From contig OZ037866.1 in the NCBI GenBank assembly GCA_964035575.1, positions 1,426,001 to 1,490,000 of the forward strand: 64,000 nt of DNA, in the 5' to 3' direction. The position numbers and the translations under genes are program-made. A model generated the notes under the pieces. It made no database searches. It saw nothing but the letters and a program-made list of their open reading frames with translations, and was not told the DNA's origin. Shown here piece after piece: positions 1 through 64,000 of this stretch (position 1 is the first letter of the stretch; each line of letters begins with the position of its first letter). Origin of the DNA: Rhynchopus sp. YZ270_cl-10. Lineage: Eukaryota > Euglenozoa > Diplonemea > Diplonemida > Diplonemidae.

Positions 1-74
1 GCAGGAGCTTTTCTTGGAACTGTTTTATTCTCCCCACCCATGGGGTGATCAGAGGTACTTTTTTGCAGCTCGAG

Positions 75-345
75 TCAAGAAAAATCACAAAAAATCACAA
101 CGGTTACAAACGGTTACAAATGCTTACAAAAACGAAATTATGATTTTGTTTGGGTTTTTTGTGAGCGTACGTGATTTTTTGTGATTTTCTGTGATTTTTT
201 GTGATTTTTTGTGATTCGCATTCCGGATTTTGTGATTTTTTGTGATTTTCTGTGATTTTTTGTGATTCGCATTCCGGATTTTGTGATTTTTTGTGATTTT
301 TTGTGATTCGCATTCCAGATGTTTGTGATTTTTTGTGTGATTGAA
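75..345. repeat. Degenerate GTGATTTT-rich tandem repeat
   Basis: Loose tandem units of GTGATTTTTT and GTGATTTTCT, with GTGATTCGCATTCCGGAT inserted three times at about 210, 267 and 305. The first 30 bases carry the same motif on the other strand (AAAATCACAAAAAATCACAA). A second block of the same family, in the same orientation, lies at 1460-1575. The long reading frames here come from the repeat and are not genes. Confidence 0.85.
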
Positions 346-464
346 TGGTACTATACGGGGGGGGTACCTGATCACAAATGTTCACAACCATGGTAATGTT
401 ATGGCAACATCACGGTTAACATAGTGGCGTTGTGAATCAAATTGATTTTGATTTTTTTTGGTAC

Positions 465-945
465 TGTGTACTGTGTACTGGGTGTACTGTGTATACTGTG
501 TATACTGTGTATACTGTGTATACTGTGTATACTGTGTATACTGTGTATACTGTGTATACTGTGTATACTGTGTATACTGTGTATACTGTGTATACTGTGT
601 ATACTGTGTATACTGTGTATACTGTGTATACTGTGTATACTGTGTATACTGTGTATACTGTGTATACTGTGTATACTGTGTATACTGTGTATACTGTGTA
701 TACTGTGTATACTGTGTATACTGTGTATACTGTGTATACTGTGTATACTGTGTATACTGTGTATACTGTGTATACTGTGTATACTGTGTATACTGTGTAT
801 ACTGTGTATACTGTGTATACTGTGTATACTGTGTATACTGTGTATACTGTGTATACTGTGTATACTGTGTATACTGTGTATACTGTGTATACTGTGTATA
901 CTGTGTATACTGTGTATACTGTGTATACTGTGTATACTGTGCACT
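465..945. repeat. 9 bp satellite, unit TATACTGTG, about 50 copies
   Basis: Nearly perfect head-to-tail array from about 484 to 941, with a degenerate left edge (GTACTGTGTACTGGGTGTACTG). Each unit contains the palindrome GTATAC. Because the unit length is a multiple of three and holds no stop, several frames on both strands stay open and read as VYT, SIH or YTQ repeats. These are artefacts. Confidence 0.97.
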
Positions 946-969
946 GCGAAAAATTGACCAAAAATGAGA

Positions 970-1040
970 ACTTGTCCATTTCGGCAAATTGACCCCACCA
1001 CTGGCCGGACGGATTCCGGAAATGCAAATGCCGGCATTTA
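970..1040 (+). repeat. Dispersed TGACCCCACCACTGG motif, copy A
   Basis: One of about ten copies in the window of a roughly 70 bp sequence running from TTGTCCATTTCGGCAAA through TGACCCCACCACTGG to GGACGGATTCCGGAAATGC. Others lie near 2017-2061, 11207, 11310, 11991, 12297, 12857, 14550, 14680, 36745, 49090 and 58160, on either strand. Two copies form the ends of the 11981-12376 element, so it looks like a terminal inverted repeat family. Confidence 0.75.
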
Positions 1041-1042
1041 AA

Positions 1043-1435
1043 AGCTCACCAGCGAAAAAAAGAAAAGAAATTTTTCTAACATCTATACCCCCCCTTTATG
1101 GAGCGACAACTGGTAGAACCACGGTAGAACCACGGGGAATCGGTTAAGGCGCCACACCACAGATTTTTGTGTTTTTTTTTTGTTGTGAGGAGAAAACCAA
1201 AACGGTAATGAAGCTTGCGAAAACGTGTCTTGTTTTTCCACAGAACCGACACGTGTGGCGTGTCTCCCAACAACAAAAAAGCAAATGAATAAAAAAGGTT
1301 GAAAGGAAAAAGGAAGAACAAAACAGTGTGGTGTACAACAGGGACTATAAAACAAGCTAGCCCATCTGCCCCTGCCCCGCACACTGCCACGGTGTCTGAC
1401 GACGACCCAGTGTAGGATCAACGCCTTGCAAACAC
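1043..1435. other. Spacer with no recognised feature
   Basis: Moderately AT-rich sequence. I see no coding signature, RNA gene or repeat shared with the rest of the window. Confidence 0.5.
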
Positions 1436-1459
1436 TCAGGCCAAATCACCATATTCGCG

Positions 1460-1575
1460 GTGTTTTTTGTGATTTTCTGTGATTTTCTGTGATTTTTCGT
1501 GATTTTTTGTGATTTTTTGTGATTCGCATTCCAGATTTTGTGATTTTTTGTGATTTTTCATGATTCTTTGTGACT
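1460..1575. repeat. Second GTGATTTT repeat block
   Basis: Same family and orientation as 170-345, including GTGATTCGCATTCCAGAT. It ends next to the right arm of the 30 bp inverted repeat. Confidence 0.8.
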
Positions 1576-2261
1576 GGAGCTGCAAAAAAGTACCTCTGAT
1601 CACCCCAGACCCAACAACATCACATTTCAGAAAAACATTGGTGTGGGAAATAAAACCTGTGCTGATGAACCTACTTTCCCTATTTTTCTCATTCACGATT
1701 TTTGGTATTCACAGGGAGGAATGGTACACGTAGGCACCATGCTGCAGGCAGCACATCCCGCCCAAGCGCTATAATCACAATGCGTAAGAGAACACACCTC
1801 ACGCACTCTGCGTTACCTGAACCTGACGACAGTCCGATGGCCCTGCCCATCCTCTGCCTAGGGTTGCACACAGTGGTCATCTCCGCATCGTCTGCGTTCT
1901 CCTTCGCAGTGCAGGGCGATGTGCTTGCTGCAGGTCTGATGGGGTCGGTCAAAGATGTCTGGGTTTAAGATTAGTACAATTCTGTCTGGTGGTGCGGCTG
2001 GTGTGGGTATCAATAACGACTGCCCCACTACTGGACGGACGGATTCTAAAATTGCAAATGCCATATCAGTGGCTGTCACGAAATGTGGTAATTTCAACAT
2101 TTTTGAGTAAAATGACTAAATTTTTGACTTTTTCACCGATTTTTTTTTTATTTGCATTGCGCGGAATGCGCTGATTGCAATGAAATGATTCTCGATTTTT
2201 TTTTTCAGAAATTTATTTGCTCATTTCAAAAACCATCGTTTTTTCGGATATTCTCGCAGCC

Positions 2262-2392
2262 ATCCCAGGAAATATTGGTATTTTTCCGGAAGTCGAAAAT
2301 GGGCTTAACTGCGTTTCCGAGGTCCGCGCAAAAAAATGAAAAAAAAATCGAGCAAAAAGTCCAAAATTTTAATTAGTTAAAGGTGGGCCACA
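2262..2392. repeat. Subterminal 131 bp direct repeat, left copy
   Basis: Matches 5709-5839 in the same orientation with a few differences; it includes GGTATTTTTCCGGAAGTCG and GAGGTCCGCGC. The left copy lies 168 bp inside its terminal repeat, whereas the right copy almost abuts its terminal repeat. Confidence 0.85.
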
Positions 2393-2826
2393 CAGTATTT
2401 CACTGTTTCCCTGTATGTTTATTAACCCCTTAAGGACCGGCCAATTGTGTTGGCTTTGCGGCTACACTCTACCCGGGAGTGATTGGTATTTCAACTCGAA
2501 AATGGTGCCTTTTGAAAGATCTTTTCACAATCTTTGAAAATAAATAAAAAAATGATGAAAAAATCCTAGTAGAACCTCTGTGAACGATCTATCGGTGAGG
2601 TTTAAAAATCACGATTTCTTAAGGATTTACCCTGAACAAGCCTGTGTAAACGTTACCTGGGTGATGGTTGGAAAGGGGGCTGGGGCTAGGATCAGGGCCT
2701 AAAAACTAATACTTTTTGTCTCGCTTTTGGCTATTTTGTTGCTGGGGGTGGAGGTTATGATCAAACAGACAGAAAAAGATGAAAGACAGGAATATAAAAA
2801 ATCACTGAACCACGGATATCAAACCC

Positions 2827-3905
2827 CTATCTGCGCACAATTGTTGAACTTTCAATTTCATTTGGACAGTCGTCGTAGTTTTCATTTCTGCAGGAGACAC
2901 AAAAGCAAGCAAGTGCCCTCTTAGTAAGGCTGTTTTCTTTGAAAACAAAAGAGAAATAGCTTTGGATCCCAACGTAGTTGTATGATGGTGCATGGGAACG
3001 TGTCGTCACAGTGTCAAAATAAAAAAAATGACGTCTTTTGAGTTTTTTTGACTTTACCGGATCGACAAAATTCTCTTTTGCCCACCTAAAAACCCCCAGG
3101 GCATCGCTGATGGGGGCAATTGTGCTTGTCGCTTGTTTATTTTGAACATTGACGGCTTTTTTAAGCTGCCAACCCTCGGAATCCCACAATCCCTTCCCGT
3201 GGCCAGGGGCCCAAAAGTTGTATGTGATCTGGATTCTATCTTCTAGTTGTTTTGAAAGATGTTCCATCACAAATTGGTTTCTGAAGTGGCTTGCACCATC
3301 AACAAAAAAATGAATTTTTGCGTGTGGCATGCGCTCAAAAAAACTGGTAAGAGCTGTATTTACCCAATCCCCGTCCTGTTTCACAATAGGTGAAATGTAA
3401 AAAAAAGACTCGTATTCATAATCTTGTTGGGCTTTCGTAGCAATAACAAGGACAAGAATACTTGTCTTGATCTGCCCAAACATGGCATCTTGAAATGCCT
3501 CGAAGGAGCTGTTTATAAATTTCGCAGAGAAATCCATATAAACAACAGCCTCGTTGGCGTTTAAAGAAGAAATGAGGGCTTTGTTGGCTGAAGCCTGTGT
3601 GGTTGCTATAAGATGGTGAGCGAGATACTCACTGATGCAATTCTTAAAAATTGTGCTGAAAGTAAGGAGAGGCACCACAATCACAACCTCTTGCAACTGC
3701 TTATTCTCAGATCCCTCAACAGAGATCCGTTGCAGTGCGCGGTACTTGACCATTTCAGACACTGGGTTTACTTCTTCTGAGCCCGCTTCACTGACGGGGC
3801 CGTCACTGGAGTCGTCATCTGCGAGAATCCTCCCTTGTCCCAATTTAGCCCTCGGTGCCTTCCCCCCCACCTTCACCTCCTCCACCTTCACCTCCTGCAC
3901 CTTCA

Positions 3906-3936
<31 letters not shown>

Positions 3937-4059
3937 CTCCTCCTCTTCATCGTCATCCTCGTTGAAATATGTCTGTGCCTTGCGGCGGTAGTCCACCACT
4001 GTTTTTTTCTTGAACCATTTTTCTCGCACCCCTTGTTCTGATAAAAAAAATGCGCGCAT
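2827..4059 (-). CDS. Putative DDE-type transposase, C-terminal frame
   Basis: A 410-residue frame that begins within the end of the upstream frame and continues the protein. After a basic patch (REKWFKKKTVVDYRRKAQTY) comes a run of about 18 mostly glutamate residues, then a Lys/Val-rich linker. The catalytic-like region has VVYMDFSAKF, HFFVDGASHFRNQF and APGHGKGLWDSEGWQLKK. The aspartates in the first two and the HGKG...D..G block fit the spacing of some eukaryotic DDE transposases. A terminal cysteine cluster, CFCVSCRNENYDDC, may bind zinc. These motifs are seen; the DDE assignment is inference. The frame has no independent start context, so it is probably expressed as part of a longer protein or is a decayed half. 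Confidence 0.65.
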
Positions 4060-5473
4060 TTCCCTTGGTCATCTTGCCTGCGTCACGATATGACCGAGGG
4101 GGACAATAGTCCTGTCGAGGAGGGGTGTCGGCTCGAGGAGGGGTGTCGTTGCCCTCCTGCTCGTCGCCAGTATCGAGACACGAGAAGACCAGGTTTACCT
4201 CTGCTTGTGACATCTCTCTCATAAGTTTAACAGAAGACGGGACCCCGGCACAGATGCTGCAGTTGGGATGGAAGCGTTTTCTCCACCTGAGGAATGCCCT
4301 CAACTGGAGGACAAGCTCGGTGAAATACCGACACCGAGTGCGGGCGGAGTCGGGGCAGCCCTTCACCCAAAAAGGACGGGTCCTGTCGAAGGAGCTTGCT
4401 GAAGGAATGGGGTTGATTTGCCCCGCGAAGGCATCCTTAAATTCCTTGTACACATCAGCGAGGGGGGTGAGCACAAATGACTTGTACTCCTCAACACGCA
4501 CACCGTCGATCTTGCGCACAAGTTTTGATTGGGTGGGACAGGGGTGGGCGTTATCTACCCAGAATTCACGCATGACTTCGGTCAACGACTGCCCTTGCCA
4601 CGTCCTCTGGCACATAGAGGTCCGCCTCTTCTTCATCGGGGTTTCGACATTCTTGAGGCGGTAGAGCTGCCGGGCGTCAACCTCGTCGAGCTCCAGGCAC
4701 TCCGCCAGTCCCCTCTTCATTCCGTAGTGGGGTGTGATGTTGTGGAATAGTGTCTTTTGGAAGTTGTCATCGTTCCACCGTTGCCTCAACAAATTTGCCG
4801 CAGGGCACTCACATCTGGAGGAAGTTGCCATTGGTGGCGTTCCTGCGGCTTCATTGGTGTTCAGGAAGTCTCGGTCGGATTCATTCATGCTCAGGGAGTC
4901 TTGGTCGGCTTCATTGGTGTTCAGGAAGTCTTGGTCGGCTTCATTCATGCTCAAGTCTTGGTCAGATTCATTGGTGCTCAGGAGGTCGGGTTGTTGATCG
5001 AGCTGAGTGGGGGAGTCGGGCTCTGTGGGCTGTGCGGGGGGCACTTCTGTTTTAAATTCTCTCAAAAATGCATAGAGAATCTGCCTGCACCCTTTACAAA
5101 TGGCATTTTCAACATTAGCATACGGGGGGATCTGGAGAATGGAACGAACACCATTTGCATCTATGGCGGGGGGGGCAGAGACCAACGGTTTCCCTCTATC
5201 CGCTCTCGACACTTTTGTGCACGTGTACTGTTGCGAAGCACACTGCAGCTTCACCGATCCTCTCTTCCCGTTTGCCCTCACATTAGGAGGCACAAAATCC
5301 CCTTTGGCAGTGAGGCAGTTTAGGCATATCCAGGTCTTTGGTTCAATGTTGCTATGTGACACGAACAGACTCTTTGCCACATAGGTGGGGAGATTGTCAA
5401 TTTGCCATCCAGCTGACAATTTTGCGCACAAGAAACAGGCAGACATCATGGCACACGGGTCCTTTTGGGCCAT
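3953..5473 (-). CDS. Transposon protein, N-terminal frame with cysteine clusters
   Basis: This 506-residue frame starts at an ATG opening MAQKDPCAMMSACFLCAKL. It carries CxxC pairs at the N-terminus (CFLC and, about 35 residues later, CLNC), then CKGC and CEC further in, which suggests zinc binding. Residues around 155-220 are an acidic internal repeat alternating NEADQDFLNT and NESDQDLSMN units. The second half, with stretches such as RYFTELVLQLRAFLRWRKRFHPNC, has no match I can name. The frame overlaps the next one by 107 bases. The two frames meet around a run of eight T (minus strand) near 4045-4052, where a one-base change would join them. It may be an indel, an assembly error or slippage. 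Inside the 32 bp inverted repeats it is best read as the front of the transposase. Confidence 0.65.
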   Translation of the reverse strand: MAQKDPCAMMSACFLCAKLSAGWQIDNLPTYVAKSLFVSHSNIEPKTWICLNCLTAKGDFVPPNVRANGKRGSVKLQCASQQYTCTKVSRADRGKPLVSAPPAIDANGVRSILQIPPYANVENAICKGCRQILYAFLREFKTEVPPAQPTEPDSPTQLDQQPDLLSTNESDQDLSMNEADQDFLNTNEADQDSLSMNESDRDFLNTNEAAGTPPMATSSRCECPAANLLRQRWNDDNFQKTLFHNITPHYGMKRGLAECLELDEVDARQLYRLKNVETPMKKRRTSMCQRTWQGQSLTEVMREFWVDNAHPCPTQSKLVRKIDGVRVEEYKSFVLTPLADVYKEFKDAFAGQINPIPSASSFDRTRPFWVKGCPDSARTRCRYFTELVLQLRAFLRWRKRFHPNCSICAGVPSSVKLMREMSQAEVNLVFSCLDTGDEQEGNDTPPRADTPPRQDYCPPRSYRDAGKMTKGNARIFFIRTRGARKMVQEKNSGGLPPQGTDIFQRG

Positions 5474-5708
5474 TTTAGGCGAAATTTAAGTGAAATTCCC
5501 TGCTAAAATGTGACTGAAAAGTGGGTTTGGGGGTGCTTGGGGAGGTTTGGGGGTGGAGTCCTGGGGTGTCAAAACAAAAAAATGAGGTACGGAATTGCAC
5601 GTTTTCGGTCCGCTGAATCCAATGAAATCTTTTTCGGCGGTTTTTGGGGGAAAAGCAATTGTCCAGGTCACGTCTTCTCCAGGTCACTTTTTCGGTCTTC
5701 ATCCCCTT

Positions 5709-5839
5709 ATCCCAGAAAATATTGGTATTTTTCCGGAGGTCGAAAATGGGCTTAACTGCATTTCCGAGGTCCGCGCAAAATAATAAAAAAAAAATCGAGC
5801 AAAAAGTCCAAAATTTTAATAAGTTAAAGGTGGGCCACA
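5709..5839. repeat. Subterminal 131 bp direct repeat, right copy
   Basis: Same-orientation partner of 2262-2392, ending two bases before the right terminal inverted repeat at 5842. Direct subterminal repeats can be transposase-binding sites; that role is inferred. Confidence 0.85.
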
Positions 5840-6046
5840 TGAATTACCACATTTCGTGACAGCCACTGATATGCATATTTCCCGTCCAAAAAAAACCACC
5901 ACAAATTAAAGTGGACCCCCCCCTTGTGTCAAGGACCTGTCAACAGGGATATTGCTAACCATCGATCATCGCCCCACTGAATTTGGGGTTCCCCCCCTTT
6001 CAATAAACCATCGCACCATCGCCCCACTGTAACTAGTGTACTAGTG

Positions 6047-6584
6047 TACTATGGTACTATGCTACTATGGTACTATGGTACTATGGTACTATGGTACTAT
6101 GGTACTATGGTACTATGGTACTATGGTACTATGGTACTATGGTACTATGGTACTATGGTACTATGGTACTATGGTACTATGGTACTATGGTACTATGGTA
6201 CTATGGTACTATGGTACTATGGTACTATGGTACTATGGTACTATGGTACTATGGTACTATGGTACTATGGTACTATGGTACTATGGTACTATGGTACTAT
6301 GGTACTATGGTACTATGGTACTATGGTACTATGGTACTATGGTACTATGGTACTATGGTACTATGGTACTATGGTACTATGGTACTATGGTACTATGGTA
6401 CTATGGTACTATGGTACTATGGTACTATGGTACTATGGTACTATGGTACTATGGTACTATGGTACTATGGTACTATGGTACTATGGTACTATGGTACTAT
6501 GGTACTATGGTACTATGGTACTATGGTACTATGGTACTATGGTACTATGGTACTATGGTACTATGGTACTATGGTACTATGGTA
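6047..6584. repeat. 8 bp satellite, unit TACTATGG, about 67 copies
   Basis: Near-perfect array. Since 8 is not a multiple of 3, each plus-strand frame cycles through all phases and reads YYGTMVLW without a stop. One of these frames runs on into the downstream cyclase gene, so a gene finder would place the start about 730 bases too early. The array ends about 195 bases before the true start region of receptor copy 1. Confidence 0.97.
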
Positions 6585-6779
6585 ATACGGGGTGTCCTTG
6601 GTTCTTGGGCGCTAGAACGGTGTCGGGGGGCACATCCAAAAATAACTATTTGTTACCGACCAAAAATGTTGTTGATTTTGCTTTGCGTAATGACAATGCC
6701 AGACACATAACCCCACACACAACACCACAGACACAATTCAGTCTTTCCTTTCTACCCGTACCCATTCTGTTGCTTCAGA

Positions 6780-9700
6780 ATGGGCAGAATACACACCCTC
6801 GCTGCTGCGATGCTGAAGGTGGTACAGGTAGTGCTTTTTGCCTCGTTTGCGAATGCAGCATCGCCGTGCGACTCACTGTTAACAGGGTCACGTGGGACAA
6901 CACCTTTGACGTAGATAAACTGGTGTACCAAAACTTCTTCGTTCCTATTTGCCAAGGGTACCAGAGTGCACTGGTGCGCCACCCTGAGGTGAACATCACG
7001 ACCACGTCGCACACCGCCCTTGTTGGCGGGAACGATCCCTTTGGCCTGAACAGTGGTGCCTACAAGCTGTGGCTTCACGCACAGATGCTTCACTACAAGG
7101 AGACAGACATTGAGCTGATGTGGCTGGACGCACCCTGGATACAGAGCATCAAGGACTACCTCGAGCCCATCCCACTTCTGCCTGCAGAGAAGGCAGCCTT
7201 CTTCCCAAAGACTGTGCACGAGAACGATGCTGGCGACTTGGTCACAATCCCAATCAAGTCGAACTACCGTATCAACTTCTATAACCACGACCTCTTTGTG
7301 AAGTACAATGTTCAGTGGCCGAAGACGTGGGACGAGCTTGAGGCTGTGTGTCAAAAGGTTACGCTGGGTGAACGTGCATTGGGACGAGACTTCTGGTGTT
7401 TCGACTGGTATGACATCGACACACAGGACCCAAACAGCTTTGCGTCGCTCATTTCAATGCTGGCAAGTGTTGACGGTGGTGGTGACCTGATCCTGCCTGG
7501 TGGCATTGTGAACGTGAACACCCCACAGCTGCGCAAGGCGTTGGTGACGATGAAGCGCTGGATCAACTCCGACGTGATGATCTCCAGCATCGCCTCACGT
7601 GCTGCCGCTTCTGGTCCCACCAGCTTTGGTGGACAAAACTACCTCTTCCTGACTGCATGGACCGAAAAGATTGTCGAGTATCAATGGTATCAGAACTTAT
7701 TTCTAGACTTCAAAGTTAAGATTGGAGGCAGTCTTGGTGGTGAGTACGGTGTGGATGGGACCTGGCACCTTGCGATCAACAAGGCGATGCGTCACAAGGA
7801 CCTCGGTGTGAACCTTGTGAAGGAGCTGATCCCACACCTGTACAACGTGACGATGCATATCCCGAACTTCGTGCCTGCCTGGTCCGGCGTGCTGGACGAC
7901 CCTGTGCGCAAGGCTGCGTGGTGTGCCAAGGTGCCGATGTACTGCGAGTCGTACGATACCCACACAGACTACCACACGAAGCTGTCGTACCGTCCCTCGA
8001 AGGGATGTGGTGCGCTGTACAGCGAGTGTGTGCAGCTCATCGCACAGCATCTGATGAGTGGCTATGTGCACGGTGCCACGGACCTGGAGACTGCAGTGAC
8101 AGACCTGCAGACGGGGCTTGCAAAGCTGCTTGGTGCTGTGAACTTGCAAGAGGCCACTGCAGCATCGGAGAAGGCTGAAGGGAGCAGGATTGCGCTGATT
8201 GTTGTTGCCTCTGTGAGTGCTGTGCTGCTGGTGCTGATTGCAGTGTACGTGCGGACTGCGATGCTGAAGCTGCGCAAGGTTGGCTTCAAGATACCTGTGG
8301 CAGCCATGCTTGGGTTTGTGACGGCTGCGTCGCTTGTGGTGGTGACGGTGGTGGTGCTGACACAGATGGACGCCTCTGCACGCAGCATCTCGGAAGACCT
8401 GGCCCTGCGCCTGCGTGTCGCGTCCCTGCACTCTGTGCAGTCGACCCTGCACAGTGACGACCTGAACAACCCGCTCCTCAGCGAGACGCAGAAGCGCCGC
8501 ACGGCACTCTCCCTCATGATGCACTGGGTGTCGCAGCTCGAAGTGGAGCCGGGTTCGCTCATCTTCACGTTGACGTACGACCAGGTTGCTGCAGAGGTGC
8601 AGGTGCTGATGTCGACAGACAACTCTGTGCAGAAGGAGCACGTCTTCCTTCCTGTGCATGCACCTCCAAACGGTGCCGAAGTGAGCGAAGTGCTGCACGC
8701 CTTCTTGCAGGAGTTCGGCTGGAAGCTGACCCAGGGCCAGCTCTTTGACCCAAAGCAGCAGCACACCCTGAGTGCGGACGAGGAGTACTACGTGAACGTG
8801 AAGAGTGTGGACACCATGCCGTGGCACATTGTGTACATCGTGCCTGTGTCTGCGGTCATGGGCGAGGCGACGGACAGCCGGAACGCAGCACGCAACTACG
8901 GGATTCTCGCCTCACTCATTGCCATTCTTGTTGTCACTGCCTTTGCAACGTTCATCACACGGCCCCTCATCGGAGTGTCGCACCACATGGAGATGGCTCG
9001 TGTCATGCAGTTTGACGAGCACTACGTGCCTGGGTCGTATCTGGCAGAGACACGTGCCCTGCAGGAGGGCTTCCGGTCCATGGCTGAGCTTCTGGTGGAG
9101 TACAAGAAGTTCCTCCCTGGTGCGCTCTTTGAGGAGAAGGAGCAGGACATTGTGCGGAACTCACGACCGCCACCTGGCATCACGAGCGGGACAGCCACAG
9201 TGGTGTTCACAGACATCCGTTCCTCGACTTCGATCTGGGAGGCTGTGCCTCAAGGCATGTGTGAAGCACTGAAGATCCACAACAGAATCATCCGAGAAGC
9301 GATGGATGAGTTTGAAGGCTACGAAGTGAAGACAATCGGGGACGCGTTTATGGTTGCATTTGCGACGGTGCTTGACGGTGTGAACTTCGGGTTGCGTGTG
9401 CACGAGGCTCTCCGCAATGCAACGTGGCCTGCAGAGTTGCTGCATTTCAGACTCTGTGCTGACACAGGCCCGCTCTGGGGTGGGCTGACTGTGCGCATCG
9501 GTGTGAACACGGGACCTGTGACTGTGGAGAAGAACACACTGACGGGTCGGACAGACTACTTCGGACACACTGTGAACGTGGCCTCTCGCCTTGAGAGCAC
9601 GTGCAAGCCAGGTGCTGTTGGACTGCGTCATGAGGTGTGGCAGGAGGAGTGTTCTGGGGTGTGCAGTGCTACTGTGGGTGAGGTGCACAGGATTGAGCTG

Positions 9701-10411
9701 AAGGGTGTGTCTGGGAAGACACCCGTGTGCTGTGTGTGGCCTGCCTCGCTTGCTGGGCGTGTGACGAACCCGCTGATAGAGCGTCGCCTGTCTACTAGCT
9801 CGGTCCACACAACTGCATCTTCTGTGGTGTCAAACACCTCAAGCAAGAGTTGTACGATGTCTTTACCGGGAAGTGTGTCGACGTCTGGGCGTCTGGCAAC
9901 GGTCGGTATTGTGCAGGTAGCTGTCGGGGACGAAGCCCATGTATCAGCAATGCGCACAATGTCAACACACTTGGTAACGTTGAAGTCGTGTCTCGACCGC
10001 AGTGGTGGGCGTATGGTGTCGCTCATCGGCAGTTTTGTGTGCATTGCGTGGAACCTGTCACATGCCGCCCCAGCACACGTTGAGAACTCACTGCGCTTTG
10101 TGCAGTATCTGCACGGCACGTCTGCGATACGTGTTGGTGGCCTTGTGACCGGCACAGTGCACCATGGCGACGTGAGTGCGAATACGTTGCGCTTCGTGAC
10201 TGTGTTGGGAGACGCTGTGCAGAAGTGCTGGCGTCTGTGTGAAGAGGCGAAGAGGGAGGAGGTGTTCTTCCTGTACGAGCCACCTGTGGACACAGTACTG
10301 CCGCAGAACCTTGAGCGTGCGCTGACACCACATAGGACTGGTGTGTATGTGGTGAAGCAGAAGCGGGACAAGTCGCAGATGGATTCAGTTGTGGACAACG
10401 AAATGCTGTGA
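6780..10411 (+). CDS. Receptor adenylate cyclase, copy 1 (active-type catalytic domain, broken start)
   Basis: A membrane receptor predicted to make cAMP from ATP. Layout: signal peptide; solute-binding-protein-like ectodomain to about 8165; membrane span about 8188-8250; short inner loop; second span about 8290-8360; Cache-like outer domain; third span about 8905-8970 with a HAMP-like segment; class III cyclase about 9170-9690. That domain has FTDIRSST and KTIGDAFM (both metal aspartates), RTDYFG, and VNVASRLES with the catalytic Asn and Arg. The Lys/Asp pair in KTIGD and RTDY indicates ATP rather than GTP. A second cyclase-like domain (about 9900-10300) lacks these residues. Oddity: compared with copies 2-4 one A is missing near 6909, so the signal peptide opened at ATG 6780 is out of frame with the rest, which stays open for 1167 codons from 6908. 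This is a recent lesion or a consensus error. Confidence 0.85.
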
Positions 10412-10836
10412 TGTGATTTAGGTGGAAATTAGTTGTGTAAATTATGGAGCAGATCTGCTGTCGCTGCCTCACCCGGTCCCTTAGGGTATCTTCCCTTTTT
10501 GTTATTAAGGAACCTGCCTGATGACCTTTTTGAAAAAAGTGTGTTTTTTAAGACGACTTTCTGTCGTGTTTTTGCGGTGTTTGGGTGAGGATGTGATGGA
10601 AATTTAGAAATATTGGGGTTCCGGGGTCCTTTTCGGGTTTTAAGCAAACATATAGCCGAGAATGTGGTCGGAGCAACGGTGACAGTGCTGTCCAGGGGCT
10701 TTTGTGGGGTGTTTTTCAGTCTGAAAACACTTCAAAAAGTGTCAAATATGTTCAAAACAGGTTGTAATGGAGTCACAGGCCACTTTTGGGGCATATTTGT
10801 GCCAACGGAGGCTGTGTGATGTCAAAAAATATGCCG
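10412..10836. other. Downstream spacer with a fragment of the 57 kb palindrome repeat
   Basis: No gene seen. Bases near 10508-10545 (GAACCTGCCTGATGACC, then TTTTTGAAAAAAGTGTG) match the centre of the large palindrome at 57038-57080, so this is a divergent relative of that repeat. Confidence 0.55.
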
Positions 10837-11165
10837 TTTTTTGTTTTACACCTCGTCCCGAGTTTTTGTCCGAGAATGCGGTTACTAAATAGCTACTCCA
10901 CTAAATAAATCGAGCAAAAATATGGTGAACTCAGCGGAGCCCGATTTTAAAAGTGCCAAAAACGACCTTTTCGTTTTGACGCGTTGTGAGTTCCTCAAAT
11001 GCAATTTTGAAGGGTAAAAAATTCGGGTTTTCTAAGCACAAGCAGTGTTAAGTCAAAAATTTTCGCGAAAAAAAATAGATTTTTTTTGCGTTAAAAGCTC
11101 GGAACCCAGAAACGTCCAATGGCGAAGTTTTTTTCCGGTTTCGTTGCACCCTGTATTTTTACTTA
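10837..11165 (+). repeat. Solitary divergent copy of the 406 bp satellite unit
   Basis: Starts CACCTCGTCCCGAGTTTTTG and follows the satellite unit found at 31477-34703 through CGTTGCACCCTGTATTTTTA. It lacks the roughly 80 bp tail that carries the hairpin. It follows receptor copy 1 as the array follows copy 4. Confidence 0.9.
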
Positions 11166-11394
11166 TTAAATTCTTGAAAATCCGATATTTTACCCAACAT
11201 GGCCAAAACGCGTGCTGTGATGGGGTCACTTTGCGCTGAGAAATGAGTATTTTTGACTAGAATGCATGTACCAGTTTTTACACGATGATAGGGCTAAGAT
11301 TTGTGACCACAATGACCCCACCACTGGATCGCTCCAATCATTCAAATAATTTTAATAATTATAAAGCAGTTTTCGGGAATTTTTATTTTTACCC

Positions 11395-12180
11395 ATGGGT
11401 AGTATCTGGATCCAGTTCCAGGTGATTCCAGGTTTCTCAGATTTTTCGTGAAATTCCAGGTTTTTTCCAGGTATTCCAGGTGATTCCAGGTAATTCCAGG
11501 TTAATTCTAGGTGATTCCAGGTGGGTTAAAGCAGAAATCTGCACGCAACACGAACACACATTCCGATCTGGAAGTGTGGACGATGACAAAACACTCGGTT
11601 GACACTGCTGCTTCCACTGCTGATGGTGCTGTCGCTGCCACTGACACTGCTGCCGCTGGAACTGCTGCTGCTGTCTACCCTCTTCCTTTTCTGTTCCCTC
11701 TGTTTCACCGCAATCTTTTGTACTTGCGTGATCATTGCGTTTGGTTTCCTCCCCATGGTTTTTGTTGTTCTCTCTACACAGTGCAAATGTGAATAGGAAG
11801 AGAACTCGGGGATAGAGGGGAGTGAGCGCTCCAGCGACAATGGCAAAGACTAATAAACGAAAGGTTTTTTAATTTCCATCACATGGTGTTCCGGAGGGGG
11901 CCAAGATTGACATGTCCTTGACAGTGGGGGGTCCACTTTATAATTTGTGCGGGTTATTTTGGCCGGGAAATATGCATCTTCCAAAAACACCGGCATTTGC
12001 ATTTTTGGAATCTGTCCGTCCAGTAGTGGGGTCACTTTGCCAAAATGGACAAATTCTTGGTACATACGTGAAGACACCAGTAAAAAAGCCTAATTCCAGA
12101 AAAAATCCAGATCTGGAATACGTGGAATTTTTCTGGAATTTTTCTGGAATTACCTGGAATCTGGATCCAGATACTACATG
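11395..12180. repeat. TTCCAGG-rich blocks in inverted orientation
   Basis: 11399-11530 holds GTAGTATCTGGATCCAG followed by degenerate TTCCAGGTGA units. 12080-12177 carries the reverse complement, ending CTGGATCCAGATACTAC. The pair could be the arms of an older element into which other sequences, including the left end of the 11981-12376 element, have moved. No gene is visible between them. Confidence 0.55.
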
Positions 12181-12376
12181 TTTACCGATATGCACATGGG
12201 TACCGTGCGCCTGCGGCGCTGCCTGTTCCTACCAGCTTCTACAGGCAAACACTTGGCCCCCTTTACCTTACACTGACGGGTTTTGACGAAACCAAGAACT
12301 TGTCCATTTCGGCAAAGTGACCCCACCACAGTGCGGATGGATTCCGGAAATGCCAATCGCGGCATGTTTTGGGGCT
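11981..12376. mobile_element. Small inverted-repeat element (MITE-like), about 0.4 kb
   Basis: The left arm at 11981-12060 and right arm at 12291-12374 are imperfect reverse complements of about 80 bp built on the dispersed TGACCCCACCACTGG motif. The left outer end reads CCAAAAACACCGGCATTTGC. There is no coding capacity. The left flank is the repeat that is split by the 3.8 kb transposon at 2062-5873. Confidence 0.6.
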
Positions 12377-12940
12377 GAAAACTCACTTTTTTTCCAGGGA
12401 AAAAATTTGCTTTCGGAGGTCGGAATTTTCCGGAAAATTTCCAGAAATATCAGCCTGGTTTTTGGCCATTTAAACAGTATTTCCCGCCGAATAAAGAAAA
12501 TGTATACTTTATTAGCTCCTCCCCAGTAGGCCAAAAATCAGCTTTTTTTGCTCATTTTTGCCTTGTAATCAGGGGTCCTAACGCTGTTCTCAAAAAAAAT
12601 AAAAATGGTAACTTCAAGGTCACTTCTCGTTTTTCGAGGGGAAAAAAAACTTTCTCCCCTCAGAGGTGGTATGGTAACAGACTTTCCGCGCTGAAGAATC
12701 CGATGAAGAATTCTTCGAAAAAAAAAAAAAAATCCCAAAAAAAAAAGAATTTTCCAATGAAGAATTCTTCATTGGAAAAAAATAAAAATAAAAATAAATT
12801 CCCGGGAGAGAAAAAAAAATACCCCGCATCACCAGAACTGACCAGAACTGGCCTCATGAACAAAGTGACCCCGTCACAGCCAGAACGCGACTCAATTGAT
12901 CAAACGCCGAACGAAAAGGAAACATGCAGCATGGCGAAAT
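12377..12940. other. AT-rich spacer with a solo element end and a 30 bp palindrome
   Basis: No gene. 12455-12528 (CCCGCCGAATAAAG ... GTATACTTTATTAGCTCC) is the reverse complement of the left end of the 14385-15920 element, and it also stops at CCCCAG next to TA. 12750-12779 is a perfect 30 bp palindrome centred on AAGAATTCTT. Confidence 0.6.
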
Positions 12941-12942
12941 AA

Positions 12943-13690
12943 TAAAAGTAGCGTACCGTGCGCCTGCGGCGCAAGCTTGCAACCCACCCTCCCATGACAG
13001 TAAAAATGTGCAATTTTAAGCGCAATTTTTTGAAATGTTGCGTACCGTGGCTTCGCCAGGAGCCTTGATGCTATGACCACCGTTTCTTTTTGTACACGTA
13101 CTGAGGTTACTGATAATTCGTGTGTCTGGTGCAAATATCAATGAAGTTGAACTCCTCAGTTGGATACCCGAGGAATTCTCTCATTCCGGGTCGGGCTCGA
13201 CAGCGCCTTTTTATTTTTTTGGAATCTCAGGGACTGCGCTGGGACGCGTTTTTTGGGCCAGAACTCTAGTTTCTCCGCCGGAGGCCCCCAACTTTCCGTG
13301 AACTCCCGGCGCGCGTAGCGCGCCGGGCTCGGGACGTATTTACCTTTTATGTACAAAATCACGATTCTTCATCAAAAATCGTACCCAATGAAGGAGCGCG
13401 GAAACACTGTATGGTAACAACAAAAAAAGTGTCGTTGCAAAGGTGCAAATCCTCGGACATACACACTGGGAAGACGTTGGTTATCGCCGTATCATCAGAC
13501 CAACCTGCGGAAAGCCTGGTCTCCGCTCCTCTGCAGCCTTGATAGCTTGGTAGCCACTGGTGATCCACAAGCCGTAGTGGGTGTCAGCCTTCGTATCAGT
13601 AACCTCAGTGCATTTATAAAAGAAACGGCGGTCACAGCACCCAAAGGTTCTTGGCGAAGCCACGGTACGCAACATTTCTAAAAAAATGTT
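12943..13690. mobile_element. Dispersed inverted-repeat element with GC-rich ends
   Basis: The left part (GTACCGTGCGCCTGCGGCGC, then AAATGTTGCGTACCGTGGC) is matched in reverse by 13652-13678 (GCCACGGTACGCAACATTTC), and ACTGAGGTTACTGATA at 13100 is inverted at 13595. Related sequence occurs at 35960-36300 and a fragment at 48850-48890. A 10 bp stem hairpin of pure G/C around GTA lies at 13306-13328. No transposase reading frame is present, so it would be non-autonomous. Confidence 0.6.
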
Positions 13691-13699
13691 CACATAAAA

Positions 13700-14384
13700 T
13701 GGCACTGTCGTGGGTAATTATCGTCAGTTCCGTAAATTTTACCTACGTATTTTGCTAAAACGAAAGTTTCTGGCGCAACATTTCAAAATTGCGCGAAAAT
13801 TATACATTGTGGCAAGCCCTGCAGACCACTGATCTTGGCAAAAAAAAGGAAAAAAATTCCCGGACCCGAAGCATGCTCAAATAAGATTCCCTACTAGTAC
13901 GCCGTGGAAAAGCAAACCAGATGGGTATCATGGGGGGGATCGTACTCAAAAGGCACCCGAAGTCATAAAATGGCCCAAAGAATCCAAAAAACCTCAGAAA
14001 TACATGTTCGTGAAAAACATTTGCAAGTCAAAATTCAACCACAATACGGTCATTTTGTGCATACTCTGTGGCTGTAGTGGTTAGAACACGCATGCAGACT
14101 GTTGCTTGCAATTTCCAGTGTTGTGTTTATCAATGCATGCATCCAGAGGACCTCTGGTTTGCGGAATCGTAGGCACTCCTGAGCAAAAATGAAGTCGGTT
14201 TTTGACCCAAAATCGGGGTGTGTGGGCCCTAATTTTCTCCAAATTTTACCGAAAACCGAAGGGTGCTCGCAACCGCGTTCTAGACCCCCACAGATGCTCA
14301 AAAGTGCCAAATTTTGCTCTTATTGGCCTCAAATAGTCGAAATTAGCCCTTTATGGGGGTCCCAAAAAAAAATTCGAGGGTCTA
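13700..14384. other. Spacer with no recognised gene
   Basis: No protein signature and no clear repeat, apart from the tail of the preceding family up to about 13810. Confidence 0.5.
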
Positions 14385-15920
14385 CTGGGGGGGAGCTATT
14401 AAAGTATACGTATACTTTATTCGGCGGGAATTACTGCTTAAATGGCCAAAAAACGAAAAGGGGAAAAAAAAAAAAAAATCACTGTTATTTTGGGGTTTCT
14501 AGTGGCCGAAACCTCGCGAAAACACCACCATTGACATTTTTGGGCCAATCCCAGCCAGTGGTGGGGTCAATGTGGAAAAATGAACAATTTTTTGGTGACT
14601 TAAATTTTCACAAATCTGAACCCCATCAGGCACCAATCGTGTGAAAACTGATACACGCGTTTTAGGTCAAAAATACTCATTTCTCAGCGCAAAGTGACCC
14701 CATCACAGCACGCACAGAATCCGGACCACCGAAATCAAAAAAAATATTATCACTATCACACCAACGATCCCGATCACCTTTGACTGGAGCATATTACCTT
14801 CTACACCACCCTCCTCTTGGAAGTATGGCCTTGTGCGACATACTGCGTTCTTGGAATGGTTGAAGTCTTTGGAGTTTGTGGACGACAACAAGAGCTCCAT
14901 CAGCAACATTGAACTTGGTATCGACTTCGAGGTCTTCTCTGGCCTCCTCCTACAGCACGAGCGAGCACCTGATAACACGGGGTGGTCTGCACGAGAACGC
15001 GGAAAAGCTATGGGCAAATGGCTTCGTTGGTTCCAGAAGCACTGCACGAACCTCAAGATTGCGTGCCCACTGCCCGGTAACAGTGTCACAAAGGTGCACA
15101 GCCTACGTCCCATTGGTGCACCCCAGGTAGCGGGTGGGCACTCGCCGCGTGCCCGTCTAGGTGTCGATAGCATCGCTGTTATCAGGTCACAGCTGTCAAG
15201 GTCCGTCCGATGGCTCGCTGACGCGGCATGGGGAACTGCACCACTCGATGCCTACGGCCCTATCATATCAGCTAGAGCATCTAGGTGGTCTTCACCTCCA
15301 ACCTCCTCTGCTGGCACATCGGAGGGTGACATGATCGACGACGTCCTCGCAGCGGGAGATCGGCCTGCCGCGAATGACGTGCCGCCTGCTGAGGGTGACC
15401 CTGAGCCCAACCGTATTTTAAAACTAAAGCGTTCTGTTTCTCCCCCCTCCCGTAAACAGAATCCATCAACACGTTCTTCAAAAAGAAAACGCTCGTCTTC
15501 CCCCAGAGCATGCGACAAAACTGCCAAAAAACGGAAGAAATCCGTCATCAATGCCCCCCCCCCCTCCGCCCCGCCACCCCCATCTGATGATGGCCCGGTG
15601 GGTAGTAGTATCAGCGACATCAGTGTGACATCTGCCACACAAGAGAGATCATCGCGCTCGTCTGCGGTGACATAAAAATGTTTAGTATAGTGGAGCACAC
15701 TCTAGGGTGGCTACACTAATACAACCAAGTTTTCAAAAAAATTTTTTTTCGATTTTTTGTGCAAAAAATGCTGTAAAAAATTTTTAGTAAGAAAAATGTA
15801 CACAAAAACCGTATACTTTATTTCACAGATTTCCACGCTCAAAATGGGTTTCCGCGCCGTATACTTTATTACCCCCGTATACTTTATTAGCACCGTATAC
15901 TTTATTAGCCCCCCCCCCAG
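14385..15920. mobile_element. TA-flanked 1.5 kb element with CTGGGGGGG termini
   Basis: The left end CTGGGGGGGAGCTATTAAAG is preceded by TA. The right end, GTATACTTTATTAGC followed by a C-run and CAG, is followed by TA. The terminal sequences are imperfect inverted repeats of about 28 bp, and the right side has three further GTATACTTTATT copies between 15800 and 15900. A TA duplication is typical of Tc1/mariner-like elements. The interior holds one long reading frame and copies of the dispersed TGACCCC motif, so it may be composite. Confidence 0.45.
14833..15675 (+). CDS. Uncharacterised 280-residue frame with basic C-terminus, inside the TA-flanked element
   Basis: I do not recognise this protein. 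The frame is open from 14698, with no in-frame ATG until 15010, so the true 5' end is uncertain (exon, fragment or non-ATG start). The first 130 residues look globular, with FLEWLKSLEF, NIELGIDFEVFSGLLL and GKAMGKWLRWFQKHC. The rest is disordered, rich in Ser and Pro, with nuclear-localisation-like clusters SKRKRSSSPR and KTAKKRKKS and a proline run. Base composition is more GC-rich than its surroundings, consistent with real coding sequence. The SNIELGIDFE stretch faintly recalls accessory domains beside reverse transcriptases in protist elements, but I would not build on that. Confidence 0.5.
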   Translation: MRHTAFLEWLKSLEFVDDNKSSISNIELGIDFEVFSGLLLQHERAPDNTGWSARERGKAMGKWLRWFQKHCTNLKIACPLPGNSVTKVHSLRPIGAPQVAGGHSPRARLGVDSIAVIRSQLSRSVRWLADAAWGTAPLDAYGPIISARASRWSSPPTSSAGTSEGDMIDDVLAAGDRPAANDVPPAEGDPEPNRILKLKRSVSPPSRKQNPSTRSSKRKRSSSPRACDKTAKKRKKSVINAPPPSAPPPPSDDGPVGSSISDISVTSATQERSSRSSAVT

Positions 15921-15981
15921 TAGGTATGGAGAGCGAGCACCTTAGAAGGAGAAAACACGTACATTTTTTTGACCACTTTTC

Positions 15982-16049
15982 GCGATAACATGTATACTTT
16001 TTGTGTACGTGTTATCGCAAATGGAAACAAAAAGTATACGTGTTATCGC
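15982..16049. promoter_or_regulatory. Three GTATACGTGTTATCGC-like sites, one inverted
   Basis: GCGATAACATGTATAC at 15982-15997, TGTACGTGTTATCGC at 16003-16017 and GTATACGTGTTATCGC at 16034-16049. The first two form a hairpin. They lie about 0.7 kb upstream of receptor copy 2. They could be protein-binding sites or transposon ends; the sequence alone does not decide. Confidence 0.4.
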
Positions 16050-16067
16050 AATTTGCCCTTTTTTTTT

Positions 16068-16127
16068 ACAATTACACGAGTCTGACCCTTTGCTTTTCAG
16101 CAGGGAAGTAGGCCTTTCGGATGTCAA
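16068..16127 (+). repeat. 60 bp direct repeat left of receptor copy 2
   Basis: ACAATTACACGAGTCTGACC through GCTTTTCAGCAGGG to CCTTTCGGATGTCAA. It recurs in the same orientation at 20254-20317, just after copy 2. The pair may bracket the unit that was duplicated. Confidence 0.8.
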
Positions 16128-16716
16128 GAAGCGCTCTCTCTGTGTGATGCGTTTGGATGTGCCTGACGGGACTGACGAAAACGTTGATCAGCAGCGCAAA
16201 ATCGTCCTCACGGATGGTGTGGAATGGCGGAAAAATTCTGTCAGCACCACGCCTGCTTCGTGGGTTACACGGCGTTCCTCACTCAACCTATCTTGTAAAA
16301 AGAAGATAGACGCAGGAGCCTATTCCTGGAAACTATTTTCGTCTCCGCTAGCACACAAAAGAACTCGACAGAATAAGCATTTTCACACATAATGTTTTTT
16401 GCTGTTGACAAGGGAACGTGAACCCACTGACTGCAATATTAGAAGAACAAAAAGTGAAGTAAGACTGAAAATAAACAACGTTATTGAGTATTTTTAGCAG
16501 TATTTTGTTATATTCGCCTTACCCTGCATCCAATGATCCTGACTCACGAGAGGACCTACATGGTACTCGTGAGACGTGCATCTTGGTTCTGCTCCACACA
16601 GTGATTTTGCTTTGCGTAAGGCTCACTTACAATGCCAATGCCAGACACATAACCCCACACACAACACCACAGACACAATTCAGTCTTTCTACCCGTGCCC
16701 ATTCTGTTGCTTCAGA

Positions 16717-19700
16717 ATGGTCAGAATACACACCCTCGCTGCTGCGATGCTGGAGGTGGTACAGGTAGTGCTTTTTGCCTCGTTTGCGAATGCAGCATCG
16801 CCGTGCGACTCACTGTTAGCAGGGTCACGTGGGACAACACCTTTGAACGTAGATAAACTGGTGCACCAAAACTTCTTTGTGTCTATTTGCGAAGAGTACC
16901 AGAGTGCACTGGTGCGCCACCCTGAGGTGAACATCACGACCACGTCACACAACGACCTCGTCGGCGGGAACGATCCCTTTGGCCTGAACAGTGGTGCCTA
17001 CAAGCTGTGGCTTCACGCACAGATGCTTCACTACAAGGAGACAGACATTGAGCTCATGTGGCTGGACGCACCCTGGATACAGAGCATCAAGGACTACCTC
17101 GAGCCCATCCCACTTCTGCCTGCAGAGAAGGCAGCCTTCTTCCCAAAGACTGTGCACGAGAATGATGCTGGCGACTTGGTCACAGTCCCAATCATGTCGA
17201 ACTACCGTATGAACGTCTACAACCATGACCTCTTTGTGAAGTACAATGTTCAGTGGCCGAAGACGTGGGACGAGCTTGAGGCTTTGTGCCATAAGATTAC
17301 GCTGGGTGAACGTGCATTGGGACGAGACTTCTGGTGTTTCGACTGGTATGACATCGACACACAGGAACCAAACAGCTTCGCGTCGCTCATTTCAATGCTG
17401 GCAAGTGTTGACGGTGGTGGTGACCTGATCCTGCCTGGTGGCATTGTGAACGTGAACACCCCACAGCTGCGCAAGGCGTTGGTGACGATGAAGCGCTGGA
17501 TCAACTCAGACGTGATGACCCCCAGTGAGGCCTCACTTGCTGCCGCTTCTGGTCCCACAGACTTTGCCACACAAAACTACCTCTTCCTGCAAGCATGGAC
17601 CGAAAAGATTGTCGATTATCAATGGTATCAGAACTTTTTTCTAGACTTCAAAGTCAAGATTGGAGGCAGTCTTGGTGGTGAGTACGGTGTGGACGGGACC
17701 TGGCACCTTGCGATCAACAAGGCGATGCGCCACAAGGACCTCGGTGTCAACCTTGTGAAGGAGCTGATCCCACACCTGTACAACGTGACGATGCACATCC
17801 CGAACTTCGTGCCTGCCTGGTCCGGCGTGCTGGACGACCCTGTGCGCAAGGCTGCGTGGTGTGCCAAGGTGCCGATGTACTGCGAGTCGTACGATACCCA
17901 CACAGACTACCACACGAAGCTGTCGTACCGTCCCTCGAAGGGATGTGGTGCGCTGTACAGCGAGTGTGTGCAGCTCATCGCACAGCACCTGATGAGCGGC
18001 TATGTGCACGGTGCCACGGACCTGGAGACTGCAGTGACAGACCTGCAGACGGGGCTTGCAAAGCTGCTTGGTGCTGTGAACTTGCACGAGGCCACTGCAG
18101 CATCGGAGAAGGCTGAAGGGAGCAGGATTGCGCTGATTGTTGTTGCCTCTGTGAGTGCTGTGCTGCTGGTGCTGATTGCAGTGTACGTGCGGACTGCGAT
18201 GCTGAAGCTGCGCAAGGTTGGCTTCAAGATACCTGTGGCAGCCATGCTTGGGTTTGTGACGGCTGCGTCGCTTGTGGTGGTGACGGTGGTGGTGCTGACA
18301 CAGATGGACGCCTCTGCACGCAGCATCTCGGAAGACCTGGCCCTGCGCCTGCGTGTCGCGTCCCTGCACTCTGTGCAGTCGACCCTGCACAGTGACGACC
18401 TGAACAACCCGCTCCTCAGCGAGACGCAGAAGCGCCGCACGGCACTCTCCCTCATGATGCACTGGGTGTCGCAGCTCGAGGTGGAGCCGGGTTCGCTCAT
18501 CTTCACGTTGACGTACGACCAGGTTGCTGCAGAGGTGCAGGTGTTGATGTCGACAGACAACTCTGTGCAGAAGGAGCACGTCTTCCTTCCTGTGCATGCA
18601 CCTCCAAACGGTGCCGAAGTGAGCGAAGTGCTGCACGCCTTCCTGCAGGAGTTTGGCTGGAAGCTGACCCAGGGCCAGCTCTTCGACCCAAAGCAGCAGC
18701 ACACCCTGAGTGCGGACGAGGAGTACTACGTGAACGTGAAGAGTGTGGACACCATGCCGTGGCACATTGTGTACATCGTGCCTGTGTCTGCGGTCATGGG
18801 CGAGGCGACGGACAGCCGGAACGCAGCACGCAACTACGGGATTCTTGCCTCATTCATTGCCATTCTTGTTGTCACTGCCTTTGCAACGTTCATCACACGG
18901 CCCCTCATCGGAGTGTCGCACCACATGGAGATGGCTCGTGTCATGCAGTTTGACGAACACTACGTGCCTGGGTCGTACCTGGCAGAGACACGTGCCCTGC
19001 AGGAGGGCTTCCGGTCCATGGCTGAGCTTCTGGTTCAGTACAAGACGTTTCTCCCACAGTCGATCTTTATCCATGCCGACTCAGATGATGTAGTGGAGGA
19101 GTCAGTACTTTCGGTAACCGAGACAATGAGCAGCGCCATGTCCAAGTCTAAGTCTATGGCGAGCGCTGGCAGCAAGACTTATGTTGACGCACGCCAGGCC
19201 ATGGCAGTCTCTGCACACACGGATCTGAGTTCCATGAAGGAGTCGAAGGGTTGCCTTCTCATCTGCAGCATCCAGAACCTGGGTGCGCTGTCGCAGGGAG
19301 GTGAGTACACGGAGTTCTTCCGCACTTTGGAGAAGGTTACACACGAACACACTGGTGTGCTGCACATCTTCAACTCAATGTCACCTGGGAAGATTGCGGT
19401 GTCCTTTGGCTTAACTCACGCACGTGCACCGAGCACCTGTGTGGACAAGGCTGCCTCTATGGCGTTTGAGATACTGCGTATCCCACTCGTGCAGAACAGG
19501 ACGATTCTGCTCTCTGTGACACTGCACCAGGGGAAGATGAGGACAGGAAACCTTGGGTCTGATCTGACAAGAGGGTTTGGCATCATGGGTCGAGGTGCGG
19601 GACATGCGCTGCTTGTGGACGAGTATGCGGGCAATCTGGCGTGTGTGGCGCAGACGTCACTGATTTTGGCTACTTCTGGAGTGGCACAGGTCATGAAGAA

Positions 19701-20058
19701 CCGTGTGTTGATGCGTTCTGTGAACGTGTTGCGTGGCGACAGCGACAACGACAACGTGCACGTGACACAGCTGCGTATGGTGCTTGAAGTGGAAGAAGAC
19801 GAGTGGATGTACCAGCTTGAGGAGGTGGAGAAGAAACAGGCAAAAGAGAAAGAGAAGCTGCAGGGCTGGATTGACGCCCTCCGTAACAACGGTGGGGCCG
19901 AGTACGCAAAGGTGCGTGAGGAGGTTGCAGCTGCCACGTTCGCAGGCGACCCGGTGGCCGAAGCTGTTGCAGAGCAGCTGATCACAATCGAAGCTAGTGA
20001 TGCTATGGATGAGTACTACGTGCGTCGTGCCTTTTCCACCAAAAGAGTACGAACGTAG
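16717..20058 (+). CDS. Receptor with pseudocyclase output, copy 2
   Basis: A 1113-residue membrane receptor. ATG 16717 is chosen because the next 30 residues (MVRIHTLAAAMLEVVQVVLF...) form a signal peptide shared by all copies; the frame is open further upstream only through 5' leader sequence. Domains: solute-binding-like ectodomain about 30-465, membrane spans at about 471-492, 505-527 and 707-729 with a Cache-like outer domain between the last two, HAMP-like segment to about 770, a Ser-rich linker, then a class III cyclase-like fold about 840-1010. In that fold the metal aspartates are replaced (ICSIQN for FTDIRS, SPGKIAVSF for IGDAFMVAF) and the catalytic Asn/Arg motif is gone, so no cyclase activity is expected. 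A charged coiled-coil-like tail (EEDEWMYQLEEVEKKQ) follows. It may act as a dimer partner or regulator of an active cyclase such as copy 1. That role is inferred. Confidence 0.9.
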   Translation: MVRIHTLAAAMLEVVQVVLFASFANAASPCDSLLAGSRGTTPLNVDKLVHQNFFVSICEEYQSALVRHPEVNITTTSHNDLVGGNDPFGLNSGAYKLWLHAQMLHYKETDIELMWLDAPWIQSIKDYLEPIPLLPAEKAAFFPKTVHENDAGDLVTVPIMSNYRMNVYNHDLFVKYNVQWPKTWDELEALCHKITLGERALGRDFWCFDWYDIDTQEPNSFASLISMLASVDGGGDLILPGGIVNVNTPQLRKALVTMKRWINSDVMTPSEASLAAASGPTDFATQNYLFLQAWTEKIVDYQWYQNFFLDFKVKIGGSLGGEYGVDGTWHLAINKAMRHKDLGVNLVKELIPHLYNVTMHIPNFVPAWSGVLDDPVRKAAWCAKVPMYCESYDTHTDYHTKLSYRPSKGCGALYSECVQLIAQHLMSGYVHGATDLETAVTDLQTGLAKLLGAVNLHEATAASEKAEGSRIALIVVASVSAVLLVLIAVYVRTAMLKLRKVGFKIPVAAMLGFVTAASLVVVTVVVLTQMDASARSISEDLALRLRVASLHSVQSTLHSDDLNNPLLSETQKRRTALSLMMHWVSQLEVEPGSLIFTLTYDQVAAEVQVLMSTDNSVQKEHVFLPVHAPPNGAEVSEVLHAFLQEFGWKLTQGQLFDPKQQHTLSADEEYYVNVKSVDTMPWHIVYIVPVSAVMGEATDSRNAARNYGILASFIAILVVTAFATFITRPLIGVSHHMEMARVMQFDEHYVPGSYLAETRALQEGFRSMAELLVQYKTFLPQSIFIHADSDDVVEESVLSVTETMSSAMSKSKSMASAGSKTYVDARQAMAVSAHTDLSSMKESKGCLLICSIQNLGALSQGGEYTEFFRTLEKVTHEHTGVLHIFNSMSPGKIAVSFGLTHARAPSTCVDKAASMAFEILRIPLVQNRTILLSVTLHQGKMRTGNLGSDLTRGFGIMGRGAGHALLVDEYAGNLACVAQTSLILATSGVAQVMKNRVLMRSVNVLRGDSDNDNVHVTQLRMVLEVEEDEWMYQLEEVEKKQAKEKEKLQGWIDALRNNGGAEYAKVREEVAAATFAGDPVAEAVAEQLITIEASDAMDEYYVRRAFSTKRVRT

Positions 20059-20253
20059 TTACTCTCCAATCTGAAGTGTGTTGTGTCTTCCCGAGACCAT
20101 GTGCCATGTGCCACGTGGATATAGTGGTGTCATGCTACCAGCAGAGGCTGAATTTTTTTCATATCAGATGTGGAGCTTGTGACCAGGAACAAGCTTCCTT
20201 TAAATATGTCAGACCTTCTCACTGCAGTCCCATGTTTCAACTCCCCTTTTTTC

Positions 20254-20317
20254 ACAATTACACGAGTCTGACCCTTTGCTTTTCAGCAGGGAAGGGGCAA
20301 GGCCTTTCGGATGTCAA
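20254..20317 (+). repeat. Direct repeat right of receptor copy 2
   Basis: Same-orientation partner of 16068-16127, beginning ACAATTACACGAGTCTGACC and ending CCTTTCGGATGTCAA. Confidence 0.8.
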
Positions 20318-20351
20318 CGCTGCACCCCAAATACTGACCTGAATTTTACCT

Positions 20352-20428
20352 CTACTAGGACGTTCTGCAACTCAGAAATTTAACTCTGGATTCATTGAAA
20401 CAAAAAATCGAACAGAACGTCCTAGTAG
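20352..20428. repeat. 77 bp hairpin element with 16 bp perfect ends
   Basis: CTACTAGGACGTTCTG at 20352-20367 is exactly inverted at 20413-20428. Size and structure fit a very small foldback element. Confidence 0.7.
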
Positions 20429-20770
20429 ATTTTACACTATATCCCAGTAAGTGCTCAGGTTACCTTTTGGGGTGGGGTGTTTATGGACTGAAACAGAGAA
20501 AGGTCACCAAAGAAATTTTTAATAGCGTTTTCCCCAAATAGGTTTTACGGCACTTTAGCTTCTTTGGCGTTGTTAGACACCGTTTTTTGCTTTTTGTGTG
20601 TCGTGCGTTTCTTGTATTTTAGCTCCTACCCAGTTATCGCCAAACTAAAATGCTTTTTTTGGCAAAAAGAATTGACAGTGGAGATTGCACAACTGTGGCA
20701 ACACAACCGAGGCAACTACACTACTCCAACAATTTATCAAAAAAAATAATACATAATACAGTAGACTACT

Positions 20771-21486
20771 AGTCATAGTGTGCGGGCGAGCCGTTTTGGG
20801 CGAGTTTCTCGCCCACCCCTGATTTTCAGGAAAAACTCGCCCGGAACTCGCCGAAAACTCGTCCTAACTCGCCCAAATTTGGGTACAAATCCTGGTGCAC
20901 ATATGCTCCTTGGGGGAGAAAATAGAGGGCGAGGGTGACTGATGACAACATGCCAAAAAAAAAAAAAATTGAAATTGTGTCACTTGTACGTCACTCTAAC
21001 GGCAGCCATGTCACAGCAGTGGCTGACAGCCATGTGAACATTTTCTCCAGGGGAAGATCCCAGGCGTGCCATGGATCCCGGAGGACAAGACGTGCTACAA
21101 TCAGGGCTAGACTCGCTACAACAATGTCTTCGCCATGCCGGTAAATGGCAACCCTGCAGGCCCCCCCATGTAGGCGGTATTCCCCCACGACTACATCGCA
21201 CCCATCTATCTGCAGAAGCTACAGCTGGACGTGACAGAAGGTTCAGGAACACGCTGAAGACGGGTTAACTGGTTTGCGGAAGCATACAAAGCAAACTGTA
21301 GAGGTCTTGGTCGAGCGGAACGGAAAATTTTTTCTTTTCAAAGCTCGAATTTCCCTCACATTTTTCGTTTGCACTTTTCCCAAGGTAAAATCCCTACCCA
21401 GGCACCAAAAAAAATACTCGCCCTCCAAAAATGGGCGAGTTTTGGACGAGTAGACGAGTTTTTTCTACTCGCCGCACAGTATGACT
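20771..21486. mobile_element. 0.7 kb inverted-repeat element holding a protein-like remnant
   Basis: The ends AGTCATAGTGTGCGGGCGAG and (reverse complement of the right side) AGTCATACTGTGCGGCGAG are near-identical inverted repeats, and GGGCGAGTTT-type subterminal repeats lie inside both ends. The interior at 21050-21245 is GC-rich and reads as protein-like sequence (for example NNVFAMPVNGNPAGPP and DYIAPIYLQKLQLDVTEG), but it is interrupted. It could be a captured gene fragment. Flanking half-copies of the 46003-46107 dispersed repeat (near 20640 and 21485) suggest insertion into one such repeat. Confidence 0.5.
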
Positions 21487-21489
21487 TTA

Positions 21490-22780
21490 GTACAGAGAGA
21501 ACCAACCATTTTTTTTGTTTTTACCACTTTTTCATTACCCCACCCCATCTCTGAGAAGAGTATTTGTGTTTACTTCAGCCAAACGTTGCAGGCGCAAAGT
21601 GATCTTTGGGAAATGGTACATGAACATAGTTGAACCATTAGGAACCGTAGCGTTTATTCTCGTTTCTAATAACTACTTCGTGTCAGAAGACTTAAACATC
21701 GCATCCCCAGATTTTGCTGTGTTCCGAAGGTCCCTGAGGAAAATGGACAGCCGCAACGTTTTGGGCAACGGGGTAAGAACGGCAGTAAAGCTGAACTGCA
21801 GGGAGTGAGGTGAGTGCCGGCCCTCTGGTTCGCTTACGCGAGGATTGGTAGCCAACGAAGTTCCTTCTGGGCCGTACGAGGAACGTCTGCTGCACCGCAA
21901 GGCGTGTTTCTTGAGCTCAACAAATCCGTGTTCATTGCCAGGATAAATCTAGCTATTGGGTCTACATCATAATAGCTTATCGTACATGGTGGCACATTTG
22001 TATAATTACCGTGTGGTTTCATTTTTGTACGAGTATACAATAGGCCTGGAAATGAAAGACGGCGTTCTTCGGTTGTCATGAGTCTTACCGTTTTCCCCTT
22101 CCCTCCCTCCCTCCCTTTTATGCTCCACCTCTCCCCCCTACTTCAGGAGACGCGGGTTTTCGGGGGTTTTTTCGGGACTTTTGGGGTTTGAAAATAAATG
22201 GATGCGATCAACAAACAACAAACAACAAAAAAGAACGGGGGTATTTCATTTTTACGTTTCACGCCAAGCCCTTTCATTGTCAGATTTCATACAACCCCTC
22301 TCTTGAGTGCTGATCTGATGCCGCACCTGCTACCGCTGTATTAGGACTATTAGGACGGTTTACATGGTTTTGCCACCCGAGTTGCTCCACCCACTGTATC
22401 TCTTGGAATCCTCGTTTATTTGTGTGATTCCATTCACTTGGACTAACCAAATGATGATAGATCTAGGTTCATCACAACGTAGTGTCTGTTTGTGTCGCAT
22501 AGCGTACGAAGTATCTTGTGTCACGGTCGGCGAGCCCGAGAAGCTGTGACCTCTTTTGGCACTCAGGACACCCATGAAGTGGACATTCTAAAGGAAAGCA
22601 ACCTTGACCCTCTATCGGAAGGCTCCATAGAGGGGTGGCAGGTGGTAGTTGCAGAACGTTCTTGGTGTACTCCAATGGAGAACTGTTGACTCAACCCCCT
22701 TCCCTGCACACATCATTAAAAGCTGTGGACGTCATGTTGCCTCTAACCATAATAATAATATGTTTTTCATCAGTGCCGTC
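21490..22780. other. Spacer upstream of receptor copy 3
   Basis: No convincing gene. It contains a short CCCT microsatellite near 22092-22120. Homology with the leader of receptor copy 4 begins only at about 22790. Confidence 0.5.
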
Positions 22781-22888
22781 AAGGCACATCCAAACGCATC
22801 ACACAACACCACAGACACAATTCAGTCTTTCCTTTCTACCCGTACCCATTCTGTTGCTTCAGAACAAATACACACCCTCGCTGCTGCG

Positions 22889-25800
22889 ATGCTGAAGGTG
22901 GTACAGGTAGTGCTTTTTGCCTCGTTTGCGAATGCAGCATCGCCGTGCGACTCACTGTTAGCAGGGTCACGTGGGACAACACCTTTGAACGTAGATAAAC
23001 TGGTGCACCAAAACTTCTTTGTGTCTATTTGCGAAGAGTACCAGAGTGCACTGATGCGCCACCCGGATGTAAACATCACGACCACGTCACACAACGACCT
23101 CGTCGGCGGGAACGATCCCTTTGGCCTGAACAGTGGTGCCTACAAGCTGTGGCTTCACGCACAGATGCTTCACTACAAGGAGACAGACATTGAGCTGATG
23201 TGGCTGGACGCACCCTGGATACAGAGCATCAAGGACTACCTCGAGCCCATCCCACTTCTGCCTGCAGAGAAGGCAGCCTTCTTCCCAAAGACTGTGCACG
23301 AGAACGATGCTGGCGACTTGGTCACAGTCCCAATCAAGTCGAACTACCGTATCAACTTCTACAACCACGACCTCTTTGTGAAGTACAATGTTCAGTGGCC
23401 GAAGACGTGGGACGAGCTTGAGGCTGTGTGTCAAAAGGTTACGCTGGGTGAACGTGCATTGGGACGAGACTTCTGGTGTCTCGACTGGAACGTCGACACA
23501 CAAGACACAAACCGCTTTTCGTCCTACATTTCAATGATGGCAAGTGTTGATGGTGGTGGTGACCTGATCCTGCCTGGTGGCATTGTGAACGTGAACACCC
23601 CACAGCTGCGCAAGGCGTTGGTGACGATGAAGCGCTGGATCAACTCAGACGTGATGATCTCCAGCATCGCCTCACGTGCTGCCGCTTCTGGTCCCACCAG
23701 CTTTGACACAGCAAACTACCTTATTTCACAAACGTGGACCGAAAAAATTATAAAGTACGAGGACAAACAGAACTCTGTTAACTTCAAAATAAAGATCGGA
23801 AGCAGTCTTGGTGGTGAGTACGGTGTGGACGGGAGTTGGCACCTTGCGATCAACAAGGCGATGCGCCACAAGGACCTCGGTGTCAACCTTGTGAAGGAGC
23901 TGATCCCACACCTGTACAACGTGACGATGCACATCCCGAACTTCGTGCCTGCCTGGTCCGGCGTGCTGGACGACCCTGTGCGCAAGGCTGCGTGGTGTGC
24001 CAAGGTGCCGATGTACTGCGAGTCGTACGATACCCACACAGACTACCACACGAAGCTGTCGTACCGTCCTTCGAAGGGATGTGGTGCGCTGTACAGCGAG
24101 TGTGTGCAGCTCATCGCACAGCATCTGATGAGCGGCTATGTGCACGGTGCCACGGACCTGGAGACTGCAGTGACAGACCTGCAGACGGGGCTTGCAAAGC
24201 TGCTTGGTGCTGTGAACTTGCAAGAGGCCACTGCAGCATCGGAGAAGGCTGAAGGGAGCAGGATTGCGCTGATTGTTGTTGGCTCTGTGAGTGCTGTGCT
24301 GCTGGTGCTGATTGCAGTGTACGTGCGGACTGCGATGCTGAAGCTGCGCAAGGTTGGCTTCAAGATACCTGTGGCGGCCATGCTTGGGTTTGTGACGGCT
24401 GCGTCGCTTGTGGTGGTGACGGTGGTGGTGCTGACACAGATGGACGCCTCTGCACGCAGCATCTCGGAAGACCTGGCCCTGCGCCTGCGTGTCGCGTCCC
24501 TGCACTCTGTGCAGTCGACCCTGCACAGTGACGACCTGAACAACCCGCTCCTCAGCGAGACGCAGAAGCGCCGCACGGCACTCTCCCTCATGATGCACTG
24601 GGTGTCGCAGCTCGAGGTGGAGCCGGGTTCGCTCATCTTCACGTTGACGTACGACCAGGTTGCTGCAGAGGTGCAGGTGCTGATGTCGACAGACAACTCT
24701 GTGCAGAAGGAGCACGTCTTCCTTCCTGTGCACGCACCTCCAAACGGTGCCGAAGTGAGCGAAGTGCTGCACGCCTTCCTGCAGGAGTTCGGCTGGAAGC
24801 TGACCCAGGGCCAGCTCTTCGACCCAAAGCAGCAGCACACCCTGAGTGCGGACGAGGAGTACTACGTGAACGTGAAGAGTGTGGACACCATGCCGTGGCA
24901 CATTGTGTACATCGTGCCTGTGTCTGCGGTCATGGGCGAGGCGACGGACAGCCGGAACGCAGCACGCAACTACGGGATTCTTGCCTCACTCATTGCCATT
25001 CTTGTTGTCACTGCCTTTGCAACGTTCATCACACGGCCCCTCATCGGAGTGTCGCACCACATGGAGATGGCTCGTGTCATGCAGTTTGACGAGCACTACG
25101 TGCCTGGGTCGTACCTGGCAGAGACACGTGCCCTGCAGGAGGGCTTCCGGTCCATGGCTGAGCTTCTGGTGGAGTACAAGACGTTTCTCCCACAGTCCAT
25201 ATTTGCAGCAAGTGATGATTCAGATGAGGTGCTTCCGGAGTCGACAGGCACAACGGGCGAGGGGATCACGACAGCGAGCTACGTTTCAAAGTCTCATGTG
25301 AGCTCTAACAGCAGGAGTGCGTGTGAAGCGCGCCAGGCCATGATCTCTGCACACACGGATCTGAGTTCCATGAAGGAGTCGAAGGGTTGCCTTCTCATCT
25401 GCAGCATCCAGAACCTGGGTGCGCTGTCGCAGGGAGGTGAGTACACGGAGTTCTTCCGCACTTTGGAGAAGGTTGCACACGAACACACTGGTGTGCTGCA
25501 CATCTTCAACTCAATGTCACCTGGGAAGATTGCGGTGTCCTTTGGCCTGACACGTTTACGTCCACAGAGCACCTGTGTGGACAAGGCTGCCTCAATGGCG
25601 TTTGAGATACTGCGTATCCCACTCGTGCAGAACAGGACGATTCTGCTCTCTGTGACACTGCACCAGGGGAAGATGAGGACAGGAAACCTTGGGTCTGAGC
25701 GGACAAGAGGGTTCGGCATCATGGGTCGAGGCGCGGGACATGCGCTGCTTGTGGACGAGTATGCGGGTGATCTGGCGTGTGTGGCGCAGACGTCACTGAT

Positions 25801-26194
25801 TTTGGCTACTTCTGGAGTGGTGCAGGTCATGAAGAACCGTGTGTTGATGCGTTCTGTGAACGTGCTGCGTGGCGACAGCGAGGGCGACAACGTGCACGTG
25901 ACACAACTGCGTGAGGTGCTTGCAGTGGCAGACGATGAGTGGATGTACCAGCTTGAGGAGGTGGAGAGGAACCAAGCAAAAGACTCGGACAAGCTGCAGG
26001 GCTGGATTGACGCCCTCCGTAACAACGGCGAAGCGGAATGCGCAAAGGTGCGTGAGGAGGTTGCAGCTGCCACGTTCGAAGGTGACCCGGTGGCCGAAGC
26101 TGTTGCAGAGCAGCTCAGCACAATCGAAGCGAACGACGACATCACTGCGTACTCCGTGCGTCGTGCCTACACCAACAAGAAAAAGCTTTGTTGA
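22889..26194 (+). CDS. Receptor with pseudocyclase output, copy 3
   Basis: A 1101-residue receptor of the same plan as copy 2. The start is MLKVVQVVLFASFANAA at 22889; the earlier ATG used by copies 1 and 2 has been changed here (EQIHTLAAAML), leaving a shorter but intact signal peptide. The ectodomain differs from copies 1 and 2 in two blocks: CLDWNVDTQDTNRFSSYISM and TANYLISQTWTEKIIKYEDK. The two outer spans, Cache-like domain and HAMP-like segment are almost unchanged. The C-terminal cyclase-like domain lacks both metal aspartates and the Asn/Arg catalytic motif, and ends in a charged coiled-coil-like tail and VRRAYTNKKKLC. The linker before it (AASDDSDEVLPESTGTTGEG) is specific to this copy. 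Its 5' leader and 3' flank match copy 4, so 3 and 4 are the closest pair. Confidence 0.9.
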   Translation: MLKVVQVVLFASFANAASPCDSLLAGSRGTTPLNVDKLVHQNFFVSICEEYQSALMRHPDVNITTTSHNDLVGGNDPFGLNSGAYKLWLHAQMLHYKETDIELMWLDAPWIQSIKDYLEPIPLLPAEKAAFFPKTVHENDAGDLVTVPIKSNYRINFYNHDLFVKYNVQWPKTWDELEAVCQKVTLGERALGRDFWCLDWNVDTQDTNRFSSYISMMASVDGGGDLILPGGIVNVNTPQLRKALVTMKRWINSDVMISSIASRAAASGPTSFDTANYLISQTWTEKIIKYEDKQNSVNFKIKIGSSLGGEYGVDGSWHLAINKAMRHKDLGVNLVKELIPHLYNVTMHIPNFVPAWSGVLDDPVRKAAWCAKVPMYCESYDTHTDYHTKLSYRPSKGCGALYSECVQLIAQHLMSGYVHGATDLETAVTDLQTGLAKLLGAVNLQEATAASEKAEGSRIALIVVGSVSAVLLVLIAVYVRTAMLKLRKVGFKIPVAAMLGFVTAASLVVVTVVVLTQMDASARSISEDLALRLRVASLHSVQSTLHSDDLNNPLLSETQKRRTALSLMMHWVSQLEVEPGSLIFTLTYDQVAAEVQVLMSTDNSVQKEHVFLPVHAPPNGAEVSEVLHAFLQEFGWKLTQGQLFDPKQQHTLSADEEYYVNVKSVDTMPWHIVYIVPVSAVMGEATDSRNAARNYGILASLIAILVVTAFATFITRPLIGVSHHMEMARVMQFDEHYVPGSYLAETRALQEGFRSMAELLVEYKTFLPQSIFAASDDSDEVLPESTGTTGEGITTASYVSKSHVSSNSRSACEARQAMISAHTDLSSMKESKGCLLICSIQNLGALSQGGEYTEFFRTLEKVAHEHTGVLHIFNSMSPGKIAVSFGLTRLRPQSTCVDKAASMAFEILRIPLVQNRTILLSVTLHQGKMRTGNLGSERTRGFGIMGRGAGHALLVDEYAGDLACVAQTSLILATSGVVQVMKNRVLMRSVNVLRGDSEGDNVHVTQLREVLAVADDEWMYQLEEVERNQAKDSDKLQGWIDALRNNGEAECAKVREEVAAATFEGDPVAEAVAEQLSTIEANDDITAYSVRRAYTNKKKLC

Positions 26195-27000
26195 GAATTC
26201 TGAGTGCGGAATAGACAATGAAACGAAAGGAAATGGTTGTATTACTCAATGTTATGTACATTCCAACCTGGTACTGGGCACCCAGTATCCATCCGGATTG
26301 TCGTAATCCACATTTTTAGGGTACGTATTGTCGTTTCCCCTTTTATTTGATACCAAGGTACTTGCCTGGCGAAGGGCTTAGTACACCTTGGCAGGGTGTG
26401 GCTGGACCCCTAGGTCGCGGTACGAAGAGAAACACAAAAGGAGCAAAAAAATGCAGTTTCTTTCACAATGAATGATTTTTTTTATTGTACAACACTCCGG
26501 GCTGAAAGCTATATTTTAACTACTATTTTGCGTGGTCGAAGTTCTCGAAGGACTCGAAGGTCGCAAAGTATACCGTTTAGACTTTGTAAAAACTTGGTCG
26601 GCTTTTCATCCTAATATTTGACCACGACCCCCTGTGAAGTCTTTGGCAAAAATTGCGCCCGATCACGTCACAGGGACACACTACCACTGTTCATTTTTCT
26701 TTTTTCCGACCCCCCCGTGAAATTGTATTCAACTTTGTTTTAACATTGGGTTTGTGCCCAACCCCACCCCCCCTTTGTTTTCCCAACCCCACCCCAAAAT
26801 AGCCCTGGCTCCTTCTGATGAGCGCGGTCACGGGGCTGAATCCTGGTCAAGGAGCAGACCGCCGAAACCAGAAATTAACTCTTTTACCCCTCCCTTTTTT
26901 TCTTGTTTCCACAAAGGAGTGTTAGCCAAAAGGGACACAAGATAGTAAGGCTAGATACTCAACAAAGTTTAATGCAATCTTGCTTGTCGTTACCTTTTGC
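26195..27000. other. Spacer with no recognised gene
   Basis: AT-rich; the first 60 bases after the stop are shared with the region after copy 4. A lone CCCCCCGTGAAATTGT at 26707 matches an end of the 27102-27305 element. Confidence 0.5.
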
Positions 27001-27001
27001 A

Positions 27002-27101
27002 GTTAACATCAAACTAAAATGCTTTTTTCGGCAAAAAAACAAAAGCCAAAGCAATACAGAGAGAACCAGCCAATTTTTCAACATACAAACGATCTTTCGA
27101 T
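27002..27101 (+). repeat. Dispersed 105 bp repeat, copy 1
   Basis: Begins GTTAACATCAAACTAAAATG and ends ACGATCTTTCGATCCCCC. Almost identical to 46003-46107; half-copies flank the 20771-21486 element. The inverted-repeat element at 27102 starts exactly at its right end. Confidence 0.85.
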
Positions 27102-27305
27102 CCCCCGTGAAATTGTCCCCCCCAAAAAAACCGGTATTTTGCCGCCAGGGACAATTTCAAGGGAGTCGCGGGGACTACCTTTGCTCTCCCTTCTTCACAC
27201 CAAAACGGCCACCCCCCTACAGTACGAGAAATTGTCCTCCCTTTTGCCGTACGAGATATTGTCGCCCCATCACTTTTTCCCCCAGGGGGGACAATTTCAC
27301 GGGGG
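27102..27305. mobile_element. 204 bp MITE-like element with 21 bp perfect ends
   Basis: CCCCCGTGAAATTGTCCCCC at the left end is the exact reverse complement of GGGGGACAATTTCACGGGGG at the right end. Further weaker inverted copies of GAAATTGTCC lie inside (about 27160, 27228, 27250). No coding capacity. Confidence 0.75.
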
Positions 27306-27980
27306 AGGGTCGGTAAATAGTTTACACTTTACATATTTTTCCAACTACCCGTGACTCTTGTGATAAGTCAAGCTTCTGAATATTTCCCACAACTTGTTTC
27401 CCCCTCTCTTGTTATCCACAACCCTTCTGCTTGAGGCACATACCGTAAATTTGTGCCATAATTTTGCGGAAGCGAACAACAAACAACCTTATTTTCCCTC
27501 CCCGTTTTGGTCTTTGAGCAACAAGAAACACAGGAACGAGCCTCTCGAGCATTATTACACTTTTTTTTTTTTAGGTTTTCATTTTACACCTACTGTTGTA
27601 GACCGCAGGGAACTTTGTGCTTTCATCCGGATGCCTGGCATCGTATGTGGGTCAGAGTCAGGGGTGCCTGCGTCAATAACTGTAGTTTTATATTTGTTGC
27701 TTTCCCCCCAATCGCATACGATAGTGTTTTTCCACGGAAACTCATGAAAAATGAGTTCTGTGCTATTCACAGAAATTGATAGGCGGTTGTGCGTATCTAA
27801 CAACCAAAACAAAGAAAGTACCAGAAGAAAAAAAAATGAACAAAATGTTGGCAAAGAAAATATGGGGATTATGAGAACGGGAAAATAAAGCAAATCCCAA
27901 GCATATTATTCATTGCCGGAGACATGGCTATTGATTTACATCAATTAGTACATGGCCCAATATTTGACAGAACTTTCTTA
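27306..27980. other. Spacer upstream of receptor copy 4
   Basis: Nothing recognised. Homology to the copy 3 leader starts at about 28008 (CACATCCAAACGCATCACAC). Confidence 0.5.
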
Positions 27981-28113
27981 TTTTTACGTTTTTCGTCAAT
28001 CCCACCAGACACATCCAAACGCATCACACAACACCACAGACACAATTCAGTCTTTCCTTTCTACCCGTACCCATTCTGTTGCTTCAGAACAAATACACAC
28101 CCTCGCTGCTGCG

Positions 28114-31100
28114 ATGCTGAAGGTGGTACAGGTAGTGCTTTTTGCCTCGTTTGCGAATGCAGCATCGCCGTGCGACTCACTGTTAACAGGGTCACGTGGG
28201 ACAACACCTTTGAACGTAGATACACCAGTGCACGAAAACTTCTTTGTGTCTATTTGCGAAGAGTACCAGAATGCACTAACGCGCCACCCTGAGGTGAACA
28301 TCACGACCACGTCGCACACCGCTCTTGTTGGGGGGAATGATCCCCTCGGTCTGCCCAGTGGTGCCTACAAGCTGTGGCTGTACGCACAGATGCTTCACTA
28401 CAAGGAGACAGACATTGAGCTCATGTGGCTGGACGCACCCTGGATACAGAGCATCAAGGACTACCTCGAGCCCATCCCACTTCTGCCTGCAGAGAAGGCA
28501 GCCTTCTTCCCAAAGACTGTGCACGAGAACGATGCTGGCGACTTGGTCACAATCCCAATCAAGTCGAACTACCGTATCAACTTCTACAACCACGACCTCT
28601 TTGTGAAGTACAATGTTCAGTGGCCGAAGACGTGGGACGAGCTTGAGGCTGTGTGTCAAAAGGTTACGCTGGGTGAACGTGCATTGGGACGAGACTTCTG
28701 GTGTCTCGACTGGAACGTCGACACACAAGACACAAACCGCTTTTCGTCCTACATTTCAATGATGGCAAGTGTTGACGGTGGTGGTGACCTGATCCTGCCT
28801 GGTGGCATTGTGAACGTGAACACCCCACAGCTGCGCAAGGCGTTGGTGACGATGAAGCGCTGGATCAACTCAGACGTGATGATCTCCAGCATCGCCTCAC
28901 GTGCTGCCGCTTCTGGTCCCACCAGCTTTGACACAGCAAACTACCTTATTTCACAAACTTGGACCGAAAACATTATCAAGCATGAGGACAAACAGAACTC
29001 TGTTAACTTCAAAATAAAGATCGGAGGCAGTCTTGGTGGTGAGTACGGTGTGGACGGGAGCTGGCACCTTGCGATCAACAAGGCGATGCGCCACAAGGAC
29101 CTCGGTGTCAACCTTGTGAAGGAGCTGATCCCACACCTGTACAACGTGACGATGTATATCCCAAACTTCGTGCCTGCCTGGTCCGGCGTGCTGGACGACC
29201 CTGTGCGCAAGGCTGCGTGGTGTGCCAAGGTGCCGATGTACTGCGAGTCGTACGAGACCTACACAGACTACCACACGAAGCTGTCGTACCGTCCCTCGAA
29301 GGGATGTGGTGCGCTGTACAGCGAGTGTGTGCAGCTCATCGCACAGCATCTGATGAGCGGCTATGTGCACGGTGCCACAGACCTGGAGACTGCAGTGACA
29401 GACCTGCAGACGGGGCTTGCAAAGCTGCTTGGTGCTGTGAACTTGCAAGAGGCCACTGCAGCATCGGAGAAGGCTGAAGGGAGCAGGATTGCGCTGATTG
29501 TTGTTGGCTCTGTGAGTGCTGTGCTGCTGGTGCTGATTGCAGTGTACGTGCGGACTGCGATGCTGAAGCTGCGCAAGGTTGGCTTCAAGATACCTGTGGC
29601 GGCCATGCTTGGGTTTGTGACGGCTGCGTCGCTTGTGGTGGTGACGGTGGTGGTGCTGACACAGATGGACGCCTCTGCACGCAGCATCTCGGAAGACCTG
29701 GCCCTGCGCCTGCGTGTCGCGTCCCTGCACTCTGTGCAGTCGACCCTGCACAGTGACGACCTGAACAACCCGCTCCTCAGCGAGACGCAGAAGCGCCGCA
29801 CGGCACTCTCCCTCATGATGCACTGGGTGTCGCAGCTCGAGGTGGAGCCGGGTTCGCTCATCTTCACGTTGACGTACGACCAGGTTGCTGCAGAGGTGCA
29901 GGTGCTGATGTCGACAGACAACTCTGTGCAGAAGGAGCACGTCTTCCTTCCTGTGCACGCACCTCCAAACGGTGCCGAAGTGAGCGAAGTGCTGCACGCC
30001 TTCCTGCAGGAGTTCGGCTGGAAGCTGACCCAGGGCCAGCTCTTCGACCCAAAGCAGCAGCACACCCTGAGTGCGGACGAGGAGTACTACGTGAACGTGA
30101 AGAGTGTGGACACCATGCCGTGGCACATTGTGTACATCGTGCCTGTGTCTGCGGTCATGGGCGAGGCGACGGACAGCCGGAACGCAGCACGCAACTACGG
30201 GATTCTTGCCTCATTCATTGCCATTCTTGTTGTCACTGCCTTTGCAACGTTCATCACACGGCCCCTCATCGGAGTGTCGCACCACATGGAGATGGCTCGT
30301 GTCATGCAGTTTGACGAACACTACGTGCCTGGGTCGTACCTGGCAGAGACACGTGCCCTGCAGGAGGGCTTCCGGTCCATGGCTGAGCTTCTGGTTCAGT
30401 ACAAGACGTTTCTGCCGCAGTCGATCTTTGTTCCAAATGATGATTCAGATGAAGTGTTGATGGATTCAACTGACACAACAGGACTCGAAGGGATCACGAC
30501 AGCGAGCTACGTTTCAAAGTCTCATGTGAGCACTGCCAGCAGGAGTGCGTGTGAAACGCGCCAGGCCATGATCTCTGCACACACGGATCTGAGTTCCATG
30601 AAGGAGTCGAAGGGTTGCCTTCTTATCTGCAGCATCCAGAACCTGGGTGCGCTGTCACAGGGAGGTGAGTACACGGAGTTCTTCCACACGCTGGAGAAAC
30701 TTGCACACGAACACAGTGGTGTGCTGCACATCTTCAACTCAATGTCACCTGGGAAGATTGCGGTGTCCTTTGGCTTGACACGTTCACGTGCACCGAGCAC
30801 CTGTGTGGATAAGGCTGCCTTCATGGCGTTTGAGATGCTGCGTATCCCACTCGTGCAGAACAGGACGATTCTGCTCTCTGTGACACTGCACCAGGGGAAG
30901 ATGAGGACAGGAAACCTTGGGTCTGAGCGGACAAGAGGGTTCGGCATCATGGGTCGAGGTGCGGGACATGCGCTGCTTGTGGACGAGTATGCGGGTGATC
31001 TGGCATGTGTGGCGCAGACGTCACTGATTTTGGCTACTTCTGGAGTGGTGCAGGTCATGAAGAACCGTGTGCTACTGCGTTCAGTGAACGTGTTGCGTGG

Positions 31101-31416
31101 CGAGAACGACAACGTGCACGTGACACAACTGCGTGAGGTGCTTGCAGTGGCAGACGATGAGTGGATGTACCAGCTTGAGGAGGTGGAGAGGAACCAAGCA
31201 AAAGACTCGGACAAGCTGCAGGGCTGGATTGACGCCCTCCGTAACAACGGTGAAGCGGAATGCGCAAAGGTGCGTGAGGAGGTTGCAGCTGCCACGTTCG
31301 AAGGTGACCCGGTGGCCGAAGCTGTTGCAGAGCAGCTCAGCACAATCGAAGCGAACGACGACATCACTGCGTACTCCGTGCGTCGTGCCTACACCAACAA
31401 GAAAAAGCTTTGTTGA
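28114..31416 (+). CDS. Receptor with pseudocyclase output, copy 4
   Basis: A 1100-residue receptor with the same domain order as copies 2 and 3. Start at ATG 28114 (MLKVVQVVLFASFANAA), as in copy 3. It is the most diverged in the first 100 residues (DTPVHENFFVSICEEYQNAL, GGNDPLGLPSGAYKLWLYAQ) and has YETYTDY where the others have YDTHTDY, yet the membrane and Cache-like parts match copy 3. The cyclase-like domain keeps KGCLLICSIQNLGALSQ and GNLGSERTRGFGIMGRGAGH but lacks metal and catalytic residues. The linker is unique (VPNDDSDEVLMDSTDTTGLE). The 406 bp satellite begins only about 60 bases after the stop, so the transcript end may lie in or beside it. Confidence 0.9.
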   Translation: MLKVVQVVLFASFANAASPCDSLLTGSRGTTPLNVDTPVHENFFVSICEEYQNALTRHPEVNITTTSHTALVGGNDPLGLPSGAYKLWLYAQMLHYKETDIELMWLDAPWIQSIKDYLEPIPLLPAEKAAFFPKTVHENDAGDLVTIPIKSNYRINFYNHDLFVKYNVQWPKTWDELEAVCQKVTLGERALGRDFWCLDWNVDTQDTNRFSSYISMMASVDGGGDLILPGGIVNVNTPQLRKALVTMKRWINSDVMISSIASRAAASGPTSFDTANYLISQTWTENIIKHEDKQNSVNFKIKIGGSLGGEYGVDGSWHLAINKAMRHKDLGVNLVKELIPHLYNVTMYIPNFVPAWSGVLDDPVRKAAWCAKVPMYCESYETYTDYHTKLSYRPSKGCGALYSECVQLIAQHLMSGYVHGATDLETAVTDLQTGLAKLLGAVNLQEATAASEKAEGSRIALIVVGSVSAVLLVLIAVYVRTAMLKLRKVGFKIPVAAMLGFVTAASLVVVTVVVLTQMDASARSISEDLALRLRVASLHSVQSTLHSDDLNNPLLSETQKRRTALSLMMHWVSQLEVEPGSLIFTLTYDQVAAEVQVLMSTDNSVQKEHVFLPVHAPPNGAEVSEVLHAFLQEFGWKLTQGQLFDPKQQHTLSADEEYYVNVKSVDTMPWHIVYIVPVSAVMGEATDSRNAARNYGILASFIAILVVTAFATFITRPLIGVSHHMEMARVMQFDEHYVPGSYLAETRALQEGFRSMAELLVQYKTFLPQSIFVPNDDSDEVLMDSTDTTGLEGITTASYVSKSHVSTASRSACETRQAMISAHTDLSSMKESKGCLLICSIQNLGALSQGGEYTEFFHTLEKLAHEHSGVLHIFNSMSPGKIAVSFGLTRSRAPSTCVDKAAFMAFEMLRIPLVQNRTILLSVTLHQGKMRTGNLGSERTRGFGIMGRGAGHALLVDEYAGDLACVAQTSLILATSGVVQVMKNRVLLRSVNVLRGENDNVHVTQLREVLAVADDEWMYQLEEVERNQAKDSDKLQGWIDALRNNGEAECAKVREEVAAATFEGDPVAEAVAEQLSTIEANDDITAYSVRRAYTNKKKLC

Positions 31417-31476
31417 GAATTCTGAGTGCGGAATAGTACGAAAGGAAGTGGTTTTATTCCAATAATGTTATGTTAT

Positions 31477-34400
31477 CACCTCGTCCCGAATTTTTGTCCG
31501 AGAATACGATTACTAATTAGTTACTCCACTAAATAAATCGAGCAAAAATATGGTGAACTCAGCGGAGCCCGGTTTTAAAAGTGCCAAAAACGACCTTTTC
31601 GTTTTGACGCGTTGTGAGTTCCTCAAATGCAATTTTGAAGGGTAAAAAATTCGGGTTTTCTAAGCACAAGCAGTGTTAAGTCAAAAAATTTCGCGAAAAA
31701 AAAATAGATTTTTTTTGCGTTAAAAGCTCGGAACCCAGAAACGTCCAATGGCGAAGTTTTTTTCTGGTTTCGTTGCACCCTGTATTTTTACTAAAAAATC
31801 GAGACAAAGTGATTTTTACCTGGATTTTTGCCTGTATTTTACTAGGGATTTTCCCTTAGTAAAATACAGGGGAATTATCTAACACCTCGTCCCGAATTTT
31901 TGTCCGAGAATACGATTACTAATTAGTTACTCCACTAAATAAATCGAGCAAAAATATGGTGAACTCAGCGGAGCCCGGTTTTAAAAGTGCCAAAAACGAC
32001 CTTTTCGTTTTGACGCGTTGTGAGTTCCTCAAATGCAATTTTGAAGGGTAAAAAATTCGGGTTTTCTAAGCACAAGCAGTGTTAAGTCAAAAAATTTCGC
32101 GAAAAAAAAATAGATTTTTTTTTGCGTTAAAAGCTCGGAACCCAGAAACGTCCAATGGCGAAGTTTTTTTCTGGTTTCGTTGCACCCTGTATTTTTACTA
32201 AAAAATCGAGACAAAGTGATTTTTACCTGGATTTTTGCCTGTATTTTACTAGGGATTTTCCCTTAGTAAAATACAGGGGAATTATCTAACACCTCGTCCC
32301 GAATTTTTGTCCGAGAATACGATTACTAATTAGTTACTCCACTAAATAAATCGAGCAAAAATATGGTGAACTCAGCGGAGCCCGGTTTTAAAAGTGCCAA
32401 AAACGACCTTTTCGTTTTGACGCGTTGTGAGTTCCTCAAATGCAATTTTGAAGGGTAAAAAATTCGGGTTTTCTAAGCACAAGCAGTGTTAAGTCAAAAA
32501 ATTTCGCGAAAAAAAAATAGATTTTTTTTGCGTTAAAAGCTCGGAACCCAGAAACGTCCAATGGCGAAGTTTTTTTCTGGTTTCGTTGCACCCTGTATTT
32601 TTACTAAAAAATCGAGACAAAGTGATTTTTACCTGGATTTTTGCCTGTATTTTACTAGGGATTTTCCCTTAGTAAAATACAGGGGAATTATCTAACACCT
32701 CGTCCCGAATTTTTGTCCGAGAATACGATTACTAATTAGTTACTCCACTAAATAAATCGAGCAAAAATATGGTGAACTCAGCGGAGCCCGGTTTTAAAAG
32801 TGCCAAAAACGACCTTTTCGTTTTGACGCGTTGTGAGTTCCTCAAATGCAATTTTGAAGGGTAAAAAGTTCGGGTTTTCTAAGCACAAGCAGTGTTAAGT
32901 CAAAAAATTTCGCGAAAAAAAAATAGATTTTTTTTGCGTTAAAAGCTCGGAACCCAGAAACGTCCAATGGCGAAGTTTTTTTCTGGTTTCGTTGCACCCT
33001 GTATTTTTACTAAAAAATCGAGACAAAGTGATTTTTACCTGGATTTTTGCCTGTATTTTACTAGGGATTTTCCCTTAGTAAAATACAGGGGAATTATCTA
33101 ACACCTCGTCCCGAATTTTTGTCCGAGAATACGATTACTAATTAGTTACTCCACTAAATAAATCGAGCAAAAATATGGTGAACTCAGCGGAGCCCGGTTT
33201 TAAAAGTGCCAAAAACGACCTTTTCGTTTTGACGCGTTGTGAGTTCCTCAAATGCAATTTTGAAGGGTAAAAAATTCGGGTTTTCTAAGCACAGGCAGTG
33301 CTTAGTTAAAAAAAATCGCGAAAAAAAAAATAGGTTTTTTTTGCGTTAAAAGCTCGGAACCCAGAAACGTCCAATGGCGAAGTTTTTTTCTGGTTTCGTT
33401 GCACCCTGTATTTTTACTAAAAAATCGAGACAAAGTGATTTTTACCTGGATTTTTGCCTGTATTTTACTAGGGATTTTCCCTTAGTAAAATACAGGGGAA
33501 TTATCTAACACCTCGTCCCGAATTTTTGTCCGAGAATACGATTACTAATTAGTTACTCCACTAAATAAATCGAGCAAAAATATGGTGAACTCAGCGGAGC
33601 CCGGTTTTAAAAGTGCCAAAAACGACCTTTTCGTTTTGACGCGTTGTGAGTTCCTCAAATGCAATTTTGAAGGGTAAAAAATTCGGGTTTTCTAAGCACA
33701 AGCAGTGTTAAGTCAAAAAATTTCGCGAAAAAAAAATAGATTTTTTTTTTGCGTTAAAAGCTCGGAACCCAGAAACGTCCAATGGCGAAGTTTTTTTCTG
33801 GTTTCGTTGCACCCTGTATTTTTACTTAAAAATCGAGACAAAGTGATTTTTACCTGGATTTTTGCCTGTATTTTACTAGGGATTTTCCCTTAGTAAAATA
33901 CAGGGGAATTATCTAACACCTCGTCCCGAATTTTTGTCCGAGAATACGATTACTAATTAGTTACTCCACTAAATAAATCGAGCAAAAATATGGTGAACTC
34001 AGCGGAGCCCGGTTTTAAAAGTGCCAAAAACGACCTTTTCGTTTTGACGCGTTGTGAGTTCCTCAAATGCAATTTTGAAGGGTAAAAAATTCGGGTTTTC
34101 TAAGCACAAGCAGTGTTAAGTCAAAAAATTTCGCGAAAAAAAAATAGATTTTTTTTTGCGTTAAAAGCTCGGAACCCAGAAACGTCCAATGGCGAAGTTT
34201 TTTTCTGGTTTCGTTGCACCCTGTATTTTTACTAAAAAATCGAGACAAAGTGATTTTTACCTGGATTTTTGCCTGTATTTTACTAGGGATTTTCCCTTAG
34301 TAAAATACAGGGGAATTATCTAACACCTCGTCCCGAATTTTTGTCCGAGAATACGATTACTAATTAGTTACTCCACTAAATAAATCGAGCAAAAATATGG

Positions 34401-34703
34401 TGAACTCAGCGGAGCCCGGTTTTAAAAGTGCCAAAAACGACCTTTTCGTTTTGACGCGTTGTGAGTTCCTCAAATGCAATTTTGAAGGGTAAAAAATTCG
34501 GGTTTTCTAAGCACAAGCAGTGTTAAGTCAAAAAATTTCGCGAAAAAAAAATAGATTTTTTTTTGCGTTAAAAGCTCGGAACCCAGAAACGTCCAATGGC
34601 GAAGTTTTTTTCTGGTTTCGTTGCACCCTGTATTTTTACTTAAAAATCGAGACAAAGTGATTTTTACCTGGATTTTTGCCTGTATTTTACTAGGGATTTT
34701 CCC
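31477..34703 (+). repeat. 406-408 bp satellite array, eight units
   Basis: Units start with CACCTCGTCCCGAATTTTTG at 31477, 31883, 32290, 32696, 33102, 33509, 33917 and 34324. They are nearly identical, differing mainly in homopolymer length; the unit from 33102 has a small cluster of changes near 33290. Each full unit ends in a hairpin, CCTGTATTTTACTAGGGA followed by TCCCTTAGTAAAATACAGG. The last unit stops inside that hairpin. No real reading frame. Confidence 0.97.
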
Positions 34704-35046
34704 CTCCTCCCTTTCACCCTCCACCCACCCCCCGGGGTTTCAAAATGCTTCGTTTTGTACTTCTCACAAAAATTTCAAAGACCCCCCGGGATTTCCCCAA
34801 GAACGGTAACTTAATCATGAGGATTTGGTTCATCGTTGCAGCTTTTCTCCCCTTTCAATTTGGTCAGTTCAGTATTTTTTTCTCTTTTTTTTCCCCCCCT
34901 TTTTTCCCGTTCTAGGCTTAGGCTCATCTTTACGAAACCTTTTTTGTTTTTTTTTTGTTTTTTTTTTTTCCAGCATCCTCTACGAGAGATGACCCCTCTC
35001 CCCTTTTGGAGTATTGAGATAACTTTTTTTCAAAAAAAAACAAGTA
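34704..35046. other. Pyrimidine-rich spacer
   Basis: Long T and C runs; no gene recognised. Confidence 0.5.
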
Positions 35047-35360
35047 AGGGCTTAGTTATTTTTTTTTTTGGTACGCGTCCGCGCGCGCTCAAATTTTTGG
35101 AAATCCAAAAATAAAAAATAAAAAATAAAAAAAAATATGCCGGTGTGGTGTGCATAGAAAAGTATAAAAAAAGTTGGAAAATTTCAACAATTTTTTTTTC
35201 CGAATATTTTTTTTTCGAAAATTTTTTTTTTGGGCACAACATTGATTTTGCAGCCAAAACAAGTTATTTTTTTTTGGTATTTTATTTTTTTTTGCGCGCG
35301 CGCGCTCAAAATTTGAGGGGGGTCCCGGACGCGTACCAAAAAAAAAAATAACTAAGCCCT
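35047..35360. mobile_element. 314 bp MITE-like element
   Basis: AGGGCTTAGTTATT, a T-run and GGTACGCGTCCG at the left are inverted at the right as CGGACGCGTACC, an A-run and AATAACTAAGCCCT, an arm of about 36 bp. Inner GCGCGCGC tracts lie near both ends. No coding capacity; no certain target duplication. Confidence 0.75.
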
Positions 35361-35794
35361 AATTGCTATCGGAAAAGAAACGGGGTGTGATGTGGAACTC
35401 CATCCTGTAGAAACAATCTACAACACGCCCAGCATTCTGCTCTTCTGTAGGTATGCTAACGCTCTTCGTACGCTGCCAGACCCACTGAGACGCCAGCATC
35501 TGAAGCCAAGAAGGGGGGCTGTCCTCTTTTCGTCCAGCACCATCTGCTCGACAGCGTTGTTGGACGTCGGCTCGGCAGGCTCAGCGTGTTCCAGCTCGTT
35601 TTTGTCCACAGGCTCCCCACATTGTCGTCGTCGTTGGAGCAGTGCGGAAGGAACATAGAATGCACAGACTACAACACATTGATCACACCAGGCGCATCGG
35701 CACCTCCAGCAAATCGCCAGGATGCTACGGTGGTTTCGAAAATCGCGCGGAGTGTTCCACACAGTGCTGTCGCTGAGTTTTGAAAAAAAATTTA
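35361..35794. other. GC-richer spacer, no gene assigned
   Basis: A minus-strand frame spans 35418-36044, but it crosses repeats shared with 13.5 kb and has no family signature, so I do not call it a gene. Confidence 0.4.
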
Positions 35795-36300
35795 ATAGGT
35801 AGGGCACTGGTAGGGCAGGCCAAAAAAAACCCGCAAAAAAAGGTCCCGAGCTTTCCCCCCGTAAAAGCGGTCGCTGCGCGCGCTTCGCGCGCGCGACTCC
35901 CTGCCAGTGCAAGAAGGTGAGGCTCTTTCTCCCCTCTGATGCACAAAATCGTGAAAGGCAGTTGGGGAGGGTGAACCACAAGCCGTAGTGGGTGTCAGTT
36001 GTCGTATCAGTAACCTCAGTAGATCTATAAAAGAACCACGGCAACCAAAGGTTCCAGGCGAAGCCACGGTATTTCTAAAAAATGTTTCCATAAAGTAGCG
36101 CTGTCGTTCGTAATTAACGTCAGTTTCCGTAAAGTTTACTTACGTATTTCGCTAAAAACGAAAGTTTCTGGCGAAGCCACGGTACGCAACATTTCAAAAA
36201 AAAATGCGCTTAAAATTGACCATTTTTACAGCCAAACTATGTCATGGGAAGGGTGCATTGCACGCTTGCGCCGCAGGCGCACGGTACGCTACTTTTTTTT
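35795..36300. repeat. Dispersed repeat with GC hairpin, relative of 12943-13690
   Basis: 35960-36200 matches 13556-13800 directly (CCACAAGCCGTAGTGGGTGT, AACGAAAGTTTCTGGCG). 36160-36300 matches 12943-13060 in reverse. A strong hairpin of alternating G/C around CGCTTCGCG lies at 35870-35897, and the surrounding CCCCCCGTAAAAGCGGTCG and CTCCCTGCCAG recur at 59890-59940. Confidence 0.7.
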
Positions 36301-36692
36301 CCTTCCGCCATGCTGTATGCTTCCTTTTCCTTCGGCGTTTGACCAATTGAGTCGCGTTCTGGTCTCCCACGGTCGATGAAACGATGAGAAAAAAAACGCC
36401 AAAAACTCGTAACGATGGTTAACAAAATGCCTGCCGAACCCCTCCTCAAAAAAATAAAATAAAATAAAAAAATCCTGGTAGGGCAGGAGGGCGGACCTTG
36501 CCCTACCAGGAAAAAAAACCAAATTTAATAGGTATGGCGAATGCCATACCAGCCTGATCAGGCACGACAGCACTGGTTCCACAGCACACGCCGTTTTTTT
36601 CATAACAATTACTTGTCCTTGTTGTTATTGTTGTTTTCAATCACCTTCTTTCAACCCTTGTAGGGATCATTTGTCATTTTTTTCGCGAAAAC
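36301..36692. other. Spacer with a 12 bp stem hairpin
   Basis: CCTGGTAGGGCA at 36474-36485 pairs with TGCCCTACCAGG at 36499-36510. A second small hairpin, GGTATGGCGAATGCCATACC, lies at 36531-36550. No gene. Confidence 0.55.
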
Positions 36693-36880
36693 ATGAAATT
36701 ACACATTTCAAGAGAACAAATTAAAAAGGGTCCTTATTTGCATTTTTGGGATCCGTCCGTGCAGTGGTGGGGTCAATCTCGAAAATTGGACAATTTTTTG
36801 ACCACTTAAATTTTGAGAAATATGAGCCCGGTTGCTTATACGTGGGGCCCATTTTCGGCTAAAATTTTCCTCAAAATCTG
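36693..36880. repeat. Dispersed repeat containing the TGACCCC motif
   Basis: Matches 50195-50372 in reverse, from AAATTACACATTTCAAGAG through AATTGGACAATTTTTTGACC to ATTTTCGGCTAAAATTTTCC. The stretch carrying GTCCGTGCAGTGGTGGGGTC is present here and absent or replaced in the 50 kb copy. Confidence 0.7.
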
Positions 36881-37455
36881 GTTTTGTAAAATTGACCCTT
36901 TACTCCCCCCCCACATCGATTTCAATACTATACCTTACTTCACCTACGGTTGCCCTTACAGGGGGGGTGAAGGAAGGTAAGTTGAAAAAAATGTTCTGCG
37001 CGGTGAGGATTAGGTTCTTCTCGCCCAGCTACTTTTTTTTTTTCTTTTTTTTTCATCAATCTCTCACAAAAATAAATAGCCCCACCCCACACGCTTTCAA
37101 AGTGTTATCCATCCAGAGAAATTCGTTTCAAAACAGAGGGAATCCCCGGAAAACTACGGTGGGTTTTTGGGATTTCCACCTGATTTTTAACCCACATGGC
37201 CACCAAATCCAGTGGGAGTTCAATCATACATTAAAAAACGAAGGCATTTTTTACGACCCCTCCCTTGTTCAGGTAAAGGAATAATGTGACGAAACAAATT
37301 ATCTTTTTTCGATCATTTGCATTCATAAGACGTTGTTCACCCGTCATCAATCAGATGATTCTTGGGTCACTGAATGACTTTGACAGCCCCCTCCCTTCTC
37401 TAGTGTTTGTGCCCAACCACTCTGGCATACAAACCGCTCTCTTCTCATTTCTTTA

Positions 37456-37556
37456 GTGCCTGCGTCCGCCGAGGTGAGGCGTTTTGTACTTTCCACTTCC
37501 CTTTCTTTGGTTTTTTTTTTCCTCTTTTTTTTCTGCTCCCCCAGTCACGCTACCTG
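37456..37556 (+). repeat. CCTGCGTCCGC motif with pyrimidine tract, copy 1 of 4
   Basis: GTGCCTGCGTCCGCCGAGGT, then GAGGCGTTTTGTACTTTCCA and about 50 bases of pyrimidines ending CCCCCAG. Sister copies are at 38332-38412, 40872-40945 and 56271-56340, all on the plus strand. Nature unknown. Confidence 0.6.
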
Positions 37557-40500
37557 AAAACTACTCCCATACTTTGCACCCCAATTGAGCTCATTTGCCT
37601 GCGATGTCTGCAATTTTCTTGCCGTTGTGAGTAAACACATTGGGCTTGCACAGTAGTGTGGGTGATCTGCGCTCCCCCCTGAGAGTCCCCTCCCCATTTG
37701 TTGTGGCCAGGGGCTTATATCTTGGTTTTGGGGGGTTTTCGCTGACCCGGTCAAAATCTCGTCGAGGAACTAACCCAAGCTCAACTGATTGGTGCCTATG
37801 AACTTTTCAGGTCAAAAAATGGACTGAAAAAAGTGGTGTTTTTGGGGGTCTCAGACCAACCATACCATAGGTGGTCTGAAGAGTGAGCTGAGCATATTCT
37901 CCAGGTCTCACAAAATGGCCAAAAAAAAAATCAGAAGGAATTTTGCACTTTTGACGACAGTCTTCTTTCTGCTGACAGTTTCAAGTCCGTTCCCGGCTGT
38001 AGTAGGTGCCTGAAAATAGGCATGTCTGGTGCTCCTGAAATAAAAAATACCAAGTACGCAACAAGTACGCAAAATGGGGTTTTCAGGAGAACCAATGTCT
38101 GGACAATCTATCTGAGGCGTGCTGAGGCGTACTAATACTTAGTCATGCCTCAGCCACGTCTGAGCCGGCCTTAGCGAGGCCGATTCGGTCCTCGTTGCAT
38201 TGCATGGTATAAGCCCCTGGTTTTTGGCAGTTCTCAACATTACTTTTTTTTCTGTTCGAATACCACTGTATCATTTTTTGCATGCCAATAAAGTGCTCTC
38301 TGGGGTTCGATCAACCCGTGGGGGGAACCACGTGCCCCTGCGTCCGCTGATATCAGCGGTGAGGTGTTTGCACTTTCAACTTTCTCTCTTTTTTTTTCGA
38401 CGTACCCCAGATCACACAAAAAAAACCTGTTGCTGAAGATGCAGTGTCATCCACAAAAAAGAGGTGTTTCTGCAAAACTTCCACTTTGTCGTTTACCTTT
38501 TTGTTTTTGCTTGCTTCTACCGTTGCTATTGAGTGGCACGGTGGGGCTCCTTCTATACCATAATACTTTTCTCTTTTTAATTATCGTATGCCTGCCACAG
38601 CAGGCAGAGAGAGAGAGAAAAAATACGTGCGACTCGTGTCCGTGAGAGTTCCCCTCAGCACCGACCAGCTGTTGCGTTGTGTCTTTTCCAGCGCTGAGTT
38701 CATAAATAATATTAACAGTGTTTTGAGGTGCTTGGTGGTGCGGTTTTTTTTGTACCAAAAAAGCAAAAAGGTTTGTCAAAAGAATCACGATTTTTACCAA
38801 ACCCTTTTTTTTTTTCGCGTATCAAAAAGTCATACCCACGTTAATATTGTGTGCATGTTTTTCGGCGAGTAGATCAGCAACTGTGTTGTGATGTGCTGCT
38901 CCGAATGTCCTTGTAAGGTTTCTTGTCAGTCTAATCGAAGGGGTCGTAGAGATCAGTGATCAAAGAAAATTCCTGTACATTGGGAGAAAATTTTTTTGTA
39001 TTTTTTTTTTTGAAATTATTATGAAATGGTGTTCCAGAGGGGGCCTATATTGACATGGCCTTTACAGTGGTTTCAGGAACACATGAAATGATGAAAGCTT
39101 CTTTTTTTTTTTATGTGAGAGCATTTTTTTTACTCGGATAGTGTAAGACTGCTTTGCGGCAGCTGCACAACTCCAACAGATTATCCCTCCAATATCCCCC
39201 AAAAAAACAAATGTGTACAAAGTGATTGTCGATACAACATAAATCGGCGCCCCCCTTTTCTATTCTTAACGACCCCTGGTCATGCTGCAAAAGTAAACAA
39301 ACAAATAAGCAAAAAAGTACAAAATAAAGTAGCAAAAGCAAAAACAAAACAAACTTTCAAACCCCCTTTTCTATTGTATGTTTTATATCCACTTTTTTAT
39401 CTTGTGTTTTTTTGACGTTTTACTTTTGTTTTTTTTTCTTTCTTCTGGTGTGTACGTAACAAGAATGTGTTTTTTCTTAAATTTTTGTTCTTTCGCTTTG
39501 ATGTGAAAGTATATGAATTTCAGAAAACTAAGTTTTTTATTCTGCTTCTGCCTCATCTTTTTTGTTGGCCAAAGCAAGAGTTTTGTGAATGCATTGCTCA
39601 GAGGTGAACCAAGCAGGGTACTTTATGGTCACCCTCTCAACAAGCTTTCATTTTGTTCATCTTGTTTCGTTTGCATTCAAGAATAAATGAAAAAAGAAAA
39701 ATCATCTTACACAACAAAGTGCCAAAATGTGCCAAAAGACGTCAGAGCACAGCACAATGGTAGTGACCTGCGAGCGTTTTTTGGAGGTCTTCTGGAACCT
39801 CCCCTTTTTTCTGTGTCGTATAGTTAACAATGTCTGATCACTTATTTTCCCCTAGCCGCAGGATCGCAGGATCTCTCATGCAGGCACTGCTGCATGCTGA
39901 AGTGATATTACAACGCATCTTCCCTAGTGTGCTGGCTACATCATATGGGAATATGTGATAAAAACGCATTTTAAAAACGCATTTATGGTAAATAAGAATA
40001 TGTTCAAATTTTTCATAATCCCCCCTTTCAAAAAAAAAGGTGGGGGAAAAAAATCCCCACCCCTGTCACCAAATCCTTAGCTAGCAGGACGTTAAATTGG
40101 TCCTTTTGTGGCACCTCCTGGTACTCTATGAAGGTCTACCTGAGAGTGAAAGGTGCTGGGGACGGCTTCCACACATAGTGAAACAAAGGCTGTAGTGGGG
40201 GAAATGGTTAGGTGCCTCCGTAATGGCAAAAAGGCTACTCCCGAAAAAAGGAGAGAAACGGCACCACAGATATCACGGATATCTGGCTTTCCTCGTGGCG
40301 CTACCTACAGTAGTAAGCGAGGAAAGGTCCCCAAAGTAAAAAGCAATACAGACTTTCCCGATCGAGAAAAAAAAAAATAATCACACCATCCCGTTGTATT
40401 TACCTTTTACCCAACCAGTGCCCTGCTTCAGGTAGCATTGGCAAGCATCAGATTTTACCCATTTCACTCTTTCTCTCCAATTTTTTTTGTTTATTTTAGT

Positions 40501-41755
40501 AATCTCACGAGACGCACCATGTAGACAAACCCCTACAGTGAAGAGCGTTGTTAGTGTGTACGGATAAGCTATTTTGTTCCGAGTTGTTCTCCTGTTATTG
40601 GGAATGCAAAAAGAGAAGAAAAAATAGAAATATCTTGCAGACCCCTAGTAGTCACTTGTCCCAACGTATTTACGTGCATTGCGCTCACTGCATGACCAAG
40701 CAGAGTATTACTTATCATGGTCCTAGCTTGTGTCTTTTCCTTCCCACACGACGGTGAAGTAAAATGACTTGGCATGTCATTGTGGTTTTACTGTGTGGTT
40801 TTCACCGTTGGCTTGCTTTTAGCCCTCCGCCGGATTGTGCGTGTGTCTTGCGCTTTCTCTTCCCTTTTTTCGTGCCTGCGTCCGCCCATGAACGGTGAGG
40901 TGTTTGCACTTTTCAACTTTTCGTTTTTTTTTTCCCTTTGCCTTCTGGGCAACAGTTCACAATATCCTCAATATTGTTGTCTTGTGTGTCCCTTCCCTCG
41001 TGTTAAGAAAACTGCCCCTGCTGCCGACAGAACAAATTGTTTTGTGTGGCGTGGTCAACGTTTGACAAAAGGGGACGGTCATGCCAGAAATGTAAGTGGT
41101 CAGAGGATGGGCTTTTGAAAGCTGTGTTCAAAAGCAGTAGTGGATAGTTTCTAATAGTGGGAACATTTCCCAAAAGCTTTGTGCGCGCTTCAGAACACCT
41201 CCTCTTTGACTGGCTGCACTTCATCGTTGTGGAAACCATGATTTTTTTTTTTTTTTTGAAAACTGCTTTCTCTTCAATAAAAAATGAATATATTTTTGAA
41301 GGTTGGCGTTTTTTAAATTAGACGACTTTTTTAGTGTTCAAAAACAGCAGTTCCTTTGAATGTAACTGTCCAGTTAGTGTTGTTGGTGTGTCTGAATGGG
41401 GGGATGGGGGGACGCAAAAAGTGCGCCAGAAGTGTGAATCACCCCCATTCAGCCACACCAATTGTGGTTTTTTTTCTCTCTCCTCGACTATTTTGTCCGA
41501 CTTTACCCCCTCCCAGGATCCTCCTCCGAGCCTTTCAATTAACATAAAAGTCGTATCTTTAAAAAAATGATGGTATCGGATGTGATTCGTTGGGTGTGCT
41601 CCAAAGCTCTTTGTGCGTTGTGCTCCAAAAGTCATGATACTTTTCATGTTTTCCTTGGAGCAAGGTGACCAATCAGCGGTGAGGCCAAGGGTCACATTTT
41701 ACAAACTTTAAAAAAACACCAAGTTCTTTGGCAAGGATCTTGAAGTTACGGAAAT

Positions 41756-41846
41756 ACAACAAACACCGGAGGGGGTAAAAACTAAGGTGGATTTTGGAAT
41801 TTCAAAACTCTGAAGGAGGATTTTTACCCCCTAGGATGTTTGTTGT
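41756..41846. repeat. 91 bp hairpin element
   Basis: ACAACAAACACCGGAGGGGG and TAAAAA at the left pair with TTTTTACCCCC and TAGGATGTTTGTTGT at the right with few mismatches. Likely a tiny foldback element. Confidence 0.65.
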
Positions 41847-42455
41847 CTTACTGTAGTTTTTTATTTTGATGATTGTGAGGATACTCTTTCAAGTGTCTCT
41901 TTTGAACCCTTTGCGCCGATGCCTTTGATCCCCCCTTTTCCCCCTTTCTTCTTTCTTGCAGCAACGAGTCGTCTCAGCAAACAGCTGCGTGTCTCCCCCG
42001 TTGCTGCTCTTCTTTCGAAACAAAAACAAAATGGAAATGTAGCAAACTATTTGACCTACGCGCGCGCGAAGGCTTCTGTCAATCTGATGAAGTTTTCTTT
42101 CTCTTTTATTTTGTGGAGTACCCAGGTATCCATTTTGTTGCGCTTTTTTCATCCAAATAAAGTAATAACCTGCAAACGGACGACAAATGCTCTAAAACAC
42201 TTTGCTATGCACATAGCATGCAAAGAGATAGCTTGGATCTGTTGTGCAGGTGACTCGTTTTTGTCCACCCCAACCATTGAACAGGTACACCACCCCCCCT
42301 GACAAGGGAACGTGAACCGCAAAAAAAAAGGAAAGTAAATAATACGAACAAAGTGTCAATGCGTACCTTTTTTGGCATAACCCCACACCACCCAAACAAC
42401 CCTCCTTTTGCCTCCCACACCACACACAGGCCGCAACAAAGGAAAGACATCCACG

Positions 42456-43931
42456 ATGAGGCTGCTCCTGCTGCTGCTGGCTGCGTGCTGCTGCACAGCA
42501 ACACCACCGCACCTGGTTGTCGCGCTCGTGGACGACCTGGGACGGTACAACGTGCCGTGGTACAACCCAAACCAGACGCTCAATGCAGGACTGCTCGACC
42601 TGGTGCAGAAGGAGGGTGCCATCTTCGACCGTTTCTACACTTACAAATTCTGCAGCCCCACGAGAAGCAGCCTTCTCAGTGGACGCTTCCCCATACACGT
42701 TAACGAGCAAAACCCACACACGATAGACGCTGTAGGTGGCATCGATCTGCGCATGACGCTGCTCCCACAGAAGCTGAAGCGTGTTGGCTACAAGACGGCA
42801 ATGGTCGGGAAGTGGCACTGTGGTGCGCGCAGTGCAGCAAACCTTCCTGTGAACAGAGGCTTCGACCACCACCTGGGCTTCCTCACAGGTGGGGAGGACC
42901 ACTTCACACAGAAGGCTGGTACTGCAGGTAACTTCGTGGACCTGTGGAGCAACAGCACACCTGCACACGGCAGAAATGGGACGTACTCTTGCTTTCTGTA
43001 CGGCAACGAGGCTGTGGACGTTGTGCTGAAGCACGACCCAGCAACACCGCTGTTCCTCTACCTTCCGTTCCACGACACACATGAGCCGTACGAAGCTGTT
43101 CCTGAGTACGAAGACGATTCTGTGGACTACTTGCCACGTAGAGTCATGCAGGCAATGTCTAGCTGTGTCGCAGACGCAACCATGAACGTGACGGCAGCAC
43201 TGAAGGCAAAGGGGATGTGGGAGAACACGTTGTTCATCTGGTCGTCGGACAACGGTGGTCCGCAGTACTGGTCTGGGAACAACTATCCCTTGAGAGGTGG
43301 GAAAGGGAACGATTTTGAGGGTGGTATGCGGACGGCTGCGTTCGTGAGTGGCGGGCTGCTGTCGCCAGCACTGCGTGGCACAACGATCACGTCAGCGATG
43401 CACATTGCGGACTTGCACATGACATTTTGTATGCTGTCTGGCCAGACCCTGGCAGAGTGCGGTGACGACGTGGCAGGACTGCCGGGCACGGACGGGATGG
43501 ACCTGCGCCACTACTTCACAGAGGCGAACGCAACGCGACCAGCAGGGGACATTGTGCTGTCGTCGAACAGCTACATCGACGTGGACTGGAAGTACGTGGG
43601 TGCGACCTCGGTGGAGCCCTACTGCAACTCTTCTGGATGTGGCTACTGGACAGGCCCTGTGTGGCCCGTGGACAACAACCACAAGCCACTGGAGGTGGAC
43701 CCTGGGTGTCCTGCTGACGGGTGTCTGTTTGACCTGTCCTTGGATGTCACTGAGCACACGGAGCTGTCTGCACAGTACCCCGAGAGGCAGCAGGCGATGA
43801 AGAAGCAGATGGCTGCGTACCGTGCGGGCAGCTTCCAGACGTCGTCCTCTGGTGGATACGACAGGTGTGTCACTGTCGCGGAGTACGCTGCTGCCAACGG
43901 TGGCTTTGCAGGGCCGCTCTGCACAAAGTGA
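42456..43931 (+). CDS. Secreted sulfatase
   Basis: A 491-residue enzyme predicted to hydrolyse sulfate esters outside the cell or in the lysosome. ATG 42456 begins a clear signal peptide (MRLLLLLLAACCCTA) and follows a CACACACAG acceptor-like tract by 27 bases, so I prefer it to the in-frame ATG at 42408. The sulfatase signature CSPTRSSLLSGR contains Cys66, which would be converted to formylglycine. Metal aspartates are in VDDLGR (Asp26, Asp27), MVGKWHCG supplies the conserved Lys and His, and SSDNGG (Asp265, Asn266) completes the calcium site. RGGKGNDFEGGMR matches the family. The length fits arylsulfatase B- or galactosamine-6-sulfatase-like enzymes; the natural substrate cannot be told. 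It contains no introns. Confidence 0.93.
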   Translation: MRLLLLLLAACCCTATPPHLVVALVDDLGRYNVPWYNPNQTLNAGLLDLVQKEGAIFDRFYTYKFCSPTRSSLLSGRFPIHVNEQNPHTIDAVGGIDLRMTLLPQKLKRVGYKTAMVGKWHCGARSAANLPVNRGFDHHLGFLTGGEDHFTQKAGTAGNFVDLWSNSTPAHGRNGTYSCFLYGNEAVDVVLKHDPATPLFLYLPFHDTHEPYEAVPEYEDDSVDYLPRRVMQAMSSCVADATMNVTAALKAKGMWENTLFIWSSDNGGPQYWSGNNYPLRGGKGNDFEGGMRTAAFVSGGLLSPALRGTTITSAMHIADLHMTFCMLSGQTLAECGDDVAGLPGTDGMDLRHYFTEANATRPAGDIVLSSNSYIDVDWKYVGATSVEPYCNSSGCGYWTGPVWPVDNNHKPLEVDPGCPADGCLFDLSLDVTEHTELSAQYPERQQAMKKQMAAYRAGSFQTSSSGGYDRCVTVAEYAAANGGFAGPLCTK

Positions 43932-44784
43932 GAAAGGTGTCTCGCCTGCCTCACGAGCCTCATGGCCACATGATCTCATACGCAACACACACAAGCTGTT
44001 CTCTCCCTGAGCCCAGCTGCGCTACGAGACTGTGTTGTTCTGGGCACAGCACGCCATTTACTTCACAGTTCTTCTCATCTTTACCTTTTTTTCAGATGCC
44101 TATGTACCTATGTAACCATTTGTTCTGATATACACCTCATCGGATTTTCTGTAAAATAGTCTCAGTTGACAAACGCTTGGTGTGGTTTCTGGTAACGTTC
44201 GTTCTCTTTCGTCACGTATGTTTTTGCCTCGTGAAGTTGTGTTTCTAAGACGTAAGAGCCGTAGTCACCGAAGCTTTATTTCACCCATTTTTTTTGAGTA
44301 GCACATGTAAACTGCAGACGGCATCTCTGTGTTTATAACTACGTATCAACGTCGTTGGATGGTTTTGTGTGTTTAGCGTCGCACTGTGAAGATACCACTG
44401 TGTACCATATACGTACTGCCTGATGTACGACGCATCCTTTTGCCTGTCTGCATAGGTCGTTAATGCACCCAGAGACATACATTTAGGATGTCTCTCAACT
44501 CTTCGTTCGCTGCGCATGAGTGTGTCTCGTTTTCCAGCTTTTATATAACCCAGTCGACACTACTGTGTCTTGCTAGAACCACAAATGCCCCTCGCCGCTT
44601 CTAGCATTTTTCATTGGACTGACTGACATTCTTTAATTTGCATTTTTTGTTTCCACTCTTTTTCGTTAACCGCGACTGCAAGGAAATGGAATGCACCCTG
44701 CTTTGGTCACCCCCCAACCTTACCCTGCCAACACTATCTTTTGTCTTATCTAGGGAAAGAAAAAAAAGCACAACACACAACGAA
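43932..44784. other. Intergenic spacer
   Basis: No gene seen. A pyrimidine-rich tract ending CTTATCTAG at 44753 precedes the next start by 31 bases. Confidence 0.5.
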
Positions 44785-45123
44785 ATGGGCTGTGCGGGAA
44801 GCAAAGAGAAGGGCAAGCCCGCTGCGGCAACTCCTGCACCACGCCTGTCGATTAAGAATGAGGACCTGAATCAGCGTACAGTGGAAAACGCGGATGTGAC
44901 GAGCTCAGAGGCTGTGGACTGCACGTTCACGAACTGCACGTTGAAGAACGTCGACTTCCGTGGCGAATGCAAGCTGAACAACTGCACTGTACGCGAGACC
45001 GACATCTACGGCACGGTCACTGTAAGTGGCGGTGCATTCGAGTGGAGCGAAGTGAAGCCAGGCGGCAGGCTTGTCAACCAAGGTGGATGCAAAATCAAAG
45101 ACGTTGACAACTACGTAGCGTGA
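44785..45123 (+). CDS. Small MGCAGS protein, predicted acylated, beta-helix-like repeats
   Basis: 112 residues. The N-terminus MGCAGSKEK fits N-myristoylation at Gly2 with likely palmitoylation at Cys3, so I expect the protein on the inner face of the plasma or flagellar membrane. From about residue 35 onward, short repeating strands (SEAVDCTFTNCTLKNVDFRG, KLNNCTVRETDIYGTV) resemble a pentapeptide-repeat or right-handed beta-helix fold. Similar MGC(G/A)GSK openings are common in kinetoplastid membrane-anchored proteins, which weakly supports a euglenozoan source. Function unknown. Confidence 0.8.
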   Translation: MGCAGSKEKGKPAAATPAPRLSIKNEDLNQRTVENADVTSSEAVDCTFTNCTLKNVDFRGECKLNNCTVRETDIYGTVTVSGGAFEWSEVKPGGRLVNQGGCKIKDVDNYVA

Positions 45124-46002
45124 ATATAGACGGGGCTATGGGCTGAGGAGGGCATATGGCTATGCTGCTCAGGACTGTAGAATCGACACCTTTAATTTAC
45201 ATAAAGAAGAAACTGTGACGCATTTGGCAAAAAAGAGGAAATAGGGAACACGACGGAAGGTGCCTGCAGGTGCAAATTGTTTTTCATGCAGTATTTGTTT
45301 TCACCTCCACTCACACACACTCATACAAAAGCGAAAAACACAACCAATTTGCAGATAAACAAAAAAATTTACTTTGTTTTCTTTTTAGTCATATCCTGAA
45401 GTCGTAGATTCCATTTTTGTTCTTTTCAAAAAAATGCATCCAGAAACAGGGGCAGGGGGGAGGGAAACGTTTCAGAAAGTGTTTGCACCGTATCGGCAGC
45501 AACGTTGTTACAAAAGAGAACGAGTTGGGGTTGGATGAACAACAAAACGCTTTTCTGTATCGCATCGGAGAGGCAACGTGTGTGCCACCTGAGTGTACAC
45601 ATCGTCTTGCACTGTAATATCTGTCGGATTACCAACATCAAAAAAAACTAAAAGAGTTTTTTTGTAAGAGTTGGCAAAAACAAAGAAAACACAAATTTAC
45701 CACACAACGAGGCTGCAAAAAGCTAAATTCTACTTAAAAAATAAACAATGATTCCCCCCCTTCCCCGTTGTCGAGTAAATCACACTTTTTTTTCCTTCTT
45801 CAAACAATGATGCGGATCGATGATTGCAATTATTCCCCTTGAACGAGGAATGCCTAGTAAGCGCAATCAGCTTGCACGCCTATTTTTTTAAGGTTGAGGC
45901 TTTCAAGCCATACAGTAGGTACTCTTCAGAATCTGAGTACATAGTGCTCGCTGCTCTCGAAGGATTTGACCAACCTTTCACTTCTTCCCCCTATTGCACG
46001 CA
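45124..46002. other. Intergenic spacer
   Basis: AT-rich, nothing recognised. Confidence 0.5.
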
Positions 46003-46107
46003 GTTAACATCAAACTAAAATGCTTTTTTCGGCAAAAAAACAAAAGCCAAAGCAATACAGAGAGAACCAGCCAATTTTTCAACATACATACGATCTTTCG
46101 ATCCCCC
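46003..46107 (+). repeat. Dispersed 105 bp repeat, copy 2
   Basis: Nearly identical to 27002-27106 (GTTAACATCAAACTAAAATG to TTTCGATCCCCC). Followed here by unrelated sequence, so it serves as an uninterrupted reference copy. Confidence 0.85.
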
Positions 46108-46359
46108 TATTGCACGTCACATGCATGCTTTTAGATACGTGTACACATGCTCCTCCCTCCACAATCACTCCTTCACCCTTCACACTTCACACTTCTCTAT
46201 CCATCCAATACAGAATACCACAACCACGTAAAGAAACGCTACACTAACAACTCTTGCGTAGCTTTGCGGAGAAAGTCCAGTTTTAAGGGTCGAAATACAG
46301 AGGGTTGCAAAAACCTGCAAGACACAACACACAAAAAAAAAAGCGTCGGCGGTCAAACA

Positions 46360-47638
46360 ATGGTGGCACAGCTCTCGCTTGTGGAAGCTGCTGAAGGGAG
46401 CAACATCCTCCTTATGGAGCAGCTGCTGAAGTCTGGTGCCGAGGTGGACGCAACTAACCAACGAGGTATTTTCAGAGGAGGAAGAAGCTTCTGGCATAAT
46501 GCAGTGGGTGATGTCCTGTAAGGGGATGTGTCATGTGTGCAGAGTCCATCGTAATTCGTTCGTCTTTTGTTTTGTTGATGAAATTTTCAATTTTTCCAAA
46601 AAGGTTAAAAAAGGCTTTTGAATTGAAGGTACTCATCATCTAACCCACAGGGCAAACCGCACTGCACATCTCTGCTGAGAAGGGCTTCAACAAGATGATC
46701 GTTGTGCTTGTCAAGCACGGCGCCTCTTTGGATGCGAAGGACAACTTTTATGGTACGTACCGGTACTTTGCTCTGTTGTTTCTTTAGGGACACTGTCACA
46801 GGGCTCAATATAAAGTCTGAAACCTACTCCGTTTTTATCACTTGGTATATGAATCACTTGCCACCAAGGTTCGACCCGATGCACTCACCTCTTATCCCCC
46901 ACCACAGGCTCCACGCCACTAGGCCATGCGATCTACCACTCCCTTCCTGAGACAGTGAAGGTGCTCCTCGCTGCAGGCAGTGGTGTGGAGGTGCTTGACG
47001 GCTCGGGGGGGACACCGTTGAACATGTCTGTACGCTTCAGCAGTGCGGCGACGACGGAGGCAATCCTTGCACACGGCTGCAACGTCAACCCGACGAACGG
47101 TGACGGTGTGACGCCCCTGCACGTCGCAGCCGAGAAGGGCAAATGCGCACATGTCGCACTGCTCCTCAAATACGGTGCCGACGTGCACGCGACACACCCA
47201 GGCGGGCACACGGCACTCCACTTCGCAGCGCTGTACGGCCACGCAGAGGTTGTGCGCATGCTTCTTGAGAAAGGTTCTGCGATAGACGCAACGAACTCTG
47301 GTGGTATGCTTATGGGTTTGCCAAAAGGGATGATGCGGCACACCCACACCCCTCCGTTTCCCCTTTTTGATGTGTTTGATATGTCATATGCACTGCTTGC
47401 AGGATGGACACCACTGCACGCTGCAGTACGTTTTGGTAGGCACGGCGCAGTCGCAGCGCTAGTTGCTGCGGGGGCAGACAAACGACGCAAGACGGACGAA
47501 GGTGTGTTTTGCCAGATGCTTCATGTCCTCTTCCCTCTTACCCTTATTCTATCTCTCTTGCTGTGCACAGGAAAGTCCGCAATCTTCCTTGCTCACGAAA
47601 AGGGAAACGATGCCGACATGATGGCACTACTGCGCTAA
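46360..47638 (+). CDS. Ankyrin-repeat protein, five exons
   Basis: Exons 46360-46465, 46651-46752, 46908-47303, 47403-47501 and 47571-47638 give 256 residues. Introns are 185, 155, 99 and 69 bases, start GTATTT, GTACGT, GTATGC and GTGTGT, and end CACAG, CACAG, TGCAG and CACAG. Spliced, the protein is almost entirely ankyrin repeats with G-xTPLH-A motifs (for example GVTPLHVAAEKGKCAHVALL and GHTALHFAALYGHAEVVRML). All four introns are phase 1 and fall in the glycine codon just before TPLH or its equivalent. The inner exons are 34, 132 and 33 codons, which is 1, 4 and 1 repeats. Ankyrin arrays bind other proteins; the partner is unknown. No other domain is present. Confidence 0.9.
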
Positions 47639-48502
47639 GCCAGGGCAGCCACAGCACCCTACACAAAGCTGTTCGCAGTGGCGTGTTGCCCTTTTTGCCA
47701 TGCAATGTGTCACATTGTTGCCCGGTCTGGCGGAAAACGAACAGCTTTCCCTGTTGGGGGCAACACTGCATTTCTGTTGTCACTCTCAGGGGGGGAAAAA
47801 AGTGGAAATTTGCAACACAACCCCCGAGGCAACTACACTAATTCAACAAATTTATAAAACAACAAAAATTTAAAACACAATTTTCAACATCTCAAACTTT
47901 TTGTTACTCAGGGATGGGGGGAGGGTACAAAATGAATGGGAAAAAAAAACTGGGGATTTCATCCGCGGTTCGGTTCACAAGCAAAAACAGCCAAATAGTC
48001 TATGTGGGTGTATTGTCTTATCTTCTTGATGGTGTGCTCGCGGCATATTCATATTTCAACCTTTCGTTCTTAAGAATGAGAGGGCTTTGTATTTCAAGTC
48101 AATGTTCTTTTCATATGTGTGTGCACAAAGTCGTGTGGGGCAGTCCGAGAACCCCCCGCCCAATAAAGGGTACCATCCAGGGCCTATCTGCTGTTTTTGA
48201 AATTTTTCATCGATTTTTTGATGGATTCACCCTTTTTTTGTTGTGTGGGGTTCGCGGAAGCTGCCGTATTCACCTTTTACCAGTTTTACTTCAAGGCCCT
48301 TTCCAGTAAATCAGGATTGGGTTGTGAGAGTTGTGAAGCAAGTAGATGGGCCACCGGCTGACGAGCGGTCTGTCGCACCGCCCCCCGTTCGCATTATGGA
48401 CGGGCAGGCCATTAGGTTTCCTTCACATCTTCTGTTGTGGAACGCAGGCACTTACATTTTTTATTTTCATTGACCGATTTCTGGTGTGATTTTTCTAAAA
48501 AA
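47639..48502. other. Intergenic spacer
   Basis: No gene. 47812-47860 (CAACACAACCCCCGAGGCAA, CTACACTAATTCAACAAATT) matches 20697-20740. 48077-48100 (GAGAGGGCTTTGTATTTCAA) recurs near 49992 and 56204. Confidence 0.5.
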
Positions 48503-49302
48503 AAGGTGTAAAAAAGGTCCTTCTAAGGTCCTTCTAAGGTATGGTGGTTTTCCTTAGGGCATTTCCTTAAGGGAAACGTGACTTTTTCCCGAGCTTTCCC
48601 TGTGGTGGAGTGGCCTTGTTTTCGATCAAAAAACTGTGTACCCAGTACCCAGTACCCAGTACCCAGTACCCAGTACCCAGTACCCAGTACCCAGTACCCA
48701 GTACCCAGTACCCAGTACCCAGTACCCAGTACCCAGTACCCAGTACCCAGTACCCAGTACCCAGTACCCAGTACCAAGGCAAAGGGCCGATGGAGGGTTC
48801 CGAGACGGCGGTAGCCTGCGACACTATGTCATGGGAAGGTGGGATACTAGCTTGCGCCGCAGGCGCACGGTACGCTACTTTTATTGTTTCGGTGTATCCT
48901 TTTTTCTCACTCTTCGTTGGGTTCCACGAGCTCCGCCCGTCAAATGGTGGGGTGTAAAATTTGCATCTACGCAAACTGCCCCACGTTCCTTTTGTACTTT
49001 TCCTTCAGAAGTCAAGTACTGACCATATTTTGCACACAGAACCTGAAAATGGCCTGTAAAAACTGACACATGCATTTTAGGTCAAAAATACTCATTTCTG
49101 AGCGCAAAGTGACCCCATCACAGCACGCACAGTCTCCGGTGCACCGAAATCAAATTTTTTTTTTTTGATTTTTTGTGGGTAAAAATTTCTGGGGAAAATT
49201 TCTGGCCACAAAAAACCACCAAAAAGATGTACACAAAATAATTTTAGCACCCCCCAAAAAAAAAGGTGTAAAAAAGGTCCTTCTAAGGTCCTTCTAAGGT
49301 AT
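48503..49302. repeat. 43 bp direct repeats around the 7-mer satellite
   Basis: AAAAGGTGTAAAAAAGGTCC followed by TTCTAAGGTCCTTCTAAGGT occurs at about 48503-48541 and again at about 49260-49300 in the same orientation. Between them are the 7-mer satellite, a GCGCCGCAGGCGCACGGTAC fragment (48855) and a dispersed TGACCCC copy (49110). Confidence 0.6.
48638..48774. repeat. 7 bp satellite, unit CCCAGTA, about 19 copies
   Basis: Perfect head-to-tail units. The other strand reads TACTGGG. Open frames across it (VPSTQYP) are artefacts of the repeat. Confidence 0.97.
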
Positions 49303-50194
49303 ACCACTACCCTTGTATCTTTGTCACACCAGATTTCACGTTTCTTTTTTTTTTTAACCACTTTGTTCCGCACCAGCTGATGCTGTGCGATTCTCGTCAT
49401 GGCAGTCTCACATATCTTACCCACTGTTTCAACCTGGTTTTCCTGGGTTTCAACCTTTATATGTGACTCACCTCGAGACGCAGGAGCATCTTGCGCAACC
49501 CTTATCCTTCTTCTACTGTGTGACGTGCCGGGCCTACATGATACATGAGTCATTCGGCCTATCGATAACGATTCATCTTTTCATACGTTCTTTTTTGTGC
49601 TTTCATCTGTGAGTCATGAGGTGCCTGCATCAACTATTCTTTTCTCTTTTCCTGTATTCGTACAAAAAATTATCGACCGTAAAAAAGGTCGAGCTTCCAG
49701 AAAACCCTCAAAAGGTCGAACATTATTGCGGTCGATAATTTGTATTTTTGTTGTGTTGCAACACAGCAGTACTGCTTCTAGGGGTTTTTGGATGGGAAGG
49801 ATTTGGCCGTACCTAAGGGCCATGAAGCCCTAGTGTGCGCAGAGGTCCCCTCTACCAACAGACCCGCATGTGTGTGCACGTGGTAACCAAACGAGGCAGT
49901 GTGCTTTCTTTCTTTTCGTGAAAGCTGTCTTTGTGTTGTGATCTCTTCCTAGCTTCTTCCTAACTTCTGTTCTAACATGTCTCAGTGTACACTGTCACGA
50001 GAGGGCTTTGTCCTTCGAGTCAACCGTCGCCGTTTTGTTTTTGTTACTTCACGTTTTTGGACGATGTTTAAATAACATTTTTTGTTCAGTTGTTGAGTGC
50101 TACTGAACACCATCTATTACGAAACTTCTTTTCTTTTGCTGTTATCGTTGCGTCAATGTACCCCGCTTCTCGTAGTTCAATATTACCACCCCGA
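49303..50194. other. Spacer with a 75 bp hairpin element
   Basis: AAATTATCGACCG at 49667-49679 is inverted at 49729-49741 around an inner AAAAGGTCGA repeat. No gene recognised. Confidence 0.5.
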
Positions 50195-50372
50195 TTTTTG
50201 GGGAAAATTTTGGCCGAAAATGGGCCCCACCTATTAGTGACCGGGCTCATATTTTTCCAAAATTTAAAACGGTCAAAAAACTGTCCAATTTTCAACATCG
50301 AGCCCCAAAAAAATGCAAATAAGGACCCTTTTTACTTTGCTCCCTTGAAATGTGTAATTTCAAAAAACTGAT
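50195..50372. repeat. Dispersed repeat, reverse copy of 36693-36880
   Basis: Shares CCGGGCTCATATTT, AAAAAACTGTCCAATTTTC and GAAATGTGTAATTTC with the reverse complement of the 36.7 kb copy, but lacks its TGGTGGGGTC segment. Confidence 0.7.
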
Positions 50373-50416
50373 CCTACATGGATTGAAGGAAGGGTGGAAA
50401 ATAACAACAACAAGAA

Positions 50417-52330
50417 CAATTAATAATTTAGGGAAATAGTCAGATTTACCCTACCCTATTTTGAAAAAGTTCAGACTTGCCCGAAATAAGTTCAGACTTG
50501 CCCCCTAAAAGTGTTTTTAGGGCAAGTCTGAACTTATTTCGGGCAAGTCTGAACTTATTTTTAGGGCAAACACTTTTTTTAGGGCAAGTCTGAACTTTTT
50601 TAGGGCAAGTCTGAACTTTTTTAGGGCAACCCTGCACTTATTTATTGGGCAAGCTGGGGGCTCTTGGGTTACAGAGCCCGGCGGTCGTCGTTTTTGCGTT
50701 TCTGTTTAGGGCACGTATGGGCTATTCGCGACGAGTCCTGGTAGTGAAATGAGCAACCTATGGTATGGAGCTTTTTTTCCATGCAACTGAATTTCCTCGT
50801 GTCCAGGACACCCCACTTTCCGAGCAAAATTAAATAATGACACAAATGGGAGGGGAAAACCCTCTGACCTTTATCATCACTCTAAAAAACTCTCAGGTAC
50901 CGCACCGCAGTACCGCACCACGATCCGAGACCCGTACAGAACAGAGACCAGAAAAAAGACTTCCGCACCCAAACGCGACTCCTCATAGAACACGACGTAG
51001 TTGTAACAAAAAAAAAATACCGATTACTGCAGTAAGTACAAAGCCTTTGGGCGACATTGTACAGGTCCTACATCATGTACGTAAAATTGTCGATACAACC
51101 AAAGAAAAGCATAGTGGTGCACCCTCGGGTGTCTGCACTACTGCAACAACTATTTCTATAGCTACAGTTTCCCCACCTCTACCTTTAACTTTTTATACGA
51201 GGATGTAATTCTCCGGGATTACTCCGCGATTGTCGTCACAACAAAAAAGTCCAGAGGACTTGTTGGTCGCCTTACTCATTTGGATCAACGGTATGTATAT
51301 GCTACTCATTACAATGTTAGCCACTTCTATTGCCAGACACCGGGGCAAATAGTAAGTGCAAGAAAACTGCTTTTTGGAAACCAGGAAAACATGATGGACA
51401 CTCCACTCCACGTGCGGACATGTTTGGCACTTCTGCATGCGTGCAGTATCCAAATGTGTCCCCGTGGGAACAAAGTGATAAAGATGTGTCCACTGTGTAC
51501 AGGGAAAAAACTTTGCGCTCCCCCGGACAGTGCACAATTCAACCCCTTGTTGTGGGTGGTCTTGTTGCCTTTTGGAACAACAACAATTTTTCCACGTTGT
51601 TGCATTTTGGCCAGGCATGCTCTTGAAAGCATGACAATTTGATTGCGTATGGACAAAGCAAATAACCAAGTATGAATTCTGAGTTGAAATGTGAGAGATG
51701 TTGTGGGAAGGGGAGTTCGCTCCTTTCAACGATGACCTCGTTGTTCTTCAATAGGCATGTCTTAACCGACCACATAAATAAAATTGTGCCGGCCTCGAAG
51801 GATTCTAAGCAAACCCGCGTGGTAGCTAAACACTGACTCTCTCTCAATTCAACAAAGAAGGAATACTTGGTAATTTGTGGAGCACCCGTGCATGAAAATT
51901 GTAAAACTTTGCGCCCCACGTTGCCCCAGAACACGGCTTCCTTTGTAACCGGTTCTGGCCCAACGTGGACTGCCTGTTCACCCTTTCCGGGTGGCTGGTG
52001 GTTTCTGGCATCAATTTTTGGGCTCCGGCTCGGTTAGGCATTTTAGGGCAATAAAACAAGTCATACCACCATACCATGGGGCCCCAAGAGTGCCCCAGCC
52101 AAAGTGGCCTGACTTGTTGCCCTAAAATAAGTTCAGACTTACCCTAAAAATAAGTTCAGACTTGCCCTAAAAAAGTTCAGACTTGCCCTAAAAAAAGTGT
52201 TTGCCCTAAAAATAAGTTCAGACTTGCCCTAAAAACACTTTTAGGGCAAGTCTGAACTTATTTTCGGGCAAGTCTGAACTTTTTCAAAATAGGGTAGGGT
52301 AAGTCTGACTATCTCCCAATAATTTAATTG
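50417..52330. mobile_element. 1.9 kb foldback-type element with 247 bp inverted ends
   Basis: 50417-50663 and 52084-52330 are imperfect reverse complements. Each arm is built of repeated AAGTTCAGACTTGCCC units in both orientations, so each arm can also fold on itself. The 1.4 kb centre is more complex and has frames of up to 178 residues, for example minus 51193-51729, with no transposase motif I recognise. It is probably a non-autonomous or decayed element. Confidence 0.75.
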
Positions 52331-52507
52331 CTAGAAAAAAGAACGGTGTGATAACACATAGCAATTACTTGTTTTTGCCTATCGACTCAAATAGAACGAA
52401 TGTTCTCGTCTTTTTTTGTATCTTCTTCCCTCACCCTATCGACGCTCAAACTGTCACACCAAATACAGGAAATTTTAGGAAAAAACCAAAAAAAAAAGAA
52501 ACACAAA

Positions 52508-53128
52508 ATGCCTGGAAGCCTTGGCTTTGTTGTGGGTGGGTTCTGCTCTGCCATCTCGTGCCTGCTGCTCTCGATTGCGATCGCAGACGGCAGATCGCTG
52601 TGCCACATCACCGACGGGGCACGCACCGGGGATTCCGTGACGGACTACGCAGCGTTTGGGATCTGGAAGGACTACCTCGGGCACTCGTGGATCAACGACC
52701 TGAACTTCGTGGACGGCTGCACGGAGCTGAAGGACATCGCGCAGGCCCTGGCTGCGTTCTCGATGATGCCGGCCATCCTCTTTGGGTTCAGCGTCATTGT
52801 GTGCCTTCTGGGGCTGAAGAACGGTGGGGGCGCGATGGGGACTGTGTCCGCTGCGCTGAACGGCGTGAACATTCTGTTCCTCATCATTGCGATCGGGCTT
52901 GCGGCGGGTATGTACGACGACACCCACTGCTCTTGGCGCATGAAGGACACGTACGACCTGAGCTACGCCATTGCTTTCTTTGTCCTCTCCCTCGTGCTTG
53001 CGCTCATCAGCATCGGTGCGCTTGTCTCCATGGGTGCTATGGGGTCCGCACCACCGGCCGAGACAACTGAGGAGGTCACAGAGGCGAAGGAGGCAGCCCC
53101 CGAGGGTGAGAAGGAGGCGGCCGCATGA
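52508..53128 (+). CDS. Four-pass membrane protein, amastin/claudin-like
   Basis: 206 residues. ATG 52508 (MPGSLGFVVGGFCSAISCLL) is preferred over the in-frame 52400 because it opens directly on the first membrane segment and lies 39 bases after an AAATACAG acceptor-like site. Four hydrophobic segments lie at about residues 5-25, 78-98, 108-130 and 145-170. The large loop between the first two (about 50 residues) carries cysteines in CHITDGARTG and DGCTELK with AAFGIWKDYLGHSW between, which resembles the tryptophan/cysteine loop of amastins and claudin-type tetraspans. The last 30 residues are a cytosolic acidic, Glu/Ala-rich tail. Surface location is likely; function unknown. Confidence 0.78.
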   Translation: MPGSLGFVVGGFCSAISCLLLSIAIADGRSLCHITDGARTGDSVTDYAAFGIWKDYLGHSWINDLNFVDGCTELKDIAQALAAFSMMPAILFGFSVIVCLLGLKNGGGAMGTVSAALNGVNILFLIIAIGLAAGMYDDTHCSWRMKDTYDLSYAIAFFVLSLVLALISIGALVSMGAMGSAPPAETTEEVTEAKEAAPEGEKEAAA

Positions 53129-54374
53129 AGGAGCACCGCACAGACACCCCATCCCCCCGATTCCGTAGCCTAGCAAATATTTTTTATTGGGGGGGAACGT
53201 GTATTTAAAAAAATAATATCTTCGTGCGGTGTGGGGTTGGAACGGTAAGAAACGTCAGAAAAAATTACGGACTGCTGCGGAGAAAAAATAACGTTTTTTT
53301 TTAAATACTGTATGTACCTTTGACCACTCCGCAGTTACATTGAAAATGTGGGCCTTTTTAAAGATGTGCACAAACATTCATCTTACAAAAAAATGTTTTT
53401 TTTTGAGTTTTTGAGTTTTTTTGGAGGGGGGTAAACCAAGAATCGCTCGTTGGGGTGGCTGGTGTGCAGCTGAGAGAGGACCGACCTTCTTCACATTATT
53501 GTGGTGGTGTCGGCTTTCGAACAAAGTACACAAAAAAAAAATAGTCAAAATATCGGGCATTTTTTTGTCACATTTTTTGCGACAAAAACCCCAATACTTC
53601 CCTCCCCAAAGAAAGTGCACGATAGTATGCCGGTAGATTGAAAAGGTGGCAAAATGTGGAAAAAGTGCAGCATTTTTTGTTTTGAAAAATTCTGCAAAAA
53701 AAAAATATAAAAAAATAGGGTTACCTTTTCGCCCTCTGTTTCTCCCCCTTTTTTTCTCCCCCCCCGTTACTAAAGATGAGTGTCGATGATAAGCTGAGGG
53801 TACACAAGGTCATCATCATCTTTTCAAGTTTTCCTTTTTCGTTACACCACGTACCGGATCTGAAAAAACCTTACAAAAACAATAACAAAATGGGTACTCG
53901 TTCGGGCCCAACGTTCTTTTTTTTCCTCTTTGTTGCGTCACCCCATTTTTTTCTTCTTTTTTTTTTGTAAAAAGGTCTTTTTTTTTCTCTTGTTGTTTTC
54001 TGTAAAGTTTTACAAAATTAAGACCCCTCTTCTCCCAGTATTCTTTTCACCACACCTAGACCTACACATTCCATATTCTGCGCAAGAATTACCCCTCTTT
54101 AAGTTATTAGCCACACCTGCACAACAACTGGCAATGTTTAGTTATTTAGTTAAATTGCTACCATAGTGTAGTTGCCACCTTGTGTAAACCTTCATTTTGT
54201 AGACAATCACCCTGAGGATAGGTTCTGTGCACAAAGTTGCCCGAAGGTTCATGAAGTTTCAATGGAAGAGATGCATATCATCAACCCAATGAAATTCCTT
54301 TTTAATACAACACAACCCCGCTCTCAGCCACTTCCCAAACTGCTTTGCACACCACCACCTTCACATCCCTCACA
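53129..54374. other. Intergenic spacer
   Basis: AT-rich with many homopolymer runs; nothing coding recognised. A CCCTCACAG tract ends at 54375, 35 bases before the next start. Confidence 0.5.
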
Positions 54375-54409
54375 GACCCACCCCACCCCCACCCCCACTC
54401 TCCACCACA

Positions 54410-55786
54410 ATGGGCCAGGACCCACATGAAAAGGATTTGCTCCTCAACGACGGCACCATAGTGGACGAGGACGGCGATGCGTATGACGACACCGACGTGC
54501 AGTCCTCCACCGCTAGCTACCTCACACGCCCCACGATCCGCAAGGAGATGCTCAAAAGCTACTTCAACGTTGTGTGCACGATGGCGGGGACCGGGATCCT
54601 GCAGCTGTCGTTCACGCTGCACCAGGGCGGGTGGATGATGCTTGCCCTCCTCGTCCTTGTTGCCGTGATGGCGCTGTACACAGGACTGCTTGTGATGGAC
54701 AACCTGTACCGGCCGTCGGGGAGGCTCGCTGGCTACCCTGAGACTGGAGAGGCAGCGTTTGGGATGAAAGGGAAGATTGTCGTGCAGGTGTTCCAGAAGG
54801 CCACGCTGCTTGGTGTGTCGACGTTGTTCTTGATTCTTGCGGCAGGGTTCATGCGCGACTGCTACGACCAGGCGGACAGCAGCAACAACCCAACCAAAAA
54901 GCAGTGGACGCTCATCGCTGCAGCGCTCGTCGCCTTCCCTACACTGTGCCTCGCGAACGTCGATGCGCTTTCCTTCACCTCCGCCCTGGGCGGCTTTGTC
55001 ACAGTCGGCGGTGTTGTGGGTGTCATCGTCCTCTCCATCACACACGAACCCTCCGGAGAGGTGGGACACACAACGATCAATGTGTCCAACTTCCCTATCG
55101 CCTTCAGCGCTGTGTGCCTTTCCTTCGGTGGGCACGCATGCTTTCCCACGATCCAGCATAACATGGCAAAGGTCGGTGTCGGGCGGAAGCGTTTCAAGAA
55201 GGTGCTGAACTGGTCGTTCCTGACACTGCTTCTCTTCTACGTGCCTGTCGCCTTTGTAGGGTACTACATCTACGGTGACGATGTGAAGTCGCCCATTGTC
55301 GACTCGCTCCCCATCTCCAACCCTGGCACCATCACAATCAAGCTTGCGATGCTTGTCAACACGCTTCTCACATTCCCCATTCTCCAGCACGTTGTCTTCA
55401 GCGAAATTGAAGACCACTGGAACCTGATCCCCGAGGACGGACGGTACCTCACCTCCCTGGATATGTCCATCATTGCACCACGTCTTGCACTCCGTAGTGC
55501 GTGTCTCGCGTTCTCGACGATTGTTGCGTACTTTGTGCCGTACTTCGATGACTTCATGTCTCTCGTCGGTGCGCTCTGTGTCACCATGATGGTGTTCGTG
55601 CTGCCCTGCGTCTTTGCCATCCGCCTCCACGAGATGGAGCGTGAGGAGGGTCCACGTAGCTCTCGCGTCTGGTGGTGGTACGCCTGGATGACCCTCATCA
55701 TGATTGTGGGGACTGTCGGTGGTGGTGTGGGAGTCGAACAGTCTGTCTCGAACCTGATCAGCGATGTGAAGAATCACAAAGAATGA
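54410..55786 (+). CDS. Amino acid transporter (AAAP family)
   Basis: 458 residues. A hydrophilic acidic N-terminus (DEDGDAYDDTD) is followed by about 11 membrane segments from residue 48. The first has the family hallmark VVCTMAGTGILQLSFTLHQGGW (here split: GTGILQLSF, then LHQGGW), corresponding to the unwound GxGxLxLP region of SLC32/36/38 and fungal Avt proteins. Further marks are LSFGGHACFPTIQHNM and YYIYGDDVKSPIV, typical of the sixth and seventh segments. It probably moves amino acids with protons or sodium across the plasma or vacuolar membrane; the substrate cannot be read from sequence. Single exon. Confidence 0.92.
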   Translation: MGQDPHEKDLLLNDGTIVDEDGDAYDDTDVQSSTASYLTRPTIRKEMLKSYFNVVCTMAGTGILQLSFTLHQGGWMMLALLVLVAVMALYTGLLVMDNLYRPSGRLAGYPETGEAAFGMKGKIVVQVFQKATLLGVSTLFLILAAGFMRDCYDQADSSNNPTKKQWTLIAAALVAFPTLCLANVDALSFTSALGGFVTVGGVVGVIVLSITHEPSGEVGHTTINVSNFPIAFSAVCLSFGGHACFPTIQHNMAKVGVGRKRFKKVLNWSFLTLLLFYVPVAFVGYYIYGDDVKSPIVDSLPISNPGTITIKLAMLVNTLLTFPILQHVVFSEIEDHWNLIPEDGRYLTSLDMSIIAPRLALRSACLAFSTIVAYFVPYFDDFMSLVGALCVTMMVFVLPCVFAIRLHEMEREEGPRSSRVWWWYAWMTLIMIVGTVGGGVGVEQSVSNLISDVKNHKE

Positions 55787-56449
55787 TTTTGCTGAAAGGT
55801 GTCGTAAAACGTGGCAAACATTACGAGGCTTAGAGAGGAGCCTGGGCATATTATTCAACTTTTTTTTTACCAAGAAATGGAGAATCCGAGAACTGTGAAG
55901 AAAATCAGTGCAACACAAATAATAGGGGATGGGATGGAGTGGGGTGACTCATGTGGAGGGGTGAGCATTGTCCTTTTATATCTGAAAAGACTGTTTTGGA
56001 ACGGGAGCCCAACACCGCCAAACTCGGGTCAAAATCAGTGGAGCTGGCAGCACTCCTGCATATTTTTTCTTCTCAAACGCTTTTTTCATGAAAGAGTACC
56101 GGAACATCTGTTTCTTCCAATGTAAACCACGAAAATGGATGTAGGACTACATGAAAGTCCACACCGGAGCACCGATCAGTGCACCAAAATGTACCCTGCC
56201 ACAAGAGGGCTTTTGTATTTCAAGGTGGAGAGCCAACAAACCAACCTTATTTTTTTATTCGGGGTGGTCAGTGCCTGCGTCCGAGAGGCGTTTGCATTAT
56301 CAACTTCACCTCTTTTTTCCTCTCCCCCGTTTTGTAGTCTTTTGAGCAAAGCAAAGAGTAACGAGTCTCTCGAGCATTTTTTGCGATATTACCCGCAGAC
56401 CCCCTCGCAGCGCTGGTGCAGCGCAGCCAAATGTGTTCCCACCACCCCC
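55787..56449. other. Intergenic spacer
   Basis: No gene. Contains the fourth CCTGCGTCCG motif with pyrimidine tract (56271-56340) and GAGGGCTTTTGTATTTCAAG at 56203. Confidence 0.5.
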
Positions 56450-57660
56450 CCCCATAGGGGGTCCGACTCCCTAGTAAAATTTTGTCCGGTTTTTAATTTT
56501 TTCAACATTAGGCCATTTCCCGGGCACCCCCGGGTGAATCCTGCCCCCAAAATAGGGTTTCTGGGCCCTGTGGGGCTAAATTCACCCTCTAGGTACCCCA
56601 AAATATGAAAAAAATTGAAAAATATGGTGAAAAATCGGGTTTTTGGCCTTTTGGGCACTATGGCCAGTTTTGACTAAATTTCCAAAAAAAAATCAAAAAA
56701 AGCCCCAAAAATAGACGAAAAAAGGAGTCTCTGGCCACAATTTCGGCCCAAAAATGTGTTTTGAGTCCATTGCAAACGGTTTTTCGCCTTTTTGCCACTT
56801 TTTTTGACGATTTTTTGGTGTTTTTAGGTGCAAAAACAACCCCAGAACAACCCCAGAACAACCCCAGAACACTTTTTCACCACATTCTGGATCAATATCT
56901 AGTCGAACTTTTTGCTGAAAACCGCCGAAAAACCACCCCTGTAAGTCAGATTATACCGAATGGTGCTCCAATTCCCACAATAACACCCAAATCTACGTCA
57001 GAAAATAGGGGGAAAAAAACACACTTTTTTCAAAAAGGTCGTCAGGCAGGTTCCATAATGAGCTTTTTGAAAAAAGTGTGTTTTTTTCCCCCTATTTTCT
57101 GACGTAGATTTGGGTGTTATTGTGGGAATTGGAGCACCATTCGGTATAATCTGACTTACAGGGGTGGTTTTTCGGCGGTTTTCAGCAAAAAGTTCGACTA
57201 GATATTGATCCAGAATGTGGTGAAAAAGTGTTCTGGGGTTGTTCTGGGGTTGTTCTGGGGTTGTTTTTGCACCTAAAAACACCAAAAAATCGTCAAAAAA
57301 AGTGGCAAAAAGGCGAAAAACCGTTTGCAATGGACTCAAAACACATTTTTGGGCCGAAATTGTGGCCAGAGACTCCTTTTTTCGTCTATTTTTGGGGCTT
57401 TTTTTGATTTTTTTTTGGAAATTTAGTCAAAACTGGCCATAGTGCCCAAAAGGCCAAAAACCCGATTTTTTACCATATTTTTCAATTTTTTTCATATTTT
57501 GGGGTACCTAGAGGGTGAATTTAGCCCCACAGGGCCCAGAAACCCTATTTTGGGGGCAGGATTCACCCGGGGGTGCCCGGGAAATGGCCTAATGTTGAAA
57601 AAAATAAAAACCGGACAAAATTCCTTAAGGAATTCCTTAAGAGTCGGACCCCCTAGCCCC
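56450..57660. repeat. 1.2 kb near-perfect palindrome, arms about 590 bp, spacer 25 bp
   Basis: The left arm, about 56455-57037, and right arm, 57063-57655, are reverse complements with almost no differences. The 25 bp spacer is at 57038-57062. The same short frames are found on opposite strands in both arms (67 residues at minus 56658-56861 and plus 57239-57442). The arms diverge mainly at the outer edge. A fragment of the same repeat is at 10508-10545. No convincing gene. Confidence 0.92.
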
Positions 57661-59788
57661 CCCCCCACCTCCCTTTTCTTTTTGCGAAACTGAAACACTT
57701 TAGTATATGCTTTGTTTGTAAGCAGACCGACGTCTTTCTGACCCCCCCCTCTCCCCGCAAAACATAAAAGGTGTTCTGTCCCCAGGCCTCCAAATCATCT
57801 GCCCTTTTTTCTCGAGATCAGACCCGGTTTGCGTGTTTTTTGCGGTGATGCCATACACTCCACTTCCCTCGGCGGGAACTTGGGGAATCCCCGCACTAAG
57901 CAGCACCGAGTTACAGTTATAAATTCTGCGTACATTTTTTTTTCTCTTTTTCAAATTTTAGATCAAAGGAAATCCTTTTGGTGCTATTCTGAGATGTTCT
58001 ATTGTTTTTTGGGGTGTTTCAGAAATTCTGTTTATTATTTATTCACCTTTTTGATACAAAACCACTCATACATCTGTTGCAAATGTGAGATTTTTTTTTT
58101 TTTGGTGTTTTTTTTTTTGAAATCCTATTGCAGGAAAGGCTTTGGGCAAGAAAATACCGCCATTTGCATTTCCGGAATCCGTCCGTTCTGTGGGTGGGGT
58201 CAATTTGCGAAATTGGACACATTTTTCTCAGCGAGCCAATTACTCTCCACAGTGGGGGTCGCAATCAATGTGTGATTGAATTTCCTCCCCGCTCACCACC
58301 CCCTTTTCATCTACTTCCCAAAATAGGAAAGCAGCCGTCAGAAAAAATGCAGATTTCCAGAAAAGAAAAAAATACGAGATTTTTCAGATCTCCAATCCCG
58401 ATTCAGGTAGAGCCATGTATTGGTGTGGCTGAAGGGGGTGGTTCGCGCACTTATTGCGCCCCCCCATTCATCCACTCCATGTATATTTTTCTTCTTTTTT
58501 TTTTGCAAAAAACGAACAACGGATAAATAGAGAAGAGAATTCATTTTTTACCAACTTTTTGTATTTATTTTTTTTGTGGGAGCAAAAAAAAAAAATGGAA
58601 ATCAGGCAATAGATGCTCTTCGGGAGTTGCGAGTGTGTGTTTTTTTTTTTTGTGATAGCTATTACGTATCCGAGATCTTCCTCCCGGGTTTCATTTCGGC
58701 CATTTTGGTTTTTTGGTTTTTTTTTTGCTTTCTTTTTTGTGTATCAGCGTGGCGTGTCGTGTCGTGTGTGTCTCTCTCTGTTATGCGTACTTAGCCTCCG
58801 CTCTCCTCTTTGCGAGCGGTTTACATGGTGGCGTACCCATCTCTCAAAATCTGAAAAATAAAATTATTTCTTCCCTGGACCTGGTGATTTTGAACCTCAT
58901 TCTGTTATGCCGTACAGAGAGGAAGTCTTATTATTATCTTACGTCTTTTCTTCAAACTTTTTTGTGGGAGATGTCAACAGGTTGCGCATCCGTCTTACAA
59001 AAAAACCCCCAGATTTTTTTGTTGTTGTGTTATCGGAATTTTTATTTGCCGGTGTGGCTGGTCTGATGGAAGTACCCTCAGGCAAACACCCGGTACTGCA
59101 AACTCTGGTGTGGTATGTGGCTCGTGTTGGGCATTGTTTGACTGTTTGACATTGTGACGAAGCTAAAGCGTGTGTCCTAAACTTTTTTGAGGGATGCCGT
59201 ATTGTACAGAACTGCTCCTTTGGTGTGCGGTAAACCCAAAAAGTTGATGAATGACGCACCTGTTAGCTTAGGCAGCGACCCACCTGATTTTGCCTGAAAT
59301 TTGGTGGGGTTGGGAGCGTTAAGTATTTAAACCCCACCAAAGATGGGCGCACACATCACATGGTATCAAAAATAAATGCAGAGCATGAGAAGGAACACTT
59401 TTCCTTTTCGATATGTCAGCTCGGTTCCCTCCTTGAACATCTCTCTCCCTTTCCGGGGCTCTTTTTAGGATATCATGTCTCTCAAGTTTTCTGTCGTCAC
59501 GCAGAGAGACAACCCCTCCCCTTATTGGTTTTACATATTTCCAAAAAAAAAAGTAACTTTATTGGGTTAAATTCCCCCATTGTTAAGGTTTTATTCCTTA
59601 TGAAATTCATTTGGCCTTCGGGCGACTTTGTGTACAGAACCCATCCTTGGACAGGGTGATTGTCGAGGCTACAAAAAAAAGGAGGAAAAAAAGGGAAACT
59701 AAGGAGAAAAGTGGAGGACATCCTTGGGTGTCTACACTCTTACTCTAACACTATTACGATCAAGTTTTCAAAAAAAAAAAAAAATAAG
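57661..59788. other. 2.1 kb spacer
   Basis: No gene recognised. 58155-58215 is a reverse copy of the dispersed TGACCCC motif (ATTTGCATTTCCGGAATCCG, GTGGGTGGGGTCAATTTGC). The rest is AT-rich with long T runs. Confidence 0.5.
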
Positions 59789-59796
59789 GGAAAAAA

Positions 59797-60532
59797 CAGG
59801 GCTCTCAAGATCCTCCACGAAAAAAGCAGAATTTTCGAAATGAGGAGGATTTCATTTTTGCAAAAAAACACCCCAAAAAAAAAATTTTCCCCCCGCAACA
59901 AGCGGTCGTCGCGCGCTTCGCGCGCGCCTCCCTGACAGCCACAGAGCGGAGAGGCGGGTCAATTTTGCGAGATAATAAAAAACGGAAATTTAATCTTTTC
60001 TCTTGCACCGTACGCTCCACGAACCATACAAAACCAATACGTCTAACTCCAATGCGTCTCAAAATGGCAAAAATTTTGCAGCTTTGGGGTCAAGTTGCAT
60101 TCTTCGGCTGCAAAAATTCAAGGGTATCCAAAGACATTGCCAACTCTATTTTTTTGCGGAGCAAAAAAATAATATAAATGGCGCCGCAGGCGAAAAAAAA
60201 TTAGGGTACGGTGTAAAAATGCTTCCTTTTACACCACAGAATCACTCAACGAACCCTTTTTTTGAGTAGCAAAAAATGAAAATGGCGCCGCAGGCAAATT
60301 TTTTTTAAGGTGCAGCCCTGGACGGTGCATACAGGCTCGGGAAAATATTGGCTCCCTCGGGGGAGACAAAGTGACTCCCCACAATAAAACCCCTAGGAGG
60401 ATAATCCTCCACCCGAGCCCGCCAAAAAAAAAAAAAAAATGGAGGAAATCCTCCACCAAAAAAGCCTGAAAAAAAAAAAAAAAGCCCCTGGAGGAAATAT
60501 CCTCCCCTACGTGGAGGATCTTGAGAGCACTG
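59797..60532. mobile_element. Non-autonomous hAT-like element, 736 bp
   Basis: The left end CAGGGCTCTCAAGATCCTCC is inverted at the right end (CGTGGAGGATCTTGAGAGCA then CTG), matching 22 of 23 positions. Both sides are flanked by the same eight bases, GGAAAAAA, at 59789-59796 and 60533-60540. CAGGG termini with an 8 bp target duplication are hallmarks of hAT elements. The interior has more AGGAGGATTT-type copies, the CGCGCGCTTCGCGCG hairpin shared with 35.9 kb, and two GGCGCCGCAGGC copies, but no transposase. Confidence 0.8.
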
Positions 60533-60540
60533 GGAAAAAA

Positions 60541-61217
60541 ACAACAACACGTGAAATGCTGTCCGGTTTGTGAGGCTAAAGCTCTCAGAAATGGTACCAC
60601 CTTCTCATGCTCAAAATGAAAGGGCAAATCAAGAGAGTTTCCGTCTCGCACTGTGCTTCCACGCCACCCATATGCTTTCCCTCTTCACTGGATGTGAAGG
60701 TGTATGTGAAATCAGTTATTTTTTTTGGGGGGCAAATCCTTTACTAGGCCTTAGTAAGGGATCCTGTCTCATGTGCCTGCGTGCGTTGCTTTGTGCGCCA
60801 AATTTTTTTGTAATTTGTGCCTGAGTCAGGTGAGTGGTGTGTCTGCTTAACTACATATTGTTTTTAGCACACCCTTCTCTGTGTGTGTGAGCGTTTTTGA
60901 AAACAAGGTGACCAACTGTGAGGTTGAGGCCTTCTCTCCTTCCAACCCGCCTCCACCCACGTGCTTTCCCCCCTACTTTTGTTGATGCAGAAAATTGCTG
61001 TGTTGATACTCACATTTCCCACGTTTGCTGTGCATCGCTGTGATTTCCACCCAGACACTCCAGGCACACCTTTGAACCTCGCACAGCTCTAGCTATTCTC
61101 CTTCCCGCCTGCCCACAGGCTGTTTGCCTACGATTCCCCTTGTCTTTCAAGTGGTCAAACTGCTTGGCTAACGGGGTTTTCTCCCACATCCCACCCACCC
61201 ACCCACTCACCCACCAG
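60541..61217. other. Intergenic spacer
   Basis: No gene recognised. The end is a C-rich tract (CACCCACCCACCCACTCACC) leading to CCAG at 61217, 9 bases before the next start. Confidence 0.5.
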
Positions 61218-61226
61218 AGCAAACAC

Positions 61227-62324
61227 ATGATGCAAGCCTTAACCCTGCTCGCTCTCTGTGGCGTGGCTGCAGGACTTGACGTGAAGGGCCTTGCTTTGGG
61301 CACCCCTGGGTCCTGCGGCGCAGTGCAGTACGTGGAGGAGGGGCCGTGGTTGGCGCAGAACTGCAGCGGGAACAGCATCAACATCATATGGGCACGGATG
61401 TGGAACGGCACCCACGGGTACGCGTACTCGACAGACATGGCTGTTGCGAACGACGGGATCTCGTTCCGTCGTACGACCGACTCTGGTGTGCACTGGGTAG
61501 TCGTTTATCGGTTGTCGCCCTTTGAAGCGTACACAGACCTTGACTGGCGTGATTGGAGCACTGCCATTGCGACAGGGTGGACGAAGGGCGGCGACGTGAG
61601 CATGCCGATGCTGCTGCGTACTGGTGACGGTGGTGACGCGTGGAAGGCAGCTTCGGTGAGCTTCCCCCCAGGGGTCGTCGACAGCTATGCGATCCACGCG
61701 ATGGCGGTGGCGTGGTACGTCGGCGACAAAGCGCTTGCGGGCGGCTACGTGCGCAGCAAGACCGATGCGACGCAGACGTTCGGCGCGTTGTACCACACAA
61801 CCGACGCAGGCTTGACGTGGACGTTCCGCGTGGAGGCAACCGTTGCGCTCATTGACCACATCCACCCGGTCACCGACACACAGCTCTGGTTCGGCGGCGT
61901 CTCGCTCGAGAACCGTGCTGCCATCTGGCGCACACACGACGAAGGCGACTCGCTCATCAGGGAGACCATTGAGGGGGACGAGCAGTTTGTGGGCTCTGCC
62001 GCATACCAGGTGAACATGAAGAACAACGGCACTGCGGCCATTGCGGGGCGTGCGATTGTCGGGAACCACGATGCCATTCTGCGCTACTTCCCAGAGGAGT
62101 ACACGTGGCGCATGGACTACCACAGCTTCCACTACGACGAGCAGGTGCATATGTGCTACAACAACCACAACGGCAGCTTTGCCGTCGCAGCCGGCGCAAC
62201 GAACACCCTCACCCAACCGTTCATCAAGCAGTGGTCCACCACAACAAACGAGTGGAAGCTGTCGCTTCTCACAACAACTCTCACCTCGCCGCAGGCCTTC
62301 CACACCATCTACATCTTCTACTGA
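61227..62324 (+). CDS. Secreted Asp-box beta-propeller protein
   Basis: 365 residues. ATG 61227 opens a signal peptide (MMQALTLLALCGVAAG) and lies just after a CCACCAG acceptor-like site; the in-frame ATG at 61140 would bury it. At least four Asp-box motifs of the form SxDxGxxW occur: TTDSGVHW, TGDGGDAW, TTDAGLTW and THDEGDSL, spaced about 45-65 residues apart, as in sialidase, YCF48 and related propellers. Several NxT/S sites suggest N-glycosylation. The sialidase RIP and catalytic residues are not evident, so a binding role is as likely as an enzyme. Single exon. Confidence 0.82.
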   Translation: MMQALTLLALCGVAAGLDVKGLALGTPGSCGAVQYVEEGPWLAQNCSGNSINIIWARMWNGTHGYAYSTDMAVANDGISFRRTTDSGVHWVVVYRLSPFEAYTDLDWRDWSTAIATGWTKGGDVSMPMLLRTGDGGDAWKAASVSFPPGVVDSYAIHAMAVAWYVGDKALAGGYVRSKTDATQTFGALYHTTDAGLTWTFRVEATVALIDHIHPVTDTQLWFGGVSLENRAAIWRTHDEGDSLIRETIEGDEQFVGSAAYQVNMKNNGTAAIAGRAIVGNHDAILRYFPEEYTWRMDYHSFHYDEQVHMCYNNHNGSFAVAAGATNTLTQPFIKQWSTTTNEWKLSLLTTTLTSPQAFHTIYIFY

Positions 62325-62938
62325 AAAATGCTTGAAAATAAGAATACTGAGGTGAACGATTTTGTTTCAAGGTGACCCAGCAGGCTCAGGTTCATCCTAC
62401 CCACTTTTTCCTTTTGTCGTGGAAATAAAAAACAGTGTGATTGTGTTAAAAGGTATAGGTGGGGGACAATTGAGAATGTTGCAGTTTTTGTGTGTCCCTT
62501 TTATTTAATTGAAAATTAGTTCATTCTACTCACGACACGGGTGTCGCCCTTGGTTTTTGCAGCCCTTTTGGCGCAAAAATGCCACATCCATATTTTGCTT
62601 CCAATGTTCGAACAGCTTTAGGCTCTCTGCTTTGTTATCTATTTATTTTGCGCTTTTTTGTTAGAGCCCTTTTGCTGTCAGCTTCCACAACAATACCCAC
62701 CTCCTCCCCACGCAATTTTTTTTGCAACTGACGCGCTGGAGAGGCCCTGGCCAAACATGGCGTGTTAGGGGAAATATATTCGTCGCACAGATTAGATCAG
62801 AGACCCCACCCGATATGTTTCTCATTTTACCTCTTTTGTGCTCCGCCACCGACACTCCCATTTTCTGTACTTCAGGCAATAATCATATACCATCACACAC
62901 TGACACAGTCCGCGTGTGCTGGAAACAATCAATTTTTT

Positions 62939-62939
<1 letters not shown>
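62325..62939. other. Intergenic spacer
   Basis: No gene recognised. Confidence 0.5.

Positions 62940-62987
<48 letters not shown>
62940..62987 (+). repeat. 48 bp A-run
   Basis: An uninterrupted run of 48 A, far longer than other runs in the window. It could be the tail of a retroposed copy or the tail of an element whose next copy begins just after it. Confidence 0.9.
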
Positions 62988-62990
<3 letters not shown>

Positions 62991-63019
62991 TTTCAGAAAC
63001 AATACAGAAACAGAAAAAG

Positions 63020-63312
63020 CAGGGGAGATACAGAAGAAAAAGCAAAAGCAGGGACTACGAGCCATACTCTAAAAGGATACAGAAGTAAAAAGCAAAAGCA
63101 GGGACTACGAGCCATACTCTAAAAGGATACAGAAGTAAAAAGCAAAAGCAGGGACTACGAGCCATACTCTAAAAGGATACAGAAGTAAAAAGCAAAAGCA
63201 GGGACTACGAGCCATACTCTAAAAGGATACAGAAGTAAAAAGCAAAAGCAGGGACTACGAGCCATACTCTAAAAGGATACAGAAGTAAAAAGCAAAAGCA
63301 GGGACTACGAGC
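63020..63312 (+). repeat. 50 bp tandem repeat, about 5.5 copies
   Basis: Units begin AAAAGGATACAGAAGTAAAA and continue AGCAAAAGCAGGGACTACGA then GCCATACTCT, with starts at 63071, 63121, 63171, 63221 and 63271. The last partial unit runs into CCCAGAGAGGAGCCAGGGAC, about 45 bases before an ATG. Confidence 0.95.
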
Positions 63313-63358
63313 CCAGAGAGGAGCCAGGGACCACGAGCCCTTTTTTCAAACCGTCAAC

Positions 63359-64000
63359 ATGGCCCTTACCCGGGACGACTTCCCCGCCAACGCGCACGAC
63401 GTTGAGTGGGCGCAGGTGGAGGTGGGCAGAGCAGAGGGGCAGCCGGCAGAGGCGGCGGCGGGATGCGTGTTCCCGAGCTGCGCCACGGTGCACGGAGGAG
63501 GCGCAAACTGCTGGCGCTGCGGCCACCGAACTACGGTGACATGCATCCGCAACGTACTCCCGCAGGGCCAAACACGCACGGAGTTCACGGATGGCATTCT
63601 GGAGTTGGGGTGGTCGTGTCCAGTGTGTGAGTGGATACGCGCTTTCGCGATCCCACTGGACGACGCCGTGAGCAACGCTTCTGACCCGGCACCGGATATC
63701 CCAGCACAGCAGAACGCAGCACAACAGCAGCAACAACCACAGAACGCACCACAACAGCAGGACATGATGGTGATCCTGATGCAGATGAGGGACCAGATGG
63801 TTGCGTTGAACGGCAGGATGACGGCGTTGGAGGAACAGCGAAACCTCGCACTACCCCAGGGTTTCCATGCAGAGGTGGTCGGGACATGGAAAAACGTACA
63901 CGTACCCCAGGTGAAGACACTGATCAGGACGGAAGTCAGCAAAGTATTCAAAGAATACGCACTTCCTGCAAACCTTGATGTGGCCCGCGAGCACGAGGTA
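63359..64000 (+). CDS. Partial unknown protein with cysteine clusters and Gln-rich coiled-coil region
   Basis: The frame is open for 214 codons from ATG 63359 (MALTRDDFPANAHDVEWAQV) to the end of the window, so only the N-terminal part is seen. It has cysteines in CVFPSC, CWRCGH and CPVCEW, a spacing suggestive of one or two zinc-binding units, then a Gln/Asn-rich stretch and a methionine-rich, heptad-like segment (MVILMQMRDQMVALNGRM). It is GC-rich and directly follows a tandem repeat and an A-run. An ORF1-like protein of a LINE or other element is possible; a host gene is not excluded. No family recognised. Confidence 0.6.
   Translation, partial: MALTRDDFPANAHDVEWAQVEVGRAEGQPAEAAAGCVFPSCATVHGGGANCWRCGHRTTVTCIRNVLPQGQTRTEFTDGILELGWSCPVCEWIRAFAIPLDDAVSNASDPAPDIPAQQNAAQQQQQPQNAPQQQDMMVILMQMRDQMVALNGRMTALEEQRNLALPQGFHAEVVGTWKNVHVPQVKTLIRTEVSKVFKEYALPANLDVAREHEV

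Follow-up and report, generated by a model that had tools for sequence, protein, structure and literature searches.

Receptor genes of a diplonemid with sensor and cyclase output modules joined at a conserved motif and apparent exchange between paralogues

In the trypanosome GRESAG4/ESAG4 receptors, as described in parts of PMC6027212 and PMC2386149, a conserved cyclase domain lies behind a variable, periplasmic-binding-protein-like ectodomain. This arrangement is common to those receptors and to the family of the gene c1 analysed here, and a trypanosome receptor-type adenylate cyclase was the best solved relative of the first cyclase domain (C1) of that gene (1fx4, E 8e-24). However, trypanosome cyclases cross the membrane with one helix and carry one cyclase domain, whereas hydropathy gave three hydrophobic spans here (in c2 and also in P0005) and C1 is followed by a dead second domain (C2), so that these genes fall outside the kinetoplastid receptor-type adenylate cyclases as defined by a single helix and a single cyclase domain. 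Also not trypanosome-like are the sugar-type solute-binding protein (SBP) ectodomain, the presence of C2-only siblings and the two-way module swaps, and at the delta-subdomain position the sequence alignment gave 25 residues here versus 47 in 1fx4. In the adenylate cyclases of mammals, both transmembrane and soluble, the active site is built jointly by C1 and C2. The gene c1 is like them in having two cyclase domains per chain, but unlike the mammalian pairs its type of C1 keeps all six catalytic residues and its C2 almost none.

A passage of PMC5995499 describes how a foreign sensor was joined to a cyclase by way of a conserved element that precedes the cyclase core on its N-terminal side; that fusion was engineered with one sensor, whereas the joints here are natural and involve several sensors and two outputs. 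For CEACAM receptors, domain shuffling by gene conversion is described in PMC8860441, and domain exchange between paralogous receptors is what they share with the present genes, although the CEACAM case is not known to involve an exchange of sensor and output. The host group has been little studied in this respect, since none of the 8 papers listed by a literature search for diplonemid and adenylate cyclase had a title on the subject and "cyclase" occurs 0 times in the D. papillatum genome paper (main text). The swaps reported below are natural two-way exchanges of sensor and output in receptor cyclases at near-codon resolution, and they allow testing of how a transducer element lets unrelated sensors drive the same enzyme. 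Receptor cyclases predicted to be catalytically dead, which accompany predicted active ones that have the same sensor, would also be well suited to tests of pseudo-enzymes as receptors.

Receptor genes in the window

The window is a stretch of 64,000 nucleotides of Rhynchopus sp. YZ270_cl-10 (contig OZ037866.1, positions 1,426,001 to 1,490,000), in which four receptor genes (c1 to c4) were located as follows.

5981-10411, + strand: open reading frame of c1
6780..10411, + strand: c1, SBP-type receptor with a predicted active tandem cyclase output (AC-type), frame-broken as assembled
6908..8188, + strand: sensor of c1, a solute-binding ectodomain (PF13416, 32.4 bits, cut-off 27)
8189..9100, + strand: membrane part of c1 with three hydrophobic spans (from c2 hydropathy), an extracellular segment and a HAMP-like helix region
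9101..9118, + strand: seam YKKFLP of c1, the swap joint and probable transducer element
9188..9760, + strand: C1 of c1, a predicted active-type class III nucleotide cyclase domain (PF00211, 94.5 bits, cut-off 21.9)
9884..10408, + strand: C2 of c1, second cyclase domain, degenerate (profile against class III cyclases, E 2e-5)
16573-20058, + strand: open reading frame of c2
16717..20058, + strand: c2, SBP-type receptor with a C2-only dead output (ATG at 16717 or 16747)
19039..19056, + strand: seam YKTFLP of c2
19246..19818, + strand: pseudo-cyclase of c2, terminating at EWMYQL (19801-19818)
22649-26194, + strand: open reading frame of c3
22889..26194, + strand: c3, SBP-type receptor with a C2-only dead output (seam 25175-25192; EWMYQL 25937-25954)
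27949-31416, + strand: open reading frame of c4
28114..31416, + strand: c4, SBP-type receptor with a C2-only dead output (seam 30400-30417; EWMYQL 31159-31176)

Owing to 1 nt at about 6901-6908 that c1 lacks and the seven copies compared all have, the ATG of c1 at 6780 and its sensor are in different frames, while the frames of L006, L007 and L008 are open across the stretch matching this break.

The ectodomains of c1-c4 belong to the bacterial ABC-type solute-binding proteins, with SBP_bac_1 or SBP_bac_8 above cut-off in Pfam (32.4-42.5 bits, cut-offs 26-27) and additional PDB matches. An earlier sequence-only reading had given all four copies a common ectodomain, three membrane spans, a Cache-like domain and a HAMP-like segment. 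The shared ectodomain was recovered and three spans were found in c2, the HAMP-like segment found little support (1 of 12 SBP-type members matched, E 0.046; no HAMP chain in the PDB profile search; 18 bits in L043, below the cut-off of 25), and the Cache identity found no support, since 0 of 12 SBP-type members had a Pfam Cache match and the PDB profile search returned no Cache chain, its top rows being engineered proteins that were judged spurious.

Differences between sensors were concentrated in patches of the binding domain, and the sensors are patchy mosaics spanning both output types. Pairwise dN/dS of the SBP part was 0.23-0.74. Mean dN exceeded dS in four 30-codon sensor windows (starts 180, 195, 330 and 345), but with <=2.4 mean changes behind each of them, so that positive selection on the sensor is not indicated.

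The joint between sensor and output

Alignment of the four genes at nucleotide level across the junctions showed a sharp switch just upstream of the cyclase and no gradient, as the sequence-only reading had proposed. At 8901-9100, c1 matched c2, c3 and c4 at 194/200, 198/200 and 194/200 nt, and at 9119-9318 at 61/169, 69/172 and 73/175 nt (Fisher P 1e-35 to 4e-42 for the drop). The final shared base at the break lies within TACAAGA (9101-9107). Among themselves, c2-c4 have a variable linker (110-154 matches of 172-175), beyond which they are alike again (721/778, 708/772 and 746/772). The recombination that had been suggested as the origin of the switch is supported by this break, and it can be extended, with the exchange being two-way.

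The module joints sit at the short motif YK.FLP. The seam expression matched in 166 of 182 proteins, and the 16 misses include P0019 and P0021 (YKAYMP) as well as L025 and L031-L034 (YKAFMP). Alignment A1 comprised 27 pseudo outputs, leaving out L026 (seam expression unmatched) and L005 (frame-broken), and seam invariance in it is partly by construction because its rows were cut at the seam expression. The fair test is therefore A3, whose 55 rows were not cut in this way, and there Y1 and P6 of the seam were invariant in 55/55 modules. The position of the seam fits that of the cyclase transducer element, and with a loose likeness to FGRY this indicates that YK.FLP is probably this element. Exon shuffling was rejected as the route of exchange: open frames cross the joint, so introns are unneeded for a swap.

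Active tandem and C2-only outputs

In the tandem module, D38, K77, D81, D152, N159 and R163 of C1, which we take to be the catalytic Asp, Lys, Asp, Asp, Asn and Arg of class III cyclases, were present in 55/55 aligned modules. The c1-type module was found behind three other sensor classes, and near-identical tandem modules have four sensor classes in front in total. Nucleotide identity of the c1 module was 95.2-96.7% with the modules of L041, L042, L043, L045 and L047, which have other sensors, and 89.0% with that of L046. Homology of c1 with L041, L042 and L043 begins at 9099-9100 of the window, and a second joint was located at L041:4089 in 3/3 comparisons. The 30 and 15 swap pairs counted contain duplicates; for example, L045 and P0011 are one gene.

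The output of c2-c4 had been called unrelated-looking beside that of c1, but hhalign matched it to c1's own degenerate C2 (95-97%), so that c2-c4 resemble c1 minus the catalytic C1. The hhalign comparison of the pseudo output with C1 gave no match (probability 0.15), and this says little about descent from C1, because C1 versus C2 failed likewise (0.4-0.7). The class III cyclase fold was recognised by matches of profile A1 to 3r5g (E 6e-6) and the mammalian soluble adenylate cyclase ADCY10 (E 5e-4), while PF00211 was not among the Pfam matches of any of the 27 pseudo-output members. As anticipated, c2-c4 are without catalytic residues (0/6, overlay by eye), placing their output outside the active class III cyclases. 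An Asp was found at the second metal position in 7/27 pseudo outputs (L025, L031-L034, L036 and L038) and at the first in 1/27 (L040). A protein search for the C2-only output elsewhere gave 5/5 hits from the same genome and so no sign of its conservation in other species.

Explanations for the exchanged modules

Sensor and output act as separate cassettes joined just upstream of the cyclase, and near-identical sensors carry either the tandem cyclase (full-residue C1 with dead C2) or the dead C2-like cyclase alone. We lean towards an explanation in which these are surface-receptor genes with an SBP ectodomain whose cassettes are exchanged at YK.FLP, with paralogues recombining ectopically and undergoing repeated gene conversion; swapped genes would survive if their transducer can still link the sensor to the output. 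Ligand binding would close the sensor and move the transducer, and in the AC-type paired C1 domains (C1:C1) would make cAMP. The C2-only type would make no cAMP; it would most likely pair with the AC-type through the common membrane part as a modulator or decoy, or it may bind another partner through the EWMY tail.

The C2-only receptors may instead be stand-alone sensors, in which an unrelated effector docks on the pseudo-cyclase and EWMY tail and the cyclases are left untuned, a reading that carries real weight while being judged the less probable. It is favoured by the breadth of the family (61 genome places at E<=1e-3, some partial), by the motif EWM(Y/F) after the pseudo-cyclase in 26/27 relatives, with WMY absent from 55/55 active-module rows, and by strong purifying selection on the pseudo-cyclase (dN/dS 0.13-0.36 among c2, c3, c4 and L004). 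However, sensor and membrane part are near-identical between C2-only and AC-type genes (98.3-99.1% nt), which would favour mixed dimers.

It is improbable that one old fusion per type was followed by ordinary duplication and divergence with no ongoing exchange. The AC-type sensors of L006-L008 are indeed mutual closest relatives (96.9-98.1%), but the c1 sensor is nearer to c2 (95.8%) than to these, while the c1 module is nearest to L007 (97.7%). Conflicting sites were also clustered in blocks (0-13 of 5000 shuffles, 4/4 quartets tried), and the module tree was not ordered by sensor. Counting against the exchange, several nodes of the module tree were weak (0.061, 0.224), the SBP tree grouped c1 with c2 at a bootstrap-like support of just 0.59, and in the membrane-part tree c1 leaned to the AC-type copies (0.615). 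Wrong sensor-output joins in the assembly are very improbable. Tandem repeats are abundant in the region and c1 has its 1-nt frame break, but such joints are also present at other, separate places on C34, C11 and C90, and exact matches to the loci were found among the gene models from a second set of records (7/29 proteins compared; P0014 also). Misassembly, the caveat attached to the earlier reading, is not indicated in the assembled sequence and is unlikely because both output types recur at other loci, L004 being of the c2-c4 type and L006, L007 and L008 of the c1 type, at separate places.

Within the preferred explanation of cassette exchange, the earlier suggestion that related ligands are served by pairs of an active and a decoy receptor is plausible, with the patch differences between sensors and the broken frame of c1 as counterweights. 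A combinatorial system, in which the transducer joint is the site of continuing recombination between many sensors and two outputs, and C2-only genes serve solely as dead co-receptors, paired with same-sensor active ones to tune cAMP, can be put forward tentatively from these sequences and is rather unlikely in this full form. A 407-bp repeat, rejected as driver since no link to the exchange was found, is dispersed with 127 matches.

Junction between sensor and output in the window receptors

The window (C34:1426001-1490000) belongs to a genome of 152.4 Mb in 126 contigs and contains four receptor genes (c1-c4), present as four long open frames all on the + strand. A bacterial-type solute-binding domain was found in c1, c2, c3 and c4 by domain scan; each also has a cytoplasmic output and three hydrophobic spans, the spans being examined in c2 and in two proteins of the second record set, P0005 and P0009 (the second span of P0009 being two overlapping hits). 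Among solved structures, the c2 ectodomain came closest to ABC substrate-binding proteins (6j9w at E 1e-15, the trehalose/maltose-binding protein 1eu8, and MalE3), and from this resemblance a sugar might be guessed as the ligand.

Identity between c1 and c2-c4 fell from 97-99% to 36-42% at window 9101-9118, the seam (YK.FLP) that is probably a transducer element. The switch is therefore sharp and not gradual, as the sequence-only reading had it, and past it c2-c4 are mutually alike except for a Ser-rich linker. The recombination proposed at the sensor/output junction is well supported and is placed at the transducer joint; we hypothesize that the dead and active receptors pair with each other. 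In c1, 1 nt is missing that c2, c3, c4 and the genome loci L004, L006, L007 and L008 have (L005 does not cover the site and L010 is diverged), and because of this c1 may be a pseudogene or contain a sequence error. P0005 and P0006 are exact translations of L007 and L008.

Catalytic state of the two outputs

The top matches of the first c1 output domain were trypanosome GRESAG4.3 and GRESAG4.1, and the named relatives of C1, the active cyclase domain, include three Diplonema papillatum cyclases. The C1 catalytic set (D38, K77, D81, D152, N159, R163) was present in 55/55 active modules. The degenerate second half, C2, matched class III cyclases at E 2e-5; it had the Lys or second Asp in 0/55, the Asp of the first metal position in 4/55 and the Arg in 6/55, c1 included. 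On these counts, a C1 that pairs with the C2 of the same module is expected to have an incomplete site, so that two C1 domains would have to pair, judging from how class III cyclases work.

The output of c2-c4 does lack the catalytic residues (0/6, overlay by eye). Among 27 such C2-only outputs, Asp was found at the second metal position in 7/27 and at the first in 1/27, with the full set in 0/27, a loss as would be expected of a decayed cyclase. The seven relatives retaining the second-metal Asp as GD (L025, L031-L034, L036, L038) possibly represent a half-way stage of decay. This output had been described as unrelated-looking, which did not hold: the profile of the 27 outputs matched class III cyclases in PDB, the C2 domain of c1 (hhalign 97.5%, E 3e-11) and a separate C2 alignment (hhalign 95.2%, E 2.6e-8). 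WM(Y/F) follows the pseudo-cyclase domain in 27/27 and EWM(Y/F) in 26/27, while WMY was found in 0/55 active-module rows. The pseudo-cyclase dN/dS was 0.13-0.36 among c2, c3, c4 and L004, and 0.17 for L017-L019. A further C2-only copy, with pieces in different frames, lies just upstream of the window (L005, C34:1421890-1425313).

One module behind several sensors

Both output types have further members in the genome. A search with the c1 module (window 9110-10408) scored 97 of 602 candidate places, of which 97/97 were at least 53% identical, and the C2-only query gave 61 places at E<=1e-3 among 121 scored, some partial. The PF00211 search gave at least 150 places above cut-off, a lower bound with all 150 scored of 493 candidates passing. 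A 6-TM cyclase query matched 357 proteins at E<=1e-3 (best 120 listed), which may include other species. Contigs C17, C5, C14 and C8 contain arrays of cyclases about 700 aa long, which have multiple membrane spans, share this seam and make up by far the largest share of the family.

Nine places besides c1 match its module at 85-97% in protein. The ten modules compared in nucleotides stand behind the following sensors, with classes based on Pfam scans of L041, L042, L043, P0011 (= L045), P0014 (= L047) and P0015 (41/42 pieces located in L046):

c1, L006, L007, L008: solute-binding protein (SBP) sensor
L041, L042: PA + laminin-G sensor
L045, L046, L047: second PA + laminin-G-type sensor
L043: sensor with a weak HAMP match

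The modules were 94.1-97.7% identical, L046 being lower (87.9-89.5%), and the two PA/laminin-G sensors showed 27.6-28.2% protein identity (three pairs listed). Homology to c1 begins at window 9100 for L041 and L042 and at 9099 for L043. In the 90 nt upstream of the seam, 88-90/90 positions matched among the SBP genes and likewise among the five PA/laminin-G genes, and 32-44/90 between different sensor groups. The piece common to both PA/laminin-G classes is thus longer: it starts at L041:4089, 168 nt before the seam, in 3/3 comparisons (L045, L046, L047). The module swap is two-way. Outside this set, P0019 (P0021 is similar) joins a 6-TM-family module to a different type of SBP sensor that has a single span. 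The ectodomain of a further cyclase, P0025, is a 5'-nucleotidase C-terminal domain, which adds one more kind of sensor.

Probable continuing exchange, and surroundings of the genes

In the SBP part, c1 was 95.8% identical to the C2-only c2 but 91.9-93.0% to L006-L008, which share its active output, whereas in the module L007 was nearest to c1 (97.7%). Sites with conflicting groupings were clustered in the four quartets tried (runs 13, 8, 15, 19 against expected 27.6, 20.8, 27.2, 27.4; of 5000 shuffles, 0, 0, 2 and 13 gave so few runs). Counting against exchange, the c1 + c2 grouping had a support of 0.59 in the SBP-part tree, and in the membrane part c1 leaned towards the copies with active output (0.615). 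The module tree left the SBP genes ungrouped, with some weak nodes. Mean dS per 30-codon window was 0.00-0.12 in the membrane part, but three patches of the sensor reached 0.14-0.83 together with a high dN (0.09-0.37), indicating that the gene is mostly homogenised and these patches are exempt. The third patch aligned to 6j9w around 'lfmrnW', a segment that contacts the ligand in maltose-binding proteins.

A spliced-leader-like 20-mer occurred 736 times in the genome at <=1 mismatch (reversed control 0); among the matches listed, one was exact and the remainder had one common mismatch. Taken with the amastin-like protein in the window and the Diplonema papillatum relatives of C1, this makes a euglenozoan, and within it a diplonemid, the probable source. 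Other features of the window were:

472-941: pure 9-bp tandem array, 52 copies
6038-6584: pure 8-bp tandem array, 68 copies, directly upstream of c1, whose frame it holds open
31477-34703: tandem array beside c4, 407-bp unit, 7.9 copies
42456-43928: sulfatase gene
52355-53125: amastin-like membrane protein, score just under cut-off
54293-55783: amino acid transporter gene
56478-57622: large inverted repeat whose two arms, each 563 nt, are 99% complementary and separated by 19 nt

The 407-bp unit is dispersed across the genome (127 matches), and a relative 96% alike follows c1 at window 10839-11163.
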